Positions 1 to 64,000 of a DNA stretch of 64,000 nucleotides are shown piece after piece. Each line of letters opens with the position of its first letter. The first letter of the stretch is position 1. The notes below the pieces were generated by a model. That model saw only the letters and a program-made list of their open reading frames with translations. It searched no databases and was not told where the DNA came from. The DNA lies in the NCBI GenBank assembly GCA_918797485.1, contig CAKKNE010000004.1:5022001-5086000 (forward strand). Reading direction: 5' to 3'. Made by a program: the position numbers and the translations under genes. This DNA is from Pelagomonas calceolata. Lineage: Eukaryota > Sar > Pelagophyceae > Pelagomonadales > Pelagomonadaceae.

Positions 1-2642
1 TCGAGCTCGACCACGGCGCCGCCGCCGCGGCGTGCTGCTTCTGCCGCGGCGGCGAGCCGCGGGGCGCGGGCGACGCGCGGCCGCCCGTCCTCGTCGCGGC
101 CGGCGGCGACCAGCTCCGGGTCTGGGACCTGGAGACGCGCGCGCTCCTCCACGTCGAGAAGCGCGTCGGCGGCGTCGCGGCGCTCCACGCCGGCGGCCTC
201 GCCGGGGGGCCGACGGGCGCCGACGCCGTCGTCGTCACGTCCGTCGGGGCGGACGCGAAGCAGTGGGCGCTGGACGCGTCGGACGGCGCGCCGCGGCTCT
301 GCCGGCGGCGCGACGGGCTCGGCGGCGCGCCCGCGGTGGTGCGCTGGTACGGCCCGCCCGAGAGCGGCGGCGCGGTCGCGGGCGCGTCCGGCGACGCGTA
401 CGGGTCGCTGCAGCTGCTCGTCGCCGCGCCCCGGGACCGGAGCCTGCGGTGCCTGCACGCCGTGCGCGACCGGCTGAACGGCGAGCTCTCCCAGCGGGGC
501 GCCGCGGACGCGCGCGCGAAGCGGCTCCGGCTCGCGGACCCGAAGGCGCTCCGCCTGCCGCCCGTCACGTGCGTCGCGGCGGGCGACGCGAAGGACGGGA
601 GCTTCCCCAACGTCGTCACGTGCCACCGCGGCGAGCGCGTCGCGCGCGTGTGGTCGCTGGCGGAGCGGCGCCTCGCGGACCACTGCCTCACGCAGCCGCA
701 CTGGGGCGGGCGCGGGCGCGACGACCCGGGGCAGGTGGCCCGGCGGGACTCGGCGACGGCGTGCGACCTGAGCGCGTGCGGGAACTTCGCGCTGATCGGC
801 CACGAGGACGGCTACGTGCGCAAGTACAACGTCCAGTCGGGCGAGGCGCGCGGCACGTACCCCGCGTCGCTCGAGGCCGCGCGGCGCGTCGCGGACCGCG
901 CCGCGTCGGTCGCGGTGCCCGGCGCGGTGGCCCGGGCGGCGCGCGCCATCGCGCGGGTCACGCGCAAGGGCGAGGAGATCGCGCTCCGGGACGACGGCGC
1001 GGACCCGCGGACGGCCGGGGCCGCCGGCGCGCGCGCCTTCGCGCGGGGCAAGGGGCGGCAGCGGAAGCACCGGGGCGGCGTCGTGGGCGTCCACTGCGAC
1101 GCCGCGAACGCCTGGTGCGTGTCGTGCGGCGGCGACGCGGTCAAGTGGTGGTCCTTCGCGGACCACCGGGCGCGGGGGGCCCTGCGCGTCGACGCGGCGT
1201 GCGCGGTCACGGCCTTCGCGCGCGCGTCCGACCTCCTGGCCGTGGGCCTGGACGGCGGCGCCGTGCTGGTCCTGGACGCGCGGCCGCCCGACGCGGGCGG
1301 CGGCCGCGTCCTCCGGCGGCTCGGCACGCACGCCGGCCGGGCGGCGCGCGACCTGTCGTGGTCCGCGACCCGGCAGTCGCTCTACGCGGTCTGCGGGCGG
1401 GGCGCGCTCCACCGGTGGGACGTCGCGTCCGGCGCGTGCGTCGACCGCGTGGCGTTCGCCGAGGAGGCCGTCGCCGTCTCGGCGTCGCCGTCCGGCGAGT
1501 TCGTCGCGACGGCGCACGTGAGCGGCGCGCACGTCGCGCTCTGGACGGACAAGGCGGCCTACGGCCGCGTCGACGCCGCGCCGCTGGGCGAGGACGCGGC
1601 GCCCGCGCCCCTGCGGCCGCTCGCGCCGCGGGACCTGCTGGACGCGCGCGTGGACGTCGCGGCGGCGGCGGCCGACGACGCGGCGGCGATCACCCTGGAC
1701 GACGCGGCCCCCGCCGGCGCGGCGGCGGCGCCGCTCGCCGACGGCGTGCTCGCGGACGCGGCGCGGCGCGGCAGCATCCGGATGTCCGCGGACCCGGCGT
1801 CCTCGCGGGCGCGCATGGAGACGCTCTACGCCCTGGAAGCCGTCGCGGAGCGCAACCGGCCCGTCGCGCCGCCCAAGAAGCCCGAGGCCGCGCCCTTCTT
1901 CCTGCCGTCGGAGATGGACGCCCAGCGACGGGACGCCGCGCCGCCGCCGGCGCTGCCGCCGCCGCCGCCGGAGGACGACGCCTTCGCCGGCGACGACGGG
2001 AGCGACGCCGACGGGAGCGACGCCGACGGGGCCGTCGCGGGCGCCGCCGCCGAGGCGTCGCGCTGCCGCCTGGCGTCGCTCTCGCTCGCGGAAGACGCTA
2101 CAGACGTCGCTACGCACCTCGGCGCGCTCGGCGCCTCGGCCCTCGACGCCGAGATCGCGCTCCTGTGCCGCGGCCCCCACGACGCGCCGGGCGTCGAGCT
2201 CGTGCGGCGCTTCGCGGGGCACCTCGCCACGACCTGTGTGGAAATCAAATTTCGGGCGCCCACGCCATCGACGCGATGTTGTCTCCGTAGCTGCGTCTGC
2301 TCGATGGCGTGGAGTTTTCAGGCCATCGACGCGACCTTGTCGCCGCGACCGCGTCGGTTCGATGGCGTGGAGGTTCACAAAGGTCCACGCAATATTTCTC
2401 AGGATAACCTAACTCACTGGTTGATTTCCACACAGGCCACGACGCTCGAGACGCACGGCCACTTCGACGCCATCCAGGCGTATCTTCATAGACTGGTCCA
2501 GCACCACGCGGCCGTGCTCTCGTTGCCACAACTGCGAGGGCCGTTGGCGACGCTCGCCGCCGCACAGCGCGCCGCGGCGGCGCGGTTCCGGGGGCTCGTG
2601 CACGAGAACCTGTGCTTGCTGGAGGTGGCTACGGCGGACTAG
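1..2642 (+). CDS. WDR36: WDR36/Utp21 WD40 protein, 5' partial, one introner intron
   Basis: Component of the nucleolar small-subunit processome (UTP-B) needed for 18S rRNA maturation. The frame is open from base 3, so the N terminus lies outside the window. WD-type blades are visible (for example RVWDL and HRWDV). After them comes the Utp21 signature: ALEAVAERNRPVAPPKKPE followed by APFFLP, then an acidic linker and a helical C terminus rich in Leu/Ala. Exon 1 ends at 2225 and exon 2 is 2436-2642. The 210-bp intron between them is an introner with a GC-AG boundary. Its length is a multiple of three and it lacks an in-frame stop, so the reading frame also runs straight through it. Splicing gives a smooth ...HLA-TTLETHG... 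join typical of the helical tail. Family assignment is confident; the exact blade count cannot be given. Confidence 0.5.
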   Translation, partial: ELDHGAAAAACCFCRGGEPRGAGDARPPVLVAAGGDQLRVWDLETRALLHVEKRVGGVAALHAGGLAGGPTGADAVVVTSVGADAKQWALDASDGAPRLCRRRDGLGGAPAVVRWYGPPESGGAVAGASGDAYGSLQLLVAAPRDRSLRCLHAVRDRLNGELSQRGAADARAKRLRLADPKALRLPPVTCVAAGDAKDGSFPNVVTCHRGERVARVWSLAERRLADHCLTQPHWGGRGRDDPGQVARRDSATACDLSACGNFALIGHEDGYVRKYNVQSGEARGTYPASLEAARRVADRAASVAVPGAVARAARAIARVTRKGEEIALRDDGADPRTAGAAGARAFARGKGRQRKHRGGVVGVHCDAANAWCVSCGGDAVKWWSFADHRARGALRVDAACAVTAFARASDLLAVGLDGGAVLVLDARPPDAGGGRVLRRLGTHAGRAARDLSWSATRQSLYAVCGRGALHRWDVASGACVDRVAFAEEAVAVSASPSGEFVATAHVSGAHVALWTDKAAYGRVDAAPLGEDAAPAPLRPLAPRDLLDARVDVAAAAADDAAAITLDDAAPAGAAAAPLADGVLADAARRGSIRMSADPASSRARMETLYALEAVAERNRPVAPPKKPEAAPFFLPSEMDAQRRDAAPPPALPPPPPEDDAFAGDDGSDADGSDADGAVAGAAAEASRCRLASLSLAEDATDVATHLGALGASALDAEIALLCRGPHDAPGVELVRRFAGHLATTCVEIKFRAPTPSTRCCLRSCVCSMAWSFQAIDATLSPRPRRFDGVEVHKGPRNISQDNLTHWLISTQATTLETHGHFDAIQAYLHRLVQHHAAVLSLPQLRGPLATLAAAQRAAAARFRGLVHENLCLLEVATAD
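2234..2435 (+). mobile_element. Introner copy 1 (in WDR36)
   Basis: Ends are CTGTGTGGAAATCAA and its inverted complement TTGATTTCCACACAG. The 8-bp target duplication GCCACGAC is at 2226-2233 and 2436-2443. It is the longest copy and carries two inverted-repeat modules (CCATCGA...TCGATGG) instead of one. Intron 2226-2435, GC-AG. Confidence 0.5.
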
Positions 2643-2781
2643 GTTGGATTCATTAAATTAGTGCTCAAGCGTACAGTCCGGCTGTGAGAAGACCACATAG
2701 GATGAGGACTCGGAAGTGACTCGGAAGTACTAGTAGTAGCACTGGCAGCGGAAAGTCCGAGTGCTAGGAAGTACTTACTTA

Positions 2782-5616
2782 CTATCGCGACTGCGTGTGC
2801 AGCGTGTGCGTCGACCCGCCCGGGATGCTCGGCAGCTGCATCATCGGGTCCTGCTCGTCGACCTTGTCGACGGACCGCTGGACCTCGATCGTGTTCGGCG
2901 ACATGCGCTGCTGGATCTCCTCGGACAGCCCGAGGCCCTGGGGCATGCGGAAGCCGCCGCGCACGACGGTCCGCGGCCGGTGGGCCGCGTCGTCGCTGCG
3001 CTCCTTCTTGTGGCGCACGTTCTCGCGCTGGTAGTCGCGCTGCTTGGCGTAGAGGGGGTCGACGCGCTCCTGGCGCGTCGCGCCGCGGAACTGGACGCGG
3101 TCCATCTCGCCCGACGGCACGGCGAAGGCCAGGGAGCTCTCGGGCCGGGACACGTCCTCGCGGGGCGCGTCCGGCGGCTCCGGGCCCCGGTAGGGGTTCC
3201 TCCGGTTGATGAGGGGCCGGTCGCAGGCGGCGCAGGTCGGCACGTCCAGGCGGCGCGCGAGGAGCCGCGAGTGGCCCACGACGCCGACCATGTCGCACTT
3301 GGAGAGGGACATCTCGATCGCCTGGGCGATCTTCTGCGTTACCTTCCGCCGCGCCTCGAGGCGCAGGCTCCCGGCGTCCGGGTGCCGCTTCGCGATCTCC
3401 TCGCCCACGAGCTCCATGAAGTTCCGGAAGATGCGCTGGCGCCGCTGCTCGACCGACGCGTCCGAGTACGCCACGTCCTCGGGCGCGCCGTGGATCTGCT
3501 GCTCCACGGCCCAGACGTCGGCCTTCCGCGCGATGTAGTCGGCCATGGCCTCGGTGGACAGCGAGATCGCGCGGCACATGTCGCGCGGCAGCGCGGCGGG
3601 GCACCCCTTGTCGTCCGCGGCGCGCTGCTCGAAGCGGTTCGCGACCTTGGCGCACTCGTTGGCCTGGTGCCGCAGGAGCTGCTTCTGGTCCTCCGCGGAC
3701 AGGTGGATGGGCGAGTTCGGCGCCAGCTTGATCTTGAGGGACATCTCGTACTCCATCGTCTCGAAGAGCGCCTTCAGGTGGTCCCGCAGCGTCGCGAGCT
3801 CCTCCGTGAACGACTCCTCCTGGCGCGCGAAGCGCGTCTCCGAGTCCCGCGCGAGCGCGTCGACGGCCGTCGTCACGGCGCCGTGGTTCCCGGCGACGGT
3901 CCCCTCGAGTTCCCGCAGGTGCTCGAGCTGGCGGTCGACGCGCCCGGCGGTCTCCTCCGCCGCGCGCTCGAGCGTCGCGAGGCGCAGGGCCGCGCGCTCG
4001 CCCGCGCCGCCCGCCTCGGCCAGCGCGGTCGCCGTCCGCTCCGCGAGGTCCGTGTGCGCGGCGGCCGTCGCCGCGTTCCACGTGTCCTGACGCGCGCCCC
4101 GCTCGTCCAGGTCCTTCTTCATCGCCGCGAGGACCGCGTCCTGCTCCCGGAGCGTGCCGGGGAAGACGTGGTAGACGTCGTTCTCGTAGCCCTTGACGGT
4201 CGCGGCCGTCGCCCGCTGCGCGGCGGCGTGCTCGTCGAGGCGCGCCGCGGTGGCGTCCGCGTACGACGCAAACGCCTCCTTGTGGGCCGCGAGGTCCGCC
4301 CGGAGGTCCTCGAGGTCCGTCTCCGTCACGACCTCGAGGTCGGCCTCGAGCTGGTCCAGGCGCTTCGCGGCGTCCTTGAGCTGCGCGCCGTGGGCCGTGG
4401 ACCGCTTCTGGGTCTGGTCGAGCTTCTGCTCGGCGCCGTCGACGCGGCGCTCGACGGCCTCCGCGTCCTTGGTCATGCGCTGGCAGCGGCCCTCGACGCC
4501 CTTGAGCGCCTGCCGGAGCTTCTGGAAGTCGTCCTGGACCTCGGCCTTCGTCTCGTCGCGCTCCCGCGCGGCGTCGTCCAGCAGCGCGCGCACCTCGGCC
4601 TCGCGCTCGCCCGCCTCGTCGAGGTTGCGCTGCAGGCCCTGCACGAGGTCCTCGGTCTCCTTCATGGCGTCCTGCAGCTCGCGGCCGTCCGCCCGCGCCT
4701 CCTCGAGCTGCGCGTCCACGTCCTGCCGGTCGGCCGTGATGCGCTGGTCGAGGACGCCGTGCTGCCGCCGCGCGTCGTCGCGGAGGGCCTCGAGGGCCTC
4801 CCCGAGGGCCGTCGCCTGGTCGCGCAGCGCCTCGAGCTCCTCGTTGGACTTGGCCTCGCCCTCGACGAGCGCCGTCTCGATGCGCGTCGCGTCCGCGCTC
4901 GCCTCCATGCGCACGTCGCGCTCGATCTTCGTGAGCTTCTCGGACAGGAAGGTCTTGAGGGCCTTGAGCTTGCCGCCGTACATGTCCTTGAGCGCCTGGA
5001 TCTCCCCCGCGGAGGGCGCGATCTCCACCGTCTTCCGCAGGCGGTCGAGCTCGATGCCGAAGGTCACGAGCTGCGCCTTGACGTCCAGCTTCGCGACCTC
5101 GTCGGCGCGCTCGACCGCGTGGTGCAGCGCGACCAGCCGCCGGTCGAGCTGCGGGTGCGCCACGAGGTCGCCCCGCAGGCGCCGCTCGAGCGCCTCGAGG
5201 GCCGCGGCCGGCGGCGCGGCGGGCGGCGGCGGCGCCTCGGCGGACGCCGCCGGCGCGGGCGCCGCGCCGTGCTCGGGCGAGACGGGCCGCGCCTGGAGCG
5301 CGCTCCGGAGCTCGAGGACCTCGGCCCGGGACTCCGCGAGGCTGCCGCGCAGGTCGACGACCTCCCCCTCGAGCCGGGCGACCTGCGCCTGCAGCTTCGC
5401 CAGCCAGGGCGGCGCCACGATCAGGCGGTCGTGCTCGGCGATCTTGTCCCCGAGCTCGCCCATGAACCGGTGGAGCTCGCCGCTCTCCATCGAGACGAGG
5501 CCGTCGGCGCCGCCCTCGTAGCCGAGACTCGCCCTGAGCTGGTCCTTGAGCTGGTCGAGGCTCTGGTCCCGGGCGAGCTGGTCCTCGTCCCGCACGCTCA
5601 TGTCCTGCTGCGGCAT
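2782..5616 (-). CDS. Long coiled-coil protein with C-terminal CxxC motif (QRICH2/DUF4795-like?)
   Basis: 944-residue protein. The ATG at 5616 is preferred over upstream in-frame codons because it begins an acidic, structured N terminus (MPQQDMSVRDEDQ). Residues about 75-600 are almost continuous heptad-rich coiled coil full of Glu/Leu/Ala/Arg. A Pro/Ala-rich break lies near residues 110-140. A C-terminal third with a CAACDRPLINRR motif precedes a basic tail. Coiled coil plus a C-terminal Cys-x2-Cys-Asp-Arg-Pro motif recalls DUF4795 proteins such as flagellar QRICH2, which would fit the BBS5 gene elsewhere in the window, but this is inference from memory. A structural role in axoneme or cytoskeleton is possible. 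No intron is needed to keep the frame open. Confidence 0.5.
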   Translation of the reverse strand: MPQQDMSVRDEDQLARDQSLDQLKDQLRASLGYEGGADGLVSMESGELHRFMGELGDKIAEHDRLIVAPPWLAKLQAQVARLEGEVVDLRGSLAESRAEVLELRSALQARPVSPEHGAAPAPAASAEAPPPPAAPPAAALEALERRLRGDLVAHPQLDRRLVALHHAVERADEVAKLDVKAQLVTFGIELDRLRKTVEIAPSAGEIQALKDMYGGKLKALKTFLSEKLTKIERDVRMEASADATRIETALVEGEAKSNEELEALRDQATALGEALEALRDDARRQHGVLDQRITADRQDVDAQLEEARADGRELQDAMKETEDLVQGLQRNLDEAGEREAEVRALLDDAARERDETKAEVQDDFQKLRQALKGVEGRCQRMTKDAEAVERRVDGAEQKLDQTQKRSTAHGAQLKDAAKRLDQLEADLEVVTETDLEDLRADLAAHKEAFASYADATAARLDEHAAAQRATAATVKGYENDVYHVFPGTLREQDAVLAAMKKDLDERGARQDTWNAATAAAHTDLAERTATALAEAGGAGERAALRLATLERAAEETAGRVDRQLEHLRELEGTVAGNHGAVTTAVDALARDSETRFARQEESFTEELATLRDHLKALFETMEYEMSLKIKLAPNSPIHLSAEDQKQLLRHQANECAKVANRFEQRAADDKGCPAALPRDMCRAISLSTEAMADYIARKADVWAVEQQIHGAPEDVAYSDASVEQRRQRIFRNFMELVGEEIAKRHPDAGSLRLEARRKVTQKIAQAIEMSLSKCDMVGVVGHSRLLARRLDVPTCAACDRPLINRRNPYRGPEPPDAPREDVSRPESSLAFAVPSGEMDRVQFRGATRQERVDPLYAKQRDYQRENVRHKKERSDDAAHRPRTVVRGGFRMPQGLGLSEEIQQRMSPNTIEVQRSVDKVDEQDPMMQLPSIPGGSTHTLHTQSR

Positions 5617-6094
5617 CTTTGCGCTACGCGCTAGGCTATGGGGGGTTATGTCCGTGTGCGCTGCCCTTGTTGCGGCTTGCACGTGTGGCGAGACGCCGGG
5701 CCGGCCGCCCCGCGCACGACTTCTTCCCTCGCTTCAAGACGAGCTGCGGTTTATTCGAGCCTCTGCCCAGATGGGCGCTGCCTCTCTCTGCTGCCACCAC
5801 AAAAACAGGGGGGGGGTGGGGCATGGAACCGGGGAGCCCCTCGGCCCGCCGACGGCAGCCCTCCCCGGAGACCCGGTCCGTGTCTGCACAAAACAAAGCT
5901 AGCGGTTTGTTGCATACTAGAAAAGAATATTAGACTCCCCAGCAGCCTTGAAGCATAGAAAAGCTCCGAGGCCCCCGAGCGACGCCCGAGTTCTCGCGCC
6001 GTTCTCGGCTGTGATACAACCGATAGCTATCTCGACGCGCGGCGCCAACAAGCGCCAGGCCCCAGGGCGGACAAAGCGCTTGCCGCAGCCAAAA
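5617..6094. promoter_or_regulatory. Head-to-head intergenic region
   Basis: 478 bp between two divergent start codons, so it should hold both promoters. It has a G-run near 5811-5818 and an imperfect GCTAGCGG...ACTAG match near 5899-5922, upstream of the + gene. Short ORFs here lack codon bias and were not called. Confidence 0.5.
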
Positions 6095-6799
6095 ATGGCC
6101 ACCCCCTTTTTCACGCCCGCCCTCGAGGACATCGGCCCCGACGCCGGTCCCAAGGCCGACGCCGCGCCGGCCGGCCAGTACCCCGACGAGCTCGCGCCCT
6201 TCTGGGGCTTCGTCTGCATCGTCTCGTGGCTGGCGTCGCTCGACCAGGGCAACTTCTTCCCGGCGGACCAGGCCCAGCGCCCGTCGTCGACGGCGCTCGA
6301 CGCGTTGGCGGAGGAGGAGGAGGAGAAGTCGGCCGTCGCGACGGCCCACGACGACGACGACGCGCTGCTCCCCTACGGCGCGTTCAAGGCCATCGTCGAG
6401 TCCTGCGCGCCGGCGGACCCGGACGAGCCGGCGCCGCCGTTCCACAAGCCGCTCCACGCGCCGCACGCGGAGGCGGCGGCGCTGGCGCCCTACCTCGCCG
6501 GGCTCGATCCGGACGACGAGGCGCCGCTCCTGCCCTACCTGGCCTTCGTGGCCCTGGCCCACCTCCTCTTCCACGACGCCGCGACGACGTTCGTGGCCAA
6601 GACCACGGAGAGCTCGGCGCTCTTCTTCGCGAGCCTCTGGCGCCCGATCGAGTTCATGCTCGCGCCCTTCAGCGCCAGCCGCGAGCCCGCGGCGGGCCAG
6701 AAGAAGACGCGGTCGTCGGAGGACCTCGCGTCGCTCGCCGGCCGGAAGCTCTTCGGCGGCGACGCGCAGCGCTCCGTGCGCGTGCGCACGGCGCTCTGA
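6095..6799 (+). CDS. Unknown acidic protein, 234 aa
   Basis: The start ATG is preceded by AAAA, a favourable eukaryotic context, and matches the onset of strong codon bias. The protein is acidic and Ala/Pro-rich with a Glu/Asp run (EEEEE, DDDD) near residues 76-92. It has two short hydrophobic patches (FWGFVCIVSWLASL near 35; LPYLAFVALAHLLF near 150) and a basic C-terminal tail with SSEDLASLAGRKLFGG. I do not recognise a family. It could be a peripheral membrane protein, but the patches are too short for a clear multi-pass call. Single exon. Confidence 0.5.
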   Translation: MATPFFTPALEDIGPDAGPKADAAPAGQYPDELAPFWGFVCIVSWLASLDQGNFFPADQAQRPSSTALDALAEEEEEKSAVATAHDDDDALLPYGAFKAIVESCAPADPDEPAPPFHKPLHAPHAEAAALAPYLAGLDPDDEAPLLPYLAFVALAHLLFHDAATTFVAKTTESSALFFASLWRPIEFMLAPFSASREPAAGQKKTRSSEDLASLAGRKLFGGDAQRSVRVRTAL

Positions 6800-6874
6800 C
6801 CCCTTTTCCTACCACGGACCCCCCGTGTAAGCGAGTGTGTTCATACCATACCGCGACTAGTACAAACATGCGAC

Positions 6875-7889
6875 TTACCTCCCGTGCCGCGTCGTGGTCC
6901 GGTCCGTCAGGACCGTCGAGGCCGTCGAGAGCGTGATGTTGATCGCGAAGGCGGCGCCCCGGTTGCCCTCGGCGTCCTCGAGCGATATCCAGACGAGGCG
7001 CTGGTGCACGTTCGGGACCTGTGAAGAGCGAAGGGTGAGTCGCGTCGATGGCGTCGCCTCTCGAACGCGAGCGCGGCGACAGAGCGACGGCGCCGCGCCG
7101 ACGCCATCGCCGACGCCGCGCCCTCTCGACGCGTGGCGCCGTCGACGCTGCGCCACAAATCGAAGACAAATACAACACCGAACACCGACGTCCCGGACGG
7201 ACAGCGCCTCCGAGGCCTTGTAGAGCACGGTCCGCAGCGCGTCGCGGAAGTGCGTGATCTTCGCCTCCCGGTTGTGCCGCCGCAGCTCGCCGCCTGCGTG
7301 GAAATCAACCAGTGTTTCGGGTGCACTAAGTCATTTCTCGGCGATGACGCGGCCGTCCTGGCTCGGTCGAGCGGTAAGGAACCGGCATCGTCACGCCATC
7401 GAGCAGGCGTCGCGTCGATGGCGTGGAGGACGACGCGATGATTCAGCACCACGAACGCGCCGTAAAATTTTGATTTCCACACAGCTCGCCGCCCGTGGCC
7501 TCGAGCGTCATGGTGCGGCTCCGCTCGTCGTAGCTGCCGTGGACCTCGGGGACCGTGCCCGGGTACCGCAGCGCGTCGTCCTTCCACGTCGCGGGGTCGA
7601 AGTGGAGGAACGCCGCCGTCAGGTCCGACGAGCTCAGGTCGTAGATCTCGATGTCGCCGCACAGGAGGATCCAGGGGTTGTCGTGCTCCCTAAAGTTGAA
7701 CGGGCGGGGACTCAGGTAGGTGTACTGCATGCGCCCCTGGCCCATCAGGTTCATGGCGCCCGACGAGTTCACGATCGGGAGCGCCAGCCGCCGCTCGCCG
7801 GCCACCGTCAGCTCGTGCGTGGCGCGGTCGTCGGCGGCCGCGGTACGCAACGCGTAGGCGAGGAGAACGACGCCGCGCGTCTTCATCAC
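6875..7889 (-). CDS. Unknown secreted or membrane-anchored protein, three exons
   Basis: Exons (gene order) are 7889-7493, 7293-7190 and 7018-6875, giving 214 aa. Intron 1 is an introner (GC-AG); intron 2 (7019-7189) is GT-AG with its own inverted repeat around GATGGCGTC. The first two codons are both ATG. A hydrophobic N terminus (KTRGVVLLAYALRTAAA) suggests a signal peptide. The body has two beta-rich stretches (MQYTYLSPRPFNF; VHQRLVWISLEDAEGN) and ends in a short Thr/Arg tail. No family is recognised. The spliced join restores GGELRRHNREAKI in frame, which supports the exon model. Confidence 0.5.
7294..7484 (-). mobile_element. Introner copy 2
   Basis: Ends are CTGCGTGGAAATCAA (low side) and TTGATTTCCACACAG-type (high side). 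Target duplication CTCGCCGC at 7286-7293 and 7485-7492, which is GCGGCGAG in gene orientation. Intron 7294-7492 on the minus strand is GC-AG. Contains the internal CCACGCCATCGA/TCGATGGCGTGG-type hairpin. Confidence 0.5.
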
Positions 7890-8156
7890 GAAGGGCAGCC
7901 CCCAGCTGTGGGATGGCGCTCCCTTGACTAAGACGAGAGTCGCACCGAGTGAGCGTCGAGCTATGGTGAACCGCTGCGCGTGCGGGGTGTGTTACAGGCA
8001 GCCTGTGCTCTACGTCCGGCCGGTGCCGAAACCAACGCAAAACCCGGGCAAGTGCTATTTCCCGGCCCAGCTGCGGTGAGTACATAGTTTGTCCTGGCGC
8101 ACACAGCAAGGCCACACTCCTGCGGAACCACAGGAATAGAGCATTCATGTGATGGT

Positions 8157-8753
8157 ATGCCGGCGCTCCTGCAAAACTGGTCGCGCGAGGCGCAGGCATT
8201 CGTCGCTCTGCGAGACGCCTGGGCAGCAGGCGTCGAACCGCAGTTCCCCTGGGCCTGGCGCTTCGAACGCGTGCCGCCGACGCACCCGCTCGCCGCGTGC
8301 GTCGACGGCTACCTCGTGTGGGAGCGCCACTTCCGCGCGCCGATCGCGGCGGCGGCGCCGGAGCGCTGCGCCTCGGAGGAGGACGCAGCCTGCGCGCCAC
8401 GGGACGCCTCGCTCGACGAGTGGGAATACCACATCCTCCCGTCGACGGCCTACGGCTCGCCGGAGCTGCGGCTGCGCGTCGCGCGCTACGACGGCGCGCC
8501 GCGGTCGCCCGCGGAGATCCGGCGCGTTTTCGCGGGCGACGCGGTGCTCTCGTGGGAGCCGCACCCCGTGACGGGCGAGCTTTTCTGCCTCGTCCACGGC
8601 TGCCTGGACGGCGACGCCGGCGACGACGCGTCGCTTCTGGCGTGGTTCTCGCGGACGGCGCGGCTGCTCGGGCTGCGCGTGCCGCCGGAGAAGTGGCTCG
8701 CGCTGCGGGATGCGTGGGAGCGGGGCGTCGCTGGCGGCGGCGACGGGGCCTAA
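8157..8753 (+). CDS. ATG10: ATG10-like E2 enzyme of autophagy
   Basis: 198 aa, single exon. ATG10 conjugates ATG12 to ATG5 during autophagosome formation. The family pattern is clear: an EYHILPSTAYGSPELRLRV block matches the conserved Tyr-His...Ser-x-Tyr strand. Further on, HPVTGELFCLVHGC carries the predicted catalytic Cys (HGC in place of the usual HPC), followed by a WFSRTARLLGL helix. The length is typical for compact ATG10 proteins. The Pro-to-Gly change before the catalytic Cys is unusual. Confidence in family is good; activity is inferred. Confidence 0.5.
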   Translation: MPALLQNWSREAQAFVALRDAWAAGVEPQFPWAWRFERVPPTHPLAACVDGYLVWERHFRAPIAAAAPERCASEEDAACAPRDASLDEWEYHILPSTAYGSPELRLRVARYDGAPRSPAEIRRVFAGDAVLSWEPHPVTGELFCLVHGCLDGDAGDDASLLAWFSRTARLLGLRVPPEKWLALRDAWERGVAGGGDGA

Positions 8754-8817
8754 TTCTTTTTATGTGTGTACGGAGAGCCGCGCCTGGCCGGACAGCGGCA
8801 CCTGGCGAATTATCGAT

Positions 8818-8877
8818 GTTACGGTGCTAGGACTAGTGGGCGGAGCCCCTGGGGGGGAGACACCGCGCGTCGCCGAT
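8818..8877 (+). terminator. 3'-flank motif copy A (candidate 3'-end element)
   Basis: Starts GTTACGGTGCTAGGAC and continues through GGCGGAGCCCCTGGGG. It lies 65 bp past the ATG10 stop, same strand. It matches the copy at 34240-34300 (opposite strand) over about 60 bp without a difference that I can see. Confidence 0.5.
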
Positions 8878-8911
8878 TCATCCGGGCCGCTTCTTTCCTG
8901 GCAAATTATCC

Positions 8912-8933
8912 GCTAGCGGTCGTAAGACACTAG
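8912..8933 (+). promoter_or_regulatory. 5'-flank motif copy a
   Basis: GCTAGCGG, then TC, then GTAAGACACTAG; 197 bp upstream of the P5A ATPase ATG and in its orientation. Confidence 0.5.
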
Positions 8934-8950
8934 GGCATCCTAGCTGTGCC

Positions 8951-9046
8951 CGCGCCACACACCTGTGGACAGGTGGCGGGGCTTTTGTAGCGGGTGTAAA
9001 GCCGCGCCACACACCTGTGGACAGGTGGCGGGGCTTTTGTAGCGGC
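8951..9046. repeat. 53-bp tandem duplication with internal palindrome
   Basis: CGCGCCACACACCTGTGGAC begins at 8951 and again at 9004. Each unit contains the inverted repeat CCACACACCTGTG/GACAGGTGG, so each can fold into a short hairpin. The pair sits 80-180 bp before the ATPase start. Confidence 0.5.
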
Positions 9047-9129
9047 GTATATATTAACCTCAGCCGCAGCATCCAGCCGCAGCGGCAGCTCGCCGCCCGA
9101 ACTCTGCAAGAGGTCACCGCGCACGCACC

Positions 9130-12100
9130 ATGCACCTCCAGCACCCGAGGTCCATCGACTCCGTGCGCATCTACGCGCCGAGCCCGGCCAAGCGCTACGG
9201 CTTGATTGCCTTGGCGGCGGTCGCCTACGCCGCGTCTCTGACGGCGTGTTATCGCACCGCTGGCGTCCCGTACGCCAAAGCGTTGGAGGAGGGCAAGGCT
9301 CTGGACGACAAGGACCACGCGCGGCTGGCGCAGAAGGCGGCCCAGCACTCCGCGAAGCTCCAGCGGCAAAAGGCCCAGAAGTTGGTCGAGCAGCTCGTCG
9401 ACCAGCAGGTCGACGACGCGGAGAACAAGACGAAGGCGAACTCGGAGCGCAAGAAGGCCGAGGAGGCGCTCGCGCGCGCGGCGAAACTGGCGGAGCACAC
9501 GATGGCCTCGATCAAGCGCGGCGAGAACAAGACGGACGAGGAGCTCGCGATCGAGGTGTTCGGGGAGGACTACGCGCGCGGCGGCGCCCCCAAGCCTCCA
9601 AACGCCGCGGCGCCGTCGCCGACCCGCCGCGCGCGCAGGTCCCGGAGCCGGAGAAGGAGGACGACCGCTCGCTGCCGTCGAAGCGCCTGCCGTCGGCGGC
9701 CGCGTGCCTGTTCTTATTCTTGGTGTTGACCTTCCACGCCCTGTACCACCTCATGTGCCGCTGGGTCGTGCCCTTCAAGGCGGCGACGCGGTTTCGGGAG
9801 ACGGACCAGATGAGCAACCGGGCCTACGCGCTCATCCTCCCCAAGAAGCACAAGGGGCGGCCCGCCCTCTGCCCGGTGCGGAGCGCGCGCGTGGGCGCGG
9901 GCCTCGTCGTGGACTACCAGCGCCAGCTCTACGAGTACTGGGGCCCCGAGGCGGACGAGGAGGAGGCGGCGGCCTCCGACACGGACGACGGGAGCGTCGA
10001 GGAGATAGTCGTGGACGACGACGACGACGTGCAGGGCGAGGGGCGGGAGAACGGCTCGCTCCGCAGGGTCGCGCCGCCGCTCGCGCTCGACGTGGCGCAC
10101 TACGCGCGGGCCGCGGGCCTGGACGCGCGGGCCGCGGAGGCCGCGCGGGAGCGCTACGGCAAGAACGTCGTGGAGGTGCGCGTGCCGGGCTTCCTGGAGC
10201 TCTACCGCGAGCAGCTCCTGTCGCCGATCGCCATGTTCCAGGTCTTCACGTCCCTGCTGTGGCTGCTGGACGCCTACTGGCAGTACGTGGGCTTCACCCT
10301 GTTTTCGATCGTGACGATGGAGGCGGGGACGGCGCGCCGGCCGCGTCGGACGCCTCGCGGGGGGCCTTCCGCGCGCCGCTCCGGCCGCCGCGTCGACGCG
10401 CGGCGCCACCGCCCGCCCGCGCGCAGGTCATGCAGCGCCGCAAGACGCTCCAGTCGCTGTCGGGCATGTCCGCGCGCGCGGCCCCCGTGCTCTGCCTCCG
10501 CGACGGGCAGTGGCAGGACGTCTCGAGCGACGAGCTGCTCCCGGGCGACCTCATCTCGATCGCGCGGCGGCGCCCGCCGCCGCTCCCCGCCGAGTCGCCG
10601 CCGCCGTCGCCCCAGAGCGCGGAGGAGGCGCGGAAGCGGGCGGACGCGCGGCGGGAGTTCGAGAAGAAGCGCAACGCCCACTTCCGCGCGCAGCCGTCGA
10701 TCATCCCCTGCGACTGCGTGCTCGTCCAGGGCTCCGCGGTGACGAACGAGGCGACGCTCACCGGCGAGTCGACGCCGCAGATGAAGGACGCCCTGGACGC
10801 GGCGGAGGACCGCGCGCTGGCCTTCGAGGGGGCCGACCGCGTCGCGACGCTGTTTTCGGGCACGGACCTCGTGAACTCGACGCCGGGCGACGGGCCGCAC
10901 GCCCCGCCGGACGGGGGCGCGGTCGCCTACGTCCTGCGGACGGGCTTTAGCTCCGCCCAGGGCGAGCTCATGCAGATGATCGAGTTCTCGCAGCAGGGCG
11001 TCTCGAGCGACACCTTCGAGACGCTCCTGGCGCTGGGCATCCTCCTGCTCTTCGCGCTCGCGTCGGCGGCCTACGTCTTCCGGGAGGGCCTGCGCAAGGG
11101 CGACCGCACGACGCACGAGCTGCTGCTGCGGTGCGTCATCATCGTCACGTCGGTCGTGCCGCGCCAGCTCCCCATGCAGATGGCGCTCGCCGTGAACACG
11201 GCGCTCATGGCGCTGATGAAGCGCGGGATCATGGCCGTCGAGCCGTACCGCGTGCCGTTCGCCGGGCGGCTGGAGCACTGCCTCTTCGACAAGACGGGGA
11301 CGCTCACGACGGACCGGCTCGTGCCGGCCGGCGTCGTCGGGCCCGCGGGCGGCGCCCTGCGGCCCTTCGCCGAGGCGCCCCCCGAGGCCGCCGTCGTCGT
11401 CGCGGCCTGCCACGCGCTCGTCGGCGCCGACGACGACGACACGCTCGTGGGCGACCCCATCGAGCTGACGGCGGTGCGCGCGCTGGGCTGGACCTACGAC
11501 CCGAAGGCGGAGACCGCGCGGGGCCCGCGGACGGCGGCGCGCATCCGGCGGCGCTTCCACTTCTCGTCGGCGCTCCAGCGCATGTCGGTGGTCGCCGACG
11601 TCGACGGCGTCGCGACGGCGCTGGTCAAGGGCTCGCCGGAGGCCGTCGGGGCGCTCCTCCGGCAGGCGCCCGCGTGGTTCGAGCCCGCGTACGTCGGCCT
11701 CGCCGAGCGGGGGCTGCGCGTCCTGGCGCTGGCGTCGCGGCGCTGCGACGGCGACGTCGAGCGGCGGGACGACGTGGAGCGGGACCTGGAGCTGTGCGGC
11801 CTGGCGGCCTTCGAGTGCAAGACGCGCGCGGACTCGCGGGTCGTGGTGACGGCGCTCGCGCAGTCCGCGCACCGCGTGGCCATGGTGACGGGCGACGCGC
11901 CCCTGACGGCGCTGCACGTCGCGCGCGAGTGCAACATCGCCGACGGTCGCCCCGCCCTGGTGCTGGAGGCCTGCGGCGGCGGCGCGCGGTGGGCGAGCCG
12001 GGGCCGCGCGCCCGTCGCGTTCGCGGCGGCGGACGTCGCGGCGCTCGCCGCGCGCGGCCCCCTGGTGGTCACGGAGAAGGCCCTCCGCGCGGCCGCGGCC

Positions 12101-13160
12101 GCGGCGGACGACGAGGAGGCGGTGTGGCGGGCCGTCGCGGGCGGCGTGCACGTCTTCGCGCGCATGTCGCCCCAGGGCAAGGCCCGGATCTGCCGGTCGC
12201 TGCAGGCGCTGCACGACGCGCCCTCCGTCCTCATGTGCGGCGACGGCGGCAACGACGTGGGCGCCCTGAAGCAGGCCGACGTCGGCCTGGCGCTCCTCGC
12301 CGGGTACGGCGACGCGAACACCACCGGCCAGGGCGGGTACGCGGACGCCGGGGCCAAGCTCGCCGCGGCCAAGGGCGACTCGAGCGCGGAGGCGGTCCTG
12401 AACGCCCAGAAGGAGGCGCTCGAGGACGCGCACCGCGACGCCGGGCAGCGGCGCAAGGCCGGCATCGACGCCGCCCAGAAGGACATGGCCGCGAAGCAGA
12501 AGGAGTGGCTCGAGGAGGAGATCCGGCGGCGCGAGCAGCGGGGCGAGACGGGCTTCCTGGCCCAGGCCGGCGCCATCAAGGACGTCGCGCTGCGGATGAA
12601 GCGCGAGATGGAGGTCGAGGTGCGGAAGATCGACCGGGGCCTGGGCAACGTCTACGACGAGCAGCTCGGCGGCGAGGCGCCGAAGGATCCGATGGCGGCC
12701 GCCCAGAAGTTGCTGGGGGGCCTGGACGACCCGAACGGCCCGCAGATGATCCGGCCGGGCGACGCGTCCGTCGCGGCGCCGTTCACGTCGCGGGCGCCGT
12801 CGATCCGGGCCGTGGTGGACCTGATCCGGCAGGGGCGATGCACCCTGCTGTCGTCCCTGCAGCAGCAGCAGATCATGGTCCTGGAGAGCGTGATCTCGGC
12901 CTACACGCTGGCGGCGCTGTCGCTCGAGGGCGCGCGGTCGTCGGAACGGCAGATGATGGCGTCGGGCTGGCGCGCGGGCCGCGTCCCGCGCGACGCCGAC
13001 CCCCGCGTCTCCCCCGCGCACACGGCGCGGTCCGCGCGCAGGTTGCTCGTCGTCGCGTCGCTCGCCTTCTCGTACGCGACGCCCCTCGAGTCGATGCACC
13101 CGATCCGGCCGCTCGGGTCCCTGTTCCACCCGTCGATCTGCGCCGGCCCGCGCGGAAATC

Positions 13161-13195
<35 letters not shown>

Positions 13196-14000
13196 CCCGC
13201 GCGGCGGGACGGGCGCCTCGAGGTTCGAGCGCCGCGCAGGCGCCAGCGTGGCGGGCCAGGGCGCCATCCACGTCTACTGCATGCGGCGGGCCGTCAAGAT
13301 GGCGACCGCGCGCATGGGCGACTCGGCCCTGCGGGCCGTGGTGCGGTTCCAGCGCAAGGCGCGGGCCGGCGAGCTCGCCGACGACACCGGCGACGAGGAC
13401 GACCCCTTCGCGTTCGTCACGTCGATGTGGGCCACGCCGTTCCTGCCGAACCTGCTGAACACCGCCGTATTTCTGGTGGAGACCTCGCAGATGGTCGCCG
13501 TCCTCTTCGTGAACTACAAGGGCCGGCCCTGGATGAAGGGGCTGTCGGAGAACCACGCGCTCTTCCTCTCGCTCTTCGTGAGCATCGGCGGCATCTGCCT
13601 CTGCGCCTGGAACGTGCTGCCGGAGGTCAACGCCGCCATCCACCTCTCGCCGTTCCCCGACGACCAGTTCAGGTTCGAGATCGTGGGCCTGGTGCTCGCC
13701 TCGTTGTTTGGGACGTTGCTGTGGGACCGGTTCTGCACGCTCGTCTTCGCGCCGCGGATCTTTCGGGCGCAGTTGGAGGAGTTCAAGAAGATCACGCTGG
13801 CGGACCTGGAGCCGATCCTCGTCACGCTCCTCAAGGTGCTGGGCGTCATGTTCGTGCTGTCGACGGGCAACCTGCTCTTCTACGGGGCGGCCTTTTACTT
13901 GTATAGACAGCACAAGAAGCGCGCCGCGCACGAAGAGAAGCTGGCGAAGCAGAAGATCATCAAGGGGGAGGCGGCGCCGCCGATCGAGGCGGCGGACTAG
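9130..14000 (+). CDS. ATP13A1: P5A-type ATPase (ATP13A1/Spf1), five exons
   Basis: ER membrane P-type ATPase; the P5A family removes mis-inserted transmembrane helices. Exons: 9130-~9573 (or ~9585), 9639-10322, 10427-12960, 13042-13139, 13240-14000. Introns 2 to 4 are GC-AG, GT-AG and GC-AG; the last is an introner. Visible features: N-terminal hydrophobic hairpins (AAACLFLFLVLTFHALYH), the phosphorylation motif DKTGTLTTD, MCGDGGNDVGALK in the P domain, and a coiled insertion typical of P5A before SVAAPFTSRAPSI and QGRCTLLSSLQ. C-terminal membrane helices follow, with a basic tail. A charged coiled coil inside the N-terminal region (AKLQRQKAQKLVEQL) is longer than I expect. The first 5' splice site is ambiguous. 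Confidence 0.5.
13148..13239 (+). mobile_element. Introner copy 12, with a (GA)n microsatellite
   Basis: Target duplication GCGCCGGC/GCGCCAGC (one mismatch) at 13140-13147 and 13240-13247. The left end CCGCGCGGAAATCCA is a decayed form of the introner end. A GA dinucleotide run fills about 13165-13194. Intron 13140-13239, GC-AG. Confidence 0.5.
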
Positions 14001-14078
14001 AGCTAGTAAGTTATCCATATGCGTCATATATATGCGTTGTCGGCGCGCCGTGTGTTGGGGGATGAACGAACGTCAAAC

Positions 14079-14263
14079 TCATATCTGCATCTGCCGCTCG
14101 CGCACCGCGGCGACGCCGTCGCGGAAGCCCCGATCTAAGGCCTCGGTCTCGCCCTGGAGGTCGACGATCGCGGCCTTCAGAACGTCGACGGGCGCCGCGG
14201 TCTGTCCGGTCGTCTGGACCTTGATGAGCATCCGATGCTCCAGCGGGTGCGGGAGCTGGTAAC
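14079..14263 (-). CDS. POLR2J: RPB11 (RNA polymerase II subunit) last exon only
   Basis: The exon encodes GYQLPHPLEHRMLIKVQTTG and the helical C terminus that follows, the hallmark of RPB11/AC19-type subunits. It starts right after an introner end (CACAG then GTTACCAG), so it is a proper 3' exon, phase 1. The N-terminal half of RPB11 (with its HTLGN-type motif) should lie at higher coordinates on the minus strand, but nothing there encodes it. The introner itself is cut short, and the next sequence is a plus-strand exon of something else. Either the gene is broken in this haplotype or the assembly is joined wrongly here. Confidence 0.5.
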
Positions 14264-14395
14264 CTGTGTGGAAATCAAATTTTACGGCGCTTTCGTGCTG
14301 AATCATCGCGTCGTCCTCCACGCCATCGATGCGACGCCTGCTCGATGGCGTGGCGATGCCGGTTCCTCGCCGCTCGACCGAGCCATGACGGCCGC
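14264..14395 (-). mobile_element. Introner copy 3, truncated
   Basis: One intact end (CTGTGTGGAAATCAAATTTT) and the internal hairpin are present. Similarity to complete copies stops near GGCCGCGTCAT at about 14390-14399; the expected CACTGGTTGATTTCCACACAG end is absent. About 60 bp of element is missing, and so is the second target copy. Confidence 0.5.
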
Positions 14396-14399
14396 GTCA

Positions 14400-14577
14400 T
14401 AGCGACGCCGTGACGCGCGTCATCGACCTGCTCTACGGCGAGACGGCGACGGGCTCGGCCGCGGACGTGCTCGCGGAGCGGCACCTGCCCGTCGCGGCGC
14501 GCCGGTTCCCGCGGGCCTACCCGCTCGAGCCGGGGCTGTGGCGGAACCTGCTGGACGACGACCGCGCTTTCGCGTGA
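14400..14577 (+). CDS. Orphan 3' exon of an unidentified gene
   Basis: Open frame with almost 100 percent G/C at third positions, ending in TGA at 14575-14577. It encodes VTRVIDLLYGETATGSAADV then a segment ending in WRNLLDDDRAFA. There is no upstream start; the sequence to its left is the broken introner. The codon bias argues that it is genuinely coding. No family recognised. Confidence 0.5.
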
Positions 14578-14601
14578 CGCGCCCGTTGTGTTTAACTTAT
14601 T

Positions 14602-15232
14602 TTATCTGACACGCCGTTGGTCGCGTCGACGACGCGGCGGCCGGACGCCCTTCGACGGCGTCGCGGGCGGTAGCGGTACGCGCGCCAACAACCCGTTTCC
14701 GTCGCCGCGGGGGAACGCGTGGCGCAGGAACGGCGGGAGCGTCTCGGCGGGCGGCAGGCGGGCCTGGACCACTCCGTCGCCGCCCGACTTTGAGACCCGA
14801 ATGTGCGCGCAGCCCCCCGGCTTGCACATCCCGTGGCTTCGCTCGTCGCCGACGAGGTGGCCGCGCGCCTGGCCTGCGTGTCCCGAGGTTGATTGCGCGC
14901 CTCACGACGCGGCGACTTCTACACAGCGCGTGACAGATCGGCCCGCGGATGCGCTTGTGGGGAACGCCGCGCCGGTAGGGTGCAGGATCGGGGCATACTA
15001 ATCCGACGCAGGTCGCGAGAACCGCGCAGGCGCCCAGCGCGTCCTTCGCGTGCATCGTGCATTGGTCACCGAACGGCGGCGGGTCGATGCAATATCGGGG
15101 GTCGTGTGGTATGTGCGCGCGGGACGACGAGATCGCGTCGGGCGACATCGTGACGTGGACGTCGAGGACCCGCGGCGCCTCGTCGCGCGCGGCGGTGGCG
15201 CCCAACAGAAGCAGAGTACATCCGCGCGACAT
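14602..15232 (-). CDS. Unknown secreted Cys-containing protein, two exons
   Basis: Exon 1 15232-14935, exon 2 14873-14602, 189 aa. MSRGCTLLLLGATAARDEA is a likely signal peptide. The mature part has scattered Cys residues (YCIDPPPFGDQC; GACAVLATCVGLVC) and, after the splice, a Gly/Cys stretch (GMCKPGGCAHIRV). The 61-bp intron looks like a decayed introner, and its removal joins the two frames exactly. No family recognised. The C terminus is basic (RPPRRRRDQRRVR). Confidence 0.5.
14874..14926 (-). mobile_element. Introner copy 18, decayed
   Basis: In gene orientation it begins CTGTGTAGAAGTCGCC and ends GGGACACGCAG. Flanking 8-mers GTCACGCG (14934-14927) and GCCAGGCG (14873-14866) match at 6 of 8. 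Intron 14874-14934, GT-AG. Confidence 0.5.
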
Positions 15233-15792
15233 GCGCCGTCTGCTGCCCACTGAAGCAAGGGCGTCGTTTGCTTGCAAGCAGCTGTAAAACAAAGCTAGAC
15301 GCTTATGATCTAGGCTGCCCGAGCACATACTCCCCCTCCTTCTTCCCGCGGGCACCTAGCGTTTAAAGATACTAGCTGCGCCAGACCCCTGTCTACCTAC
15401 TACTCACCCTAGGCCTGCCCAATTTTTGGGGCGGGCTGACAGGTGACGCCCCGGTCCGAGCTTCGAACTCGGTGCGGGGCCCATTGGGATTTTCTCATAT
15501 TCTCTTTCTCGTCTTCAGGAGAGAAAGCGACTCCTCCGCTCCGAGCATAGTGGCTGCAAGTTCCTCGGAGCCGCTAGTCAATTCCAGATACGCGTCGGTA
15601 GGGAAAAACGGGCTCCCAGATTCACAATTCATCATAGTCGTTCGCCACGACCAAATAGTTCAGAGTGAGTAGTAGCGGCCCGGGAACATACCCTCGCGGA
15701 GCCCTCCCGGAGCTTAATTCCCGCTCTGGCGCCGCCGCCACGGGAATGAATAGCACCCTTATTAAGCGCTCCGGGGGGGGCGTCGTCGCCTA
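15233..15792. other. Intergenic region, no gene seen
   Basis: 560 bp of lower GC. A 5+6-bp stem hairpin at 15448-15480 (GCCCCG..CCGAG-CTTCGAA-CTCGG..CGGGGC) resembles a T-arm but has no tRNA around it. Short ORFs lack codon bias. Confidence 0.5.
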
Positions 15793-16418
15793 CTACTGCG
15801 CGCGCGCGATGACCTCGGCCGCCGGCGCTTCGATGAGCTCGACGACGTCGACGGCGAACGGCGCCCCGGCTCCCTCTTCCGGCTCTTTCGCGGGACAATT
15901 GCACGAGCAAGGGAATATGCAACCGAGACAGTAGCAGTCGCAACACTTGAACTTGCACACGCAGCGCCACGGTTGGAACTGGCACGCGCCCTCGTCCTCG
16001 AAAAACATGTAGTCTAGCAACAACAACGCGCCGATCATGAGCGCCTGCGCGGGACCCGTCGGGCGACGGCGCGCGAGTACCGCGAAGTCCTTCTGACGCG
16101 GAAGGACACCTTGTACTCGACGTTCAGCTTCTTGGGGAACGATATGCTGTGCGTACAATGGCGCGCCGCGACAATTGATTTATGCGCTACCCTCACCTTA
16201 TACTTGTTTGCGCCCTCGTAGCCGATAGAGACCGTGTTGAGCGCCGCCTCGAGCATCTCCTTCTGTTGCTGCACCTGTACTTAAGTTGCGTCGGCGAAAG
16301 TTGCGTACGCGGAGAAACGCACCTGGAACGCGGCCAAATGTTTGAGGGGTTCGAGGCCATCGAGTGGAACCGCCACGAGCGTCGCTGCGTCGTAATTGGG
16401 GGGATCGTCCTGCCCCAT
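15793..16418 (-). CDS. Phospholipid scramblase-like protein, compact, Cys-rich tail
   Basis: Exons about 16418-16323, 16274-16197, 16146-16110 and 16044-15793. The N terminus (PLDGLEPLKHLAAFQVQQQK, then EMLEAALNTVSIGYEGANKY) matches the start of the scramblase domain. ISFPKKLNVEYK spliced to ALMIGALLLLDYMFFEDEG matches its C-terminal strand and buried helix. The whole middle of the beta barrel (over 100 residues) has no room between them. A tail with about 13 cysteines (CVCKFKCCDCYCLGC) follows. The second splice junction is uncertain: the obvious AAG/GTGAGG site gives the wrong frame, and a GC site 11 nt downstream restores it. Either a reduced scramblase or a decaying gene. Confidence 0.5.
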
Positions 16419-16820
16419 GATGGCGATGAAGACGTTAATTTACCGCGGGGGCGGCTTGTACAGGGCCTACAGGCTTGTACCAGGCGGGCGGCTTAATTCG
16501 CGCGGTTCGTACGAGGCGCACGAGTTAGTCTAGCGTTCGTGACCGCTTAAGTACTCTTTCGTACGAGGCGGTCTAGACAGGCTCAGGCTTATAGCTATAG
16601 TCGACCCGCCTAGGCATCCCTAGTGTCTTACAGACCGCTAGCAATCCACGCTTTGCTCCCATGATAAATACTTAACCCCCCTTGTTGCTCCAGCTGAGGG
16701 CACTTGAGAGGGCAGCGAAGCGCGCGTTCGATATATTGCTGCGCGCGCGAGTGCAGGATCTTGCAATTTGTATCCAGTAGGTGCTGCCATATAATATTAT
16801 ATAGGTGGCCTGCATCAAAA
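16419..16820. promoter_or_regulatory. Divergent promoter region
   Basis: 402 bp between the scramblase-like gene (minus) and the DysF gene (plus). It contains a 5'-flank motif copy (16620-16642) in minus orientation and a 20-bp sequence (16538-16557) repeated at 57174-57193. Confidence 0.5.
16620..16642 (-). promoter_or_regulatory. 5'-flank motif copy b
   Basis: Reverse complement of GCTAGCGG, TCT, GTAAGACACTAG; 202 bp upstream of the scramblase-like start, same orientation. Confidence 0.5.
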
Positions 16821-19800
16821 ATGTTGCACGAAGTCATCACAGTAACCATACAAGAAAACCAGCGCAAAGTGCCGATGCGAGGCTACAGCGCGGGTCATCT
16901 CCTCGCGCTCTCGGACCCGCCGGCGTACAAAGGTCCGGACGGATCGCGAGGAAAAGTGCCGGACGCCGCGGCGCCGCTGGCCGACGGCGAGCGCTGGGTC
17001 GACGACGGCTGGCGCGTTTCGATCGGCGACGAGACGGACGCGGACGGCTGGCGCTACGCGCGGACCTTCGGCGCCACGGGTCACGCGACGCGCGGCCTCA
17101 CCGACGTCTGTCGCTTTCGCACGTGGACGCGCGCGAAGAAGCGACTCGTGGCGCTCGACACGGGCCTGCCGACCGCCGAGGCCCCGCCGGCGCCGCCGGC
17201 CGCCTCGCCGCCGCCGCCGGAGATCCCGCCAGAAAAGGCCTTCGCGCGGGCCATGGCCATGGCGCCGGCGGACCGCCACGCCCGGGTCGTGGCGCTGGCG
17301 ATGCAGATCTCCGTCGCCGACGCCGCCGCGGACGCGAAGGAGCGCGCGACCAGGGCACGGTCCGCCGAGGCGAAAGCGGCTCTGGAGGCCGAGGCCGAGG
17401 CGTGCCGGCGCGAGGCCGCGACTGCCCTGGAGTTCGCGCAGAAGCTCGAGGGCGCCGCGCGCACCCTCAAGCTCGCCGCGGCGGCCGCGGCGACGGCGCG
17501 GGAGGCGACGGCGCGGAAGCGGCTCGCGCTCCCGGACTACGATCCGGCGAACGTCCTGCGCGGCGAAGACGGGCTGTGCGTCGGCGTGAAGGACGCGACG
17601 CTCGAGCGCTGCGCGGGGCGGCTGGTTGTCAGCGCCGAGCCGACGGAGGCCGGTGCGCGCGCGACGCTCGAGGCGCTCGGCGACGACGACGACGGCGCCA
17701 CGGTGGAGGTCGTTGTCGAGGGACTCGTGGTCGTCAGCGGCAAGGGGTCGCGCATCCCGACGGTGCGCGTCCGGCGCGTCAATCTGCGGGCGCGGGCCAC
17801 CTGGAGCGCCGCCGTCGCCTGCATCAGTGTGGAAATCAACCAGTGCGTCGGAAGCACCCGACAATTCTTCACTAAGTCATGCACCGCGCCGTAAAAATTT
17901 TGATTTCCGCGCACAGGCCTGCGTCGAGGGCCAGTGGACCATAGAGGCCTTCAAGGCGTCGATCAGGCGCTGGTCGGCGCCAGGGACGTTGTCGCGGACC
18001 GCGGCGCGCGCGGTCCTCAAGCTCATGCTACCGACGCTGCGGGACGCCCTGCGCCGCTCGTTGCCTCCGGAGCTCGGGGAGTTCTTCGCGAGCCTACGGG
18101 GGCCCTTTCGGGCGGAGGGCTCGTTCGACGTCCGGGCGGCGCCGCCTACGGCTGTCGCGTCCGCGCCGCTCGACGGCGCCTCGTCAGAGGCCGAGGCCGC
18201 GCGAAGGCTCGTCGGCTGGACGCGCGCGCAGGCTTCCGCCTTCGCGGAAGGTCGAAATGTTATCTTCGGCGGCGGCCGCAAGAAGAAGGAGCTCCCTCCG
18301 ATGGCCTCGCTCGCTGACGTGGGCGCGTATCTCCGGCGCCACGAGCCGCCGCCCGCGCCGCCGGCAGCCGCGTCGCGGTTGCCGCGGGAGCGCTCCAGTG
18401 CAAACGGAGGACGGCCCGTCGGCGCCCTCTGGACCGAGGCCGCCGCTTTGCTATCCGCGGCGGCTCCCGCGGGCCAACGCTGGAGCTGGACGGACGTCGC
18501 CGGCGCCGCGACGCGCTTGCGGCGGCGCCCGTGCGAAATGAGGCTGCGCCTGCCGACCATCGCCGGGGCGGTGCCATTGAGACTGGCGCATCGCCTCTTT
18601 TGGGACTATCAAGCGCGCGTGGTTGCGGCCGAGGACGTCTCGGGCGTCGCGGCGCAAAACGTGGCACTTCTGCGAGAGCGCGGCGCGTCGAGCCTCACGC
18701 TGCTCGCCGAGAAAATTAGATGTGCCCAAGGCGTCGTCTCGTTGGTCGTCGATGACCGCAGCACTCGTGCGGAAATCGATTGTTCTTCGCCACTAGATTC
18801 TCGGCGACGACGCGACTGGGACTCTGGTCATTTCCGCACAGGTGGCGACTCGGCCCTGAGGATTAGCTCGGCCACCGTCGAGAGCCCGGCGCCCCAACCT
18901 TTCGATGCGCGAAGCATCATCGTCCGTCCCGAGGGCGACGTGCCGTACGAGGTCCGGGCGCGTCCCTACTCCGAGACGAGCGCCGCGTGTGATGCCGCCG
19001 TCGCGTTCGACGACGCGCCGCGTGTGCTGACGCCGACGCAATTCGATGACGACGACGACGAGGAGGATGAGGAGGAGGAGGACAGCCGCGACGGCGCCGC
19101 GACGCCGCCGCCGCCGCCGTCCGCGCCGGTTGAGAGCGTTACAGTCGTCGACGACGACGCCGGCGGAGACACTGCGCCGGAAGACGACGGCGCGGGGGCG
19201 CCGGACGGCGTGGCCGTCGAGATTTGCCGCGAAGGCGACGAGGCGTGGCTCTCTGCCGCGGTGCGCAAGGCCACGATGTCCTTCAAGGCGACCGGACCGC
19301 CAGTCAACGGCAGTGTACACATCACATTTCTCGGACCCGACTCACTGTGGTTGATTTGCGCACAGGTCACCGGCACGGCGGCCGTAGGCCGGATAGGGGT
19401 GGGCGGCCTCTCCGTCGAGATCAACCAAGGACTGAGCGTCGTCCTCGAGATCGCGGACGCCGCGATCCGCGGCCGCACCGTCGCGATCCTACGGGAGCTC
19501 GCCGACGTGTTCGCGGCGCCCGACGCGCTCCGTAGCTGGTGGCCCGGCCCCGTCGACACCGCCTCGTGTGATGAAGCGGTCCAAGTCCTCGACCTGCTGC
19601 GGCGCAACGGCCGCGGCGAGGGGAAGTGGCTCCGCTTCGCCGTAGACGTCGCCGGGACGCTTCGAAAGGACGGCGACGACCTGATCCTGGCCGGCACCGC
19701 CACGCAAGGCGTGCGCGTCGACGCGGCGGGGAACGCGCGAGACGTGCTACTGGACGCCTCCATCCTCGGCGACGCGATCCGGCGCCGACGGCTCCTCGAG

Positions 19801-19824
19801 GCGGCCGCGGCGGCGAGCAAATAG
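16821..19824 (+). CDS. DysF-domain protein, four exons, possible lipid-transfer role
   Basis: Exons 16821-17816, 17917-18757, 18842-19302, 19366-19824; 918 aa. ATG at 16821 has an AAAA context. Residues about 50-110 (DGERWVDDGWRVSIGDETDA then GWRYARTFG and CRFRTWTRAK) form the Trp/Arg-rich dysferlin/peroxin DysF pattern, known from Pex30-type and TECPR proteins at membrane contacts. After a coiled, Ala-rich stretch come two similar beta-rich segments, each before a helical segment (VEVVVEGLVVVSGKG...VEGQWTIEAFKASIRRW; VGRIGVGGLSVEINQ). An acidic linker separates them. These could be tubular lipid-binding folds, but that is inference. All three introns behave as introners of different ages. 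Two are multiples of three, so the frame also reads through them. Confidence 0.5.
17825..17916 (+). mobile_element. Introner copy 4
   Basis: Ends CAGTGTGGAAATCAACCAG and TTTTGATTTCCGCGCACAG. Target duplication GCCTGCAT/GCCTGCGT at 17817-17824 and 17917-17924. Intron 17817-17916, GC-AG. Orientation is opposite to copies 2, 5 and 9 relative to the host gene. Confidence 0.5.
18766..18841 (+). mobile_element. Introner copy 15, decayed
   Basis: Ends CGTGCGGAAATCGAT and ATTTCCGCACAG are still recognisable. Flanking 8-mers GCAGCACT (18758) and GTGGCGAC (18842) share only 3 of 8 bases. Intron 18758-18841, GC-AG, 84 bp, frame-neutral. Confidence 0.5.
19311..19365 (+). mobile_element. Introner copy 14, decayed
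   Basis: Target duplication GTCAACGG/GTCACCGG at 19303-19310 and 19366-19373. The right end TGGTTGATTTGCGCACAG is clear; the left end (CAGTGTACACATCAC) has drifted. Intron 19303-19365, GT-AG, 63 bp, frame-neutral. Confidence 0.5.
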
Positions 19825-19881
19825 TGTGGTGTGAAGTAAGTGTGCTGTATTTATTTACTGTATTTAGTTAAACGCGCGACC

Positions 19882-20205
19882 TCACCTCTTCTTGCGCCCC
19901 TTGCGCTTGCCCTCTCGTCGCTCCGCCGCGGCGGCGTCGGCCTCGGTGGCCTCGCGCGTCAGCGTTTCGACGTCGCTGCCGGCCATGGCGCTCATCAGCC
20001 AGAGCTGGAGCGCCTCGAGCCGCCGAATGTCCGACGCCTGCGTCGTCCGGTACAACAGCCACAGTTCGTCGTTCGTCGCTCGCAAAGCGAGCGAGCCGTC
20101 GGCGTGCCGGTACTTCATCACGAAGCGCACGCGCGCCGGGTCCAGTTCGTACAGCTCCTTGACGCGCTCGACGAACTCGTCGACGTCGGCGCACCGCTGC
20201 GCCAT
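19882..20205 (-). CDS. SRP9: SRP9, signal recognition particle 9 kDa subunit
   Basis: 107 aa. With SRP14 it binds the Alu domain of 7SL RNA and delays translation during ER targeting. The pattern is convincing: DEFVERVKELYELDPARVRF, then MKYRHADGSLALRATND and LLYRTTQASDIRRLE. Length fits. ATG at 20205 aligns with the usual N terminus; the upstream in-frame codons are 5' UTR. The C terminus carries a Lys/Arg-rich tail (KRKGRKKR). Single exon. Tail-to-tail with the DysF gene, 57 bp apart. Confidence 0.5.
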   Translation of the reverse strand: MAQRCADVDEFVERVKELYELDPARVRFVMKYRHADGSLALRATNDELWLLYRTTQASDIRRLEALQLWLMSAMAGSDVETLTREATEADAAAAERREGKRKGRKKR

Positions 20206-20710
20206 TGCAGCACTCCTCCAGGGATGGCAGTAGAGGAGAGCTGCAGCGCTGTCGCTGCAGCGGCTCTCAGAGCTATGGTAACTCGCGGGCGCAACACGGG
20301 CGTCAGGTTGAAAGGCAGACGAGCCTGCAGAGTAGTAGCGCGAGCGGCGATGCGGCTGCTGCTTTTTGCTTGCTAGTGTCTTACAGCCGCTAGCCATGAG
20401 GAGACCTGATCAATATGAATCAAACTTTCTAATTGAAAGATGAATCATCAACAAACAAGGCGCTGACTTACGCAACCCGCACACCGCTGAGGGGCCGAGG
20501 CCCACACATTGGCATCTGCGCAGGCCGAGCGCCGCCCGTTGGCAAAGTCTGCCTCTTTTTAAAGGCCATAATCACGAGTAAACTCACACAAATGAAAATT
20601 GCAAACCCGATGCATCTCTATGCGTAAAGAGGGCAGGGAGAGGCAGCCGTCGCCTAGATCCTCCCCGCGCGCGGCCGCGACGCAATAGCTGACCGCGGCG
20701 TGTTGTTGCG
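20206..20710. promoter_or_regulatory. Divergent intergenic region
   Basis: 505 bp between SRP9 (minus) and PP2A-B (plus), with AT-richer sequence near 20400-20640. Holds one 5'-flank motif oriented to SRP9. No coding potential seen. Confidence 0.5.
20373..20394 (-). promoter_or_regulatory. 5'-flank motif copy c
   Basis: Reverse complement of GCTAGCGG, CT, GTAAGACACTAG; 168 bp upstream of the SRP9 start, same orientation. Confidence 0.5.
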
Positions 20711-22160
20711 ATGGCCGACTTCGCTGCCGATCGCGGCGAGGAGGGCCCGAGGTGCCGCGTCGAGCAGTGCCTCGCGCCGCCGACGAACGGGCCGGCGCCG
20801 GACGAGAACGCCGCGATTTGCTCGGTCGCCTTCGATCAGACGGGCGCGTGGCTCGGCGTCGGCGACCGCGGCGGCCGCGTGCGCGTCTACGCGCGGCGCG
20901 GGCCGCGCTACGCGCCCTTCTGCGCGTTCCGGAGCCACGAGCCCGAGTTCGACTTCCTGAAGAGCCTCGAGGTCGAGGAAAAGGTCTCCCAGCTCCAGTT
21001 CTGCGGCGGGCGCGGCGACCGGTGCGGCGTCCTGGCCGCGAACGACCGCACGATCAAGCTGTGGTCCGTGGGCGAGGAGCGCGTCGGCGCGCGCCTGGAG
21101 AACACGAACCGGGAGCACGGCTACGACGAGCTGCGCGTGCCGCGCCTGGTCGGCGGCGCGCCGCAGGCCCGGGCCCGGGCGCGGGCGACGTACGCGCGCG
21201 AGCACGCGTACCACGTCCACTCGCTGAGCGTGTGCGCCGACGGCGAGACGTTCCTGTCCGCGGACGACCTGCGGGTCAACCTCTGGCGGCTGGACGTGGC
21301 GGATCGGTGCTGCAACGTCGTCGACGCGAAGCCGCCGAACATGGAGGACCTGGCGGAGGTCATCACGACGGCGCGCTTCCACCCGGTCGAGGGGCACACC
21401 CTGCTCTACGCCTCGTCGCGCGGCGCCGTCCGGCTCTTCGACCTGCGCGCCGCGGCGCGCTGCACGCGGCCGAGCCTGGTCCTCGACGCCGCGGCGCGGC
21501 GGCCGCCCGCGCCGGGGGGCGAGGACGACGCCGCGTCGTTCTTCGCGGAGATCGTGGCCTCGGTCTCGGACGCGCGCTTCGACGGCGACGGCCGCTTCGT
21601 CGTGACCCGCGACTTCCTGTGCTGCCGGACCTGGGACGTGCGGCGCGCCCGCGAGCCCGTGCACGCCGCCGGCGTCCACGACCACCTGCGCCCGAAGCTC
21701 GCGGACCTCTACGAGGCCGACCGCATCTTCGACAAGTTCGAGGTGTGCGCCTGCCGGGGCGACGGCGCCGTGGCGACGGGCGGCTCCCCGTGTGGAACTC
21801 AAATGTTACGGCGCGTTTGATTCTTCCCGTCAACCTCGAGGCCATCGACGCGACGCCTGCTCGATGGCGTGGCGATGCCGGTTCCTCGCCGCTCGACCCG
21901 ACACACTGGTTGATGTCCACACAGGCGGCTACGGGCGGTGCGCCGTGCGCGACGCCGCCACGGGGCTGGCGCTGGACGCGGAGCTCGTCGACGCGAACGG
22001 CGCCGCGCCGCCGCGCGTGCCGCAGTCCGGCGCGCCGGCGGACGCGATCGACGCCCCGGACGCGTCGAACCGCGTCCTCCACGTCGCGGCGCACCCGCGC
22101 GAGGAGACGTTCGCCGCGGCGCGCGGCGGCGAGTGCTACCTCCTGAAGGTGCATCGGTGA
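20711..22160 (+). CDS. PPP2R2A: PP2A regulatory B55 (PR55) WD40 subunit
   Basis: Exons 20711-21779 and 21925-22160; 434 aa, the usual B55 length. B55 targets the PP2A catalytic core to substrates in mitosis and signalling. Diagnostic stretches are EPEFDFLKSLEVEEKVSQLQ, NDRTIKLW, YHVHSLSVCADGETFLSADD, RVNLWRLDV and YEADRIFDKFEVCACRGDG. The last blade is interrupted by an introner; splicing at GC-AG gives VATG-GYGRCAVRD in frame. Head-to-head with SRP9. Confidence 0.5.
21788..21924 (+). mobile_element. Introner copy 5 (in PP2A B55)
   Basis: Ends CCGTGTGGAACTCAA and TTGATGTCCACACAG. Target duplication GCGGCTCC/GCGGCTAC at 21780-21787 and 21925-21932. Carries the CATCGA...TCGATGGCGTGG hairpin. 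Intron 21780-21924, GC-AG. Confidence 0.5.
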
Positions 22161-22390
22161 TTAAATATTGGCATATTGTAACTAACGCCACACACCACAG
22201 GACTGCGATGCAGGGGGAAAAGAGTGTGCAATTCCGTAGTAGTGGTCGTCTAACGAAATAGTTTGCCCCATGTTTGAGGTAACTTGCGACGGGAATACAC
22301 GCCCGCCAATCCAGTGATTCAGGATGATGTATCGAGTCAATCAACGGGGAGTTAGTCAATCAAGGGAAGGGAGGGGATCGTCGTAGGGAA

Positions 22391-22860
22391 TCACGCAGCC
22401 GCGCACGCGGCCGGCAGGCCCGCGTCGCCGGCCTGGCACTCCTCGCCCGTCCACTGGTAGTGGTAGTTGTAGTGGCACCCCCTGTTCTGGCACGGCTGCT
22501 CGACGCCGCAGAGGACCTTGCCTTCGGCCGCGCACACGTTCGTGGCCTCGTGCCAGTCCTTCGGCGCGAAATTCGATAGCGGATTCAGGAAACCCGCGTA
22601 GCACTGGCCGTCCGCGTCCGCCCGCGTGCACGTGCTGTAACCCATGTCGGCGTCGCAGCACGCGAAGACGATCTTCTTGCCGGCGTGCTCGGTCGCCGCG
22701 GGATCGGTCTCACAATGGAAGCCGGCCCCGTTGCCGAGGTTGATGCGCACGCCGCACGTCGGGAACTGCTTCGTCGTCGGCTTCGCCGTCGGTTTGATAG
22801 TCGGGCGCGGCGTCGGTCTGGCCGTTGGCTTGGCCGTAAGTGCGCTGTCGTCCGCCGCGC
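22391..22860 (-). CDS. Cys-rich extracellular module with Pro/Thr linker, 5' incomplete
   Basis: The C-terminal module starts PTCGVRINLGNGAGFHCETD and runs to YQWTGEECQAGDAGLPAACA, with about 12 cysteines. It is preceded by a KPTARPTPRPTIKPTAKPT linker of the kind found in secreted wall or mucilage proteins. The frame remains open up to the NF-YC start codon region, where it encodes another ...PAAC-like end, so a further module seems to have been cut off. No signal peptide is present. A close paralogue lies at 45114-45569. Function unknown; an adhesive or cell-surface role is inference. Confidence 0.5.
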
Positions 22861-23142
22861 ATGCCGCTGGCGCGCATCAAACGGATAATGAAGTCGGACG
22901 AGGACGTGCGCATGATTTCGGCCGAGGCGCCGGTGGTCCTGGCGCGGGCGTGCGAATTATTCGTCCTGGAGCTGACGCTCCGCGCCGCGAAGGGCCAGGA
23001 AAACGAGAAAGTGATCACGCGCGCGGACGTCGTCGCCGCCATAAAAAACGCGGCAACGATGGACTTCCTCCGCGGCGTCGTGGACCCCTCGATGGCGCCC
23101 TCGGCCGACGAAATCGCCGCGGCCGAGGAGGAGGACCTCTAG
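22861..23142 (+). CDS. NFYC: NF-YC-like histone-fold transcription factor subunit
   Basis: 93 aa. MPLARIKRIMKSDEDVRMIS, then AEAPVVLARACELFVLELTL, is the NF-YC/HAP5 histone fold that pairs with NF-YB and recruits NF-YA to CCAAT boxes. VITRADVVAAI and MDFLRGVV complete it. The start codon sits exactly at the family core, so N-terminal residues found in other members are missing; an upstream exon may be lost or absent. The last 69 bp are the first part of a 142-bp tandem triplication. Confidence 0.5.
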   Translation: MPLARIKRIMKSDEDVRMISAEAPVVLARACELFVLELTLRAAKGQENEKVITRADVVAAIKNAATMDFLRGVVDPSMAPSADEIAAAEEEDL

Positions 23143-23499
23143 AGCCTAGCCGCATAAATTTAGTCACCCGTCGGAGACGTACGCCGCCGCCTTCTGGAGC
23201 TTCGCGAAGGAGAGCGGCGTCGTGGACCCCTCGATGGCGCCCTCGGCCGACGAAATCGCCGCGGCCGAGGAGGAGGACCTCTAGAGCCTAGCCGCATAAA
23301 TTTAGTCACCCGTCGGAGACGTACGCCGCCGCCTTCTGGAGCTTCGCGAAGGAGAGCGGCGTCGTGGACCCCTCGATGGCGCCCTCGGCCGACGAAATCG
23401 CCGCGGCCGAGGAGGAGGACCTCTAGAGCCTAGCCGCATAAATTTAGTCACCCGTCGAAGACGTACGCCGCCGCCTTCTGGAGCTTCGCGAAGGAGAGC
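23074..23499. repeat. 142-bp tandem triplication of two convergent gene ends
   Basis: Copies 23074-23215, 23216-23357, 23358-23499. Each unit carries the NF-YC C-terminal codons with stop, a 22-bp spacer and the last codons of the next minus-strand gene. Copies 1 and 2 look identical; copy 3 differs by one base (GTCGAAG for GTCGGAG). NF-YC uses copy 1 and the minus-strand gene uses copy 3, so the middle copy is unused. Confidence 0.5.
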
Positions 23500-25229
23500 G
23501 CCTCCGCGTCGCTCGTGATGATCGTGAACTCGAACATGGGCGAGCGCACGCCGAAGTCGATGTCGTCCACGACCGTCGAGAGCCGCTCCGACACGACGGC
23601 CGCGACCTGGGCGGCGTCGACGTCGTCGCTCCGGGCCAGCGCCCGCCCGGCCTCGACCTTGGTGAGCCGCTCCCGCAGCGCGCCGAGCGAATCGAGCGAC
23701 ACCCAGACGCCGACGAGGCGCACGCCCGCCAGGCCCTCGAGCCGCCGCGCCGTCTCGACGTCGCAGTCCAGGACGCACGTCTTGCCGTCCGCCCGGTCGA
23801 CGAGCTCGGCGCGCGCCAGGCCGCGCTTCTTCGGCACCGCCCGATCCAGCAGCGTGGTCTCCTCCTCCGCGAGCGCCTCGTCGCCGCCGAAGACCACGGC
23901 CAGGTCGTCCCTCCCGTCGAACGCGGCCTCGTCCACGACGTCGTCGGCCGAGTCGCGGTCCGTGCTGAGCCACCGCGGCGCCGCGAACCGCGGGTCGGCC
24001 GCGACCAGCCGGTCGACCAGGGTGCTCTTGCCCGCGCCCGGCGGGCCGCAGACCACGAGCACCGTCTGCCGCGCGCGCCGCGCGGCCGCCGCCAGCGCCT
24101 CCGCCTCGCCGTCGCCGTCCTCCGCGGCGGCGTCGCGCTGCTTGACGAGCTCCCGCGCGCCCTTGCCCAGCGACCCGGGCAGCATCGCGGCGATGTCCTC
24201 GGCGCCGCCGCCCCCGAAGACCTGCCGCGCGAGCAGCGGCACGCGGTACGCCACCACGCCCAGGGCCGCGCAGGCGAACTCGTCGAACGGGATGACGCGC
24301 AGCGCGCCGCCGCCCTTGCCGGAGGCGGCGTCGAGGGCCGCGAGCACCTGCGGGGGGACCGGCGCGTCGCGTCGCGTCGCGCGCGCGTCGGGGCCGCCGC
24401 GCCGCCCCGCGGCCCGGCGACGTCGAAGGCGCCCCGCCGGTCGGCGCCGCGCGCGCGCCACGAACGCGGCCGCGGGGAAGGCCAGCCGGTACTTGCTGAG
24501 GTCGACGTCGAAGAGCCCCTCCCGCCGGTCGTCGCCCGCGCGGTCCGCGAAGGCGCTGAGCCCCGCGACGTACGCGAGGCCGCCCGCCGCGCCGAGCGCG
24601 AAGGCCCGCGCGTCGTCGAGGTCGCGCGTCGCGGCCGTCACCGCGACCAGGCCGGCCGCCGACGCCAGGGCGGAGTCCGTCAGCAGCTGCCGCTTCAGGG
24701 CGGCGTACTCCTCCCGCGACCGCTCCTCGGCGGCGTAGTCGACCCTCGCGCGGCCGCCCTTGGGCTTGAAGTCCGGGGCGAGCGCCCGGTACGAGGCCGC
24801 GCGCGCCAGCAGGCCCGCCGCGCTGCCGCTGAGGGGCTTGATCGCCGCGGACGGCTCCGTGGCCGTGAGCACGAACGCGTCGTCCTCGGCCGCGGGGGCC
24901 GCCTCCAGCGGCACGAGCTCCGCCACGTCGACGGCCGTCCGCCGCTTCCGCGCCAGCGCCGCCGCCGGCAGCCGCCACACGTCGCCCGCCTGGTCCTCCA
25001 GCGGCACGACGTCCGCGAGCCACCGGTCGCCGCGCGGCTGCAGCGAGCGGATCTGCCCCACGCTCGTCTCGCCGGGCCAGTCGCCGGCGAAGGCCACGAC
25101 GTCGCCCACCCGCGGCTCGGGGAGGACCTCTTGCGGCGCGGCCGCGCGCGGCGCGGCCGCGCGCGGTCCCAGCGCTGGCAGGACAAACGCCGCGCAGGCG
25201 CACATCGGGGTGAGGAGTAGCAGGCGCAT
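23448..25229 (-). CDS. Plastid-targeted P-loop (guanylate-kinase-like) protein
   Basis: Exons 25229-24462 and 24347-23448; 555 aa. ATG at 25229 begins MRLLLLTPMCACAAFVLPAL, a signal peptide followed by an AAF motif and an Arg/Ala-rich stretch, the bipartite presequence of secondary plastids. Next is an SH3-like part (GDVVAFAGDWPGETSVGQI) and membrane-like helices (ASAAGLVAVTAAT). The C-terminal half holds a Walker A motif (VLVVCGPPGAGKST) and guanylate-kinase-like features (VLDCDVETARRL, ER-rich lid). Intron 24348-24461 is GT-AG and frame-neutral. Substrate unknown. Confidence 0.5.
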   Translation of the reverse strand: MRLLLLTPMCACAAFVLPALGPRAAAPRAAAPQEVLPEPRVGDVVAFAGDWPGETSVGQIRSLQPRGDRWLADVVPLEDQAGDVWRLPAAALARKRRTAVDVAELVPLEAAPAAEDDAFVLTATEPSAAIKPLSGSAAGLLARAASYRALAPDFKPKGGRARVDYAAEERSREEYAALKRQLLTDSALASAAGLVAVTAATRDLDDARAFALGAAGGLAYVAGLSAFADRAGDDRREGLFDVDLSKYRLAFPAAAFVARARRRPAGRLRRRRAAGRRGGPDARATRRDAPVPPQVLAALDAASGKGGGALRVIPFDEFACAALGVVAYRVPLLARQVFGGGGAEDIAAMLPGSLGKGARELVKQRDAAAEDGDGEAEALAAAARRARQTVLVVCGPPGAGKSTLVDRLVAADPRFAAPRWLSTDRDSADDVVDEAAFDGRDDLAVVFGGDEALAEEETTLLDRAVPKKRGLARAELVDRADGKTCVLDCDVETARRLEGLAGVRLVGVWVSLDSLGALRERLTKVEAGRALARSDDVDAAQVAAVVSERLSTVVDDIDFGVRSPMFEFTIITSDAEALSFAKLQKAAAYVFDG

Positions 25230-25327
25230 GGCTGCCGACCAGCGACAGAACACGTGTGCGTGTGCAGCGCTTTTAGCACCCTCGACTTCTCGCAAAAGCT
25301 CGGGGAGGACTGCAGCCGGCTCTCACT

Positions 25328-25348
25328 CTAGTGTCTTACTGCGCTAGC
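25328..25348 (-). promoter_or_regulatory. 5'-flank motif copy d
   Basis: Slightly shortened reverse complement (CTAGTGTCTTACTGCGCTAGC); 99 bp upstream of the plastid P-loop gene start, same orientation. Confidence 0.5.
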
Positions 25349-25360
25349 CAAAGCCGCGTG

Positions 25361-25383
25361 GCTAGCGGCCTGTAAGACACTAG
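25361..25383 (+). promoter_or_regulatory. 5'-flank motif copy e
   Basis: GCTAGCGG, CCT, GTAAGACACTAG. Points right, away from copy d. The nearest plus gene starts 1.5 kb away, so its target is unclear. Confidence 0.5.
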
Positions 25384-25402
25384 CAAGCAAGCGCCCAAGC
25401 GG

Positions 25403-25527
25403 GCTGCACATGAGGCCATGTGCTGCACACGCAAAAACACGGTTGGCGAGCGAAGCGGAGCAGCGAAGCTGCGCAGCGGAGCCGCCAGCCGTGTTTTTGC
25501 GTGTGCAGCACAGGCCTCATGTGCAGC
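25403..25527. repeat. Long hairpin, arms about 45 bp
   Basis: Left arm 25403-25448 starts GCTGCACATGAGGCCATGTG; right arm 25483-25527 is its near-perfect inverted complement (one substitution, one 1-base indel). The loop is about 34 bp and purine-rich. Confidence 0.5.
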
Positions 25528-25528
25528 C

Positions 25529-26687
25529 GCACAGGCCACGGCGCTAGCGATTTGGACGGATTTTGGAACGACTGCCTTCGAGGCCTTTCGACGGCCGCGA
25601 ACTCTACGTTCGCGCGCCGCAACCGCGCGCAGCAGCTGCCAGACATCCGAGGGCACCGCGACGCTAAAAATTCTAGCTCTAAATGGCTTTAGACGCGCGC
25701 GGCGCGCGAAAGACGCGTTCGCCGAGAATCGCCGAGATGCAATTTTTCACGCCCTTCCGTTTTTGCGAACTTTGAGGCCCACGGCATCGTTTCGCGTGAG
25801 TTCTGGGACGCAGCGAAACCTCTGACGCGACTTCAAAGGATTTTGTGAGCCGTGCCGGCCCGGCGCATCGAGTCGAGAACGAACGCGCAATCGCAAAAGT
25901 GCCGAACAGATGGATGCGCGCTACGCGCGCGGTCGCACAGCACTCGTGGAGCGTCGCGAGCGCTTCTATCGGCTCGGAAACCGCCTGTCGGGGCATTTAG
26001 CGCCTTTGTTTCCTAAAATTCAATTTCTTAAATATACTAAACGGGTTTCTCAGGGACTCTTTCTATGGGACCTACTGGCCACTCCCGGCCCCAGAAAGGA
26101 ACAAACGCCCTACAGCCCAACCCGACGCGCCCATAGGGCCTCCCTAGTAGGCCTAGAGCGGACGGGAGCCGGGTCGCGCATTCGCGGACGGCCACCCGAC
26201 GACCGCACGAGCCGCGACGATCGATTCCGCCAGTTTGGCGGAGCACCACAGTTGCCATGATCACGTATAGCGAGCGATGCGACTCCATAGCGCGTCATAG
26301 CGATCAGTGGCTGGTTTTCATCCGCGCACTGCACTTGTGCGAAAACGCGTCTCGGCGCATGGGTGTGTGCGAGTCCTAAAGAGTGTTATAAGTCATGCTG
26401 GCGCAACGGACGTGTTGTATGTATGGTCGGCAACTGTCCCGTGGCGCGAAATGAGTCCGCGCGGCGTTTACGGGCGGCCGTGACCGATCGTAGGCATCGC
26501 AGCGCTTTTGGCTAAAATCATGCGCGCGCGCGTTTTTTTCCGTGTGTGAAGCCTGCGCGCAGTCGTTCGAGGTCCAAGGACACCCCTCGTAGCCCCACGT
26601 GTGAAACGGAGCGATTTTTATTTCGCGCGCACACGGCGCACACGGAGGGCTAGTGTGTGCACAAATCGCTAGCGCCGTGGCCTGTGC
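25529..26687. repeat. Segment bounded by a 25-bp perfect inverted repeat
   Basis: GCACAGGCCACGGCGCTAGC plus GATTT at 25529-25553 recurs inverted at 26663-26687. The 1.1 kb between is AT-richer and non-coding. This could be a non-autonomous element, though no target duplication was identified. Confidence 0.5.
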
Positions 26688-26905
26688 GCAGCCTCGCTCG
26701 AAGCCAAAGCAAGCTTTCGCGTCGAGTCTCAGCTCGAGCCGTGCGGCGCTCAGTGAGGCCAGTGCGCCACTGCTGTCAAATTCACGGCGCTGGGGTGTGC
26801 TCCAACGCGAAGCAGTGCTCCGAGACGGCGCCTAGCTCTAAGAACCTTAGTCAAAAACGCGGATTTTCTGCTGGTCTGCATTTTAACCACATCGACGGCC
26901 ACGAG

Positions 26906-27692
26906 ATGTCGACGACGCAGCCGACGCTGCGCACGACTCGCGCCAAGCCGGCCGAGGGCGGCCCGCGCCCGCCGCGCAGCGTGGCGGAGTGGACCGTGTT
27001 CAACTTGAACAACGACCTTATCACGATGATCATCATCGCCTGGGACGCGGGCGTGACGGGCGCCAACATGGCCATCGTCGACCGGGCCGACGCCTGCGGG
27101 TTCGACATGCGCGCCGTCGACAGGCACGGCCGAAGCCAGCACCGGAGGATCACCTTCCGGTCGGCGCCCTGCGCCACCGTGGAGAAGGTGCGGCGCGAGC
27201 TCGCGGACCTGCGGGAGCGGGCCGCGCGGCCGCGGCTGGCCGTGAGCCCGTCCCTGTTCGCGTCGCTCTTCGCGTGGTGCGTGCTCGCGTTCGCCTGGGG
27301 CCACACGCACGGCGTCCACGTGCTCGAGGAGCGCGTCGCGCGGTTCGTGGGCCTGCACGAGGAGGACGTGCCGTCGTCCAAGGAATTCTTGGGCTGGTGC
27401 ACGTTCGCGGTGCTGGCGGCGAACGCCGTCGAGGGCCTCGCGGCCGTCTACCTGGCGCGGACGAAGTTCCTGTTCTCGCGGAGGAACTGCCTGGGCTGGT
27501 TCCTGCTGTCGTTGGTCGCGGGCAGCGCGGCACATCGAGAGGTTTTTTTTTTCGGCGCGGCGGCGCGGGCCCCCGACGCCACGGTCGGTTTCCGCACAGG
27601 TCGCGGGCTACCCCGTCGCCCAGGCCATGCTCGAGCTGAAGCAGGCGCGGTCGCGCGCGTTCATGGCCGCTTATCGGCGGAAGCGGGACTAA
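26906..27692 (+). CDS. DUF2470-like plus three-helix membrane protein
   Basis: Exons 26906-27514 and 27600-27692; 233 aa. The N-terminal half (AIVDRADACGFDMRAVD and RITFRSAPCATVEKVRRELA) resembles DUF2470, the small domain found with haem oxygenase-like and haem-utilisation proteins. The C-terminal half has three hydrophobic helices (LFASLFAWCVLAFAWG; WCTFAVLAANAVEGLAAVYL; LGWFLLSLVAGYPVAQA), reminiscent of TMEM254/DUF4499. The last helix is only complete after splicing out a decayed introner. The short basic C terminus would face the cytosol or stroma. Family call is from pattern memory. Confidence 0.5.
27523..27599 (+). mobile_element. Introner copy 6, decayed
   Basis: Perfect target duplication GTCGCGGG at 27515-27522 and 27600-27607. 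The right end CGGTTTCCGCACAG is good; the left end has drifted and a T10 run lies inside. Intron 27515-27599, GT-AG. Confidence 0.5.
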
Positions 27693-27703
27693 AAACGGTT
27701 CGT

Positions 27704-28754
27704 TTAGTTGTTTAGGCTCCCCGTCATGACTCCTAGCGCGCCCCGGATCAGCTCCGGGATCCCCAGGTCCGCGTCGACGTCGTCGTACGACGTCAGCGTC
27801 GTGTCGTCGCTTTCCTTCGTGTAGACGTACAGGTTGTCGTCGACGTCCCTCGAGACGCGGACGTCTCCGTCGCAGTAGGTCGTCGTGAAGATGGGAAACG
27901 GTCGGTCTATCGGGAGCGCGTCGTTGACGCGGCGCGAGTCCAACTTGAGGCCGTTGTCGAGCAGCGGCCGCAGCAGGGGTATGTTGCTGCCCTTCACCTC
28001 GACCTGTGCGAATCAACCAGTGAGTGGGGTGAACGCGCCGTGAAATTTTGATTTATGCACAGACCTCGACGTCGGCCATCTCGAGCGTCTTCTCGAGGCC
28101 CCTCGGAGTTTCCGTCGTCGCGGTGATGTCGGCGGAGGAGACGATCGACCCAAATATCGTCACCGGCATGCTCCCCCCGACCCGCATCGGCGCCGCCGCG
28201 ACGCTGGTCTCGAACTCGCTCACGAGGCGGCCCGGCGCCACGATCTGGCGCACCGCGCCGATTTCGGACACCATGGTGGCCTTACGATGCTGGTCGCAAA
28301 ACCAGTCGTAGCGCCTCGCCTCTTCGCCGTCCTGGCAGGCCGCCCGCCCGGCCATCCAGAACGGGCTCGACCTGAAGAGGTACGTCGAGCAATACGCCAG
28401 GTTCCAGCGGCCATTCAACAGCTGCGCGTCCGTCGGCGCCCCTTGCGCTTCCAGCCGCCGGGCGACATCGTTCACCGCCTCGTTCGGCCGCTTGTCTAAT
28501 TGCTGGCCGCGGGCCGTGCGCGAGACCGCGAGCAGCAGCTCCTTTTTGAGGCTCTCCCTGTCCTCGACCCGGGGCACGTCGATCACGTCAGGAGCGGCAT
28601 CCTCGGCCGAGTCCGACGGCCAGTCGCCCTCGCCTTCCGCCATCGATCGCAGCGGTGGCAGGTGCATCGCCGGCGCGAGTTGCGGCACAAGAAAGCCACT
28701 CGTGGTTGTTGCCGCTGCCGTCATCAATGCCACGAGGACATGCGTTGCTGCCAT
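27704..28754 (-). CDS. Plastid lipid-associated protein (PAP/fibrillin family)
   Basis: Exons 28754-28071 and 28003-27704; 327 aa. Start MAATHVLVALMTAAATTTSG followed by FLVPQL is a plastid presequence with a Phe after the signal region. KKELLLAVSRTARGQQLDKR and LLNGRWNLAYCSTYLFRSSP are the fibrillin motifs; the tail contains the usual second strand set (RPFPIFTTTYCDGDVRVSRD). Fibrillins bind lipids in plastoglobules and thylakoids. The intron is a short introner, GT-AG in gene orientation, and its removal joins MADVE to VKGSN. It ends 12 bp from the convergent membrane protein gene. Confidence 0.5.
28004..28062 (-). mobile_element. Introner copy 7, short
   Basis: Perfect target duplication ACCTCGAC at 27996-28003 and 28063-28070. 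Ends CTGTGCGAATCAACCAG and TTTTGATTTATGCACAG. Only the two ends remain; the internal hairpin is lost. Intron 28004-28070. Confidence 0.5.
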
Positions 28755-28901
28755 TTTCAGGAATTCGCGAACGCAGCGTGGTTTTAGATCGCTAGCATAA
28801 AGCACGCTCCACGGGCTGGCCAAAGAACGCAGCGTGGTGGTTCAGCTCGCTCCACGTACCTTGGATTCGTATTTTTGGGAGAGCTTGCTTGCTAGGGATG
28901 C

Positions 28902-28924
28902 CTAGTGTCTTACAGGCCGCTAGC
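28902..28924 (-). promoter_or_regulatory. 5'-flank motif copy f
   Basis: Reverse complement of GCTAGCGG, CCT, GTAAGACACTAG; 148 bp upstream of the fibrillin start, same orientation. Confidence 0.5.
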
Positions 28925-29110
28925 GCGCGGGATTCCTAAACGCGGGAGCCCTGGAAGCCGCAACCCGGGGACGGGATCTCCTCAAACTGGCTCATTGCCG
29001 AACTGACTCATCACCTGCCCGACCGGTCAGACCCCCCATTTGGAAGGCCGACTCGCGGGACACACCCCCGTCCTTTTGAGGCGAGCTAGTATGATTACCG
29101 CTGCGGGGCC

Positions 29111-29184
29111 CTCCCCCCCAGGGGCTCCGACCACTAGTCCAGCACCGTAACAATAATCCGAGGCACAGTCCTAGCACCGTAACA
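29111..29184 (-). terminator. 3'-flank motif copy B, doubled start
   Basis: In minus orientation: GTTACGGTGCTAGGAC, a gap, then GTTACGGTGCTGGACTAG and GGAGCCCCTGGGGGG. It begins 67 bp past the SDR stop. Confidence 0.5.
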
Positions 29185-29250
29185 TGGGATAACGAGGCGC
29201 ATCGGCTAAATGACGAGGCGAAGCCCCAAGCAGGACACACACACGGCACA

Positions 29251-30414
29251 TTAGAAGTCCCAGTCCCCGCGCGCCCGCTCCTCGTCGATCAAAGCGAGCG
29301 CCTCGTCGATCGTCGACCGGGACCAGTCCCACAGCTCCGCCGCCGCCGCGTCGTCCGCGGCGCCCGGCGACGTCTCCGTGGGCTCGCCGTCCGACAGGTA
29401 GGCCCCCGCGAGGCCGGGCGCGACCAGCCCCACGACGACGTCGCGCGCGGCGTCCCGCGGCTTCTTGAAGACGGAGACCGGGGCGCTGCCGACGACCCCC
29501 TTCAGGAACGACTGCGCCGTCGTCGAGAGCGTCCCGATCGACGCGTCGACCGTCGGCGGCAGCAGGCCGAACGGGTCCGGCGGCAGCGCGACGTCGAAGT
29601 CCCGGAACAGCTCCGAGTCCACGGCGCCGGGGTGCGCGCTCACGGCCTCGACGGCGTACCGCCGCGGCAGCTCGCGCGCGAAGAGCACGTTCGCCAGCTT
29701 GGTCTGGGCGTAGGCCTCCAGCGGGTCGAAGGCCCGGCGCGTCCAGCGCGCGTCGTCCAGCTCCAGGCGGTCCTGGCGCGTCGCGGCGTGCGCCGTCGAC
29801 GCGACGGAGACGACGCGCGCGACGCCGCCCGCGTCGAGGAGCCGCGTCGCCAGGAGGAAGTGCCCCAGGTGGTTGGCCTGGAGCCCCGCCTCGAGCTCGT
29901 CCTCGGTGTACCGCAGGGTCGTGGGCCAGCAGCCCGCGCACAGCACCAGGCCGTCCGCGCGCCCGATGGCGGCGGCGGCGGCGCGCGTCTCCGTCAGCGA
30001 CTCCAGGTCGAACCGCGCGGACTCCACGCCCCGCCTCGCGACGCGCCCCACGAGAGCCACGGCGCGCTCGAGCTTCTTCTCGTCCCGGCCGCAGACGACG
30101 ACGTCGTAGCCCAGCGCGGCAACTTCCCTGGCGACGTCCAGGCCGACCCCCGACGTAGAGCCGGTGACGACCACTCGCCCGCCGTCCGGGATGGCCCGCG
30201 GACCGCCCACCTGCAGCTGGCTCAGCTGGTCGCCGAAGAGCGCGCGCCGGACGGCGCGCGCCGCGTCCTCGCGCGCGCGCTGCGCAAAGTACGACCCCCG
30301 CGAGAAGAGCGTCGGTTTTTGCGCGAGCGGCACACTCGCGCGTCCTGCGAGGCCCTGGACCACCGCCACGACTGATGCGATGGCAATGAGGTGGCGCCGC
30401 ATTGAGGTGGCCAC
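29251..30414 (-). CDS. Short-chain dehydrogenase/reductase with N-terminal presequence
   Basis: 387 aa, single exon. The Rossmann start VVVTGSTSGVGLDVAREVAA gives the TGxxxGxG cofactor motif. NHLGHFLLATRLL, the Ser in VVSVASTAH and YAQTK (catalytic Tyr-x3-Lys) complete the SDR core. Overall it resembles retinol dehydrogenase/protochlorophyllide-reductase-like SDRs. A hydrophobic N terminus (RRHLIAIASVVAVVQGLAG) suggests ER or plastid delivery. The start could be 30414 or the Met four codons later. Substrate unknown. Confidence 0.5.
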   Translation of the reverse strand: MATSMRRHLIAIASVVAVVQGLAGRASVPLAQKPTLFSRGSYFAQRAREDAARAVRRALFGDQLSQLQVGGPRAIPDGGRVVVTGSTSGVGLDVAREVAALGYDVVVCGRDEKKLERAVALVGRVARRGVESARFDLESLTETRAAAAAIGRADGLVLCAGCWPTTLRYTEDELEAGLQANHLGHFLLATRLLDAGGVARVVSVASTAHAATRQDRLELDDARWTRRAFDPLEAYAQTKLANVLFARELPRRYAVEAVSAHPGAVDSELFRDFDVALPPDPFGLLPPTVDASIGTLSTTAQSFLKGVVGSAPVSVFKKPRDAARDVVVGLVAPGLAGAYLSDGEPTETSPGAADDAAAAELWDWSRSTIDEALALIDEERARGDWDF

Positions 30415-30538
30415 AGCTCTTTGACTTTCGGCCGGGAATTGCTCAATGAGTCAGTTAAACATGCAGCGCTATCAGTTAAACAACATGCAGCGCTATATAA
30501 TGGCAATGAGCCGTAATTGCCGGCTGCCGGGGACACCC

Positions 30539-30561
30539 CTAGTGGCTTACATGACGCTAGC
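30539..30561 (-). promoter_or_regulatory. 5'-flank motif copy g
   Basis: Diverged copy (CTAGTGGCTTAC, then ATGACGCTAGC on the plus strand); 125 bp upstream of the SDR start, same orientation. The plus gene at 30688 begins 127 bp to the right. Confidence 0.5.
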
Positions 30562-30687
30562 ACCCTCGTGCGTGAGGGTTGTTTATAGGTAACCCTTGAA
30601 AGACGATCAGTGTTTTTAGCAGCTCCCGCAACAAAGGGAGCCCTTTCGAAGGCACCATTCTTACAATACACTACGGACGACCCACTC

Positions 30688-31365
30688 ATGGCCGCCCACC
30701 TGTCGCAATCGTACCTCGTAGCGGAGGCCCTCTCGGCAACCGGCTTGAAAAACCGCGCCGTGCTCTTCGCCATGGATCCGTACGTGAAGCTCACCGCGCT
30801 GCCGTCGAAACGCAGCGCCCGCTGCCGGAAGCACGCCGGCGGCGGACGCAACCCGCGCTGGGGCGGCGAGCGGGGCCGCCTGCAGCTCGCGCTCGCGGCG
30901 GCGGACGACCGCATCCTCGTGGAAGTGTGGAACCAGAACGTGATGACGCCTTCCGACAGGGTCGGCCGGTGCGAGCTCTCCGTGGCGGCGATCACGGCCG
31001 ATCCGCAGCCGTTCCAGCTGCCGCTCGACACGGGCGGCGAGGTCGCGATCCGCGCGCGCGTCGCCGACAGCGCGCCCGCGGTGCCGCGGTCGGGTGGCCA
31101 CACGCTCGGCGGCGCCGCCGCCAACGCGGACCGGCGCGCGGCGGCGGCGGCGGCGGCCGAGCGCCGCGCGAACGACTGGCGCCAGGGCGGCGGCGGCGGC
31201 CAGAAGCAGAACGCCAGAATCGCCGAGCGGCGCGAGAAGGACATCCTCGTGGGGAAAATCACGGAGTTGTACGCGGCGAAGGGCGACGACCCGCCCTTCG
31301 GCCTCGCGTCGTCCGACCTCGCGACGCTGCGGCGACACCTCGAGCGGATGCGAGATAGGAAGTAA
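30688..31365 (+). CDS. C2-domain protein
   Basis: 225 aa. The N-terminal C2 pattern is SYLVAEALSATGLKNRAVLF, then AMDPYVKLTAL, NPRWGGERGRLQLALAAADD and LVEVWNQN. The first Asp and the DPYVK motif are present, but several Ca-binding Asp residues are replaced, so calcium dependence is doubtful. A basic, Ala-rich coiled C terminus follows (RRAAAAAAAERRANDWRQ, a Gly run, then RIAERREKDILVGKI). Probably a membrane-associated adaptor. ATG at 30688 chosen over an upstream in-frame non-ATG; a short upstream exon is possible. Confidence 0.5.
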   Translation: MAAHLSQSYLVAEALSATGLKNRAVLFAMDPYVKLTALPSKRSARCRKHAGGGRNPRWGGERGRLQLALAAADDRILVEVWNQNVMTPSDRVGRCELSVAAITADPQPFQLPLDTGGEVAIRARVADSAPAVPRSGGHTLGGAAANADRRAAAAAAAERRANDWRQGGGGGQKQNARIAERREKDILVGKITELYAAKGDDPPFGLASSDLATLRRHLERMRDRK

Positions 31366-31416
31366 CTATAGAAATCGCAGCAGACACAGTACATACAGAT
31401 TTATTCGTCGCTGTCT

Positions 31417-33322
31417 TCATCGCGCGCCAGCCGCCCCCTCGGCGAGCGGCGGCAGCGACACGCTCCGCGAGTCGACGCTGCCCGACGCGACCGAGCCCGA
31501 GTCGCCCGTGACCGAGCTGTCGGCGGTCACGTAGGAACTCCCGGATGTCAGCGTGCTCCCGTCGTCGTGCTTCCTCCTCCGCCGCGTGAGCGGCGTGTCC
31601 GGCGGCAGACCCGCCGCCGTGGCCTGCTCGCGCGCCTCGGCCTCGGTCCGCGCGCGGAAGTAGCCGTCGTAGCCGTCGGCGTACCACTTTTTCTTCTTGT
31701 TCTTCTTGCTCTTCGTCGAGCCGGAGCCCTTCGACGCGCCGCCGTACATCTTCTCGCCCTGCTCCTTGGCCCACTGCTCCACGAGGGCCTCCGCGAGCTT
31801 GAACGCCGCCGGGTCCAGCTCGTAGGCCTTCTCGCCGCAGTTGTTCGCGATCTCCTTGTCCGCGCCCAGGTGCAGGATCGTCGCCACGAACGACGCGCTC
31901 CTCTTGTGCCGCAGGGCCATGTGGAGCAGCGTGTCGCCGGGCCGCGGCGGGAACGGCTCGGGGTCGATGCCGAGGCGGACGTAGAAGTCGCCGTAGTACC
32001 AGGACGCGCCGCCCTTGACCCGCGAATTCAGGTTGATGACGCCGTCCTCGTGGGTCGGCGCCGTCGCCGTGTACGCGGCCCGGAGCGCCTGCGTGGAAAT
32101 CAAATTTCGGCCGCCCCGCGCCGTCGACGCGACGTCGTCCCCGCGACCGCGGCAGCTCGATGGCGTAGAGTTCCGCACGGCGGAGCGCCTTGAAGTCGTT
32201 GGCCGCGAAGGCGCGCATGCACCGCCGGCCCCAGCCCTGCCGCTTTTCGACCTGGGGCGCGCCCGTCACGCTGCTGCGCGAGCGCCGGTTCGTCGTCAGG
32301 TCCTCCAGCATCGCCTGGTCGCGCACGAAGTAGTAGCCCACGCCCGCGCCGCCCGCCTTGTACCGCCAGCCGGGCGGGTCCTGGGGCAGCGGCATCGGCG
32401 ACTCGAGGAACTCGACGTCGGCCTCCTCCGCCCGGGCGAAGTCCGCGGGCGTCAGCGTCTTGACGGCCTTGTCGGCCGCGCCCGGCGCGACGCCGCCGCT
32501 CGCCCGCGCGTACTTCGAGGGCCGGTGCCACCGCCGCCCGCCGTGCCCGCCGCTGTAGTCGTAGGCCACGAGCGGCCGGTCGTCGTCGCTCTCGGGCTCC
32601 TCGGCCAGCGTGTCCAGCCCGCCCTGCTGCCGGCGCTGCGCGTTCGCCTCGGCCTTCTCGCGCCACTTCTTGGCCATCGCCGCCATCTCCGGGGTCATCG
32701 TCTTCTCGACCTTGTCCTCGCGCGCCTCCATGACCTCGCGGAGCTCCCGCCGCTTCTGGATGAAGGACGCCTCCGCCGACAGGACGCCCGCGGGGCCGTC
32801 GCCCCCGGCCGCGTCCTGGCCCTTCTTCACGGCCGACAGGTCGGCGACCATCTGGCCGCCCGACTCCGCGCTGATGCTCCGCTTCCGCGGCACGTTGCGC
32901 ACGGGGCCGTCGAGCCCCAGGTACTCGCGCACCTCCGCGCTCGTGAGGTGCACGCCCCCCCCGGGCTCGTGCTGCTTGAGCTCGCGCGCGGTCAGCTTCC
33001 GGCCCAGCTTCATCTCGCGCTCGAAGATCTTCGCCTCGCGGTCGGCCGCGAGCATCTCCTCCGCCGTCGCGACCTGCCGCGCCTTGGCCGCCGCCTCCTC
33101 GCGGACCCGCTGCTTCTTGAGGATGAACGGCTTCGCGATGACGAAGGGCGCCACGGTCGAGAAGTTGCTGCCGTGGCGGCCCGTGTCCGCGTAGCTGCCC
33201 CGGGACGAGCTGCCGTGGCTCCGGGTGCTCCGCGAGCCCTTGGAGCCCTTGGAGCCCTTGGAGCCCTTGGAGCCCGCGGTCCTGTGGGAGCCGAGGGAGG
33301 CATGGGACTTGTCGTCCGCCAT
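31417..33322 (-). CDS. Unknown ankyrin-like protein with low-complexity ends
   Basis: Exons 33322-32189 and 32088-31417; 601 aa. It starts MADDKSHASLGSHRTAGSKG with GSKG repeats and a Ser/Arg tract. A charged central part has coiled segments (REEAAAKARQVATAEEMLAA; KKWREKAEANAQRRQQ). After the introner junction, GDTLLHMALRHKRSASFVAT followed by LHLGADKEIANNCGEKAYEL reads as one or two ankyrin repeats. A Lys-rich patch (KSKKNKKKKW) and a Ser/Thr tail end the protein. No catalytic motif seen. Confidence 0.5.
32089..32180 (-). mobile_element. Introner copy 8
   Basis: Target duplication CGGAGCGC at 32081-32088 and 32181-32188 (GCGCTCCG in gene orientation). Ends CTGCGTGGAAATCAAATTT and TTCCGCACGG. 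Intron 32089-32188, GC-AG, joining KALR to AAYTAT in frame. Confidence 0.5.
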
Positions 33323-33663
33323 GCCGAGGCAGCCTCGCACAGCGCTCTCGGCGTCGTTTGCTATGCAGCTGCCAAGCACGGTCCCCGCGCACATATTATT
33401 ATCGAATCGAATTGAGCTCTGGACTGATTGTCTCGCTTCAAGAGGTTAAAACGACGAGTTCCGCGAAAATGAAACCCGTTTTTTGTGTCTGTGCTCCCAG
33501 GGTGTGAGTTTCTAAAATTGCTAAGCCACTGAGGCGTCGGCGTCGGCACAAAATTGCCGCTCCCCCTCCAATAAGCCAGCAGCGCCTTCTCTGCGGCGGG
33601 GCGCTGCTCCTAGCCTGCGCCCTTCTTGCCTGGCGCGAGGGGCAAACCATAGACAAGGCTGCC
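33323..33663. promoter_or_regulatory. Head-to-head intergenic region
   Basis: 341 bp between divergent starts. Lower GC near 33370-33560. No motif copy and no gene seen. Confidence 0.5.
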
Positions 33664-34023
33664 ATGGCCGACCCGGAGATCGACGTCGTCGCGCTGACGA
33701 AGACGTACTTCGAGGTCTGGAACTCGCACGACGAGGCGGCCCTGCGGGGCTTGCACGCGGACGCGAGCAGTCTGCACGACTGGGACGCGACGCTCAGTCC
33801 CACGAACGCGGCGGTCGCCGCGGGCGTCGCGAAGATCTGGAAGGCGGAGCCCACGATCAAGTGCGAGATCATTGACCTCTACACGTGCGGCCCGGACCTG
33901 ACGGTCGTGGCGAACATCAACGTCGTGGTCAACGCCGACTTGACGCTCACTGTCTGCGACGTCATCGAATTTGACGCTTCCGGGCGGGTCACGAGCCTGA
34001 ACGCGTTCCTCAAGAAGGACTGA
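33664..34023 (+). CDS. SnoaL/NTF2-like small protein
   Basis: 119 aa, ATG context GCTGCCATGG. The sequence VVALTKTYFEVWNSHDEAAL, then GLHADASSLHDWDATL and TVCDVIEFDASGRVTSLNAF, is the classic cone-shaped NTF2/SnoaL fold pattern. Such proteins are hydrolases, isomerases or ligand binders; no particular active site is identifiable. Single exon, unusually small for the window. Confidence 0.5.
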   Translation: MADPEIDVVALTKTYFEVWNSHDEAALRGLHADASSLHDWDATLSPTNAAVAAGVAKIWKAEPTIKCEIIDLYTCGPDLTVVANINVVVNADLTLTVCDVIEFDASGRVTSLNAFLKKD

Positions 34024-34446
34024 GCCAGCCTCCGCGCGCCGACGCGTGCGGACCGCTCGAGAGGGGCATCTAGACTACTTGTAGTAGACGGTCAAATAAG
34101 GGCCTAGTATAGAGGTCTAGTGTAGAGGTATCTACTAACAATCCACCCCCGCATGGTTTGCTAGGACCGCCACCAACGCGATGATTTCTTGTTTATACGC
34201 CCCGTTGGGTGCCCCACCTAGACAACCTCAGAGGCTACCATCGGCGACGCGCGGTGTCTCCCCCCCAGGGGCTCCGCCCACTAGTCCTAGCACCGTAACA
34301 TCGACGGCTACCAACAGACACGCAGAGAGACTATTGAGGACGCGATAAGTCTGCAGGTAGCACGCCCCGAGGATCGTTAGTAAGGGACTCAACTTATATC
34401 ATCATCCGAGAGCAACTTCGGGAGCACAAATAAGTTTAAGAATAGT
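34024..34446. other. Intergenic region between convergent genes
   Basis: 423 bp. Contains 3'-flank motif copy C (34240-34300) in the orientation of the right-hand minus gene, and short CTAG-rich stretches near 34070-34130. No gene seen. Confidence 0.5.
34240..34300 (-). terminator. 3'-flank motif copy C
   Basis: Essentially identical to copy A over about 60 bp, opposite strand. It begins 147 bp past the stop of the threonate-pathway fusion gene. Confidence 0.5.
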
Positions 34447-37400
34447 TTAAGAACCCGCGTCGAACGCGAGCAGCTTCGCCTCCACGACGCCGGCCATGGC
34501 GCTCGTTGCGCGCTCCGCCGCGGCGAGGACGTCGCCGCCCTCGGCGTACGCGGCGCGCGCGGCCGCCCGGAGTTCCGTGTTCACGTTAAACTTGCAGACG
34601 CCGGCCGAAATCGCCCGCGAGATGACTCGCTGCGACAGGCCCGACGCGCCGTGAAGCACCAGGGGGACGTCGCCCGCCGCGGCGCGCACGGCGTCGAGCC
34701 GCGCCCAGTCCAGGTCCGGATCGCGCGAGGCGTAGGCGCCGTGCACGTTGCCGACCGTCACCGCGAGGGCGTCGACCCGCGTGCGCGCCAGAAATGCCGC
34801 CACGATCGCGGGGTCCGTCATCCTCGCGTCCCTCTCGTCCACGGAGAGGCCGTCCTCCTCGCCCGCGAGGCGCCCGAGCTCCGCCTCGACCGAGACGCCC
34901 GCGGCGCGCGCGCGCGCCGCGACCGCCGCGGTCCACCGCTCGTTCTCTCCCACGTCGAAGCGCGACCCGTCGGCCATGACGTGGTCGACGGCCTCGAGAT
35001 GCGGGTAGATCCGGCCGGGGTCCTCGCAGTGGTCCAGGGCCACGAAGAGGGGCACCTCCGCGGCGTCGGCGAGGCGCCGGCACGCCGCCAGCAGCGCGGG
35101 CCCGCCGTGGTCGAGGGCCGCCGGGTGCAGCTGCACGATGGCCGCGCGCCGCGCCGCCGCGGCGCCCCGCGCGACGGCGAGGGCCCCCTCCAGCGTGTAG
35201 ACGTTGAACGCGCCGAGCGCGCGGCCCCTGCCGCGCGCGTCGACGAGCGCCTCGACGCAGGTCATCTTCGGGGACGCGGCCGGCCGCCGCCTGCGCGGGG
35301 CGCCGGGCGTCCCCGCGCGCGATCGACCCCGCGGCGGACGCCGGCCCCGGACGCGCCGGCCACGGTCTCGACGACGTTCGCCAGGTCGTCCGCGTCGCCC
35401 ACGTTCCCGGGGAAGACGACGTACGACGCGCCCGGCAGGCGCGACTCGCGCCCGAGCCGCCACGCCGGCACGCCGGCGACGACCTGGCCGAGCACGTCCG
35501 CGCGGCGGACCCCCAGCGACTTGACGGCGACGTCGTTCGACGTGATGCCGCCCTTGGCGACGACGAAGGCCGGCGTGGCCCGCTCCACGACCCGCGCGGC
35601 GACGGCGCAGAGGGCCTCGTTCACCTTGGCGCCGATCACGAGGCCCCCGGACCCGTCGTCCTGCTGCACGCGGCGCGACGTGAAGACGCAGGCCGACCGG
35701 CCCGCGCCCAGCGCCGCCGCGGCGGCGGCGGACGCGCGGGCGACCGCCCCCTCGGCGTCGGCGAGGACCTCGCCCACGTCCACCTCGACCGCGTCGAGCC
35801 AGCCGCACCGCCGGCGCAGCTCCGCGAGCTGCGCGGAGGTCTTCTGCGTGTACGACCCGACGACCACGAGGCCGCCGCCGCTCGAGGGCGAGAGCGCCTC
35901 GCGCCCGAGGAACGGCTTGGGCGGCATGCCCGTGAGCGCGGCCACGGCGCTCCCCGCGGACCGCACGACGACGCCGCCCCGCGCGTGCAGGGCGCCCCGC
36001 TGCGCCGCCATGGCCGCCTTGAGTCCGCTCGCGACGACCAGCATGTCCCGGTCCTCGAGGCCGTCGACGCAGACCGCGCGCACCGTCTCGTCCAGCAGCG
36101 CGGCCTCGAACGCGTCCTGGACGGCGCGGACCCCGCCGCGGATCGCGTGCAGCGACAGGTGCCACGTGTGCGCGTAGTCCGCGCTCCCGCGCGTCTTCTC
36201 CGCGACCCACTCGGCGAGGCGCGACCGCCGGTACCCGAAGGCGCGGTCCCGCGCGAACTCGGTCTCGCCGGCGGGCGTCGCCGGCCGGTCGCCGTCGACG
36301 GGCGCGCCCAGGACGTAGTGGACGCCGTCGGCCGTGACGCGCCCCCCGCCGAAGAACTGCGGCGCGACCAGGACGAGGGGCCGGCGCCAGCCCAGGCCGT
36401 CCGCGAGCGCGTCGACCTCGGCCGGGAAGTGGCCGCGCAGCGTCGAGTCGGACCGCGAGACGACGAGCCGCGGGCCGCCCCTGCGCAGCTCCCGCCCGAT
36501 CTCGCGGTTGCGCGCCACGGCCGCCGCCTCGTCGAGGGCGCGCGTGTTCGCCAGCAGGTAGAAGCACGACTTGTCCGACCGCAGCTCCCCGCTCAGGTCG
36601 GCCCAGTCCGCCCGGACGGCCACGCCGTGCACCGTCTGCGTGCCCGTGGGGTCGTCGTCGACGACCGGCAGGCTGGGCGACGCCTGCGCCGCCAGCGCCG
36701 CGCGGAGCGCCTCCGCGGTCGGGACGGCGTCGGAGAAGGGCGGCGCCGCCCGCGCCAGCTCGTTGGCGGTCGTCGGCCGGGCGAGGAAGCTCGGGACCGC
36801 CGCCCAGTCGCAGTCCGCGGCGCCGCGCGCGGCGGCCGCGGCCACCGTCTCCGCGGCGACGCGCACCGCCGGGAGGTCCAGCCCGCGGCCGGCCGCGGCG
36901 TCCCGGACGAGCGCGAGGTCCTTGGCGAAGTTCCGCAGCGGCGCCGCCGAGGACTCGAAGGCCAGCTGCGCGGGGTCCGCCCCGAGGCGCCGCGCCCCGC
37001 TCCGCGTGAGCATCGTCGACGCCGCCCAGGCCCCGTCGAGCAGCGGCAGCAGTTGTTCCAGGTCGCAGCCCAGCCCCTCCGCGAGCGCGAGCCCCTCGGC
37101 GGCGCCCTGCGCGTTCGCCGCGACCAGCGCCTGGTTCACGAGCTTGGCGCCCGCGCCGGCGCCCGCCGGGCCCAGCCGCGCAAACCGCGCGGCGATGGCG
37201 TCGAGGACGGGCGCCGCGCGCCGGACGGCGGCCTCGTCGCCCCCCAGGAACACCGCCAGGCTCCCGGCGGCCGCCCCCTCGGGCCCGCCCGACACGGGCG
37301 CGTCGAGGTAGGCGACGCCGGCGCCGCCGCACGTCTCGTGCGCCTCGCGCGCCCAGCCCACGCTCGAGGTGCCCAGGTTCAGGACCTGTGTGGAAATCAA

Positions 37401-37858
37401 CCAGTGTGTCGGGTGCGCCCGTGCTGGCTCCGTCGAGCGGTGAGGAACCGGCATCGCCACGCCATCGAGCAGGCGTCGCGTCGATGGCGTGGAGGTCGAC
37501 GCGACGATTCAGCACGAACGCGCCATAAAATTTTGATTTCCGCACAGTTCAGGACGAGCGGCGGGCGCGCCTCCAGGAGGTCGGCGACGACCGCGCGCTC
37601 GGCGGCCTCGTGCGGCAGGCTCAGGAGGACCGCGTCGGCGCGCCGGCACGCGGCCGCGACGGAGTCCACCGCCGTGATGGTCGATGGCCGTCGGAGGGTC
37701 TGGGCTCCGTCCGCGTCGTAGACGACGACGTCGTGACCGGCGCGCGCGAGCGACGCCGCGACGCCCCGTCCCATGTTGCCGTGACCGATCACGCCCACCT
37801 GCAGGTGCCGCCGCCGACCGACGACGCGGTGTCCCCGCAGGAGGCGCCGTGGCAGCAT
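34447..37858 (-). CDS. Trifunctional fusion: threonate-type dehydrogenase, four-carbon acid sugar kinase, class II aldolase
   Basis: Exons 37858-37556, 37385-35353, 35290-34447; 1059 aa. Part 1 (about 1-330) is a 3-hydroxyisobutyrate-dehydrogenase-like domain: [20 protein letters not shown] and [12 protein letters not shown], as in L-threonate dehydrogenase. Part 2 (about 335-775) is DUF1537 four-carbon acid sugar kinase: [15 protein letters not shown] and [14 protein letters not shown]. Part 3 (780-1059) is class II ketose-bisphosphate aldolase: [30 protein letters not shown] and LHGASGLSQ. Known bacterial pathways use these three activities in turn to convert threonate or erythronate to dihydroxyacetone phosphate. 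Plants have a related fusion, with a duplicated dehydrogenase. The presequence ([20 protein letters not shown]) may be mitochondrial. Confidence 0.5.
37386..37547 (-). mobile_element. Introner copy 9, near full length
   Basis: Perfect target duplication TTCAGGAC at 37378-37385 and 37548-37555 (GTCCTGAA in gene orientation). Ends CTGTGTGGAAATCAACCAG and TTTTGATTTCCGCACAG. Single CCACGCCATCGA/TCGATGGCGTGG hairpin. Intron 37386-37555, GT-AG. Best reference copy for the family. Confidence 0.5.
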
Positions 37859-38100
37859 CTTGGAGAGCGCTCAAAAAGAGTGAAAAGAGTGAATTTACCA
37901 CTGCTCACGCGGTGGCACGAGGTGGCACGAGGAGACCGCGTCGCGCGCGGGCGCTGCTGGCGTCCTGCGCACACGGCGCGGCCGGCTCCGGTATCGCTCG
38001 TGGTTCAGACGCCTGCAGCAGACAAGGGCAGCGCAGCAGGCTGCTCTCTCTGCTCAAGTGTGCATTAGCTCGTAGGCTAAAAAACCGTGGGCGTGTTAGC

Positions 38101-39474
38101 ATGGCGTCGGTACTACTACGCCACGCCGCACGGGTCGGGCGCCCGGCCGCTGCCGCCGTCCTCGCCGGTGTCGCCCTCGACAGCAGCGCTGCTGCCACTC
38201 GGCCCCAGTGCATGCGCGTCGAGGAGGTGCGGATTCCGGCGTCCTCGCGGTGCCTTCAGCGCCATCGATGGCAGCGCTGCGCGCCGACGGTTTCGCCCGC
38301 GCGGCGGTCGATGTTCCTCGCGGCGACGGCGCGCCGACGGTTTCGTCCGCGCCGCGGTCGATGTTACTCGCGGCGACGGCGCGCCGACGTGTTACTCGCG
38401 GCGACGCCGACGGTTTCGTCCGCGCAGGACACGAAGCTCGACTTCAAGGACGTGCTCATCCGGCCGAAGCGCTCGACGCTCCGGAGCCGGAAGGAGGTGC
38501 GCATGGAGCGCTCGATCACGTTCAAGCACAGCGGCCGCACGCTGACCTGCGTGCCGGTCGTGGTCGCGAACATGGACACGGTCGGCACGTTCGAGATGGC
38601 CAAGGCCCTCTGCGAGCACGGGTGCCTCGTCGCGATCCACAAGCACTACCCCGTCGAGGCGTGGCGGGCGTTCGTGGCCGAGGCGCCGGCCGCGGCCAGG
38701 CACGTCGCCGTGAGCATGGGCACGAGCCCGGCGGACGCGGCCAAGGTCGACGCGATCCTGTCGAGCTGCCCCGAGGTCACGACCATCTGCATCGACGTGG
38801 CGAACGGCTACGCCGAGTGCTTCGTCGACCGCGTGCGCGAGACGCGCGCCAAGTGGCCGACGCACACGATCATGGCGGGCAACGTCGTCACGAACGAGAT
38901 GACCGAGGAGCTCATCCTGAACGGCGCCGACATCGTCAAGGTGGGCATCGGGCCCGGGTCCGTCTGCACGACGCGCAAGCAGACCGGCGTGGGCTACCCC
39001 CAGGTCTCCGCCGTGATCGAGTGCGCCGACGCGGCCCACGGCCTCGGCGGCCACATCGTGAGCGACGGCGGCATCACGTGCCCCGGCGACGCCGCCAAGG
39101 CCTTCGGCGCGGGCGCGGACTTCATCATGATGGGCGGGCTGTTCTCCGGCACGGACGAGTCCGCGGGCGACGAGATCGTCAAGCCCGACGGGTCGCGCGT
39201 CAAGCTCTTCTACGGCATGTCCTCGTCGGTGGCCATGACGAAGCACGCCGGCGGCGTCGCCGAGTACCGGAGCAGCGAGGGCAAGGCCGTCGAGGTGCCC
39301 GCGAAGGGGCCCGTGAAGGGCGTCATCCTCGATCTCCTGGGCGGCATCCGGTCGTCGTGCACCTACGTCGGGGCCGCGTCGCTGCGGGAGCTGCCCAAGC
39401 GCACGACCTTCATCCGCGTGACGCAGCAGCTCAACACGGTCTTCGGGTCGCATGACCTCTCCAAGAAGCAGTAG
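38101..39474 (+). CDS. GMPR: GMP reductase
   Basis: Two exons, 38101-38226 and 38428-39474; about 390 aa. It deaminates GMP to IMP with NADPH in purine salvage. Core motifs: [67 protein letters not shown] (active-site Cys) and [11 protein letters not shown]. The GMPR rather than IMPDH reading comes from [13 protein letters not shown] and the lack of CBS domains. The N terminus [20 protein letters not shown] suggests organelle targeting. The intron (38227-38427, GT-AG, 201 bp) is filled by a 50-bp minisatellite and is frame-neutral. Confidence 0.5.
38279..38425 (+). repeat. 50-bp minisatellite inside the GMPR intron
   Basis: GCGCCGACGGTTTCG starts at 38281 and 38331, and GCGCCGACG again at 38381: about 2.9 units. 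The last unit runs into the 3' splice site. Confidence 0.5.
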
Positions 39475-39819
39475 GAGGGGTTTAAAGCTTAAAGCCGTAG
39501 GAGCAGTTGTTTCAAATCCGGTTCGAGAAGTCTGGATTTAGGTATCGCCGCGGACATGCTCTTACGTCTCTGACGTAGTGGGCGGAGCCCCTGCCGCGCC
39601 GCGCGTCCCTCTTACCTGTACAGCGCCTCTGCTCTCTGAGTCTCTCTTGAGTCTAACGCAGCGTCCCAGTTGTACCAGTAGACGTCATCACCGCGCACGA
39701 GCGCCGACGCAGCGGACGCGCCGTCGTTGTCGTCGTAGGCCCGGGCGAACGGAGCGTCCGTGTCGTAGCGTCCTGCATAAAGGGGGCTGCCTTTATTGCG
39801 CGCCACGTCGCCGCCGACG
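39475..39819. other. Intergenic region after GMPR
   Basis: 345 bp. Contains a partial 3'-flank motif (39575-39593) and a hairpin AAATCC...GGATTT near 39513-39538. A minus-strand open frame (39612 upward) ending in WYNWDAALDSRETQ has weaker codon bias and was not called. Confidence 0.5.
39575..39593 (+). terminator. 3'-flank motif copy E, partial
   Basis: Only the GTAGTGGGCGGAGCCCCTG part remains; 100 bp past the GMPR stop, same strand. Confidence 0.5.
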
Positions 39820-40449
39820 ATGCGCGCCGCGAGCGCCCCGGCGGCGAACCGGCCCGTGGGCGGCGGCCGCGGCGGCCGCGGCCACACCACCAGGACGCCG
39901 CTCTGGCAGCCCCGCCAGAATTCGATCACGAGCGACTTCGGCCGCCAGTGGCGCAAGCCCGTGTGGGCGGGCAACTCGCGGCCCGTGACGCCGACGGAGG
40001 CGGCGTCGCGCCGCGCCTGGGGCCGGAGCGAGGAGCCGTTCACGTACAACTTCGAAAAACGGGCGAAGCAGCGCGAGGCCCAGCGCGCCGCGGAAGCCCT
40101 GAAGTGGGGCTTCGCGCCGCCGCCGCCCGAGGGCTTCGTGAACCCGCTGTCGGCGGCGCGCAAGCGGCCGAACCCCGACACGGTGTGGCGGACGCGCAAG
40201 CTGCTGGCCCAGACGCTGGACCAGCGGCGCGCGCAGCGGGAGCGGTCCATCGAGACCTCGGACTTCCGCCACCTCTCGGACCGGCCGCAATACGACGAGA
40301 CGGCGCGCCAGCAGTTCGGCACGCTCACGCTGACGCAGCCCCTGTCGCCGATCGCCTACGCGCGGCTCAAGCAGAAGATCACGCGCGAGAACTACGAGAA
40401 GCTGCCGCCGCCGAAGGCCTTTAGCCTCGTGAACCTGACGCGGCGCTAG
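39820..40449 (+). CDS. Unknown basic protein, about 209 aa
   Basis: ATG at 39820. Gly/Arg-rich start (VGGGRGGRGH), then a conserved-looking stretch (NSITSDFGRQWRKPVWAGN), a charged helix (FEKRAKQREAQRAAEALKWG), PPPPEGFVNP and another long charged helix (RKLLAQTLDQRRAQRERSIE). Near-complete GC third positions support coding. No family recognised; a microtubule- or RNA-associated protein would be a guess. An overlapping minus-strand ORF (39612-40328) is judged a shadow. Confidence 0.5.
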   Translation: MRAASAPAANRPVGGGRGGRGHTTRTPLWQPRQNSITSDFGRQWRKPVWAGNSRPVTPTEAASRRAWGRSEEPFTYNFEKRAKQREAQRAAEALKWGFAPPPPEGFVNPLSAARKRPNPDTVWRTRKLLAQTLDQRRAQRERSIETSDFRHLSDRPQYDETARQQFGTLTLTQPLSPIAYARLKQKITRENYEKLPPPKAFSLVNLTRR

Positions 40450-40866
40450 CTTAAGTACTACGCCCACACAGTACCTGCCGCCGGAGACCACTCGGGCGAA
40501 GGTCCGCAGGCTCCGATTGGGTCGTCGAAGGATCGCACTATCCGTTGTCCTTTTTCTCTAGGATATTCCTTCCTTAATTATTTATTTATTTGTCGGTGCT
40601 AGTATGTGAGTGCGCTAGCTCTTCATCCTGCGAATTAAGCAGCGGGAGGGAGCGCCCCCAACAGGCACTGGAGGTGCCACCGGTGTCTTATGCTAGGCAC
40701 ACCACCTGGTGCCAGGTTGCCACCGAGGCGCAAGGAACAGTGAAAATCGCAAACGCTCAGTCGCGCGGCTCAGCGCTGCAGGGTGCATCAATCGATCCGC
40801 TACGCCATTTTGGGTGTGCGAGGTGCCCTACTCTCCATCCTTTGCGCGGCTTCCGCCGCGGCATAG
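40450..40866. other. Intergenic region, no gene seen
   Basis: 417 bp between two plus genes; AT-rich TTAATTATTTATTTATTTG near 40573. Should include the promoter of the ligase. No motif copy recognised. Confidence 0.5.
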
Positions 40867-42672
40867 ATGGCCGGCTTCGAAGCCAATTTCTCCTCGCCTG
40901 TGACCAGTGCTAGCGCGGCCTTTCCCTACCTCGCGGCCCTCTCGGACGACGAGGCCGCGGACCGGTTCTTCCTCGAAGACCTTAAGTTGGCCGGCCGGGA
41001 GCTACGCGGCACGTTGTATTCGCGAAAGGCTTTCGCGAAGCTGGCGTTCCGGGCGGCCGCCGCCCTGCGGACGCACGGCGCGCGGCCGGGCGACCGCACC
41101 GCGCATTACTTTACCGACAACCGGCTGGAAGACATTTGTTTCCGGCTAGGCGCCGCGCTCGTCGGGACCGTCCCGGTCACGATCAACTGGCAGAGCGACG
41201 ACGTCCAGCGCGCGGCGAGCAAGGTGCGACGCACCCGCGCGACGCTCGCGCTCGTCGACGAGGCCACGCCCGCGGAGTTCGCCGCCGCCATCCGCCCGGT
41301 CCGGGCGGTCGACGCGGCCCGGGCCCTGGCGGCGGCGGCGCCCCTCGCCCCGGAGCACTTCTGCGGCGCCACCACCGCCGGCGACGACCGCTTCGTCATC
41401 TTCACGAGCGGGACGACCGGCGAGCCCAAGGGCGTCCGACTCACGTACGAGGCCTACGACTGCAACCGGCGGACCTTCGAGGCGTTCCTGGAGTGCGCCG
41501 CCCCAGACGTGCAAGTGGACGTCGTGGCGACGAACCCGCTCCACCACACGAACTCGACGGCCATGGTCGACTGGGCCTGCCGCCGGCCGCGGGCGGCGCT
41601 GCGGCTCCTCCAGCGGTACACGACGCAGTACTGGGGCGTGGTGGTGGCAGCGGCCTGCGGCCTGCCCTGGGAAAACGTGAAGCGCTTCGACGGCGAAGCG
41701 ACACAGCGCGCCGTGGCGCGGCGGGCGTCGCTGCTCGCCGCGGAGCCGCAGCGCGTCGTGTGTCCTCTCGTGGCGCGCCACGTAGACTTCCTCGAGTCGC
41801 TTTGCGCCCAGGGCACGCTGCCGGTAGACCCGGCGGCCTTCAGGAGCTGCGTCGGGGGGTGCGGCGTCGTCTTGTTGCTGGGCTCGGCACCAGTAGGACC
41901 TACGACGGTCCAGCGGCTGGAAAAGCGGTGCGCCCAGCGGCCGACCGTGCGCTTCGGCTCCACCGAAACGTGCCTGCAGGTCTGCGGCACGCCGCTCGAC
42001 GCGCCCCTGGCGGCGTTCGAGCGGGGCTGGGCCCACACGTGGCGCGGCGAGCCGTGCGCGGGCTACTACATCGGGCGGGCCCACGCGCCGCACACGGAGG
42101 CGAAGGTCGTCCGGTCCGTCGACCGGGCCAGCCAGGAATTCCTAGTGACGTGCGGCGAGGGCGAGCCCGGCTTCATCGTCGCGCGGGGCCGGAACGTCTT
42201 CGCGGGCTACGTGGGCGACGACGAGGCCACCGCCGCCGCGCTCGAGGGCGGCTGGTACCTGAACCTCGGCGACGTCGGGTACGCCCTCGGGGGCGACCTT
42301 TACTGGCAGAGCCGCGACTCGGCCATGCTCATCAAGGGCGGCTCGAACTACTCGTACGAACAAATCAACCAGGAGCTCTCGGAGTTCCTCGCGGCGGCGT
42401 ATTTCGGCGGCGAGGGGGGCGCGTGCGCGGTGGCCGTCGTCGGGCTCCGGCTGGACTCCGAGCACGAAGACCAGTGTTGCTGCACGATCGAGCTCAAGAC
42501 AGATCTCGCGCGGTCGAAGCGCGCCGAGATCGAAGCGACCTTCGTCGCCCGGGCGCGGCACGCCGTCGCGTGCAAGGGCGCGCGGCCGGACCGCGTTCGG
42601 TTCGCGGCGCTGCCGCGGAACTTCAAAGGGGCCGTCCTCGTGAAGGAGTTGAAGGCGGCGGCTTGGGACTAA
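40867..42672 (+). CDS. AMP-forming acyl-CoA synthetase-like ligase
   Basis: 601 aa, single exon. ANL superfamily: it activates a carboxylate with ATP, usually to form a CoA thioester. Visible core motifs: VIFTSGTTGEPKGVRLTYEA (P-loop), VATNPLHHTNSTAMV, RFGSTETCLQVCG, YLNLGDVGYALGG (with the adenosine-binding Asp) and IKGGSNYSYEQINQEL. The C-terminal lysine sits in FAALPRNFKGAVLVKELK. The RNP/AMP-binding order is complete, so it is probably active. There is no obvious presequence. Substrate cannot be told from sequence alone. Confidence 0.5.
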   Translation: MAGFEANFSSPVTSASAAFPYLAALSDDEAADRFFLEDLKLAGRELRGTLYSRKAFAKLAFRAAAALRTHGARPGDRTAHYFTDNRLEDICFRLGAALVGTVPVTINWQSDDVQRAASKVRRTRATLALVDEATPAEFAAAIRPVRAVDAARALAAAAPLAPEHFCGATTAGDDRFVIFTSGTTGEPKGVRLTYEAYDCNRRTFEAFLECAAPDVQVDVVATNPLHHTNSTAMVDWACRRPRAALRLLQRYTTQYWGVVVAAACGLPWENVKRFDGEATQRAVARRASLLAAEPQRVVCPLVARHVDFLESLCAQGTLPVDPAAFRSCVGGCGVVLLLGSAPVGPTTVQRLEKRCAQRPTVRFGSTETCLQVCGTPLDAPLAAFERGWAHTWRGEPCAGYYIGRAHAPHTEAKVVRSVDRASQEFLVTCGEGEPGFIVARGRNVFAGYVGDDEATAAALEGGWYLNLGDVGYALGGDLYWQSRDSAMLIKGGSNYSYEQINQELSEFLAAAYFGGEGGACAVAVVGLRLDSEHEDQCCCTIELKTDLARSKRAEIEATFVARARHAVACKGARPDRVRFAALPRNFKGAVLVKELKAAAWD

Positions 42673-43031
42673 TGTTTTTTGTTTGTTTTTTTTTTTGCTT
42701 GCTTAAGAGCTAGGCCACCTAGCCGCGGCCCGCCGCTTTTTTAATACACAGCTCTAGTGACAGAAACGAGAAGATCCGAGGATCCTTTTGCGAAGAGGTG
42801 CTGTTGTTGTTAGCTAGGACTGGGCGAAGGGTCCGCGCAGATTCGCGGTAGTAGTAGTTACCTTACGGCACGCGCAGCTAGCGGCAGTAAGACACTAGCA
42901 AGCAGATTCAGAGTGGCAGACTCCTGGGCAGCACACACGCCCGGCGGGGCAGCCCTTGGTGTAGAGCGCCGGAGCTGCCTCGGCAACCCGCCCCCGTCCG
43001 CGTGGCCACTCAGAGACCATCATCCGCGACG
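42673..43031. promoter_or_regulatory. Upstream region of BBS5
   Basis: 359 bp; T-rich start (poly-T near 42685), one 5'-flank motif (42877-42898) oriented to BBS5. No gene seen. Confidence 0.5.
42877..42898 (+). promoter_or_regulatory. 5'-flank motif copy h
   Basis: GCTAGCGG, CA, GTAAGACACTAG; 134 bp upstream of the BBS5 ATG, same orientation. Confidence 0.5.
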
Positions 43032-44230
43032 ATGCCCGACACGCCCTTCAAGCACCTCGCCACCCAGGCCTTCGACGAGGTCTGGGAGGATCGAGCCATC
43101 CGCTTCGACGCCCCCGTCCGGCAGCTCGAGGCGCGGCCGGGCGAGCGGGTCGCGGACAGCGTGAACTCGGTCGAGGACTCGAAGGGGGGCAACGGGGAAC
43201 GTGGCGCGTTGATCGTGAGCACCCTGCGGCTCTCGTGGGTGTCCCACAAGAACTCGCGGAAGAACCTGAGCATCGGGTGGGCGACCGTCGCCCACCTGCA
43301 GATAAAAAAGACGAAAAGCAAGCTGCGGGGGAACACGAAGGCGCTGCACGTCGCGACGCGCTTCGAGGGCTCGCGGTTCGAGTTCGTGTTCACGTCGCTC
43401 GTCCAGCACGCGCCCAAGCTGTTCGCGACGGCGCTGCAGGTGCACAAGGCGTACGAGTCGACGAAGCTGTACCGCGACCTGAAGCTGCGCGGGAGCGTGG
43501 TCAGGGAGGGCAAGCTCAACCTGCTGCCGCACGAGGAGGTCTTCTCGCAGCGCAAGGGCGTCTGGAACCTGAGCGCGGAGCAGGGCAACCTGGGGTCGTT
43601 CTTCGTGACCAACGTCCGGCTCGTCTGGCACGCGCAGAACGCCGAGAACTTCAACGTCTCCATCCCCTACATGCAGATGGCCGAGGTGCGCGTGCGGGGC
43701 TCGAAGTTCGGGCCCGCGCTCGTGGTGCAGACGACGAAGTCGAGCGGCGACTACGCGCTCGGGTTCCGGGTGGACCCCGAGGACCGGTCGGGCCCGGCGC
43801 GCGAACTTTTGGGCGCGGGGCGCCCGGCCCACCGGGTGACGCGCGCGCAGGCTGGGCGAGGTGATGCAGGAGATCACGTCGCTCCACCAGATCTACGCGC
43901 AGGAGCCCGTCTTCGGCGTGGACGTGTCCGTGAAGAAGGAGGCGCTCGAGGCGGCCGCCGAGGAGCGCGGACCCGTGCGGAAATCAGCCGGCGCGGGCCG
44001 CGCCGGTTCGGACTCGAGCGTCGCGCAGGCGAAAACGCATCGAGGACGACGTCGAGATCGTGGGCGGCGGCGGCGAGGACCACGACGCCGTCGTGGCCGC
44101 CTACTACGCGGACGCCGGGCGCAAGTCCGAAAAAAACATCGTGTACGACCCCCATTTGGGCCTGGCGATCGAGGAGCTCCCGCCCGGGGTCACCACGAAG
44201 TCGCTGTGGGAGCTCACGTTTTATGATTAA
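43032..44230 (+). CDS. BBS5: BBS5, BBSome subunit
   Basis: Exons 43032-43786, 43851-43964, 44029-44230; 356 aa. BBS5 carries two PH-like domains and belongs to the BBSome, which sorts membrane proteins into and out of cilia. The match is strong throughout: WEDRAIRFDAPVRQLEARPG, DSKGGNGERGALIVSTLRLS, FEGSRFEFVFTSL, HKAYESTKLYRDLKLRG, QGNLGSFFVTNVRLVWHAQN, FNVSIPYMQM and SGDYALGFRVDPEDR, then ITSLHQIYAQEPVFGVD and RIEDDVEI. Intron 1 is GT-AG, 64 bp; intron 2 is a decayed introner, GC-AG. The stop codon overlaps that of the opposite gene by two bases. Confidence 0.5.
43973..44028 (+). mobile_element. Introner copy 13, decayed
   Basis: Left end CCGTGCGGAAATCAGCC is recognisable; right end is reduced to GTCGCGCAG. 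Flanking 8-mers GCGCGGAC (43965) and GCGAAAAC (44029) match at 5 of 8. Intron 43965-44028, GC-AG. Confidence 0.5.
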
Positions 44231-44676
44231 GTTTTCTGTCGTTTTTGATTCTGCTCCCGGAGTTGCGCGAGCTCCTCCTTCAGCGCCTCGACTTCCGCCG
44301 CCTCCGCGGCCCTCCGTTTCGCGGCTGCGTTGCGCTCCCGCGCCGCGGCGAGCTCCGCGCGCAGTCTCGCGACCTCGGACGAGCCGGATGCGGGCGCCTC
44401 GTCCTCGCTCTCGCTCTCGCTCTCGCTCTCGGAGGAGCTGGCCGCCGCGGCCGCGGGCGCGCTCGCCTCGGACTCGGACTCGGACTCGGACTCGCTCTCC
44501 GAGGACGCGGCGGCGGCGACCGTCGCAGACGCTGCTGGCGCTGCTGGCGCCGCGCCGCCGTGCGAGAACTTGCACTTGTCGCCGTTGCGGCAGCCGGCGG
44601 GCGTGCCGTAGAAGGCGCAGGCAGCATAGGGCTCGGCGGCGTTGGCGTAGAGCTTGTATTTTTTTATGCGCACCAT
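44227..44676 (-). CDS. CCCH zinc-finger protein with Ser-Glu repeats
   Basis: 149 aa. CAFYGTPAGCRNGDKCKFSH gives a C-x8-C-x5-C-x3-H zinc finger, typically RNA-binding. Two runs of alternating Ser-Glu (near residues 58-70 and 82-92) come from TCGCTC-type codon repeats in the DNA. A coiled-coil C terminus follows (RLRAELAAARERNAAAKRRA; VEALKEELAQLREQNQ). ATG at 44676 follows a T-run. Its stop codon TAA lies at 44229-44227, overlapping the BBS5 stop on the other strand. Confidence 0.5.
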   Translation of the reverse strand: MVRIKKYKLYANAAEPYAACAFYGTPAGCRNGDKCKFSHGGAAPAAPAASATVAAAASSESESESESESEASAPAAAAASSSESESESESEDEAPASGSSEVARLRAELAAARERNAAAKRRAAEAAEVEALKEELAQLREQNQKRQKT

Positions 44677-44918
44677 TTGCTAACTATGTTATTTATCTCC
44701 GTTAGAGTATACCGTGGGTAACCCACCCTCTTGCGCACTGCAATGGGTGGTGCTACAAGTACAGGGTGCGACCGGGTGGTGCAGCTCCAGCCGTAGTAGC
44801 AGGCAAAAGGCAAAAGAGAGACACACTAGGATTCACTCGTCGCGGCCTCGAGTCTGTCGGGGAAAGTCACATTTATGCGCGCGGGAAGGATGGGGAAGGG
44901 CGCGCGCGCGGAGTGACG

Positions 44919-45110
44919 CTAGGCCGAGCCCGAGTACGTCGTGTCGGGCGTCACGGCCAGCTTCTTCATCTGCACCGACGACTTCGGGTCCAGCGTCGCC
45001 GGGTCCAGCGTGGGCACCGCGCTCCAGACGCTCTTGCCCGAGTTCTTCTGCACGACGACGTACGTGAGGCCGCCGCAGCAGAACACGAGGCCGATGAGGT
45101 ACACCACGGA
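44919..45110 (-). CDS. Orphan 3' exon of a single-pass membrane protein
   Basis: After a 3' splice site (CACTGCAG at 45111-45118, minus strand) the frame reads SVVYLIGLVFCCGGLTYVVV then QKNSGKSVWSAVPTLDPATL to a stop at 44919. One hydrophobic helix plus a short tail. No upstream exon is found: the sequence to the right is the Cys-rich module on the other strand. Codon bias supports coding. Confidence 0.5.
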   Translation of the reverse strand, partial: SVVYLIGLVFCCGGLTYVVVQKNSGKSVWSAVPTLDPATLDPKSSVQMKKLAVTPDTTYSGSA

Positions 45111-45113
45111 CTG

Positions 45114-45569
45114 CAGTGGACGGGCGAGGAGTGCCAGGCCGGCGACGCGGGCCTGCCGGCCGCGTGCGCGCCGCCGCCGCCGACGCCCGCGCCGACGAAG
45201 GAGTTCCCGACGTGCGGCGTGCGCATCAGCCTCGGCAACGGGGCTGGCTTCCATTGCGAAGATGATCCCTCGGCGACGGAGCACGCCGGCAAGAAGATCG
45301 TCTTCGCGTGCTGCGACGCCGACATGCGTTACAGCACGTGCACGCGGGCGGATGCGGACGGCGAGTGCTACGCGGGTTTCCTGAATCCGGTATCGAATTT
45401 CGCGCCGAAGACGTGGCACGAGGCCACGAACGTGTGCGCGGCCGAAGGCAAGGTCCTCTGCGGCGTCGAGCAGCCGTGCATGAACAAGGGGTGCCACTAC
45501 AACGGTCACTACCAGTGGACGGGCGAGGAGTGCCAGGCCGGCGACGCGGGCCTGCCGGCCGCGTGCTGA
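45114..45569 (+). CDS. Cys-rich extracellular module protein, 5' truncated
   Basis: Begins in mid-module (QWTGEECQAGDAGLPAACA), then a PPPPTPAPTKEFP linker and one complete module (CGVRISLGNGAGFHCEDDPS to YQWTGEECQAGDAGLPAAC). Only a few residues in the module differ from the gene at 22391-22860. The last 53 bp of each module (45114-45166, 45514-45566) are identical. There is no start codon or signal peptide; the upstream side is an opposite-strand exon of an unrelated gene. Confidence 0.5.
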   Translation, partial: QWTGEECQAGDAGLPAACAPPPPTPAPTKEFPTCGVRISLGNGAGFHCEDDPSATEHAGKKIVFACCDADMRYSTCTRADADGECYAGFLNPVSNFAPKTWHEATNVCAAEGKVLCGVEQPCMNKGCHYNGHYQWTGEECQAGDAGLPAAC

Positions 45570-45681
45570 TCTACCGCCCACTTTCTCCTTCCCCTACCAG
45601 GCTACCACTACTCTAGAATCTCGCAAATGGTGTAAGAAACTGTATATTTTCATCCAACGAAACACACATTCGTATGGATAC

Positions 45682-46838
45682 CTACGAAAATTCCCGGTTC
45701 GCGGCCACCGCCACGAACTTCACCGTCCCGATCCGATACCCCACGATCATCAGCAGGATGGCCACCGCTCCCCGCGCCGTCCTGATCCCGGTCCGCATCA
45801 GTCCCCGCAAAGATCGCCAGCGCAGCGCGCTCCGGAAGACGGCGGGCCAGAATGGGGCGATGTTCCGCGTCCAATCCTCGACCACGATCTTCGACGAGGC
45901 GAAGCCCGGTTGTTTGCCGAACAAAGACCGGTAGTCCGCGCCGGAGCACCACTTCGGCAGATAATAGCAGTAGTTGATGGCCCCTAGGACCGCTCGCTCG
46001 ACGCGGCCCAACCGCTTATCGGGCTCGAGGTCGCGGTGGCACCAGGTGACCTGCGTGGGCATCGAACATGACGCTGGCGCCGACGGGCGTCGACGGCGAA
46101 GACGCCGCGCGCCACGCAGCTGACGGCGCCGCCCGGCGCGCAGAGCCGCGCGAGCTCCTCGACGAACCTGGGCTTGTCCGGCATGTGCTCGCCGCTCTCC
46201 AGGGACCACACCAGGTCGAAGGAGCCGTCGGCGAAGGCCGTGCTCGTCGCGTCCTCGGCCTTCAGGGTGACGTTCAGGCCCTGCGAGAGCTCGTTGCCCC
46301 GCGCCGCTTGCTTCGGCGACAACGTCAGGCCCACGACGTCCGCGCCGTACTTCCTCGCAATGTACCGCGACGAGCCGCCGACGCCGCACCCGACGTCCAG
46401 CACGCGCAGGCGGCGCCCGTCCCGCCTGCACCGGGCGGCCACGCCGTCCGCGCCGCAGAGCTCGAGCGCCTTCTCGATCATGTCGTCCTGCGCCTCGACG
46501 TGGCGCGCGAACGACGCCGGCTTCTCTCCTTCGCGGTAGTACCCATGATGCATGTGCTCCCCCCAGACCTCCTCCCAGATCCCCGAGCTCTCGTCGTAGA
46601 ACTCGCCGATCCCCCGCTTGAGCTGCGCGTCCGTGCGCGCCTGCACCCGCCCGCCCAGACGTCGACGGCCTTCGGGTACTCGACCCAGCCTGTGTGTTGC
46701 ACGATGAGCCTCGCGGCCGCGCGCCACCGTCGGCGCGACGGGCTGGACACTGCATTCATGCCAGTAATGTTGCGGCGCGCGCGGCGGCGCGAAGGCCTGG
46801 CACAGTGCTGGCAGGTAGAGCAAGCGGTGCATCGGCAT
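45682..46838 (-). CDS. VTE4: Tocopherol C-methyltransferase (VTE4-like), plastid
   Basis: Exons 46838-46125 and 46050-45682; about 360 aa. It methylates gamma- to alpha-tocopherol with S-adenosylmethionine. LKRGIGEFYDESSGIWEEVW, then GEHMHHGYYREG, LRVLDVGCGVGGSSRYIARK (SAM motif I) and DLVWSLESGEHMPDK are typical, and HRDLEPDKRLGRVERAVLGA follows the splice. The N terminus MPMHRLLYLPALCQAFAPPR has the AFAP presequence of secondary plastids. A CACACAG before GCTGGGTC near 46690 hints at another introner in the linker between presequence and enzyme, but the frame stays open without it. Confidence 0.5.
46051..46116 (-). mobile_element. Introner copy 17, decayed
   Basis: In gene orientation the target copies are GTCAGCTG (46124-46117) and GTCACCTG (46050-46043), one mismatch. 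The element begins CGTGGCGCGCGG and ends TGCCCACGCAG. Intron 46051-46124, GT-AG. Confidence 0.5.
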
Positions 46839-47453
46839 CGGTGCAGCGTAACGACGCGCGCAGAGGTGTCCCCCTCGACTTTTGTGAGTTCTAGCGTCTT
46901 AACCTAGTGATCGATAGTATCGCTAAGACAGTAGAAACGCGGCCCGACCCTTGATAACCACAAGAACGGTCCTAGAAGTGTAAGTGTGAGGCCGGTCGCA
47001 ATTATTAGTAGCAAAAACGCCTAGCATCCATAGTTTACACCGCGGCGCGCGGCGTCCTACATCGTCGCGCGTCTTCGGGGCGTTCGGGGCGGCGGGCGCA
47101 TCGGGCGAGGCAACACAACTTCATAAGGCCGTGCGCGACGCGGGGCCGGGGCGCCAGACGCAAAGCTCCCAGACACTGAACAGAACCCGCGCCGCGAGCC
47201 GCGGTCGCGGGCGAGCGCGCCGCCGCCGCGCCGCCGCGGGCCGCGGCGCGCCGGACTCGGAATCGAGACAACTCTCAGGGTGCCCAACTCTCGTCCCGCA
47301 GGTAATCGGTGCGCGAGGTCATGACGGCGATGCGCGTGCTCCGGTTCGTCGTCGCCTCTCTCGACGACGGCGCAGTCGTACAAAAAACCGCATGAATGAA
47401 AAGGTCTCCCGGGTGGCGGCCTTCTTCGACTAGCACCGGAACAACAACCTCAC
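46839..47453. other. Intergenic region, no confident gene
   Basis: 615 bp. A distorted 5'-flank motif (CTAGCGTCTTAACCTAG) lies near 46891-46907, 53 bp upstream of VTE4 in its orientation. Arg-rich ORFs on both strands at 47050-47430 lack convincing codon bias. Confidence 0.5.
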
Positions 47454-48313
47454 CTAAGGCGGGTACCCCTCAGCGCCGTCGAGAAACGCGACCGCGTGGT
47501 CGACGAACGCCGCCTGGTCCGCCGGCGGAAGGCGGAAGACGCGGTTGACGACGTCGTGCAGGAGCGGCTGCTCGCGATCCGGCCGGTGCGGCGGCTCGAC
47601 GATCGCGACGTCGGACGCCCGAGAGAAGTCCGTGCGGCACGGCGCCACCGCCCAGCGGCAGGTCGGGTGCCGCGCCCCGAACGCGACCGCGGCGTCGCGG
47701 CAGACGCGGGGACAGTGCGCCGGCGAGCTCACGCAAAAGGCGCGCTCCACCTGTGTGGAAATCAAAATTTTACGGCGCGTTCTGAATCGTCGCGTCGACC
47801 TCCACGCCATCGATGCGACTCCTGCTCGATGGCGTGGCGATGCCGGTCCCTCGCCGCTCGACGGAGCCAGGATAGCACCCGACGCACTGGTTGATTTCCA
47901 CACAGCGCTCCACGCCACGCGCGCGGCACAGCTCCGAGAAGCGCTCGAGCTCCTCCCGCGTGTTGAGGGCGTCGTCGAGGACGACCGCGTCGCTTATGAG
48001 CGCGTCGGAGGACGCTCGGGAGTTTCCTTCCCGCAGGCGTCGTAAGATGACGGCACCCTCGGTCTCGCCCGTCTCCTCGTCCGTCGACGCGCCCGAGCCC
48101 ACCACGAACAGGTCCGCCGCCTCCGCTTTGGCCTGTGCGAAATCTGTGTGTCTCGGCCCCCGCGCCGTCCGCTGATTTCGCGCGGATAATTGCCAAATCG
48201 TACCCGTAGGCGACGCGGCCGCCGCCGCCGCCCCACACGACCGTCTCCCAGTTTGGGGCCCTTAGATGGAAGCCGTGCACGAGGACCGCCGTCTTCGCGT
48301 GGCCGCACGCCAT
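47454..48313 (-). CDS. DUF218/YdcF-like protein, three exons
   Basis: Exons 48313-48194, 48132-47914, 47750-47454; 211 aa. After splicing, DLAKAEAADLFVVGSGASTD is followed by LISDAVVLDDALNTREELER and AFCVSSPAHCPRVCRDAAV, the alternating strand-helix order of DUF218 proteins. These are small Rossmann-like proteins of uncertain, possibly cell-envelope or vacuolar, function. VVGSGAST near the N terminus and the Ser/His-rich loop (VSSPAHCPR) are candidate site residues. Both introns are introners, one old and one young, in different target contexts. The start could also be an upstream Met; 48313 was chosen at the codon-bias onset. Confidence 0.5.
47751..47905 (-). mobile_element. Introner copy 10, near full length, reversed
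   Basis: Perfect target duplication CGCTCCAC at 47743-47750 and 47906-47913 (GTGGAGCG in gene orientation). Ends CTGTGTGGAAATCAAAATTTT and GGTTGATTTCCACACAG. Relative to its gene it lies in the opposite orientation to copies 2 and 9. Intron 47751-47913, GT-AG. Confidence 0.5.
48133..48185 (-). mobile_element. Introner copy 11, decayed
   Basis: In gene orientation it begins CCGCGCGAAATCAGCGG and ends CAGATTTCGCACAG. Flanking 8-mers GCAATTAT and GCCAAAGC share 3 of 8 bases, so the target copy has drifted. Intron 48133-48193, GC-AG, restores DLAKAEAAD in frame. Confidence 0.5.
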
Positions 48314-48522
48314 CAGGAGCGCGGCCAGAATGTGACGCCGACCTCGCGCACCGCTGCCAGCAGTTCCAAGGCGGCCGGTCGCATGCGCCGGCGCGGCACA
48401 GTAGAGAGCATGATGACCCTGCATCCGTACGCCCCCGTGCCGGGGACACAGCTTGGTTGGTCAGTTGCCTGTCTTACGCACGCGTGCTCGCATGCGCTTT
48501 TTACAAAGTGCGCCAGCATGGA

Positions 48523-48544
48523 GCTAGCGGCGGTAAGACACTAG
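48523..48544 (+). promoter_or_regulatory. 5'-flank motif copy i
   Basis: GCTAGCGG, CG, GTAAGACACTAG; 57 bp upstream of the ATG at 48601, same orientation; the shortest spacing seen. Confidence 0.5.
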
Positions 48545-48600
48545 GCGACAAAGCGCTAGTGCACAGGCTTCCCTGCCGTCCCTGCAGGCTCATTCAGCCC

Positions 48601-49524
48601 ATGAAAATCGCGGCCTGCCTCGCCGCCGCGTGCGCGCTGGCAGGGCGCCCGCCGCGCCGCAGGACATCCGTCGGCACGAAGCGAAGACCGACCACCAAGG
48701 CTCCCCTGGTGGCGCCGCCCACCTTCGTCGCCGCGACGATCTGCCGGGCGCAGGAAACGAACGAAGACGCGTTTTCGCCGCTCGCGGTGCCGGAGCGCTG
48801 CCGCGGCGCCGAGGCGGCGACGCGGCCGTGGTTCAAACACGTCGGCCTCGACACCCTCTTCCCGGGCGCCGGGCTGGGCGAGGTGTTCGACGAGTCGTCA
48901 GAATTCCGGGCAGCGCTGCGGCGCGCGGCGCGCGAGGACCGCTGCGACACGAGCTCCCCGGTCCGCTTTGATATGACCTCTTCGGCGCAAGGGTCGTGGT
49001 TTTCGCGCCGGCCCGCGGCCGCAACGCACGGCGTGCTGAGGGAGGCGCTCGGCGCGAGCGCGCCGACCGGCGACGAATTCTACGCCAAAATAGGCGGATT
49101 GACGCTGGACGGCGTCGCGCCGCGGACGGGCCACTTCATCGACATCGTCGGCGGCCCCGGCAGTAGGCGGCTGGCGCGCTACGCGTGGCACCAAGATCGC
49201 GGGGGGGACACGGAGGCGGTGACCGTGATGCTCGGCTTTCCCGCGGCGAGCCGACAACGCGGCTGCGGCGTGTTCTCGCACGTCTCTCCGCTGTCTCATC
49301 TGGTGGTCCACGAGGCGGACGCGGAGCGCGACAACTCGCGGCCGCGGGAGTTCTCGGACGAGCGGGGCGAGCGCCGGTTCCTCGACGTCGACGCGATCCC
49401 CGAGGCCTCGATCGTGCGGCCCGGCTACGGCCGGGGCCGCGAGCTGATCGTCTACAGCGACGCTCGCGTGGTCCACTCGGCGCCGGACGCGATCCACCGC
49501 GAGAGTCTGTGGCGGTTCATGTGA
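48601..49524 (+). CDS. Possible 2-oxoglutarate/Fe(II) oxygenase
   Basis: 307 aa. MKIAACLAAACALAG is a likely signal peptide. In the C-terminal half, YAWHQDRGGDTEAVTVMLGF gives an H-x-D pair and ELIVYSDARVVHSAPDAIHR a distal His and an Arg at roughly the right spacing for a Fe(II)/2OG facial triad. CGVFSHVSPLSHLVVH resembles the strand after the triad in phytanoyl-CoA-dioxygenase-like enzymes. The N-terminal third is basic and unplaced. Family call is tentative; substrate unknown. Single exon. Confidence 0.5.
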   Translation: MKIAACLAAACALAGRPPRRRTSVGTKRRPTTKAPLVAPPTFVAATICRAQETNEDAFSPLAVPERCRGAEAATRPWFKHVGLDTLFPGAGLGEVFDESSEFRAALRRAAREDRCDTSSPVRFDMTSSAQGSWFSRRPAAATHGVLREALGASAPTGDEFYAKIGGLTLDGVAPRTGHFIDIVGGPGSRRLARYAWHQDRGGDTEAVTVMLGFPAASRQRGCGVFSHVSPLSHLVVHEADAERDNSRPREFSDERGERRFLDVDAIPEASIVRPGYGRGRELIVYSDARVVHSAPDAIHRESLWRFM

Positions 49525-49575
49525 CGGTGTACTCATAAAGTGAGAAAGTATTAAATCCGGGCCGACGGCGGGTCC

Positions 49576-50895
49576 CTAGAGCTCCGACTTCACGGACTCG
49601 GCCTCCGCGTGCTCCTTGATGTACGCCACCATCGAGTCGACGTCGCGGTCGCCGTCGTAGGACGTCGTCTTGCCCGAGGCCGTCTTGAAGATGAGCGTCG
49701 GGTAGCCCTGGACGTCGTAGCCGTCCGGCGGGCTGTTCGCCGTCGCGTCCATGGCGCCGACGACGACGTCCGCGGAGGCGAGCCGCGTCCCGAGCTCCTT
49801 GTAGGTCGGCTTGAGCGCCTGGCAGTGGCCGCACCAGGGCGCGTAGAACTCGAGCATCGCGTCCTTGCCGTCGGTCTCGTCGGCGAAGTTGGCGTCCGTG
49901 AGCACCGTGACGTCCGACTCCTCGTAGTCCGAGTCGTCCGCCTCCCCGGACGCGTCGTGGTCGTCGTCGTAGCTCGGCTCCTCCTTGATCTTCGGCTCGA
50001 GCGCGCCGTCGACGACGGCCTGGGCGAACTTCCGGACGTTGTCCACGTTGAACTTGTCCTCCATCCGGTAGTACTTGTTGCCGTCCTTGGCGCCCACGCC
50101 GACGTCCTTCTTCGCCGGCAGCTCGATGCCGTAGTCCTCGAGCTGGTAGGAGAAGTCCTCCTTGTCCCCGATGTTGAAGGAGAGCTTGCCCACGTAGTCC
50201 GCGGCCACCTTCCGCAGGCGGTTCGCGAAGTAGTCGAAGCCCTTGGCGTTCTTCTCGAGGTCGATGGCGGCGAACAGCGTCACGACCGGCACGCCCTGCT
50301 TGTCGTACCGCTCGCCCGACTTCCACGTCTTCTGCCCCACGAGCGGCACGCTCCGCTTGAAGATGAACTTCTTCAGCGCCTCGGCGTCGAGCTTGGCCGA
50401 CGGGTAGCGCGCGCGCTTCTTGTCCACGCCCTCCTTGACGAAGCGCGGCGGCGCGTAGATGAGCACCGCCGGGCCCTTCTGCAGCTTGGCGGCGGTCCGC
50501 GCCGCCTCGTCGGTGACCAGCGCGAAGCGGAAGTCGTAGCGCGAGCCCTCGGCGACCTCCTCGTACACCTTCTGCTGGTCCGCGTCGCGGTCCGCGTCGA
50601 AGAAGCCCACGACGGCCGGCTCCGTCTCGTCCTGGTTCACGAACTCCGCGATGCCGTCGAAGGACTCGACCGTCTCCCAGGCCGGGGTCGGGTCGCCGCC
50701 GCCGCCGTACTCGTCGTCGCCGTAGCCGCCGCCGTAGCCCCCGCCGCCGTAGTCCCCCACGTCGCCGTAGTCGCCGTCGTAGTCGTCGCCGCCGAAGTCC
50801 TCGCCGTCGGCCTCCGCCAGGTCCTCCTCGTCGGCGAACGCGGGCTGCGCGTTCTGCGCGGCCAGCAGCGCCACGACCCAGAGCTTCGTCAACAT
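49576..50895 (-). CDS. Protein disulfide isomerase-like, ER-retained
   Basis: 439 aa. MLTKLWVVALLAAQNAQPAF is the signal peptide (ATG 50895). An Asp/Gly/Tyr-rich stretch follows (DYDGDYGDVGDYGGGGYGGG), then two thioredoxin-like folds without an active-site pair (AVVGFFDADRDADQQKVYEE; VPVVTLFAAIDLEKNAKGF). One active thioredoxin domain (MLEFYAPWCGHCQALKPTYK) comes next, and the C terminus is VKSEL, a KDEL-type retrieval signal. PDIs oxidise and isomerise disulfides in the ER. Loss of the N-terminal catalytic CxxC, plus the DGY tract, makes this an unusual member. Single exon. Confidence 0.5.
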   Translation of the reverse strand: MLTKLWVVALLAAQNAQPAFADEEDLAEADGEDFGGDDYDGDYGDVGDYGGGGYGGGYGDDEYGGGGDPTPAWETVESFDGIAEFVNQDETEPAVVGFFDADRDADQQKVYEEVAEGSRYDFRFALVTDEAARTAAKLQKGPAVLIYAPPRFVKEGVDKKRARYPSAKLDAEALKKFIFKRSVPLVGQKTWKSGERYDKQGVPVVTLFAAIDLEKNAKGFDYFANRLRKVAADYVGKLSFNIGDKEDFSYQLEDYGIELPAKKDVGVGAKDGNKYYRMEDKFNVDNVRKFAQAVVDGALEPKIKEEPSYDDDHDASGEADDSDYEESDVTVLTDANFADETDGKDAMLEFYAPWCGHCQALKPTYKELGTRLASADVVVGAMDATANSPPDGYDVQGYPTLIFKTASGKTTSYDGDRDVDSMVAYIKEHAEAESVKSEL

Positions 50896-51489
50896 CGTCG
50901 CCGCGCCGCGTCGACCTGCGCGGCGGCGGCGACCGCTGGCGTCCCCCGTGCCCGGCTCTCTCGCGCGCATCTCTCGCGACGGCCAGCCCGGCGCCCCACT
51001 GCACGTCGGATCGCTCGTCGTTTTTTTCGGGTCACCTCGCCGAGCTCATTTTTTGCAGCAGAATGCATGCAAAAAAGATGGCAAGGATGTGCAAAACTGT
51101 AAATATGGCGCCGGGCATGATACCTGGCACTGTGGAGGCACTAGCACGATGCGGTAGCTCCGCGTGTCCGCTCGAAATCTCGCAGGGCTAGCTAGTGTAC
51201 TAACATACTAGAATCTTCGCCTGAGCCTGAGCCATCGGGACGAGTCCCCTGGGGCGGGGAGGGGTCCCGCAAAACCGTTTTGGGCTTAAAACATGCTAGG
51301 CTAGGGGGGTGCCGACGCGCGCGGTTCTGCTTGAAAGGAGGTATGCTGTCATGAAAAACGCGCCCGCAGCCGATGAACGCGGTCTCTCCCCCCCAGCCCT
51401 GGGCAGGGGCTCCGCTCACTCGTCCTAGCACCGTAACAATACCTTCTGGCTAAGCCTTTCCTCCTCACTTATACAATTTACTCTTCGAA
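50896..51489. other. Intergenic region between two minus genes
   Basis: 594 bp. Contains 3'-flank motif copy D (51371-51437) on the minus strand. Short ORFs lack codon bias. No gene seen. Confidence 0.5.
51371..51437 (-). terminator. 3'-flank motif copy D
   Basis: In minus orientation GTTACGGTGCTAGGAC, then GAGCGGAGCCCCTG with an inserted CCCAGGGC, then GGGGGGAGAGACCGCG. It begins 53 bp past the stop of the gene at 51490. Confidence 0.5.
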
Positions 51490-51963
51490 CTACGTCTTCA
51501 GCAGCGCGTCGTGGAGCCGCTTGGCCCGCGGTCGCAGCTCGTCGATGCGCCGGTTGATGTTTTTGCGCTCGGCCCGCGCAACGCTCTTGCCGCTGTTGAG
51601 CTCGGCCGTACTGACGGCGTCGACTTTTGTCGCCTGGAGCTTGTCGAGGTCGCCCACGATCTGGCGCACGCTTCCGAGCGCAGCGAGGCGGTCCGCGTCG
51701 TCGGGCGCGCCGACCATTTTTTCGAGATCAACCAGCAAATTCTCGAGTTTGTCCACCTCGCCGACCAAGCCGTCGAGCGTTGATAACGCATTCTTGGACA
51801 GCACGCTGAACTGGCGCTCGCCGCGCACAGGGTCGAACGCCGCCGCGGAGGCATCGAGTCGCTGAAGCGAACTTCCTTCCTCGCGCTGCGGAAGGGACAG
51901 TGGCGCGCCCTCCTCCCGGTCCACCACGCGGTGCTTTTGGCGGTAGGCGTCGGCTGGACGCAT
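51490..51963 (-). CDS. Unknown helical protein, 157 aa
   Basis: Almost entirely alpha-helical by composition: LSTLDGLVGEVDKLENLLVD, LAALGSVRQIVGDLDKLQAT, a short Ser/Lys turn (NSGKSVARAERK) and INRRIDELRPRAKRLHDALL. A three-helix bundle with a basic last helix recalls BAG domains, but the key positions are not certain. Start Met at 51963. Single exon. Confidence 0.5.
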   Translation of the reverse strand: MRPADAYRQKHRVVDREEGAPLSLPQREEGSSLQRLDASAAAFDPVRGERQFSVLSKNALSTLDGLVGEVDKLENLLVDLEKMVGAPDDADRLAALGSVRQIVGDLDKLQATKVDAVSTAELNSGKSVARAERKNINRRIDELRPRAKRLHDALLKT

Positions 51964-52072
51964 CCTACGGCCGTCTACACGCGAGAAAGTTTTGAATCAC
52001 TACAGCTAATAGATTTAAACTACCGGTAGGCTCGCGCGTCCCGTGGCCTCTCCCTCTCCCAGACTGCTGCTT

Positions 52073-52094
52073 GCTAGCGCCTGTAAGACACTAG
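52073..52094 (+). promoter_or_regulatory. 5'-flank motif copy j
   Basis: GCTAGCG, CCT, GTAAGACACTAG (one G lost); 161 bp upstream of the HisRS ATG, same orientation. Directly followed by a 32-bp tandem repeat. Confidence 0.5.
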
Positions 52095-52124
52095 AGTTGC
52101 AGGCTTGCAGCCGTCGGCAAGCCC

Positions 52125-52251
52125 AAGAGTGCGACTATCAGAGACCTCGCTGCTACAAGAGTGCGACTATCAGAGACCTCGCTGCTGCAAGAGTGCGACT
52201 ATCAGAGACCTCGCTGCTGCAAGAGTGCGACTATCAGAGACCTCGCTGTGA
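52125..52251. repeat. 32-bp tandem repeat, four units, before HisRS
   Basis: AAGAGTGCGACTATCAGAGA begins at 52125, 52157, 52189 and 52221. Units are near-identical (one C/A difference in the first). No spacers, so not a CRISPR array. It ends 4 bp before the HisRS ATG. Confidence 0.5.
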
Positions 52252-52254
52252 CGA

Positions 52255-53914
52255 ATGCGCGCAACCTGCGCAATGACGCTCCTCGCCGCTGTGCGCGGGC
52301 TGACGCCGCCAGCGAGGAGGCACGGCGTGTCGTGCCTCAGCGCGGCGGCCGGCGGCGGTCGCGCCAGCGCGGCGGTCGAGCAAAAGAAGGCACGCCCAGC
52401 GAGCACGGAGAAGCTCGACCTCGCGCCGCCGCGCGGCACGCGCGACGTCTACCCCGAGGACATGCGCGTCCGGAACTGGCTCTTCGGCAAGTGGCGCAGC
52501 ACGGCGAAGGCGTTCGGCTTTGAGGAGTACGACGCGCCCGTGCTGGAGAACGAGGCGTTGTACGTGCGCAAGGCGGGGGAAGAAGTCACGCAGCAGCTCT
52601 ACAACTTCGAGGACAAGGGCGGCCGCCGCGTCGCGCTGCGGCCGGAGATGACGCCCTCGCTGGCGCGGATGGTCATGGCCCGGAAGCCGACGCCGCCGCT
52701 CAAGTGGTTCTCGATCCCGCAGTGCTGGCGCTACGAGCGGACCACGAGGGGACGGCGGCGGGAGCACTACCAGTCGAACGCCGCGTAGACATCACGCGTC
52801 GAGGCGCCCCGGCGGCGCGGCGTCCGCTCGACGGCGGGCGAGGGGGGGGGGGACGCTCGCGAAGGACCGAGACGCCGTCGCAGGTGGAACATGGACATCT
52901 GGGGCGTCGACGGCGCCGCGGCGGAGGCGGAGGCCCTGGCGGCCATGGTCTCGTTCATGGAGAGCGTCGGCCTGACCTCGGACGACGTGGGCATCAAGGT
53001 CAACTCGCGCGCCGTGCTGGCGGAGCTCCTGGCGCGGACGTGCGGCGTCGACGCCGCGGCGGACGCGGCGCGCTTCGCGGCGTGCTGCGTGCTGGTCGAC
53101 AAGCTGGAGAAGGTGCCGCCCGAGGCGCTGCACGGCGACTTCGGCGCGCTCGGCGTGGCGGCGGCCGACGTCGACGCGCTGGCCGCCGTGCTCCGGGACG
53201 CGGCCGACGCCGGCGGCTCGCTCGCGGCCCTCGAGGCGCTGATCGGCGACGGGCCCGCCCTGTCGAACCTGCGGGCGCTCGTCGACCTGGCCGAGGCGGG
53301 CGGCTTCGGGGACTGGATCGTGGTCGACGCGTCGGTCGTCCGAGGGCTCGCGTACTACACGGGCGTCGTGTTCGAGGCCTTCGACCGCCAGGGGGCGCTG
53401 CGGGCCATCGCGGGGGGCGGGCGGTACGACCGGCTCCTCGAGACGTTCGGGGGGGACCCCCTGCCCGCCGTCGGCTTCGGCTTCGGCGACGCCGTGATCA
53501 TGGAGCTGCTCGAGGAAAAAAAGCTCGTCCCGGAGACGTCGGCGGGCGTCGACGTCGTCGCCTTCGCGCTGGCGACGGGCGACGGCGACGAGGACGCCGC
53601 GTCCCTCAAGGCGCTCGCGGGCGTCGCGGCGACGCTGCGATCGTGCGCTGCTGTGTGTGCAGATCCGACGGCGCGGGGCGCCCGAACTTTGGTTTCCACG
53701 CAGGAGCGGCGCCTCGGTCGACGTCGTCCTCGAGCCCAAGAAGCCCAAGTGGGCCTTCAAGCACGCCGACCGGCGCAATGCCAAGGCCGCAGTCATGCTC
53801 GCGCCCTCCGAGTGGGCCGAGGGCCGGCTCGTCGCGAAGGACCTGAAGACGGGCGACCAGGCCGATGTCGTAGTGGAGGAGCTAGCGGCGTGGGTGGGGG
53901 CAAGGGAGGACTAA
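52255..53914 (+). CDS. HARS1: Histidyl-tRNA synthetase
   Basis: Exons 52255-52772, 52884-53642, 53704-53914; 495 aa. Class II synthetase. [33 protein letters not shown] (motif 1 region), [17 protein letters not shown] (motif 2), then after splicing [28 protein letters not shown] (HisA), [13 protein letters not shown] and GFGFGD (motif 3). The anticodon-binding domain is completed by exon 3 ([20 protein letters not shown]). The N terminus [20 protein letters not shown] (Met at 52273, possibly the true start) suggests dual or organelle targeting. Intron 2 is a decayed introner. Confidence 0.5.
53651..53703 (+). mobile_element. Introner copy 16, decayed
   Basis: Left end CTGTGTGTGCAGATCC, right end TTGGTTTCCACGCAG. 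Flanking 8-mers GTGCGCTG (53643) and GAGCGGCG (53704) match at 5 of 8. Intron 53643-53703, GT-AG. Confidence 0.5.
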
Positions 53915-54080
53915 AATATGCAGTGACCACATTTAGATCGCAGCCACTGGCAGCGAGGTCTGCGCGTCGGCGCTTCACGAAACCGCGTCGGCGCACAGGT
54001 AAACAATTTATTCATGCGGGTACGCGCTGATCGCGTCGCAGCCCCCGCGCCGGGAATTGGGTGTCGCGTCGGTGGTCTGC

Positions 54081-55454
54081 TCAGAAAACGCAGGCACACC
54101 CCCGGGCGACCTCCCACGCCTCGGACGCGAGGCCGCCGGGCCATGGCAAGACGACGGCCGCCCCGAAGGAGGCGACCCGACACGACACGGCCAACCCGAG
54201 CGCGACGCGGTCGATCGGGGCGGCGCACGTGCGCGCCGCCGCGGCGTGCCAGTCGCCGCCCGCGGCGACCGCCCCGTCCGCGCGACACAGGAGCCGGACC
54301 GTCGCGCGGGCGCCCGTCGCCGCGAGGACGCCCTCGAATCCGCTCGGGGCGCCGTCGACGAGCGCGCGCAGCGCCCGTGCGTCCGGTTCCAAATCCACGG
54401 CGAACTCGTCGCGCGGCGCGAGCGCCACCTCGACGGCCGCCGTCGACGCCCGGGACGCCTCGCGCCACCGCGTCGCGCGGAAGTCGGCCACGAGGTGCCT
54501 CCGCCCCGGCAGCGGCCGCGGGCGGATGGTTACCGTCATCGCGTCGTCGGGCGACGGGTTCCGCACGAAGAGGACGACCTCGTAGGCCACGGCCGCGCCG
54601 TCGCGCCGCCAGCGCGGCGCCCGCGCGAACGCCAGCGTCGGCACCTGCGTGCGACGGCCGCGTCGACGGCGCTCGCGACGTCCCGGGCTCCGAGGGGGGG
54701 GAGGCGGACGCCGGCCGCCGACCGTCCGGTGCGCGGACGCGTCCTTGCGGTGCCGGCCGCCCGCGCCGCCCGCCGACGAGTCGCCGTCGAGCGGGTGCGG
54801 CCGCGGCTTGCGGAGGATGCCCGCGCGGCCCGCCTCCACGTCGGCGACGCGGCGGCGCGTGACCGCGGCCCGCAGCTGCGGCCGAGTCGGCGCCAAACGC
54901 TGGCGGGCGTCCGGCGCGAGGGGCTGCCGCAGGCGCGCCTCCAGCGGCTCCGGCAGCGGGTCGCGCAGCGCCCGCGCCTCGGCGTCGTCGTCGCGCGACG
55001 CGCCCTCCGCGCCCGCGCCGCCGAAGCCGGAGGCCCGCAGCCGCGCCAGCGCCGCCGCGAAGGCCGCGGCCCGCGGCGCCTCGGCCTCGCGCTGCGCCAG
55101 CTTCATCGCGAGGTGGAGGTCGTCCTCGCCGTCCTCCAGGTCGACGGCCCTCGACGTCCACGCGCACGACGCGCACGCGTAGTGCCACGTGCCGTCGCGC
55201 ACCGCACGCAGCGTCGTGCCGCAGCGCGGGCAGTCCGCGCAGGCGTCGGACCGACCAAAGGCGGCGTCCGCGTCGCTCTGCGCGACCGGCTCGAGCGCGC
55301 GCGGGCAGTACAGCGAGTCGACCTCGGCGCTACTCGCCCCGAGGGCCCGACTGACGAGCTCCTTGGCCTCCGCGCTGTAAAAGAAATCGCCCACGGGCGC
55401 ATATCTGTGCTCTGGGTCGCCGTACAACACGAGAGCGAGGGGCGGCGGGGCCAT
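54081..55454 (-). CDS. DCTN4: Dynactin subunit 4 (p62)
   Basis: Exons 55454-54723 and 54644-54081; 431 aa. Dynactin p62 sits at the pointed end of the dynactin filament and helps dynein cargo binding. The zinc-binding N terminus is clear: SAEVDSLYCPRALEP, CADCPRCGTTLRAV and WHYACASCAWTSRA. RQRLAPTRPQLRAAVTRRR and RKDASAHRT match conserved linker parts, and the C-terminal beta domain (VVLFVRNPSPDDAMTVTIRP) follows the splice. Some N-terminal Cys of other p62 proteins are missing. Intron 54645-54722 is GT-AG. Confidence 0.5.
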   Translation of the reverse strand: MAPPPLALVLYGDPEHRYAPVGDFFYSAEAKELVSRALGASSAEVDSLYCPRALEPVAQSDADAAFGRSDACADCPRCGTTLRAVRDGTWHYACASCAWTSRAVDLEDGEDDLHLAMKLAQREAEAPRAAAFAAALARLRASGFGGAGAEGASRDDDAEARALRDPLPEPLEARLRQPLAPDARQRLAPTRPQLRAAVTRRRVADVEAGRAGILRKPRPHPLDGDSSAGGAGGRHRKDASAHRTVGGRRPPPPPRSPGRRERRRRGRRTQVPTLAFARAPRWRRDGAAVAYEVVLFVRNPSPDDAMTVTIRPRPLPGRRHLVADFRATRWREASRASTAAVEVALAPRDEFAVDLEPDARALRALVDGAPSGFEGVLAATGARATVRLLCRADGAVAAGGDWHAAAARTCAAPIDRVALGLAVSCRVASFGAAVVLPWPGGLASEAWEVARGCACVF

Positions 55455-55508
55455 TTATTGACGCTCGAGTATGGGCGCGCCTGTCACGCGCGACGCTCTG
55501 CGTGCAGG

Positions 55509-55531
55509 GCTAGCGGACTGTAAGACACTAG
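55509..55531 (+). promoter_or_regulatory. 5'-flank motif copy k
   Basis: GCTAGCGG, ACT, GTAAGACACTAG. Only 55 bp from the DCTN4 start but in the opposite orientation; the exception to the strand rule. Confidence 0.5.
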
Positions 55532-57173
55532 CAAGTCAAACTCGGAACGCGGCATGCAGCCGTTTGAGTACCGCTCAGTTCGCTACTGGTCCAAAGAGAT
55601 CAATGGGACAAGTACTGGGGGCCGGAAAAGGAATTTTTTTTAATTCGCGACCGAGGGCGCCCTACGGTCTATGGCGGCCACGCCGGTTTAATCCTGTCAA
55701 TCCCTGTCCAATAGGTGTCCCTGGGGTCGCCTAGGGTCGGTACTATACACGTGCACGCGCCTACACCGCATACGCCGCCGCTTCAAGCATTTTTGGTCGA
55801 TTTCTCTCAGCAGGCCACAGAGGAATAGCAACTTTTATGCCTTTGTTGCTTCCAGGGCTCTCCGAGAACACTTGGCTGCTGCATCGACGGCGTATGCGGC
55901 GCAGGCACTTACCCACTACCAGACCTACCCCGTGAGGCCTCCAGGAGCCGATCTGCCCCCGAAAAAAGTAACTAATTTGGACCCGATGGCGCCCCGTTCC
56001 CGTCAAAAACGTCAATTACCCGAGGGCCCCCAGTAGTCGCCGTAGCGGTCCCGTCGGACCCCATACTACCCCATCGATAGTCAATTACAAGTATATGACT
56101 TCTACACGACGAGAAGGATACTTTTGGCTGCCCACGCTCGGGACATGAACATCTTTATCTGGACCTCGCGTAAGTCCGTCGATCATGGAACAAATGATTG
56201 CGCCAAGGTCCATGGTAATGGTACACGCGCTGATGGCCGCAGGTCTGAGTCTGGAGCCAAATATAGCCAGATGGTGGGCTCGCGAGACCGACGACCCGCG
56301 CCAAGCATCTTGGGGTCTCGGAGCAATGTAGTACACAATCAAGCCGGTTAGATGGCCCGTCCTAGTACTAAAGCGCCTGAAACGCAAATTTATTTCATAA
56401 CTCACGGGTCTGGGGCCTTTCCAGTGCCCCGCGTACGCACCGTCGCCCGCGGAGAACGGGCAAGTCGGTCGATCGTGAATAGAACAACGGCGTTATGGTC
56501 CATCTGGGTGGTGGCGTCGCTGATATTCGCGGGTTTAGCTTATTTGGCCATCTTCACCTAAACGTGGGGTCGTGAAGACGACGAATCGCGCGGCTCTAAC
56601 GGAATATCTAAAATAGCTCAGTGGGCGCTGATGCGGGTTGGATGGACTCTACCACTAACAAACGGAAGGAAACGAACATAAACTCGGGAGTTGTCTAGTA
56701 TAATTCTTTTCCCGCCCTCCGAGCGCGGGCCGTCGGCTCCGGTTCCGTCGAATGTGTATGAAAACTGGGCTGGAGCTGATATGATGTACTATCTGGAGGG
56801 TGGATGGCGTCGTCAATCGCTGGTGTATTTTGGTGAGCCGCAAGACCTAGCGATCTAGCGTATCGACACACTAGAAACCCGTTTTAGTGTTTTTGGGAGA
56901 TTGGAGATTGGGACGTCATTTTAGGGGTACATTGGAGATTGGAGAGCTCTGGAAGGGTATGATTGGAGAATGGAGGTATTTATAATCCAATGCCCGTCTT
57001 GTCGTACATACCCCTCAGGCTTGAGTACTCTCCCCTCCGCGCTGCAGCCAAGAGGTTTGGGACAAGCAGACAGGGCCACGATACGACGGCAATTTCGCCG
57101 CGGCGCCTCTTGCATCGCCGCTTGCACCGCCGCGCTTTTTTAGTGGCTCTCTGAAATCTCAGGGTAAACTTTA

Positions 57174-57193
57174 CGTGACCGCTTAAGTACTCT
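57174..57193 (+). repeat. 20-bp sequence shared with 16538-16557
   Basis: CGTGACCGCTTAAGTACTCT, 19 bp upstream of the ATG at 57212; the other copy is in the divergent promoter region before the DysF gene. Confidence 0.5.
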
Positions 57194-57211
57194 CTCTCAA
57201 CTTTACGAGCC

Positions 57212-58222
57212 ATGTCTACCTCCGCGGAGGCCGAGCTCAACGCGCTACGCCAGCTCTTCGCTCAGCAATCACAAGAGCTCCAAAAGGAGCGGGCGACGTC
57301 CGCCCGTCTCCGACTCGAGAACGAAGCCCTCCGAGCCAGCCGGGCCGCAACCGCGCCCCCGGACTACGCCGAGGCCAAGACCCCTGACGGGGCCAATCCC
57401 GCCCCCGCGGCCTTCGCGATCGGCCCCCCACCTCCGCGGCGGCGAACGCTCCGAGCCGACGAGCGCGAGGCCGCCGCCCCGCACGCGAGACCGGGCTGGG
57501 CGCCGGAGTCGTGGAGCCAAGGGGCGGCGCCGGCCCCGGTGTCGCCCATCGCGCGCGGGCCCGGCGCTCAGCGACCGCCGTCGCCACCGACGCGGCCGCC
57601 GTCGCCGCCGGGGCCCTCGACGTCGCCCGACGCGGAGCTGTGGCGCGACGTCGAGAGCGGCAAGCGCCTGACGCCGCGCAACGTCAAGATGGCCTACCCG
57701 CAGCTCGGCGAAGCGCAGGTCGCGGCGCTCGCGACGACGGTCGTGCGGCGCCCGGCGTCGGGCGGCGCGGCGGCGGCGAACCTCACGACCTACTTGAAGA
57801 CGGACCTCGACGCGCTCGTGGCCGCGCGGGACGCGCGCGACCCCGTCTGGCTCGAGGTGACGTCCGGCAGCCGCGTCACGCGCGGCTCGATCCGCCACCT
57901 CTACCCGGGCCTCTCGGACGCCGACGTCGCGACGCTGCCGAAGGCCGTCGCGAACAAGCCCATGGGCCCGAACCAGTCGGCGCGCCAGGTCTACACGTAC
58001 CTGCGGCGCGACGTGGACGCTTTGGCGGGGGCGCGCCTGCCGACGGTCGCGGACGCGGGGGAAATATCGCCGCGGTCTCCGGCGCCGAAGAAGAGCCGCG
58101 CCTCGTCGAAGAGCCGCGCGTCGACGCGGGGGCGCATCCGCGCCGTCGACGAGGAGGGCGGCGCCAAGCGCTCCGGTAGCGTGCTGGACCTCCTGGCCAA
58201 CGCCGCCGCCCAGACGGGATAA
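57212..58222 (+). CDS. Unknown protein with a duplicated about 65-aa domain
   Basis: 336 aa. Coiled N terminus (LRQLFAQQSQELQKERATSA) and a long Pro-rich linker (RPPSPPTRPPSPPGPSTS). Two tandem homologous units follow: ELWRDVESGKRLTPRNVKMA...AYPQLGEAQ...YLKTDLDALVAAR and PVWLEVTSGSRVTRGSIRHL...YPGLSDADV...YLRRDVDALAGAR. The shared pattern is W-x2-V-x-SG-x-R/K-x-T-R, Y-P-x-L, Y-L-x-x-D-x-D-A-L. The tail is basic, with SRASSKSRASTRGR. I do not recognise the domain. Confidence 0.5.
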   Translation: MSTSAEAELNALRQLFAQQSQELQKERATSARLRLENEALRASRAATAPPDYAEAKTPDGANPAPAAFAIGPPPPRRRTLRADEREAAAPHARPGWAPESWSQGAAPAPVSPIARGPGAQRPPSPPTRPPSPPGPSTSPDAELWRDVESGKRLTPRNVKMAYPQLGEAQVAALATTVVRRPASGGAAAANLTTYLKTDLDALVAARDARDPVWLEVTSGSRVTRGSIRHLYPGLSDADVATLPKAVANKPMGPNQSARQVYTYLRRDVDALAGARLPTVADAGEISPRSPAPKKSRASSKSRASTRGRIRAVDEEGGAKRSGSVLDLLANAAAQTG

Positions 58223-58495
58223 TCTCCGCAGCCCGCCGTCATTCGGACACCCTCCTCGCCGCACCGCGAAAAATATCCCACATTTAAAAGTAATTCTAAA
58301 AGTAGTATGCGGCCCCGGGCCCCCCGGCGGGCCTAGAAAAAGGACTAAGCTCCTTTAGAAGAGCCTCCTCCCTGCTCGGTCAGGATGCCCAGCCGGATCG
58401 AGGGGCGAAGGGCAAGCAGTGGGCCCACACGCATGGCTCGCGAGACTTAAGAACGGTAACGTAGTTTAGATGAACCAGGGCACAAGAAGCGAAGG

Positions 58496-59458
58496 CTAGT
58501 CCTTCATCTCGTCCTTGCCCTCGTCCTTGCCCTCCTCGCGCTCGCGCTCGATGCGCGCGCACATCGCGTCGAGCGCCTCGTCCGGCAGCGTCGTTTCCGA
58601 ACGCGTGCCGTCTTCCGCGATTTTAAGCACGACGACCTCCATGTTCTTGGCGCCCGAGTCGACGACCTCCAGTAACGTCTTGACGCACAACTCCACGCAG
58701 TCGTCGTCCGCGAGGTCGCCCTTCCACTCCTTCTCGAGGTACTCGCGCATGGACTTGGCGTTCCGGCCCCCGATGGCGTTCGCCGACCAGCGGAAGTACG
58801 TGCCGGACGGGTCGATCTGGTACATCACGGGCTTTCGCGTCGCCTGCGCGCGCGGCCGGGCGGTCGCGCGCGTCCCGCGTCCCGCGCCGCCCCCGCGACG
58901 CCGCCGCCGCGGCGCGACACGCTGAAGGCGCGCCGCGGACGCCGCCGCTCGCCGACTCGAACCCGGCCAGGAGCGACGAGACGCCGAACGGCCGCACGCC
59001 GCCCCGTTGGGTGTAGCGCTGCTGCGTCCGCGCGAGAAACCGCGCCATGTACTCGACCGACGGGGCGTCCTCGCACGTCAGGCGGTAGGACTGCGCCTCG
59101 ATGCGCGCTTTCTGCACGAGCACGCGCGCGTCCGCCTGCGGGGGGGGCTCGGTGAGGCGCGGCGGCCCCGGCGTCGCTCCGTGCGGGCGAGGACGTGTCG
59201 TTCGCGGACCCCGGGCGCCGCCGTGAGCCCCGCGAAGGCCAGCGTGATCTGGTCGTCGAGCTTGACCACCTTGCGGATGGTGCGCGCCTCCTGGAGCTTG
59301 GCGACGGCCTTCCGCTCCACGCCGAGCGCGACGCAGCTCTTCCCCGTGACGCCGACCGTCGCGGCGCCCTTCTTCACCGCCTCGAACGCGTAATCAATTT
59401 GGAAGAGCTTGCCGTCCGGCGAGAAGATGGTGATCGCGCGGTCGTATTTCGACCCCAT
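58496..59458 (-). CDS. PSMA7: Proteasome subunit alpha type 7 (alpha4)
   Basis: Exons 59458-59222, 59135-58953, 58843-58496; 255 aa. Forms part of the 20S proteasome outer ring. [36 protein letters not shown], the spliced [58 protein letters not shown] and [16 protein letters not shown] follow alpha4 closely; the tail is the usual Lys/Glu run. Both introns are GC-AG with GCG-starting flanks and may be very old introners. Start Met at 59458. Confidence 0.5.
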
Positions 59459-59825
59459 GGTGCCGGCTAGCTCTTTTTTTTTGGCGGCGCCTATAAAGCG
59501 CTGCGGGGCAACGCCACAGCACAGGCGACGGTTTGCTGTGCGTCAGTCTCGCTGTCGCGAAAACGGTCAACCCGCTGGCCTAATAATCGCGGCCGCCTCT
59601 TGCCTAGTGTCTTACAGGCCGCTAGCCGATTGCTGCGCTCGAGCTCGAAATCACTTGCGATCGAGCCCCGGGCCTCCTGAGCTCGCGGGTTTCTACGTCG
59701 ACAGCCATTTTCGAGCTCGTAAACGCCGAAGAGACCTGGAACGCTGACTGCACATTCGAGGAACGCATCCCGCCGTACGAGCCGCCCGTGGGACCAAGAG
59801 GGTGGTCGTAAACCACTAGAATCTG
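59459..59825. promoter_or_regulatory. Divergent promoter region
   Basis: 367 bp between PSMA7 (minus) and the SET gene (plus), with a T-run at 59474. A 5'-flank motif copy (59604-59626) is oriented to PSMA7. Confidence 0.5.
59604..59626 (-). promoter_or_regulatory. 5'-flank motif copy l
   Basis: Reverse complement of GCTAGCGG, CCT, GTAAGACACTAG; 146 bp upstream of the PSMA7 start, same orientation. Confidence 0.5.
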
Positions 59826-60941
59826 ATGTGTGCGGTGCAGCGTGCTTTCGCAGCCCAGACAGCTCGCTGCCACGGTGTACGAGCAGCGCTCGGCACCGGG
59901 TGCAGGGGGCGCGGCCTGTTCGCCTCCGAGGCCATTGCGACCGGCGACGCCGTGATCACCGTACCCCGCGACGTGTGGCGGCCGCTCTCGGCGGAAGCAG
60001 CGCGAGACAAGGCGCCGGCGAACATCGTGGCCGCGCTTCATGACGTCGACGGCCGCGTGGGCGCCGGCGGCCAGCTCGCCAGGGCAATGCTTTGCAGTCT
60101 AAACGTCCTGGCGGACGCGGACAGCGCCTACGTCACGTCGCTGCCTCCGCCGCCATCCGTGCCGGTGCTCTGGGACGCGACGCAATGCGCGGCACTCGAG
60201 GCGTCGCCGCTGCGTGCCAAGGCCGCAGCGACGCGGCGGCTGTGGACCGCGTGCCACGCGTCGCTCCAGCTCAAGCTGGACCTCGAGCCGTTCCTCGGTC
60301 TCGTGGCCTTGGTCCGGTCGAGAGCCTATTCGAGGAGACCGGTCTTCACCATGGTGCCGGTGTTGGAAATGGCGAACCACGACGCGCAACCGAATTGCGA
60401 CCTGCGCTTCGACGAGGCCCAGGGAGCGTTCGCACTTGTCGCCTTGGCGGACGTCGCCGCGGGCGCCGAGCTCACGGTCTCGTATGGTCCCTTGTCAAAC
60501 CTGGAAATTCTCGACGCCTACGGCTTTACGATCCCGTGCAACGAACACGACGGCCTATCGTTCGCCGTCGCCGACGCGTCTGCGGACGTGCTCACGGCGG
60601 GATCCCCCCTCGCGCCGGCGGCGCTCAAGCACTATAGGAGGGCGCGAATGACCACCGAAGACGGGGTGAACGCCGCGGCGCGCGGCCACGCAGGCTCGGG
60701 GGTCGATTACTCCCGACCGCTCACGCTCCGAAACGAGCGGGCGGCCGTCCGCGACGTCATAGCGAGCGTCGAGGAGCGCCTCAGCGCGTATCCATCGTCG
60801 CCGGACGACGACGCGTCGGCTCTCGAAGGCGGGTCGCTCCCGGACTGGGAGCGCGACGCGGTTCGTGTCCGGTTGGGGGAAAAGCTGGCGCTCCTCCAGC
60901 AGCTCGAGCGGGCGGCGACGAGCCTCAAGACGATGAATTAG
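59826..60941 (+). CDS. SET-domain protein methyltransferase (SETD3/LSMT type)
   Basis: 371 aa, single exon. The split SET domain is visible: CRGRGLFASEAIATGDAVIT, then MVPVLEMANHDAQPNCDLRF (NHD...NC motif) and AGAELTVSYGPLSNLEILDA with YGF. The C-terminal part contains a helical Rubisco-LSMT substrate-binding-like domain (YRRARMTTEDGVN and helices after it). Such enzymes methylate lysine or histidine on Rubisco, aldolase or actin. Substrate cannot be assigned. The N terminus (MCAVQRAFAAQTARCHGVRA) contains an AFA motif and might be a plastid presequence, though it is short. Confidence 0.5.
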   Translation: MCAVQRAFAAQTARCHGVRAALGTGCRGRGLFASEAIATGDAVITVPRDVWRPLSAEAARDKAPANIVAALHDVDGRVGAGGQLARAMLCSLNVLADADSAYVTSLPPPPSVPVLWDATQCAALEASPLRAKAAATRRLWTACHASLQLKLDLEPFLGLVALVRSRAYSRRPVFTMVPVLEMANHDAQPNCDLRFDEAQGAFALVALADVAAGAELTVSYGPLSNLEILDAYGFTIPCNEHDGLSFAVADASADVLTAGSPLAPAALKHYRRARMTTEDGVNAAARGHAGSGVDYSRPLTLRNERAAVRDVIASVEERLSAYPSSPDDDASALEGGSLPDWERDAVRVRLGEKLALLQQLERAATSLKTMN

Positions 60942-61234
60942 TGTATAATATATGTGTGTCTATTATTTTAAAGAAGCCGCCAAGATACGGGGCAAAGGCC
61001 AGGAATTTAGACGTCGCTGGCGGCCGCCGGCAGGGGCGGTCGCCCGCGTTGGGACTGGAAGACCTCCTGGAAACGACGTACGTACACGTAGGAAAAAACG
61101 ACGCATCAATTCTGCGACGGGGGAAGGAGCGTCGGCCGGATGGCTAGGCGGCCTAGCTCGAAGCAAAGCAATCCTGCGAGTTATCCGCTATACTATACTA
61201 CACGTATAAAAAACAGCCCGCGGCGCGGCCGCCG

Positions 61235-62011
61235 CTAGAGGGCCCCGCTGCCGAGGAGCGGCGCGTCGTCGTCGTCGGGTGCGCAGTCGACGCTCTTGGC
61301 GCACATGCCGCACCAGAAGGCCCACGTCCACCACGCCGTGCCCGCCTCGGCCGTCCGCCACAGGGTCGACGCGCCCTTGGCGCCGAGGGCGGCGGCCACG
61401 AGGATCGCCACCATGCAGTCGACCCACCAGATGTCGGTGGTCTCCTCGATGACCGCGCTGGCGAGCACGCCCGTGGACATGAGGGCGCCGGCCAGGGAGC
61501 ACATGCCGTCCTTGCGCAGCGCCGGGGACTTGATGGCCGTGCCCACGTGGAGCTTGGCGCCGCCCAGCGCGACGAAGAGGACCGTCGACGGCGTGTAGAG
61601 CACGATCAGTTCGACGATGTCGCGGTCGCGCTCGTGCAGGGCGAGCTCGCGGCCCGCGTCCACGCACACGACGACGGCCAGGACGACGAACATGGCGCTG
61701 ATGCCCGCGTCGGCGCGCTTCTCGCGCCGGTCCAGGACGTCCTTCGGGACGCCGTCGCCGCCGCCCGAGAAGCGCCACAGCACCAGGACGCTGCCCAGGA
61801 AGTCGACGCAGTTCTCGAGCGTGTAGCCCAGCGCCGTCGCGCTGTCGGTCTGGCCCGTCGACACGGCGCCCATGATCACGGCGACGCCGGAGGCGACCAG
61901 CGAGACGACGGACAGCTCGTACGCCTCCCGGATGCCCGGCCGCTGCCAGTCGAAGCACCTGGCCCGCTTCTTCGCGGGCGCGTCGAGGTCGCGCGCGCGG
62001 AAGAGCACCAT
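61235..62011 (-). CDS. TMEM163/cation-efflux-like membrane protein
   Basis: 258 aa with six hydrophobic segments, including SVVSLVASGVAVIMGAVSTG, LENCVDFLGSVLVLWRF, ISAMFVVLAVVVCVDA and CMVAILVAAALGA. The ENCVDF...RREKRAD spacing resembles CDF zinc transporters, where the equivalent motifs hold metal-binding Asp residues, and TMEM163, a zinc-binding vesicle protein. A His/Asp-rich cytosolic domain is missing; the tail has a DDDD run. Zinc or manganese movement is inferred. Single exon. Confidence 0.5.
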   Translation of the reverse strand: MVLFRARDLDAPAKKRARCFDWQRPGIREAYELSVVSLVASGVAVIMGAVSTGQTDSATALGYTLENCVDFLGSVLVLWRFSGGGDGVPKDVLDRREKRADAGISAMFVVLAVVVCVDAGRELALHERDRDIVELIVLYTPSTVLFVALGGAKLHVGTAIKSPALRKDGMCSLAGALMSTGVLASAVIEETTDIWWVDCMVAILVAAALGAKGASTLWRTAEAGTAWWTWAFWCGMCAKSVDCAPDDDDAPLLGSGAL

Positions 62012-62471
62012 GCCGCGCGAGGGCCGGGTTTAGCGAGCGAGAGACCGAGCTCGATGCGGATGCGGCGGCGGGCGGGATGACCGGTTACCCGCCACCCGAC
62101 GCGCCCACGCGTACGCCGGCCGTGGCGTGCAACCCGCACTTGCCCGCGGCGCAGCGCGCCCGCTGCCCCGGTCCCGCAGGCGAGTCCAGGGATCCCGCTG
62201 GTCGCCCTCGACGGGCGCGTTTGGGCCCGACGGCCTGCCAAGACGGCCTGCGCTTTCGTGCGCTTGGTGGGAAGCAATCGAAGCAACAGGTACGGAGGCA
62301 ACTGCGGATCTTAACTCTCGCCGCAATCGTACGACCGTCCGCGACGGGTTACTGTGGCGGCGACGGCGTGTGATGGTTTTTGGTCGGGTATGGTAGGTTT
62401 GGGTATGTATAAAAGTACCTAACAACGCGCTTTTAGGGCGCAGCTTGCCAGCGCCGGCGACGGAAAACGGC
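62012..62471. promoter_or_regulatory. Divergent promoter region
   Basis: 460 bp between divergent starts. A TATA-like TGTATAAAAG lies at 62405-62414, about 60 bp before the ATG of the plus gene, one of the few clear TATA boxes in the window. No motif copy seen. Confidence 0.5.
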
Positions 62472-63722
62472 ATGAATACCCAGGTCATCGATTTGACATC
62501 TGAGGAGAGCTCGAGCACGCAGCGGTTGACCTCGTTCGAGGCGTCGACGGAGGCGGCCGCGGTGACGCCGGACACGAGCGGCGACGCGGCGCTGGCCGAG
62601 CGCCTCGCACGCAAGGAGTCCGCGCGCGCGAAACCGAACGGCGACGCGCCGGACACGAGCGGCGACGCAGACCTCGCGGCCAAACTCGCGGGCAGCGGCC
62701 CCGCGGACACGAGCGGCGACGCGGACCTCGCGGCCAAACTCTCGGGCAGCGGCCCCGCGGACACGAGCGACGACGCGGCGCTCGCCGCGCGTCTCGCGGG
62801 CCAGGCGGACCGCACCGCGGGCGACGCGGCCTACGCCGCGCGGCTGGCCGCCCGCGACGCCCGCACGGAGGGCGACGCGGCGCTGGCGAGGCGCCTCGCC
62901 GCCCGCGACGCCCGCACGGAGGGCGACGCGGCGCTGGCGAGGCGCCTCGCCGGCGCGGACGACGCGAAGAGACGCCGCGTCGAGCCCGCGCCCGTCGCCG
63001 CGCTCGCGTCGATCCGCCGGTTGCTCGGCGCGGATCCCGCCGACCTGGCGCGGCCCGACGAAGCCGTCCGGCTCTACCCGCAGCCGGACGGCTGGAGTTG
63101 TGGCTACCGCTGCCTGCAGACGCTCGTGTTCGCGCTGCGGCGCGCCGGCGCCGAGTACGGGACGGCCCTGGCGTCGGCGGGCCTCGCGGAGCCCGGCGGC
63201 GTCGCGTCGGTCTCCGCCGTCCAGGCGGCGGTCGAGCGCGGCTGGACCCGCGGCTTCGACCCCACGGGCGCGCAGCAGACGCGAGACAGGCTGCGCGGGC
63301 GCTTTCCGTTCGTGGGCTCGCGCGAGTGGATCGGCTGCTGCGAGGCGTGCGTCGCGCTGCGGAGCGCCGGCGTCCGCGCGGACGTCCGGGGGTTCGACGG
63401 GCGGCGCGACGGCCTGGCCGCGCGGCGCCTCGTCACGTACCTCGCAGACTACTTCAAGAACGTCGTCGGCGTCGGATCCGACGACGTCTGGGGCGCGTCG
63501 TGCCTGCCGCCGGCGCTCGTCTGCTTCGGCGGCCACAACCGCTGCGTCGTCGGCGTGTCGCGCGACCGGCTCGTGCTCCTCGACCCGAAGTGGCGCGAGC
63601 CGCGCCTCCAGTGCATGGCGCCGGCGGACCTGGCGCGCCACGCGCGCCAGTGGGAGTGCCTGGTCGTGCGGCCGGGCGTCGCCACGCGTCCGCTGCCGAC
63701 GGAGCCCGGCGATCCGGCCTGA
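62472..63722 (+). CDS. ZUP1: ZUP1/UFSP-type (C78) deubiquitinase with repeated ubiquitin-binding-like motifs
   Basis: 416 aa, single exon. The C-terminal half is a C78 papain-fold protease: PQPDGWSCGYRCLQTLV (catalytic Cys), VSAVQAAVERGWTRGFDPTG, REWIGCCEACVAL, CFGGHNRCVVGV (catalytic His) and LVLLDPKW (Asp). Members cleave Lys63-linked ubiquitin or UFM1. The N terminus starts MNTQVIDLTSEESSS, a textbook SUMO-interacting motif (VIDLT plus acids). Then come seven repeats of the type TSGDAxLAxxLA (residues about 36-165), close to the MIU ubiquitin-binding consensus. ATG at 62472 preferred; upstream in-frame codons lack an ATG. Confidence 0.5.
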   Translation: MNTQVIDLTSEESSSTQRLTSFEASTEAAAVTPDTSGDAALAERLARKESARAKPNGDAPDTSGDADLAAKLAGSGPADTSGDADLAAKLSGSGPADTSDDAALAARLAGQADRTAGDAAYAARLAARDARTEGDAALARRLAARDARTEGDAALARRLAGADDAKRRRVEPAPVAALASIRRLLGADPADLARPDEAVRLYPQPDGWSCGYRCLQTLVFALRRAGAEYGTALASAGLAEPGGVASVSAVQAAVERGWTRGFDPTGAQQTRDRLRGRFPFVGSREWIGCCEACVALRSAGVRADVRGFDGRRDGLAARRLVTYLADYFKNVVGVGSDDVWGASCLPPALVCFGGHNRCVVGVSRDRLVLLDPKWREPRLQCMAPADLARHARQWECLVVRPGVATRPLPTEPGDPA

Positions 63723-63858
63723 CTCGGACGTAATGTGGTTGGGTGTGTACTAAATAAGAGATCTAATGTGGGTTCCAAATCAGGGCACTGGCACTGCCAG
63801 TGGCATGAAAAATGACTAAGACACGGACTTGGAATGAAGTCAAGTCACATTAAACAGG

Positions 63859-64000
63859 CTAGGCGTACTGCATGCGCGGGTTCGGCAGCACGGAGATTGA
63901 GAGCGGGATGACCTGCCTGCAGTTGGGACACGTCGCCGATTCGCCGACGCGGTCGCCCTCCGTAGACAACCGCTGCGCGGCCGCCAGCCAGTCCGAAAGA
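63859..64000 (-). CDS. C-terminal fragment with CPNC motif, cut by the window
   Basis: Minus-strand frame encoding DWLAAAQRLSTEGDRVGESA, then TCPNCRQVIPLSISVLPNPR and MQYA before the stop. One Cys-x2-Cys pair, perhaps half of a zinc knuckle or RING. The rest of the gene is beyond base 64000. No family call. Confidence 0.5.
   Translation of the reverse strand, partial: LSDWLAAAQRLSTEGDRVGESATCPNCRQVIPLSISVLPNPRMQYA

What the first reader, a model, noticed from the sequence alone, without database searches (positions are those of the whole stretch)
2226..53711. Introner family in which the target-site duplication supplies the 5' splice site
At least 18 introns share ends related to CTGTGTGGAAATCAA and its inverse, with 8-bp flanking duplications (perfect in copies 1, 2, 6, 7, 8, 9 and 10). 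In all 17 copies where both ends can be placed, the upstream duplicate begins GC (9) or GT (8) in gene orientation, and the element's last two bases are AG. Deleting element plus one duplicate restores the reading frame in each, for example PP2A B55 VATG-GYGRC and DUF218 RARG-VERAF. Introners with this logic are established in Aureococcus; here a single window shows many insertions into unrelated genes.
Basis: partly seen in the sequence, partly recalled or inferred. Interest (0 to 1): 0.85.

Follow-up and report, generated by a model that had tools for sequence, protein, structure and literature searches.

The report
Transposon introns borrowing their 5' splice site
A short DNA transposon has inserted into many genes of an oceanic alga, almost certainly Pelagomonas calceolata, and behaves as a removable intron whose start signal comes from the DNA duplicated at insertion; the principle is known from a related alga, and here some copies appear present in some wild genomes and absent in others.

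Summary
The window holds 9 well-supported copies (TSD at least 7/8) plus about 5 weak candidates, not 18. Copies are 55-206 bp with 15-bp inverted ends CTGTGTGGAAATCAA and an 8-bp duplication. Assembly statistics point to Pelagomonas calceolata RCC100; 1,562 exact ends occur genome-wide.

A codon model called the gene strand independently, with confidence for 54 of 64 sampled copies. In 54/54 the upstream duplicate begins GT (39) or GC (15); the mirror test at its other end gives 15/54. The element's 3' AG is intact in 54/54. Both element orientations occur. 49/54 copies would break the reading frame if unspliced.

Orthologous empty sites exist for all three genes examined (PP2A B55, UTP21, a dehydrogenase fusion). 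For two of them, empty and filled forms both occur at 97-100% identity, which suggests introns segregating in the wild. Some UTP21 forms carry an introner at a second place in the same exon.

Co-option of the donor from the TSD is supported. The mechanism is published for Aureococcus (Huff 2016), and the P. calceolata genome paper mentions introner-length introns, so this is a new member of a known kind. RNA-seq was not available, and no transposase with matching ends was found.

The parts
2226..2435 (+). Introner copy 1 in the UTP21-like gene: donor TSD copy GCCACGAC 2226-2233, element 2234-2435, second TSD copy 2436-2443; GC-AG
   Evidence: TSD 8/8, both ends perfect; frame and strand; empty alleles P0241 and P0243
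7294..7492 (-). Introner copy 2: element 7294-7484, donor TSD copy (GCGGCGAG in gene orientation) 7485-7492; GC-AG
   Evidence: TSD 8/8; frame and strand
13140..13239 (+). Plausible tenth copy: TSD GCGCCGGC/GCGCCAGC, degenerate ends; GC-AG
   Evidence: TSD 7/8, end score 20 of 30, just above the best decoy at 19
14264..14278 (.). Perfect element end; partner end degenerate, intron bounds and gene strand not settled
17817..17916 (+). Introner copy: TSD GCCTGCAT/GCCTGCGT; GC-AG
   Evidence: TSD 7/8, open joined frame
19303..19365 (+). Short introner copy: TSD GTCAACGG/GTCACCGG, element 55 bp; GT-AG
   Evidence: TSD 7/8, open joined frame
21780..21924 (+). Introner copy in PP2A B55: TSD GCGGCTCC/GCGGCTAC, element 21788-21924; GC-AG
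   Evidence: TSD 7/8; alignment; empty site P0001, filled P0002
27515..27599 (+). Weak candidate: TSD GTCGCGGG 8/8 but poor left end and two stops in the joined flanks
28004..28070 (-). Short introner copy: element 28004-28062, donor TSD copy (GTCGAGGT) 28063-28070; GT-AG
   Evidence: TSD 8/8, open joined frame
32089..32188 (-). Introner copy: element 32089-32180, donor TSD copy (GCGCTCCG) 32181-32188; GC-AG
   Evidence: TSD 8/8; frame and strand
37386..37555 (-). Introner copy in the 3-hydroxyisobutyrate dehydrogenase / sugar kinase / aldolase fusion gene: element 37386-37547, donor TSD copy (GTCCTGAA) 37548-37555; GT-AG
   Evidence: TSD 8/8; empty P0121, filled P0128-P0137
43965..44028 (+). 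Weak candidate: TSD 5/8
47751..47913 (-). Introner copy in a DUF218-like gene: element 47751-47905, donor TSD copy (GTGGAGCG) 47906-47913; GT-AG
   Evidence: TSD 8/8, both ends perfect; DUF218 match at E 3.1e-5, below the Pfam cut-off, spans the junction
53643..53703 (+). Weak candidate: TSD 5/8, right end TTGGTTTCCACGCAG

Best explanation
The copies are a family of short non-autonomous, MITE-like DNA transposons (full length about 203 bp, with shorter derivatives) that act as introners. Insertion duplicates 8 bp of the target. Both ends read ...CACAG outward, so in either orientation the element brings its own 3' splice site. The 5' splice site is the GT or GC at the start of the upstream duplicate. 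Splicing from that GY to the element's AG removes one duplicate plus the element and restores the mRNA as it was before insertion. Insertions whose duplicate does not begin GY on the coding strand are mostly lost by selection. Shown here: anatomy, copy numbers, strand-specific GY, intact AG on the downstream side, frame restoration, empty orthologous sites, filled and empty forms of the same gene. Inferred: splicing itself, mobilisation by a transposase, and selection as the filter.
For: 54 of 54 copies with a confident independent strand call begin GY; mirror positions 15 of 54. GT favoured over GC at the donor end only. Genome-wide, 1,495 of 1,562 exact ends have GY at -8/-7 or RC at -2/-1, against 32% for random octamers. 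The A of the AG is intact in 54 of 54 downstream ends and changed in 6 of 54 upstream ends. Both orientations occur, 24 and 16, with 14 untyped. 49 of 54 copies would shift the frame or add a stop if unspliced. Empty orthologous sites: P0001, P0121, P0241, P0243.
Against: No RNA evidence was available; P0122-P0127 look like cDNA without the introner but could come from empty alleles. 67 of 1,562 exact ends have neither GY nor RC and were not examined. 12 of 60 fetched stretches gave no pair under the criteria. 5 of 54 copies, window copy 2234 among them, could be read through in frame. The 6/54 against 0/54 contrast at the two ends is modest (p = 0.027).
Confidence: 0.92

Rival explanations
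1. The element carries both splice sites: a donor inside its left end (CTGT|GTGGAA) leaves the 8-bp TSD copy plus 4 bp, 12 nt or four residues, in the mRNA, as reported for one Aureococcus sp. family (PMC9860276, Fig. 2F legend).
For: GT stands at element positions 5-6 in 50 of 54 and at 3-4 in 52 of 54 upstream ends; a 12-nt addition would also keep the frame.
Against: It predicts no constraint on TSD positions 1-2, yet GY is 54 of 54 against 15 of 54 at the mirror end. Four of 54 have GC instead of GT at positions 5-6. PP2A B55 aligns without a gap at the junction, though a 3-residue gap follows four residues later; empty-site proteins have no residues missing or added there.
Confidence: 0.03
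2. GY reflects only the transposase's target preference, for example a hAT-like GTnnnnAC; the elements are not spliced from the TSD.
For: Hermes, a hAT, prefers nTnnnnAn, with targets such as GTGTACAC (PMC2803484, passages). A at TSD position 7 is 18 of 54 (p = 0.004).
Against: A palindromic preference would give RC at positions 7-8 as often as GY at 1-2; it does not (15 against 54 of 54). In perfect TSDs A at position 7 is 9 of 32 (p = 0.16), and AC is not favoured over GC at the mirror end. GY follows gene strand while element orientation varies.
Confidence: 0.03
3. The copies spread as RNA, by reverse splicing of released introns, as proposed for ascomycete introner-like elements.
For: Proposed for fungal families without TSDs or TIRs (PMC9860276, section 8).
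Against: Terminal inverted repeats, 8-bp duplications and both orientations relative to the gene are signs of DNA transposition; reverse splicing would keep one orientation.
Confidence: 0.02

Closest known systems
Aureococcus anophagefferens introners (Huff, Zilberman and Roy 2016, Nature; not held; recalled, with short descriptions in PMC7789003 and PMC9860276)
   Same: Pelagophyte host; short non-autonomous elements with TIRs and fixed-length direct repeats; canonical splice motifs (PMC7789003 passage). From recall: 8-bp TSD, 3' splice site carried by the element, 5' splice site from the TSD.
   Different: Sequence relation not tested, as no Aureococcus DNA was at hand. Different species; here filled and empty forms occur at 97-100% identity.
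Pelagomonas calceolata introner-length introns (PMC9481584)
   Same: Very probably the same genome and the same introns: the paper reports an intron length peak near 210 bp and likens it to Aureococcus introners (passages).
   Different: The main-text passages seen give no ends, TSDs, donors, copy numbers or empty sites; Supplementary Note 3 could not be read here.
Symbiodinium microadriaticum introners (PMC9860276, Fig. 2B legend)
   Same: TIRs, 3' splice site carried by the element, 5' splice site from the TSD.
   Different: 4-bp TSD; other lineage.
Aureococcus sp. MAG introner family 4 (PMC9860276, Fig. 2F legend)
   Same: 8-bp TSD, related host.
   Different: Carries both splice sites and adds 12 bp to the mRNA; here the mRNA appears unchanged.
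hAT superfamily MITEs
   Same: 8-bp TSD; ends with C-x-G-x-G invariant in 128 of 128 ends; one hAT gene is present in the genome.
   Different: Position 2 is T in 121 of 128 ends, where hAT ends as I recall them have A; the resident hAT has other TIRs.

Membership tests
Introner (TSD-co-opting DNA-transposon type) | Many sequence-similar introns in unrelated genes of one genome | tested here: met
   1,562 exact ends, none for the reversed pattern; copies in unrelated genes
Introner (TSD-co-opting DNA-transposon type) | Terminal inverted repeats and target site duplication | tested here: met
   64 pairs with TSD of at least 6/8, which was the selection criterion, 36 of them 8/8
Introner (TSD-co-opting DNA-transposon type) | Element carries one splice site, the other comes from the TSD | tested here: met
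   GY 54 of 54 and AG 54 of 54 in gene orientation; mirror control 15 of 54
Introner (TSD-co-opting DNA-transposon type) | Insertion and splicing leave mRNA length unchanged | tested here: met
   Three of three genes examined against empty-site proteins show no residue change at the junction; sequence level only, not RNA
Introner (TSD-co-opting DNA-transposon type) | Recent gain: empty orthologous sites | tested here: met
   P0001, P0121, P0241, P0243
Introner (TSD-co-opting DNA-transposon type) | Splicing shown by RNA-seq | not testable with these tools
   No reads at hand; P0122-P0127 are cDNA-like but could come from empty alleles
hAT superfamily | 8-bp target site duplication | tested here: met
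   36 of 64 pairs are 8/8; the 8-bp length was assumed in the search
hAT superfamily | Canonical end C/T-A-x-x-G (recalled) | tested here: not met
   C, G and G invariant at 1, 3 and 5, but position 2 is T in 121 of 128 and A in 1
hAT superfamily | Target preference nTnnnnAn (PMC2803484) | tested here: inconclusive
   A at mirror position 7: 9 of 32 perfect TSDs, p = 0.16; 18 of 54 overall, p = 0.004
hAT superfamily | hAT transposase in an element with the same ends in the genome | tested here: not met
   One hAT gene found, its element has TIR CAGGGCAGCAGAAGG; other hAT genes below the search's reach are not excluded

The most novel reading that the evidence does not exclude
The family descends from a hAT-type MITE in which the second terminal base became T. 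That single change turns both ends into CACAG 3' splice sites, so an insertion on a GY target is a working intron in either orientation. The family is still mobile in wild Pelagomonas, with filled, empty and doubly hit forms of single exons segregating.
Probability: 0.3. Interest if true: 0.75.

Novelty: new member of a known kind. Interest (0 to 1): 0.5.

Why it matters
Intron gain is usually inferred long after the event. Here one marine alga holds a large family of introns of one kind (at least about 1,260 copies if each contributes at most two of the 2,516 ends), and some sites have filled and empty forms at 97-100% identity. If these segregate within the species, the cost, splicing efficiency and fate of a new intron can be measured in nature. 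The mirror-end test separates selection for a donor from target preference using genome sequence alone, and can be applied to other introners with a long TSD.

Tried and rejected
Donor at the element's internal GT: rejected by the strand-specific GY. Target preference as sole cause: rejected by the mirror end.

Autonomous partner: PF13359, PF10551 and PF12762 gave nothing in the genome, and each of these rang in at least one control genome. PF21787 and PF18758 gave nothing, but no control genome rang either, so they say little. The one hAT gene found sits in an element at C4:4499549-4503199 with other ends. None of the 64 sampled pairs exceeded 206 bp, although up to 3,000 bp was allowed; 40 of the 60 stretches were only 1 kb, so longer elements could be missed.

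Viral relatives: two longer end patterns gave 0 contigs in viral contigs. Rfam at gathering threshold and ARAGORN gave nothing in the window.

GC-to-GT ageing of donors: 2 differences at TSD position 2, both GC in the downstream and GT in the upstream copy, and GC donors in 10 of 32 perfect against 5 of 22 diverged TSDs; too few to claim. A branch point in the TIR (TTGAT) was dropped because upstream and downstream ends conserve it alike.
Full report
WHAT WAS CHECKED. CTGTGTGGAAATCAA occurs 20 times in the window with up to 3 mismatches, against 0.33 in dinucleotide shuffles. In the genome there are 790 + 772 = 1,562 exact places and none for the reversed pattern; with one mismatch allowed, 1,261 + 1,255, with 2 for the reversed pattern. 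The genome has 32,445,274 bases in 8 contigs, two of them 90,574 and 39,373 bases. This fits the published P. calceolata RCC100 assembly: six nuclear contigs of 32.4 Mb, a plastid contig of 90 kb and a mitochondrial contig of 39 kb (PMC9481584, passages). The species name is an inference from these numbers.

COPIES IN THE WINDOW. Nine copies have both ends and a TSD of at least 7/8. As introns they are 2226-2435 (+), 7492-7294 (-), 17817-17916 (+), 19303-19365 (+), 21780-21924 (+), 28070-28004 (-), 32188-32089 (-), 37555-37386 (-) and 47913-47751 (-). All nine begin GY (5 GC, 4 GT) and end AG. A tenth at 13140-13239 is plausible.

SAMPLE. I fetched 60 stretches of contig C1, each chosen around an exact end from the list, and paired ends with at most 4 mismatches each and a TSD of at least 6/8. 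48 of the 60 stretches gave 58 pairs and 12 gave none; the window gave 6 under these criteria. That makes 64. Lengths are 60-206 bp, 16 of them 200-206. GY was not a criterion. The sample is from one contig plus the window.

GENE STRAND WITHOUT THE ELEMENT. A codon model self-trained on long open frames of the fetched DNA (G+C at third positions 0.89) was scored on the two flanks joined without the element and one TSD copy. In 54 of 64 the same strand and frame won on both sides, with a margin of at least 8 over the second best. In all 54 the upstream TSD copy begins GY in gene orientation, 39 GT and 15 GC. At the mirror positions 7-8, RC occurs in 15 of 54 (Fisher p = 4.6e-17). Of the ten other copies, 8 also begin GY on the better-scoring strand (62 of 64 overall). 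For nine genes a homology search was consistent with the strand: four in the window (the DUF218 match is below the Pfam cut-off) and L006, L007, L012, L018 and L019.

MIRROR-END CONTROL. GT is 30% of GY dinucleotides in this DNA. At the donor end it is 39 of 54 (p = 3e-10); at the mirror end AC is 6 of 15 RC (p = 0.41); the direct comparison of the two ends gives p = 0.03. Selection for a good donor explains this better than target choice. Genome-wide, GY stands at -8/-7 in 987 and RC at -2/-1 in 1,002 of 1,562 exact ends, both in 494, so 1,495 (95.7%) have one or the other, against 32% of random octamers. The 67 exceptions were not examined.

ACCEPTOR AND ORIENTATION. A 3' splice site is needed only at the downstream end. 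The A of AG is intact in 54 of 54 downstream ends and changed in 6 of 54 upstream ends (p = 0.027). The two ends have different inner sequences, A and B. In gene orientation 24 copies run B to A and 16 A to B; 14 could not be typed or had two ends of one type. So the element lies both ways round. If left in the mRNA, 49 of 54 would shift the frame or bring a stop; window copy 2234 (210 nt with its TSD, stop-free) is one of the 5 exceptions.

PROTEIN EVIDENCE AT JUNCTIONS. PP2A B55 aligns to 3dw8_B without a gap at VAT|GGYG; a 3-residue gap follows just after GGYG. The dehydrogenase aligns to 3w6u_A with a one-residue gap at [10 protein letters not shown]. Of five genes from other loci given to Pfam, a domain spans the junction in four (L006 zf-CW, L007 acyltransferase, L012 XRN_N, L018 Exo_endo_phos); in L019 (ABC1) the listed stretch does not reach it.

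EMPTY AND FILLED FORMS. PP2A B55: P0001, 84% identical and found on contigs up to 129,834 bases, reads straight through the site; P0002, 98.9% identical to the window DNA, ends inside the introner. Dehydrogenase fusion: P0121, 100% identical over the whole query, lacks the introner but reads into the next intron (35352-35291), so it is DNA rather than cDNA; P0128-P0137 start inside the introner; P0122-P0127 have the joined exons, and the two that were mapped (P0122, P0125) lack the next intron as well and look like cDNA. UTP21: P0241, 98% identical and on a 10,420-base contig, is empty; P0243, 75% identical, is empty; P0242, P0244, P0245 and P0247 are filled. P0246, P0247 and P0248 carry an introner at a second place in the same exon, after a VAT motif. 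These are clusters at 90% identity; member counts are not allele counts, sample origins were not seen, and the DNA of these contigs was not read. A close sibling lineage, rather than segregation within the species, remains possible.

MOBILISER. One hAT transposase gene was found (Pfam 22.3 bits against a cut-off of 21.4). It lies in a 3,651-bp element with 15/15 TIRs CAGGGCAGCAGAAGG and an 8/8 TSD. Its ends differ from the introner's, so it is probably not the mobiliser. The 8-bp TSD and the invariant C-x-G-x-G suggest a hAT link, but the A that I recall at position 2 of hAT ends is T here, and the target-preference test was inconclusive. The bold reading in the section on the most novel reading rests on this T, which makes both ends 3' splice sites.

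KNOWN WORK. Searches: 'introner' (67 papers, 40 listed); with Pelagomonas calceolata (1); at least two of Aureococcus anophagefferens, introner and target site duplication (12); Pelagomonas calceolata with intron (9). In what was seen, the mechanism is in print for other species, and for this one there is a sentence on intron length (PMC9481584, passages). Huff 2016 is not held, and the supplement of PMC9481584 could not be read. PMC9860276: sections 7 and 8 and passages. PMC7789003 and PMC2803484: passages. The mechanism is therefore known. What is added is the family description, the mirror-end test and the filled and empty forms.

Noticed in passing
G000:C4:4499549-4503199 (loci L061, L062, L063): An apparently intact single-copy hAT element (3,651 bp, TIR CAGGGCAGCAGAAGG 15/15, TSD TTGCTCGC 8/8) with a 721-aa open frame; the only match of PF05699 in this genome.
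   Followed up: partly
window 16619, 28901, 59603 (variant at 30538); L006 771 on the minus strand: A repeated motif CCTAGTGTCTTACAG followed by CGCTAGC; function unknown, possibly regulatory.
   Followed up: partly
window 8813-8877, 34240-34304, 51404-51438: A shared sequence TGTTACGGTGCTAGGACTAGTGGGCGGAGCCCCTG, the first two in inverted orientation and identical over 65 bp; no Rfam match.
   Followed up: no
window 22403-22792 and 45177-45566: A 390-bp inverted pair, 92% complementary, 22 kb apart.
   Followed up: no
window 23072-23500; 52124-52250: Tandem repeats: three copies of about 142 bp, and a 32-bp unit repeated about four times.
   Followed up: no
window 34450-37858, minus strand: A fusion gene of 3-hydroxyisobutyrate dehydrogenase type, four-carbon acid sugar kinase and class II aldolase domains, with a 62-bp GT-AG intron at 35352-35291; Aureococcus and Chrysophaeum proteins share the layout.
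   Followed up: partly
UTP21 homologues P0246, P0247, P0248: A second introner site in the same exon of natural variants, not present in the window.
   Followed up: partly
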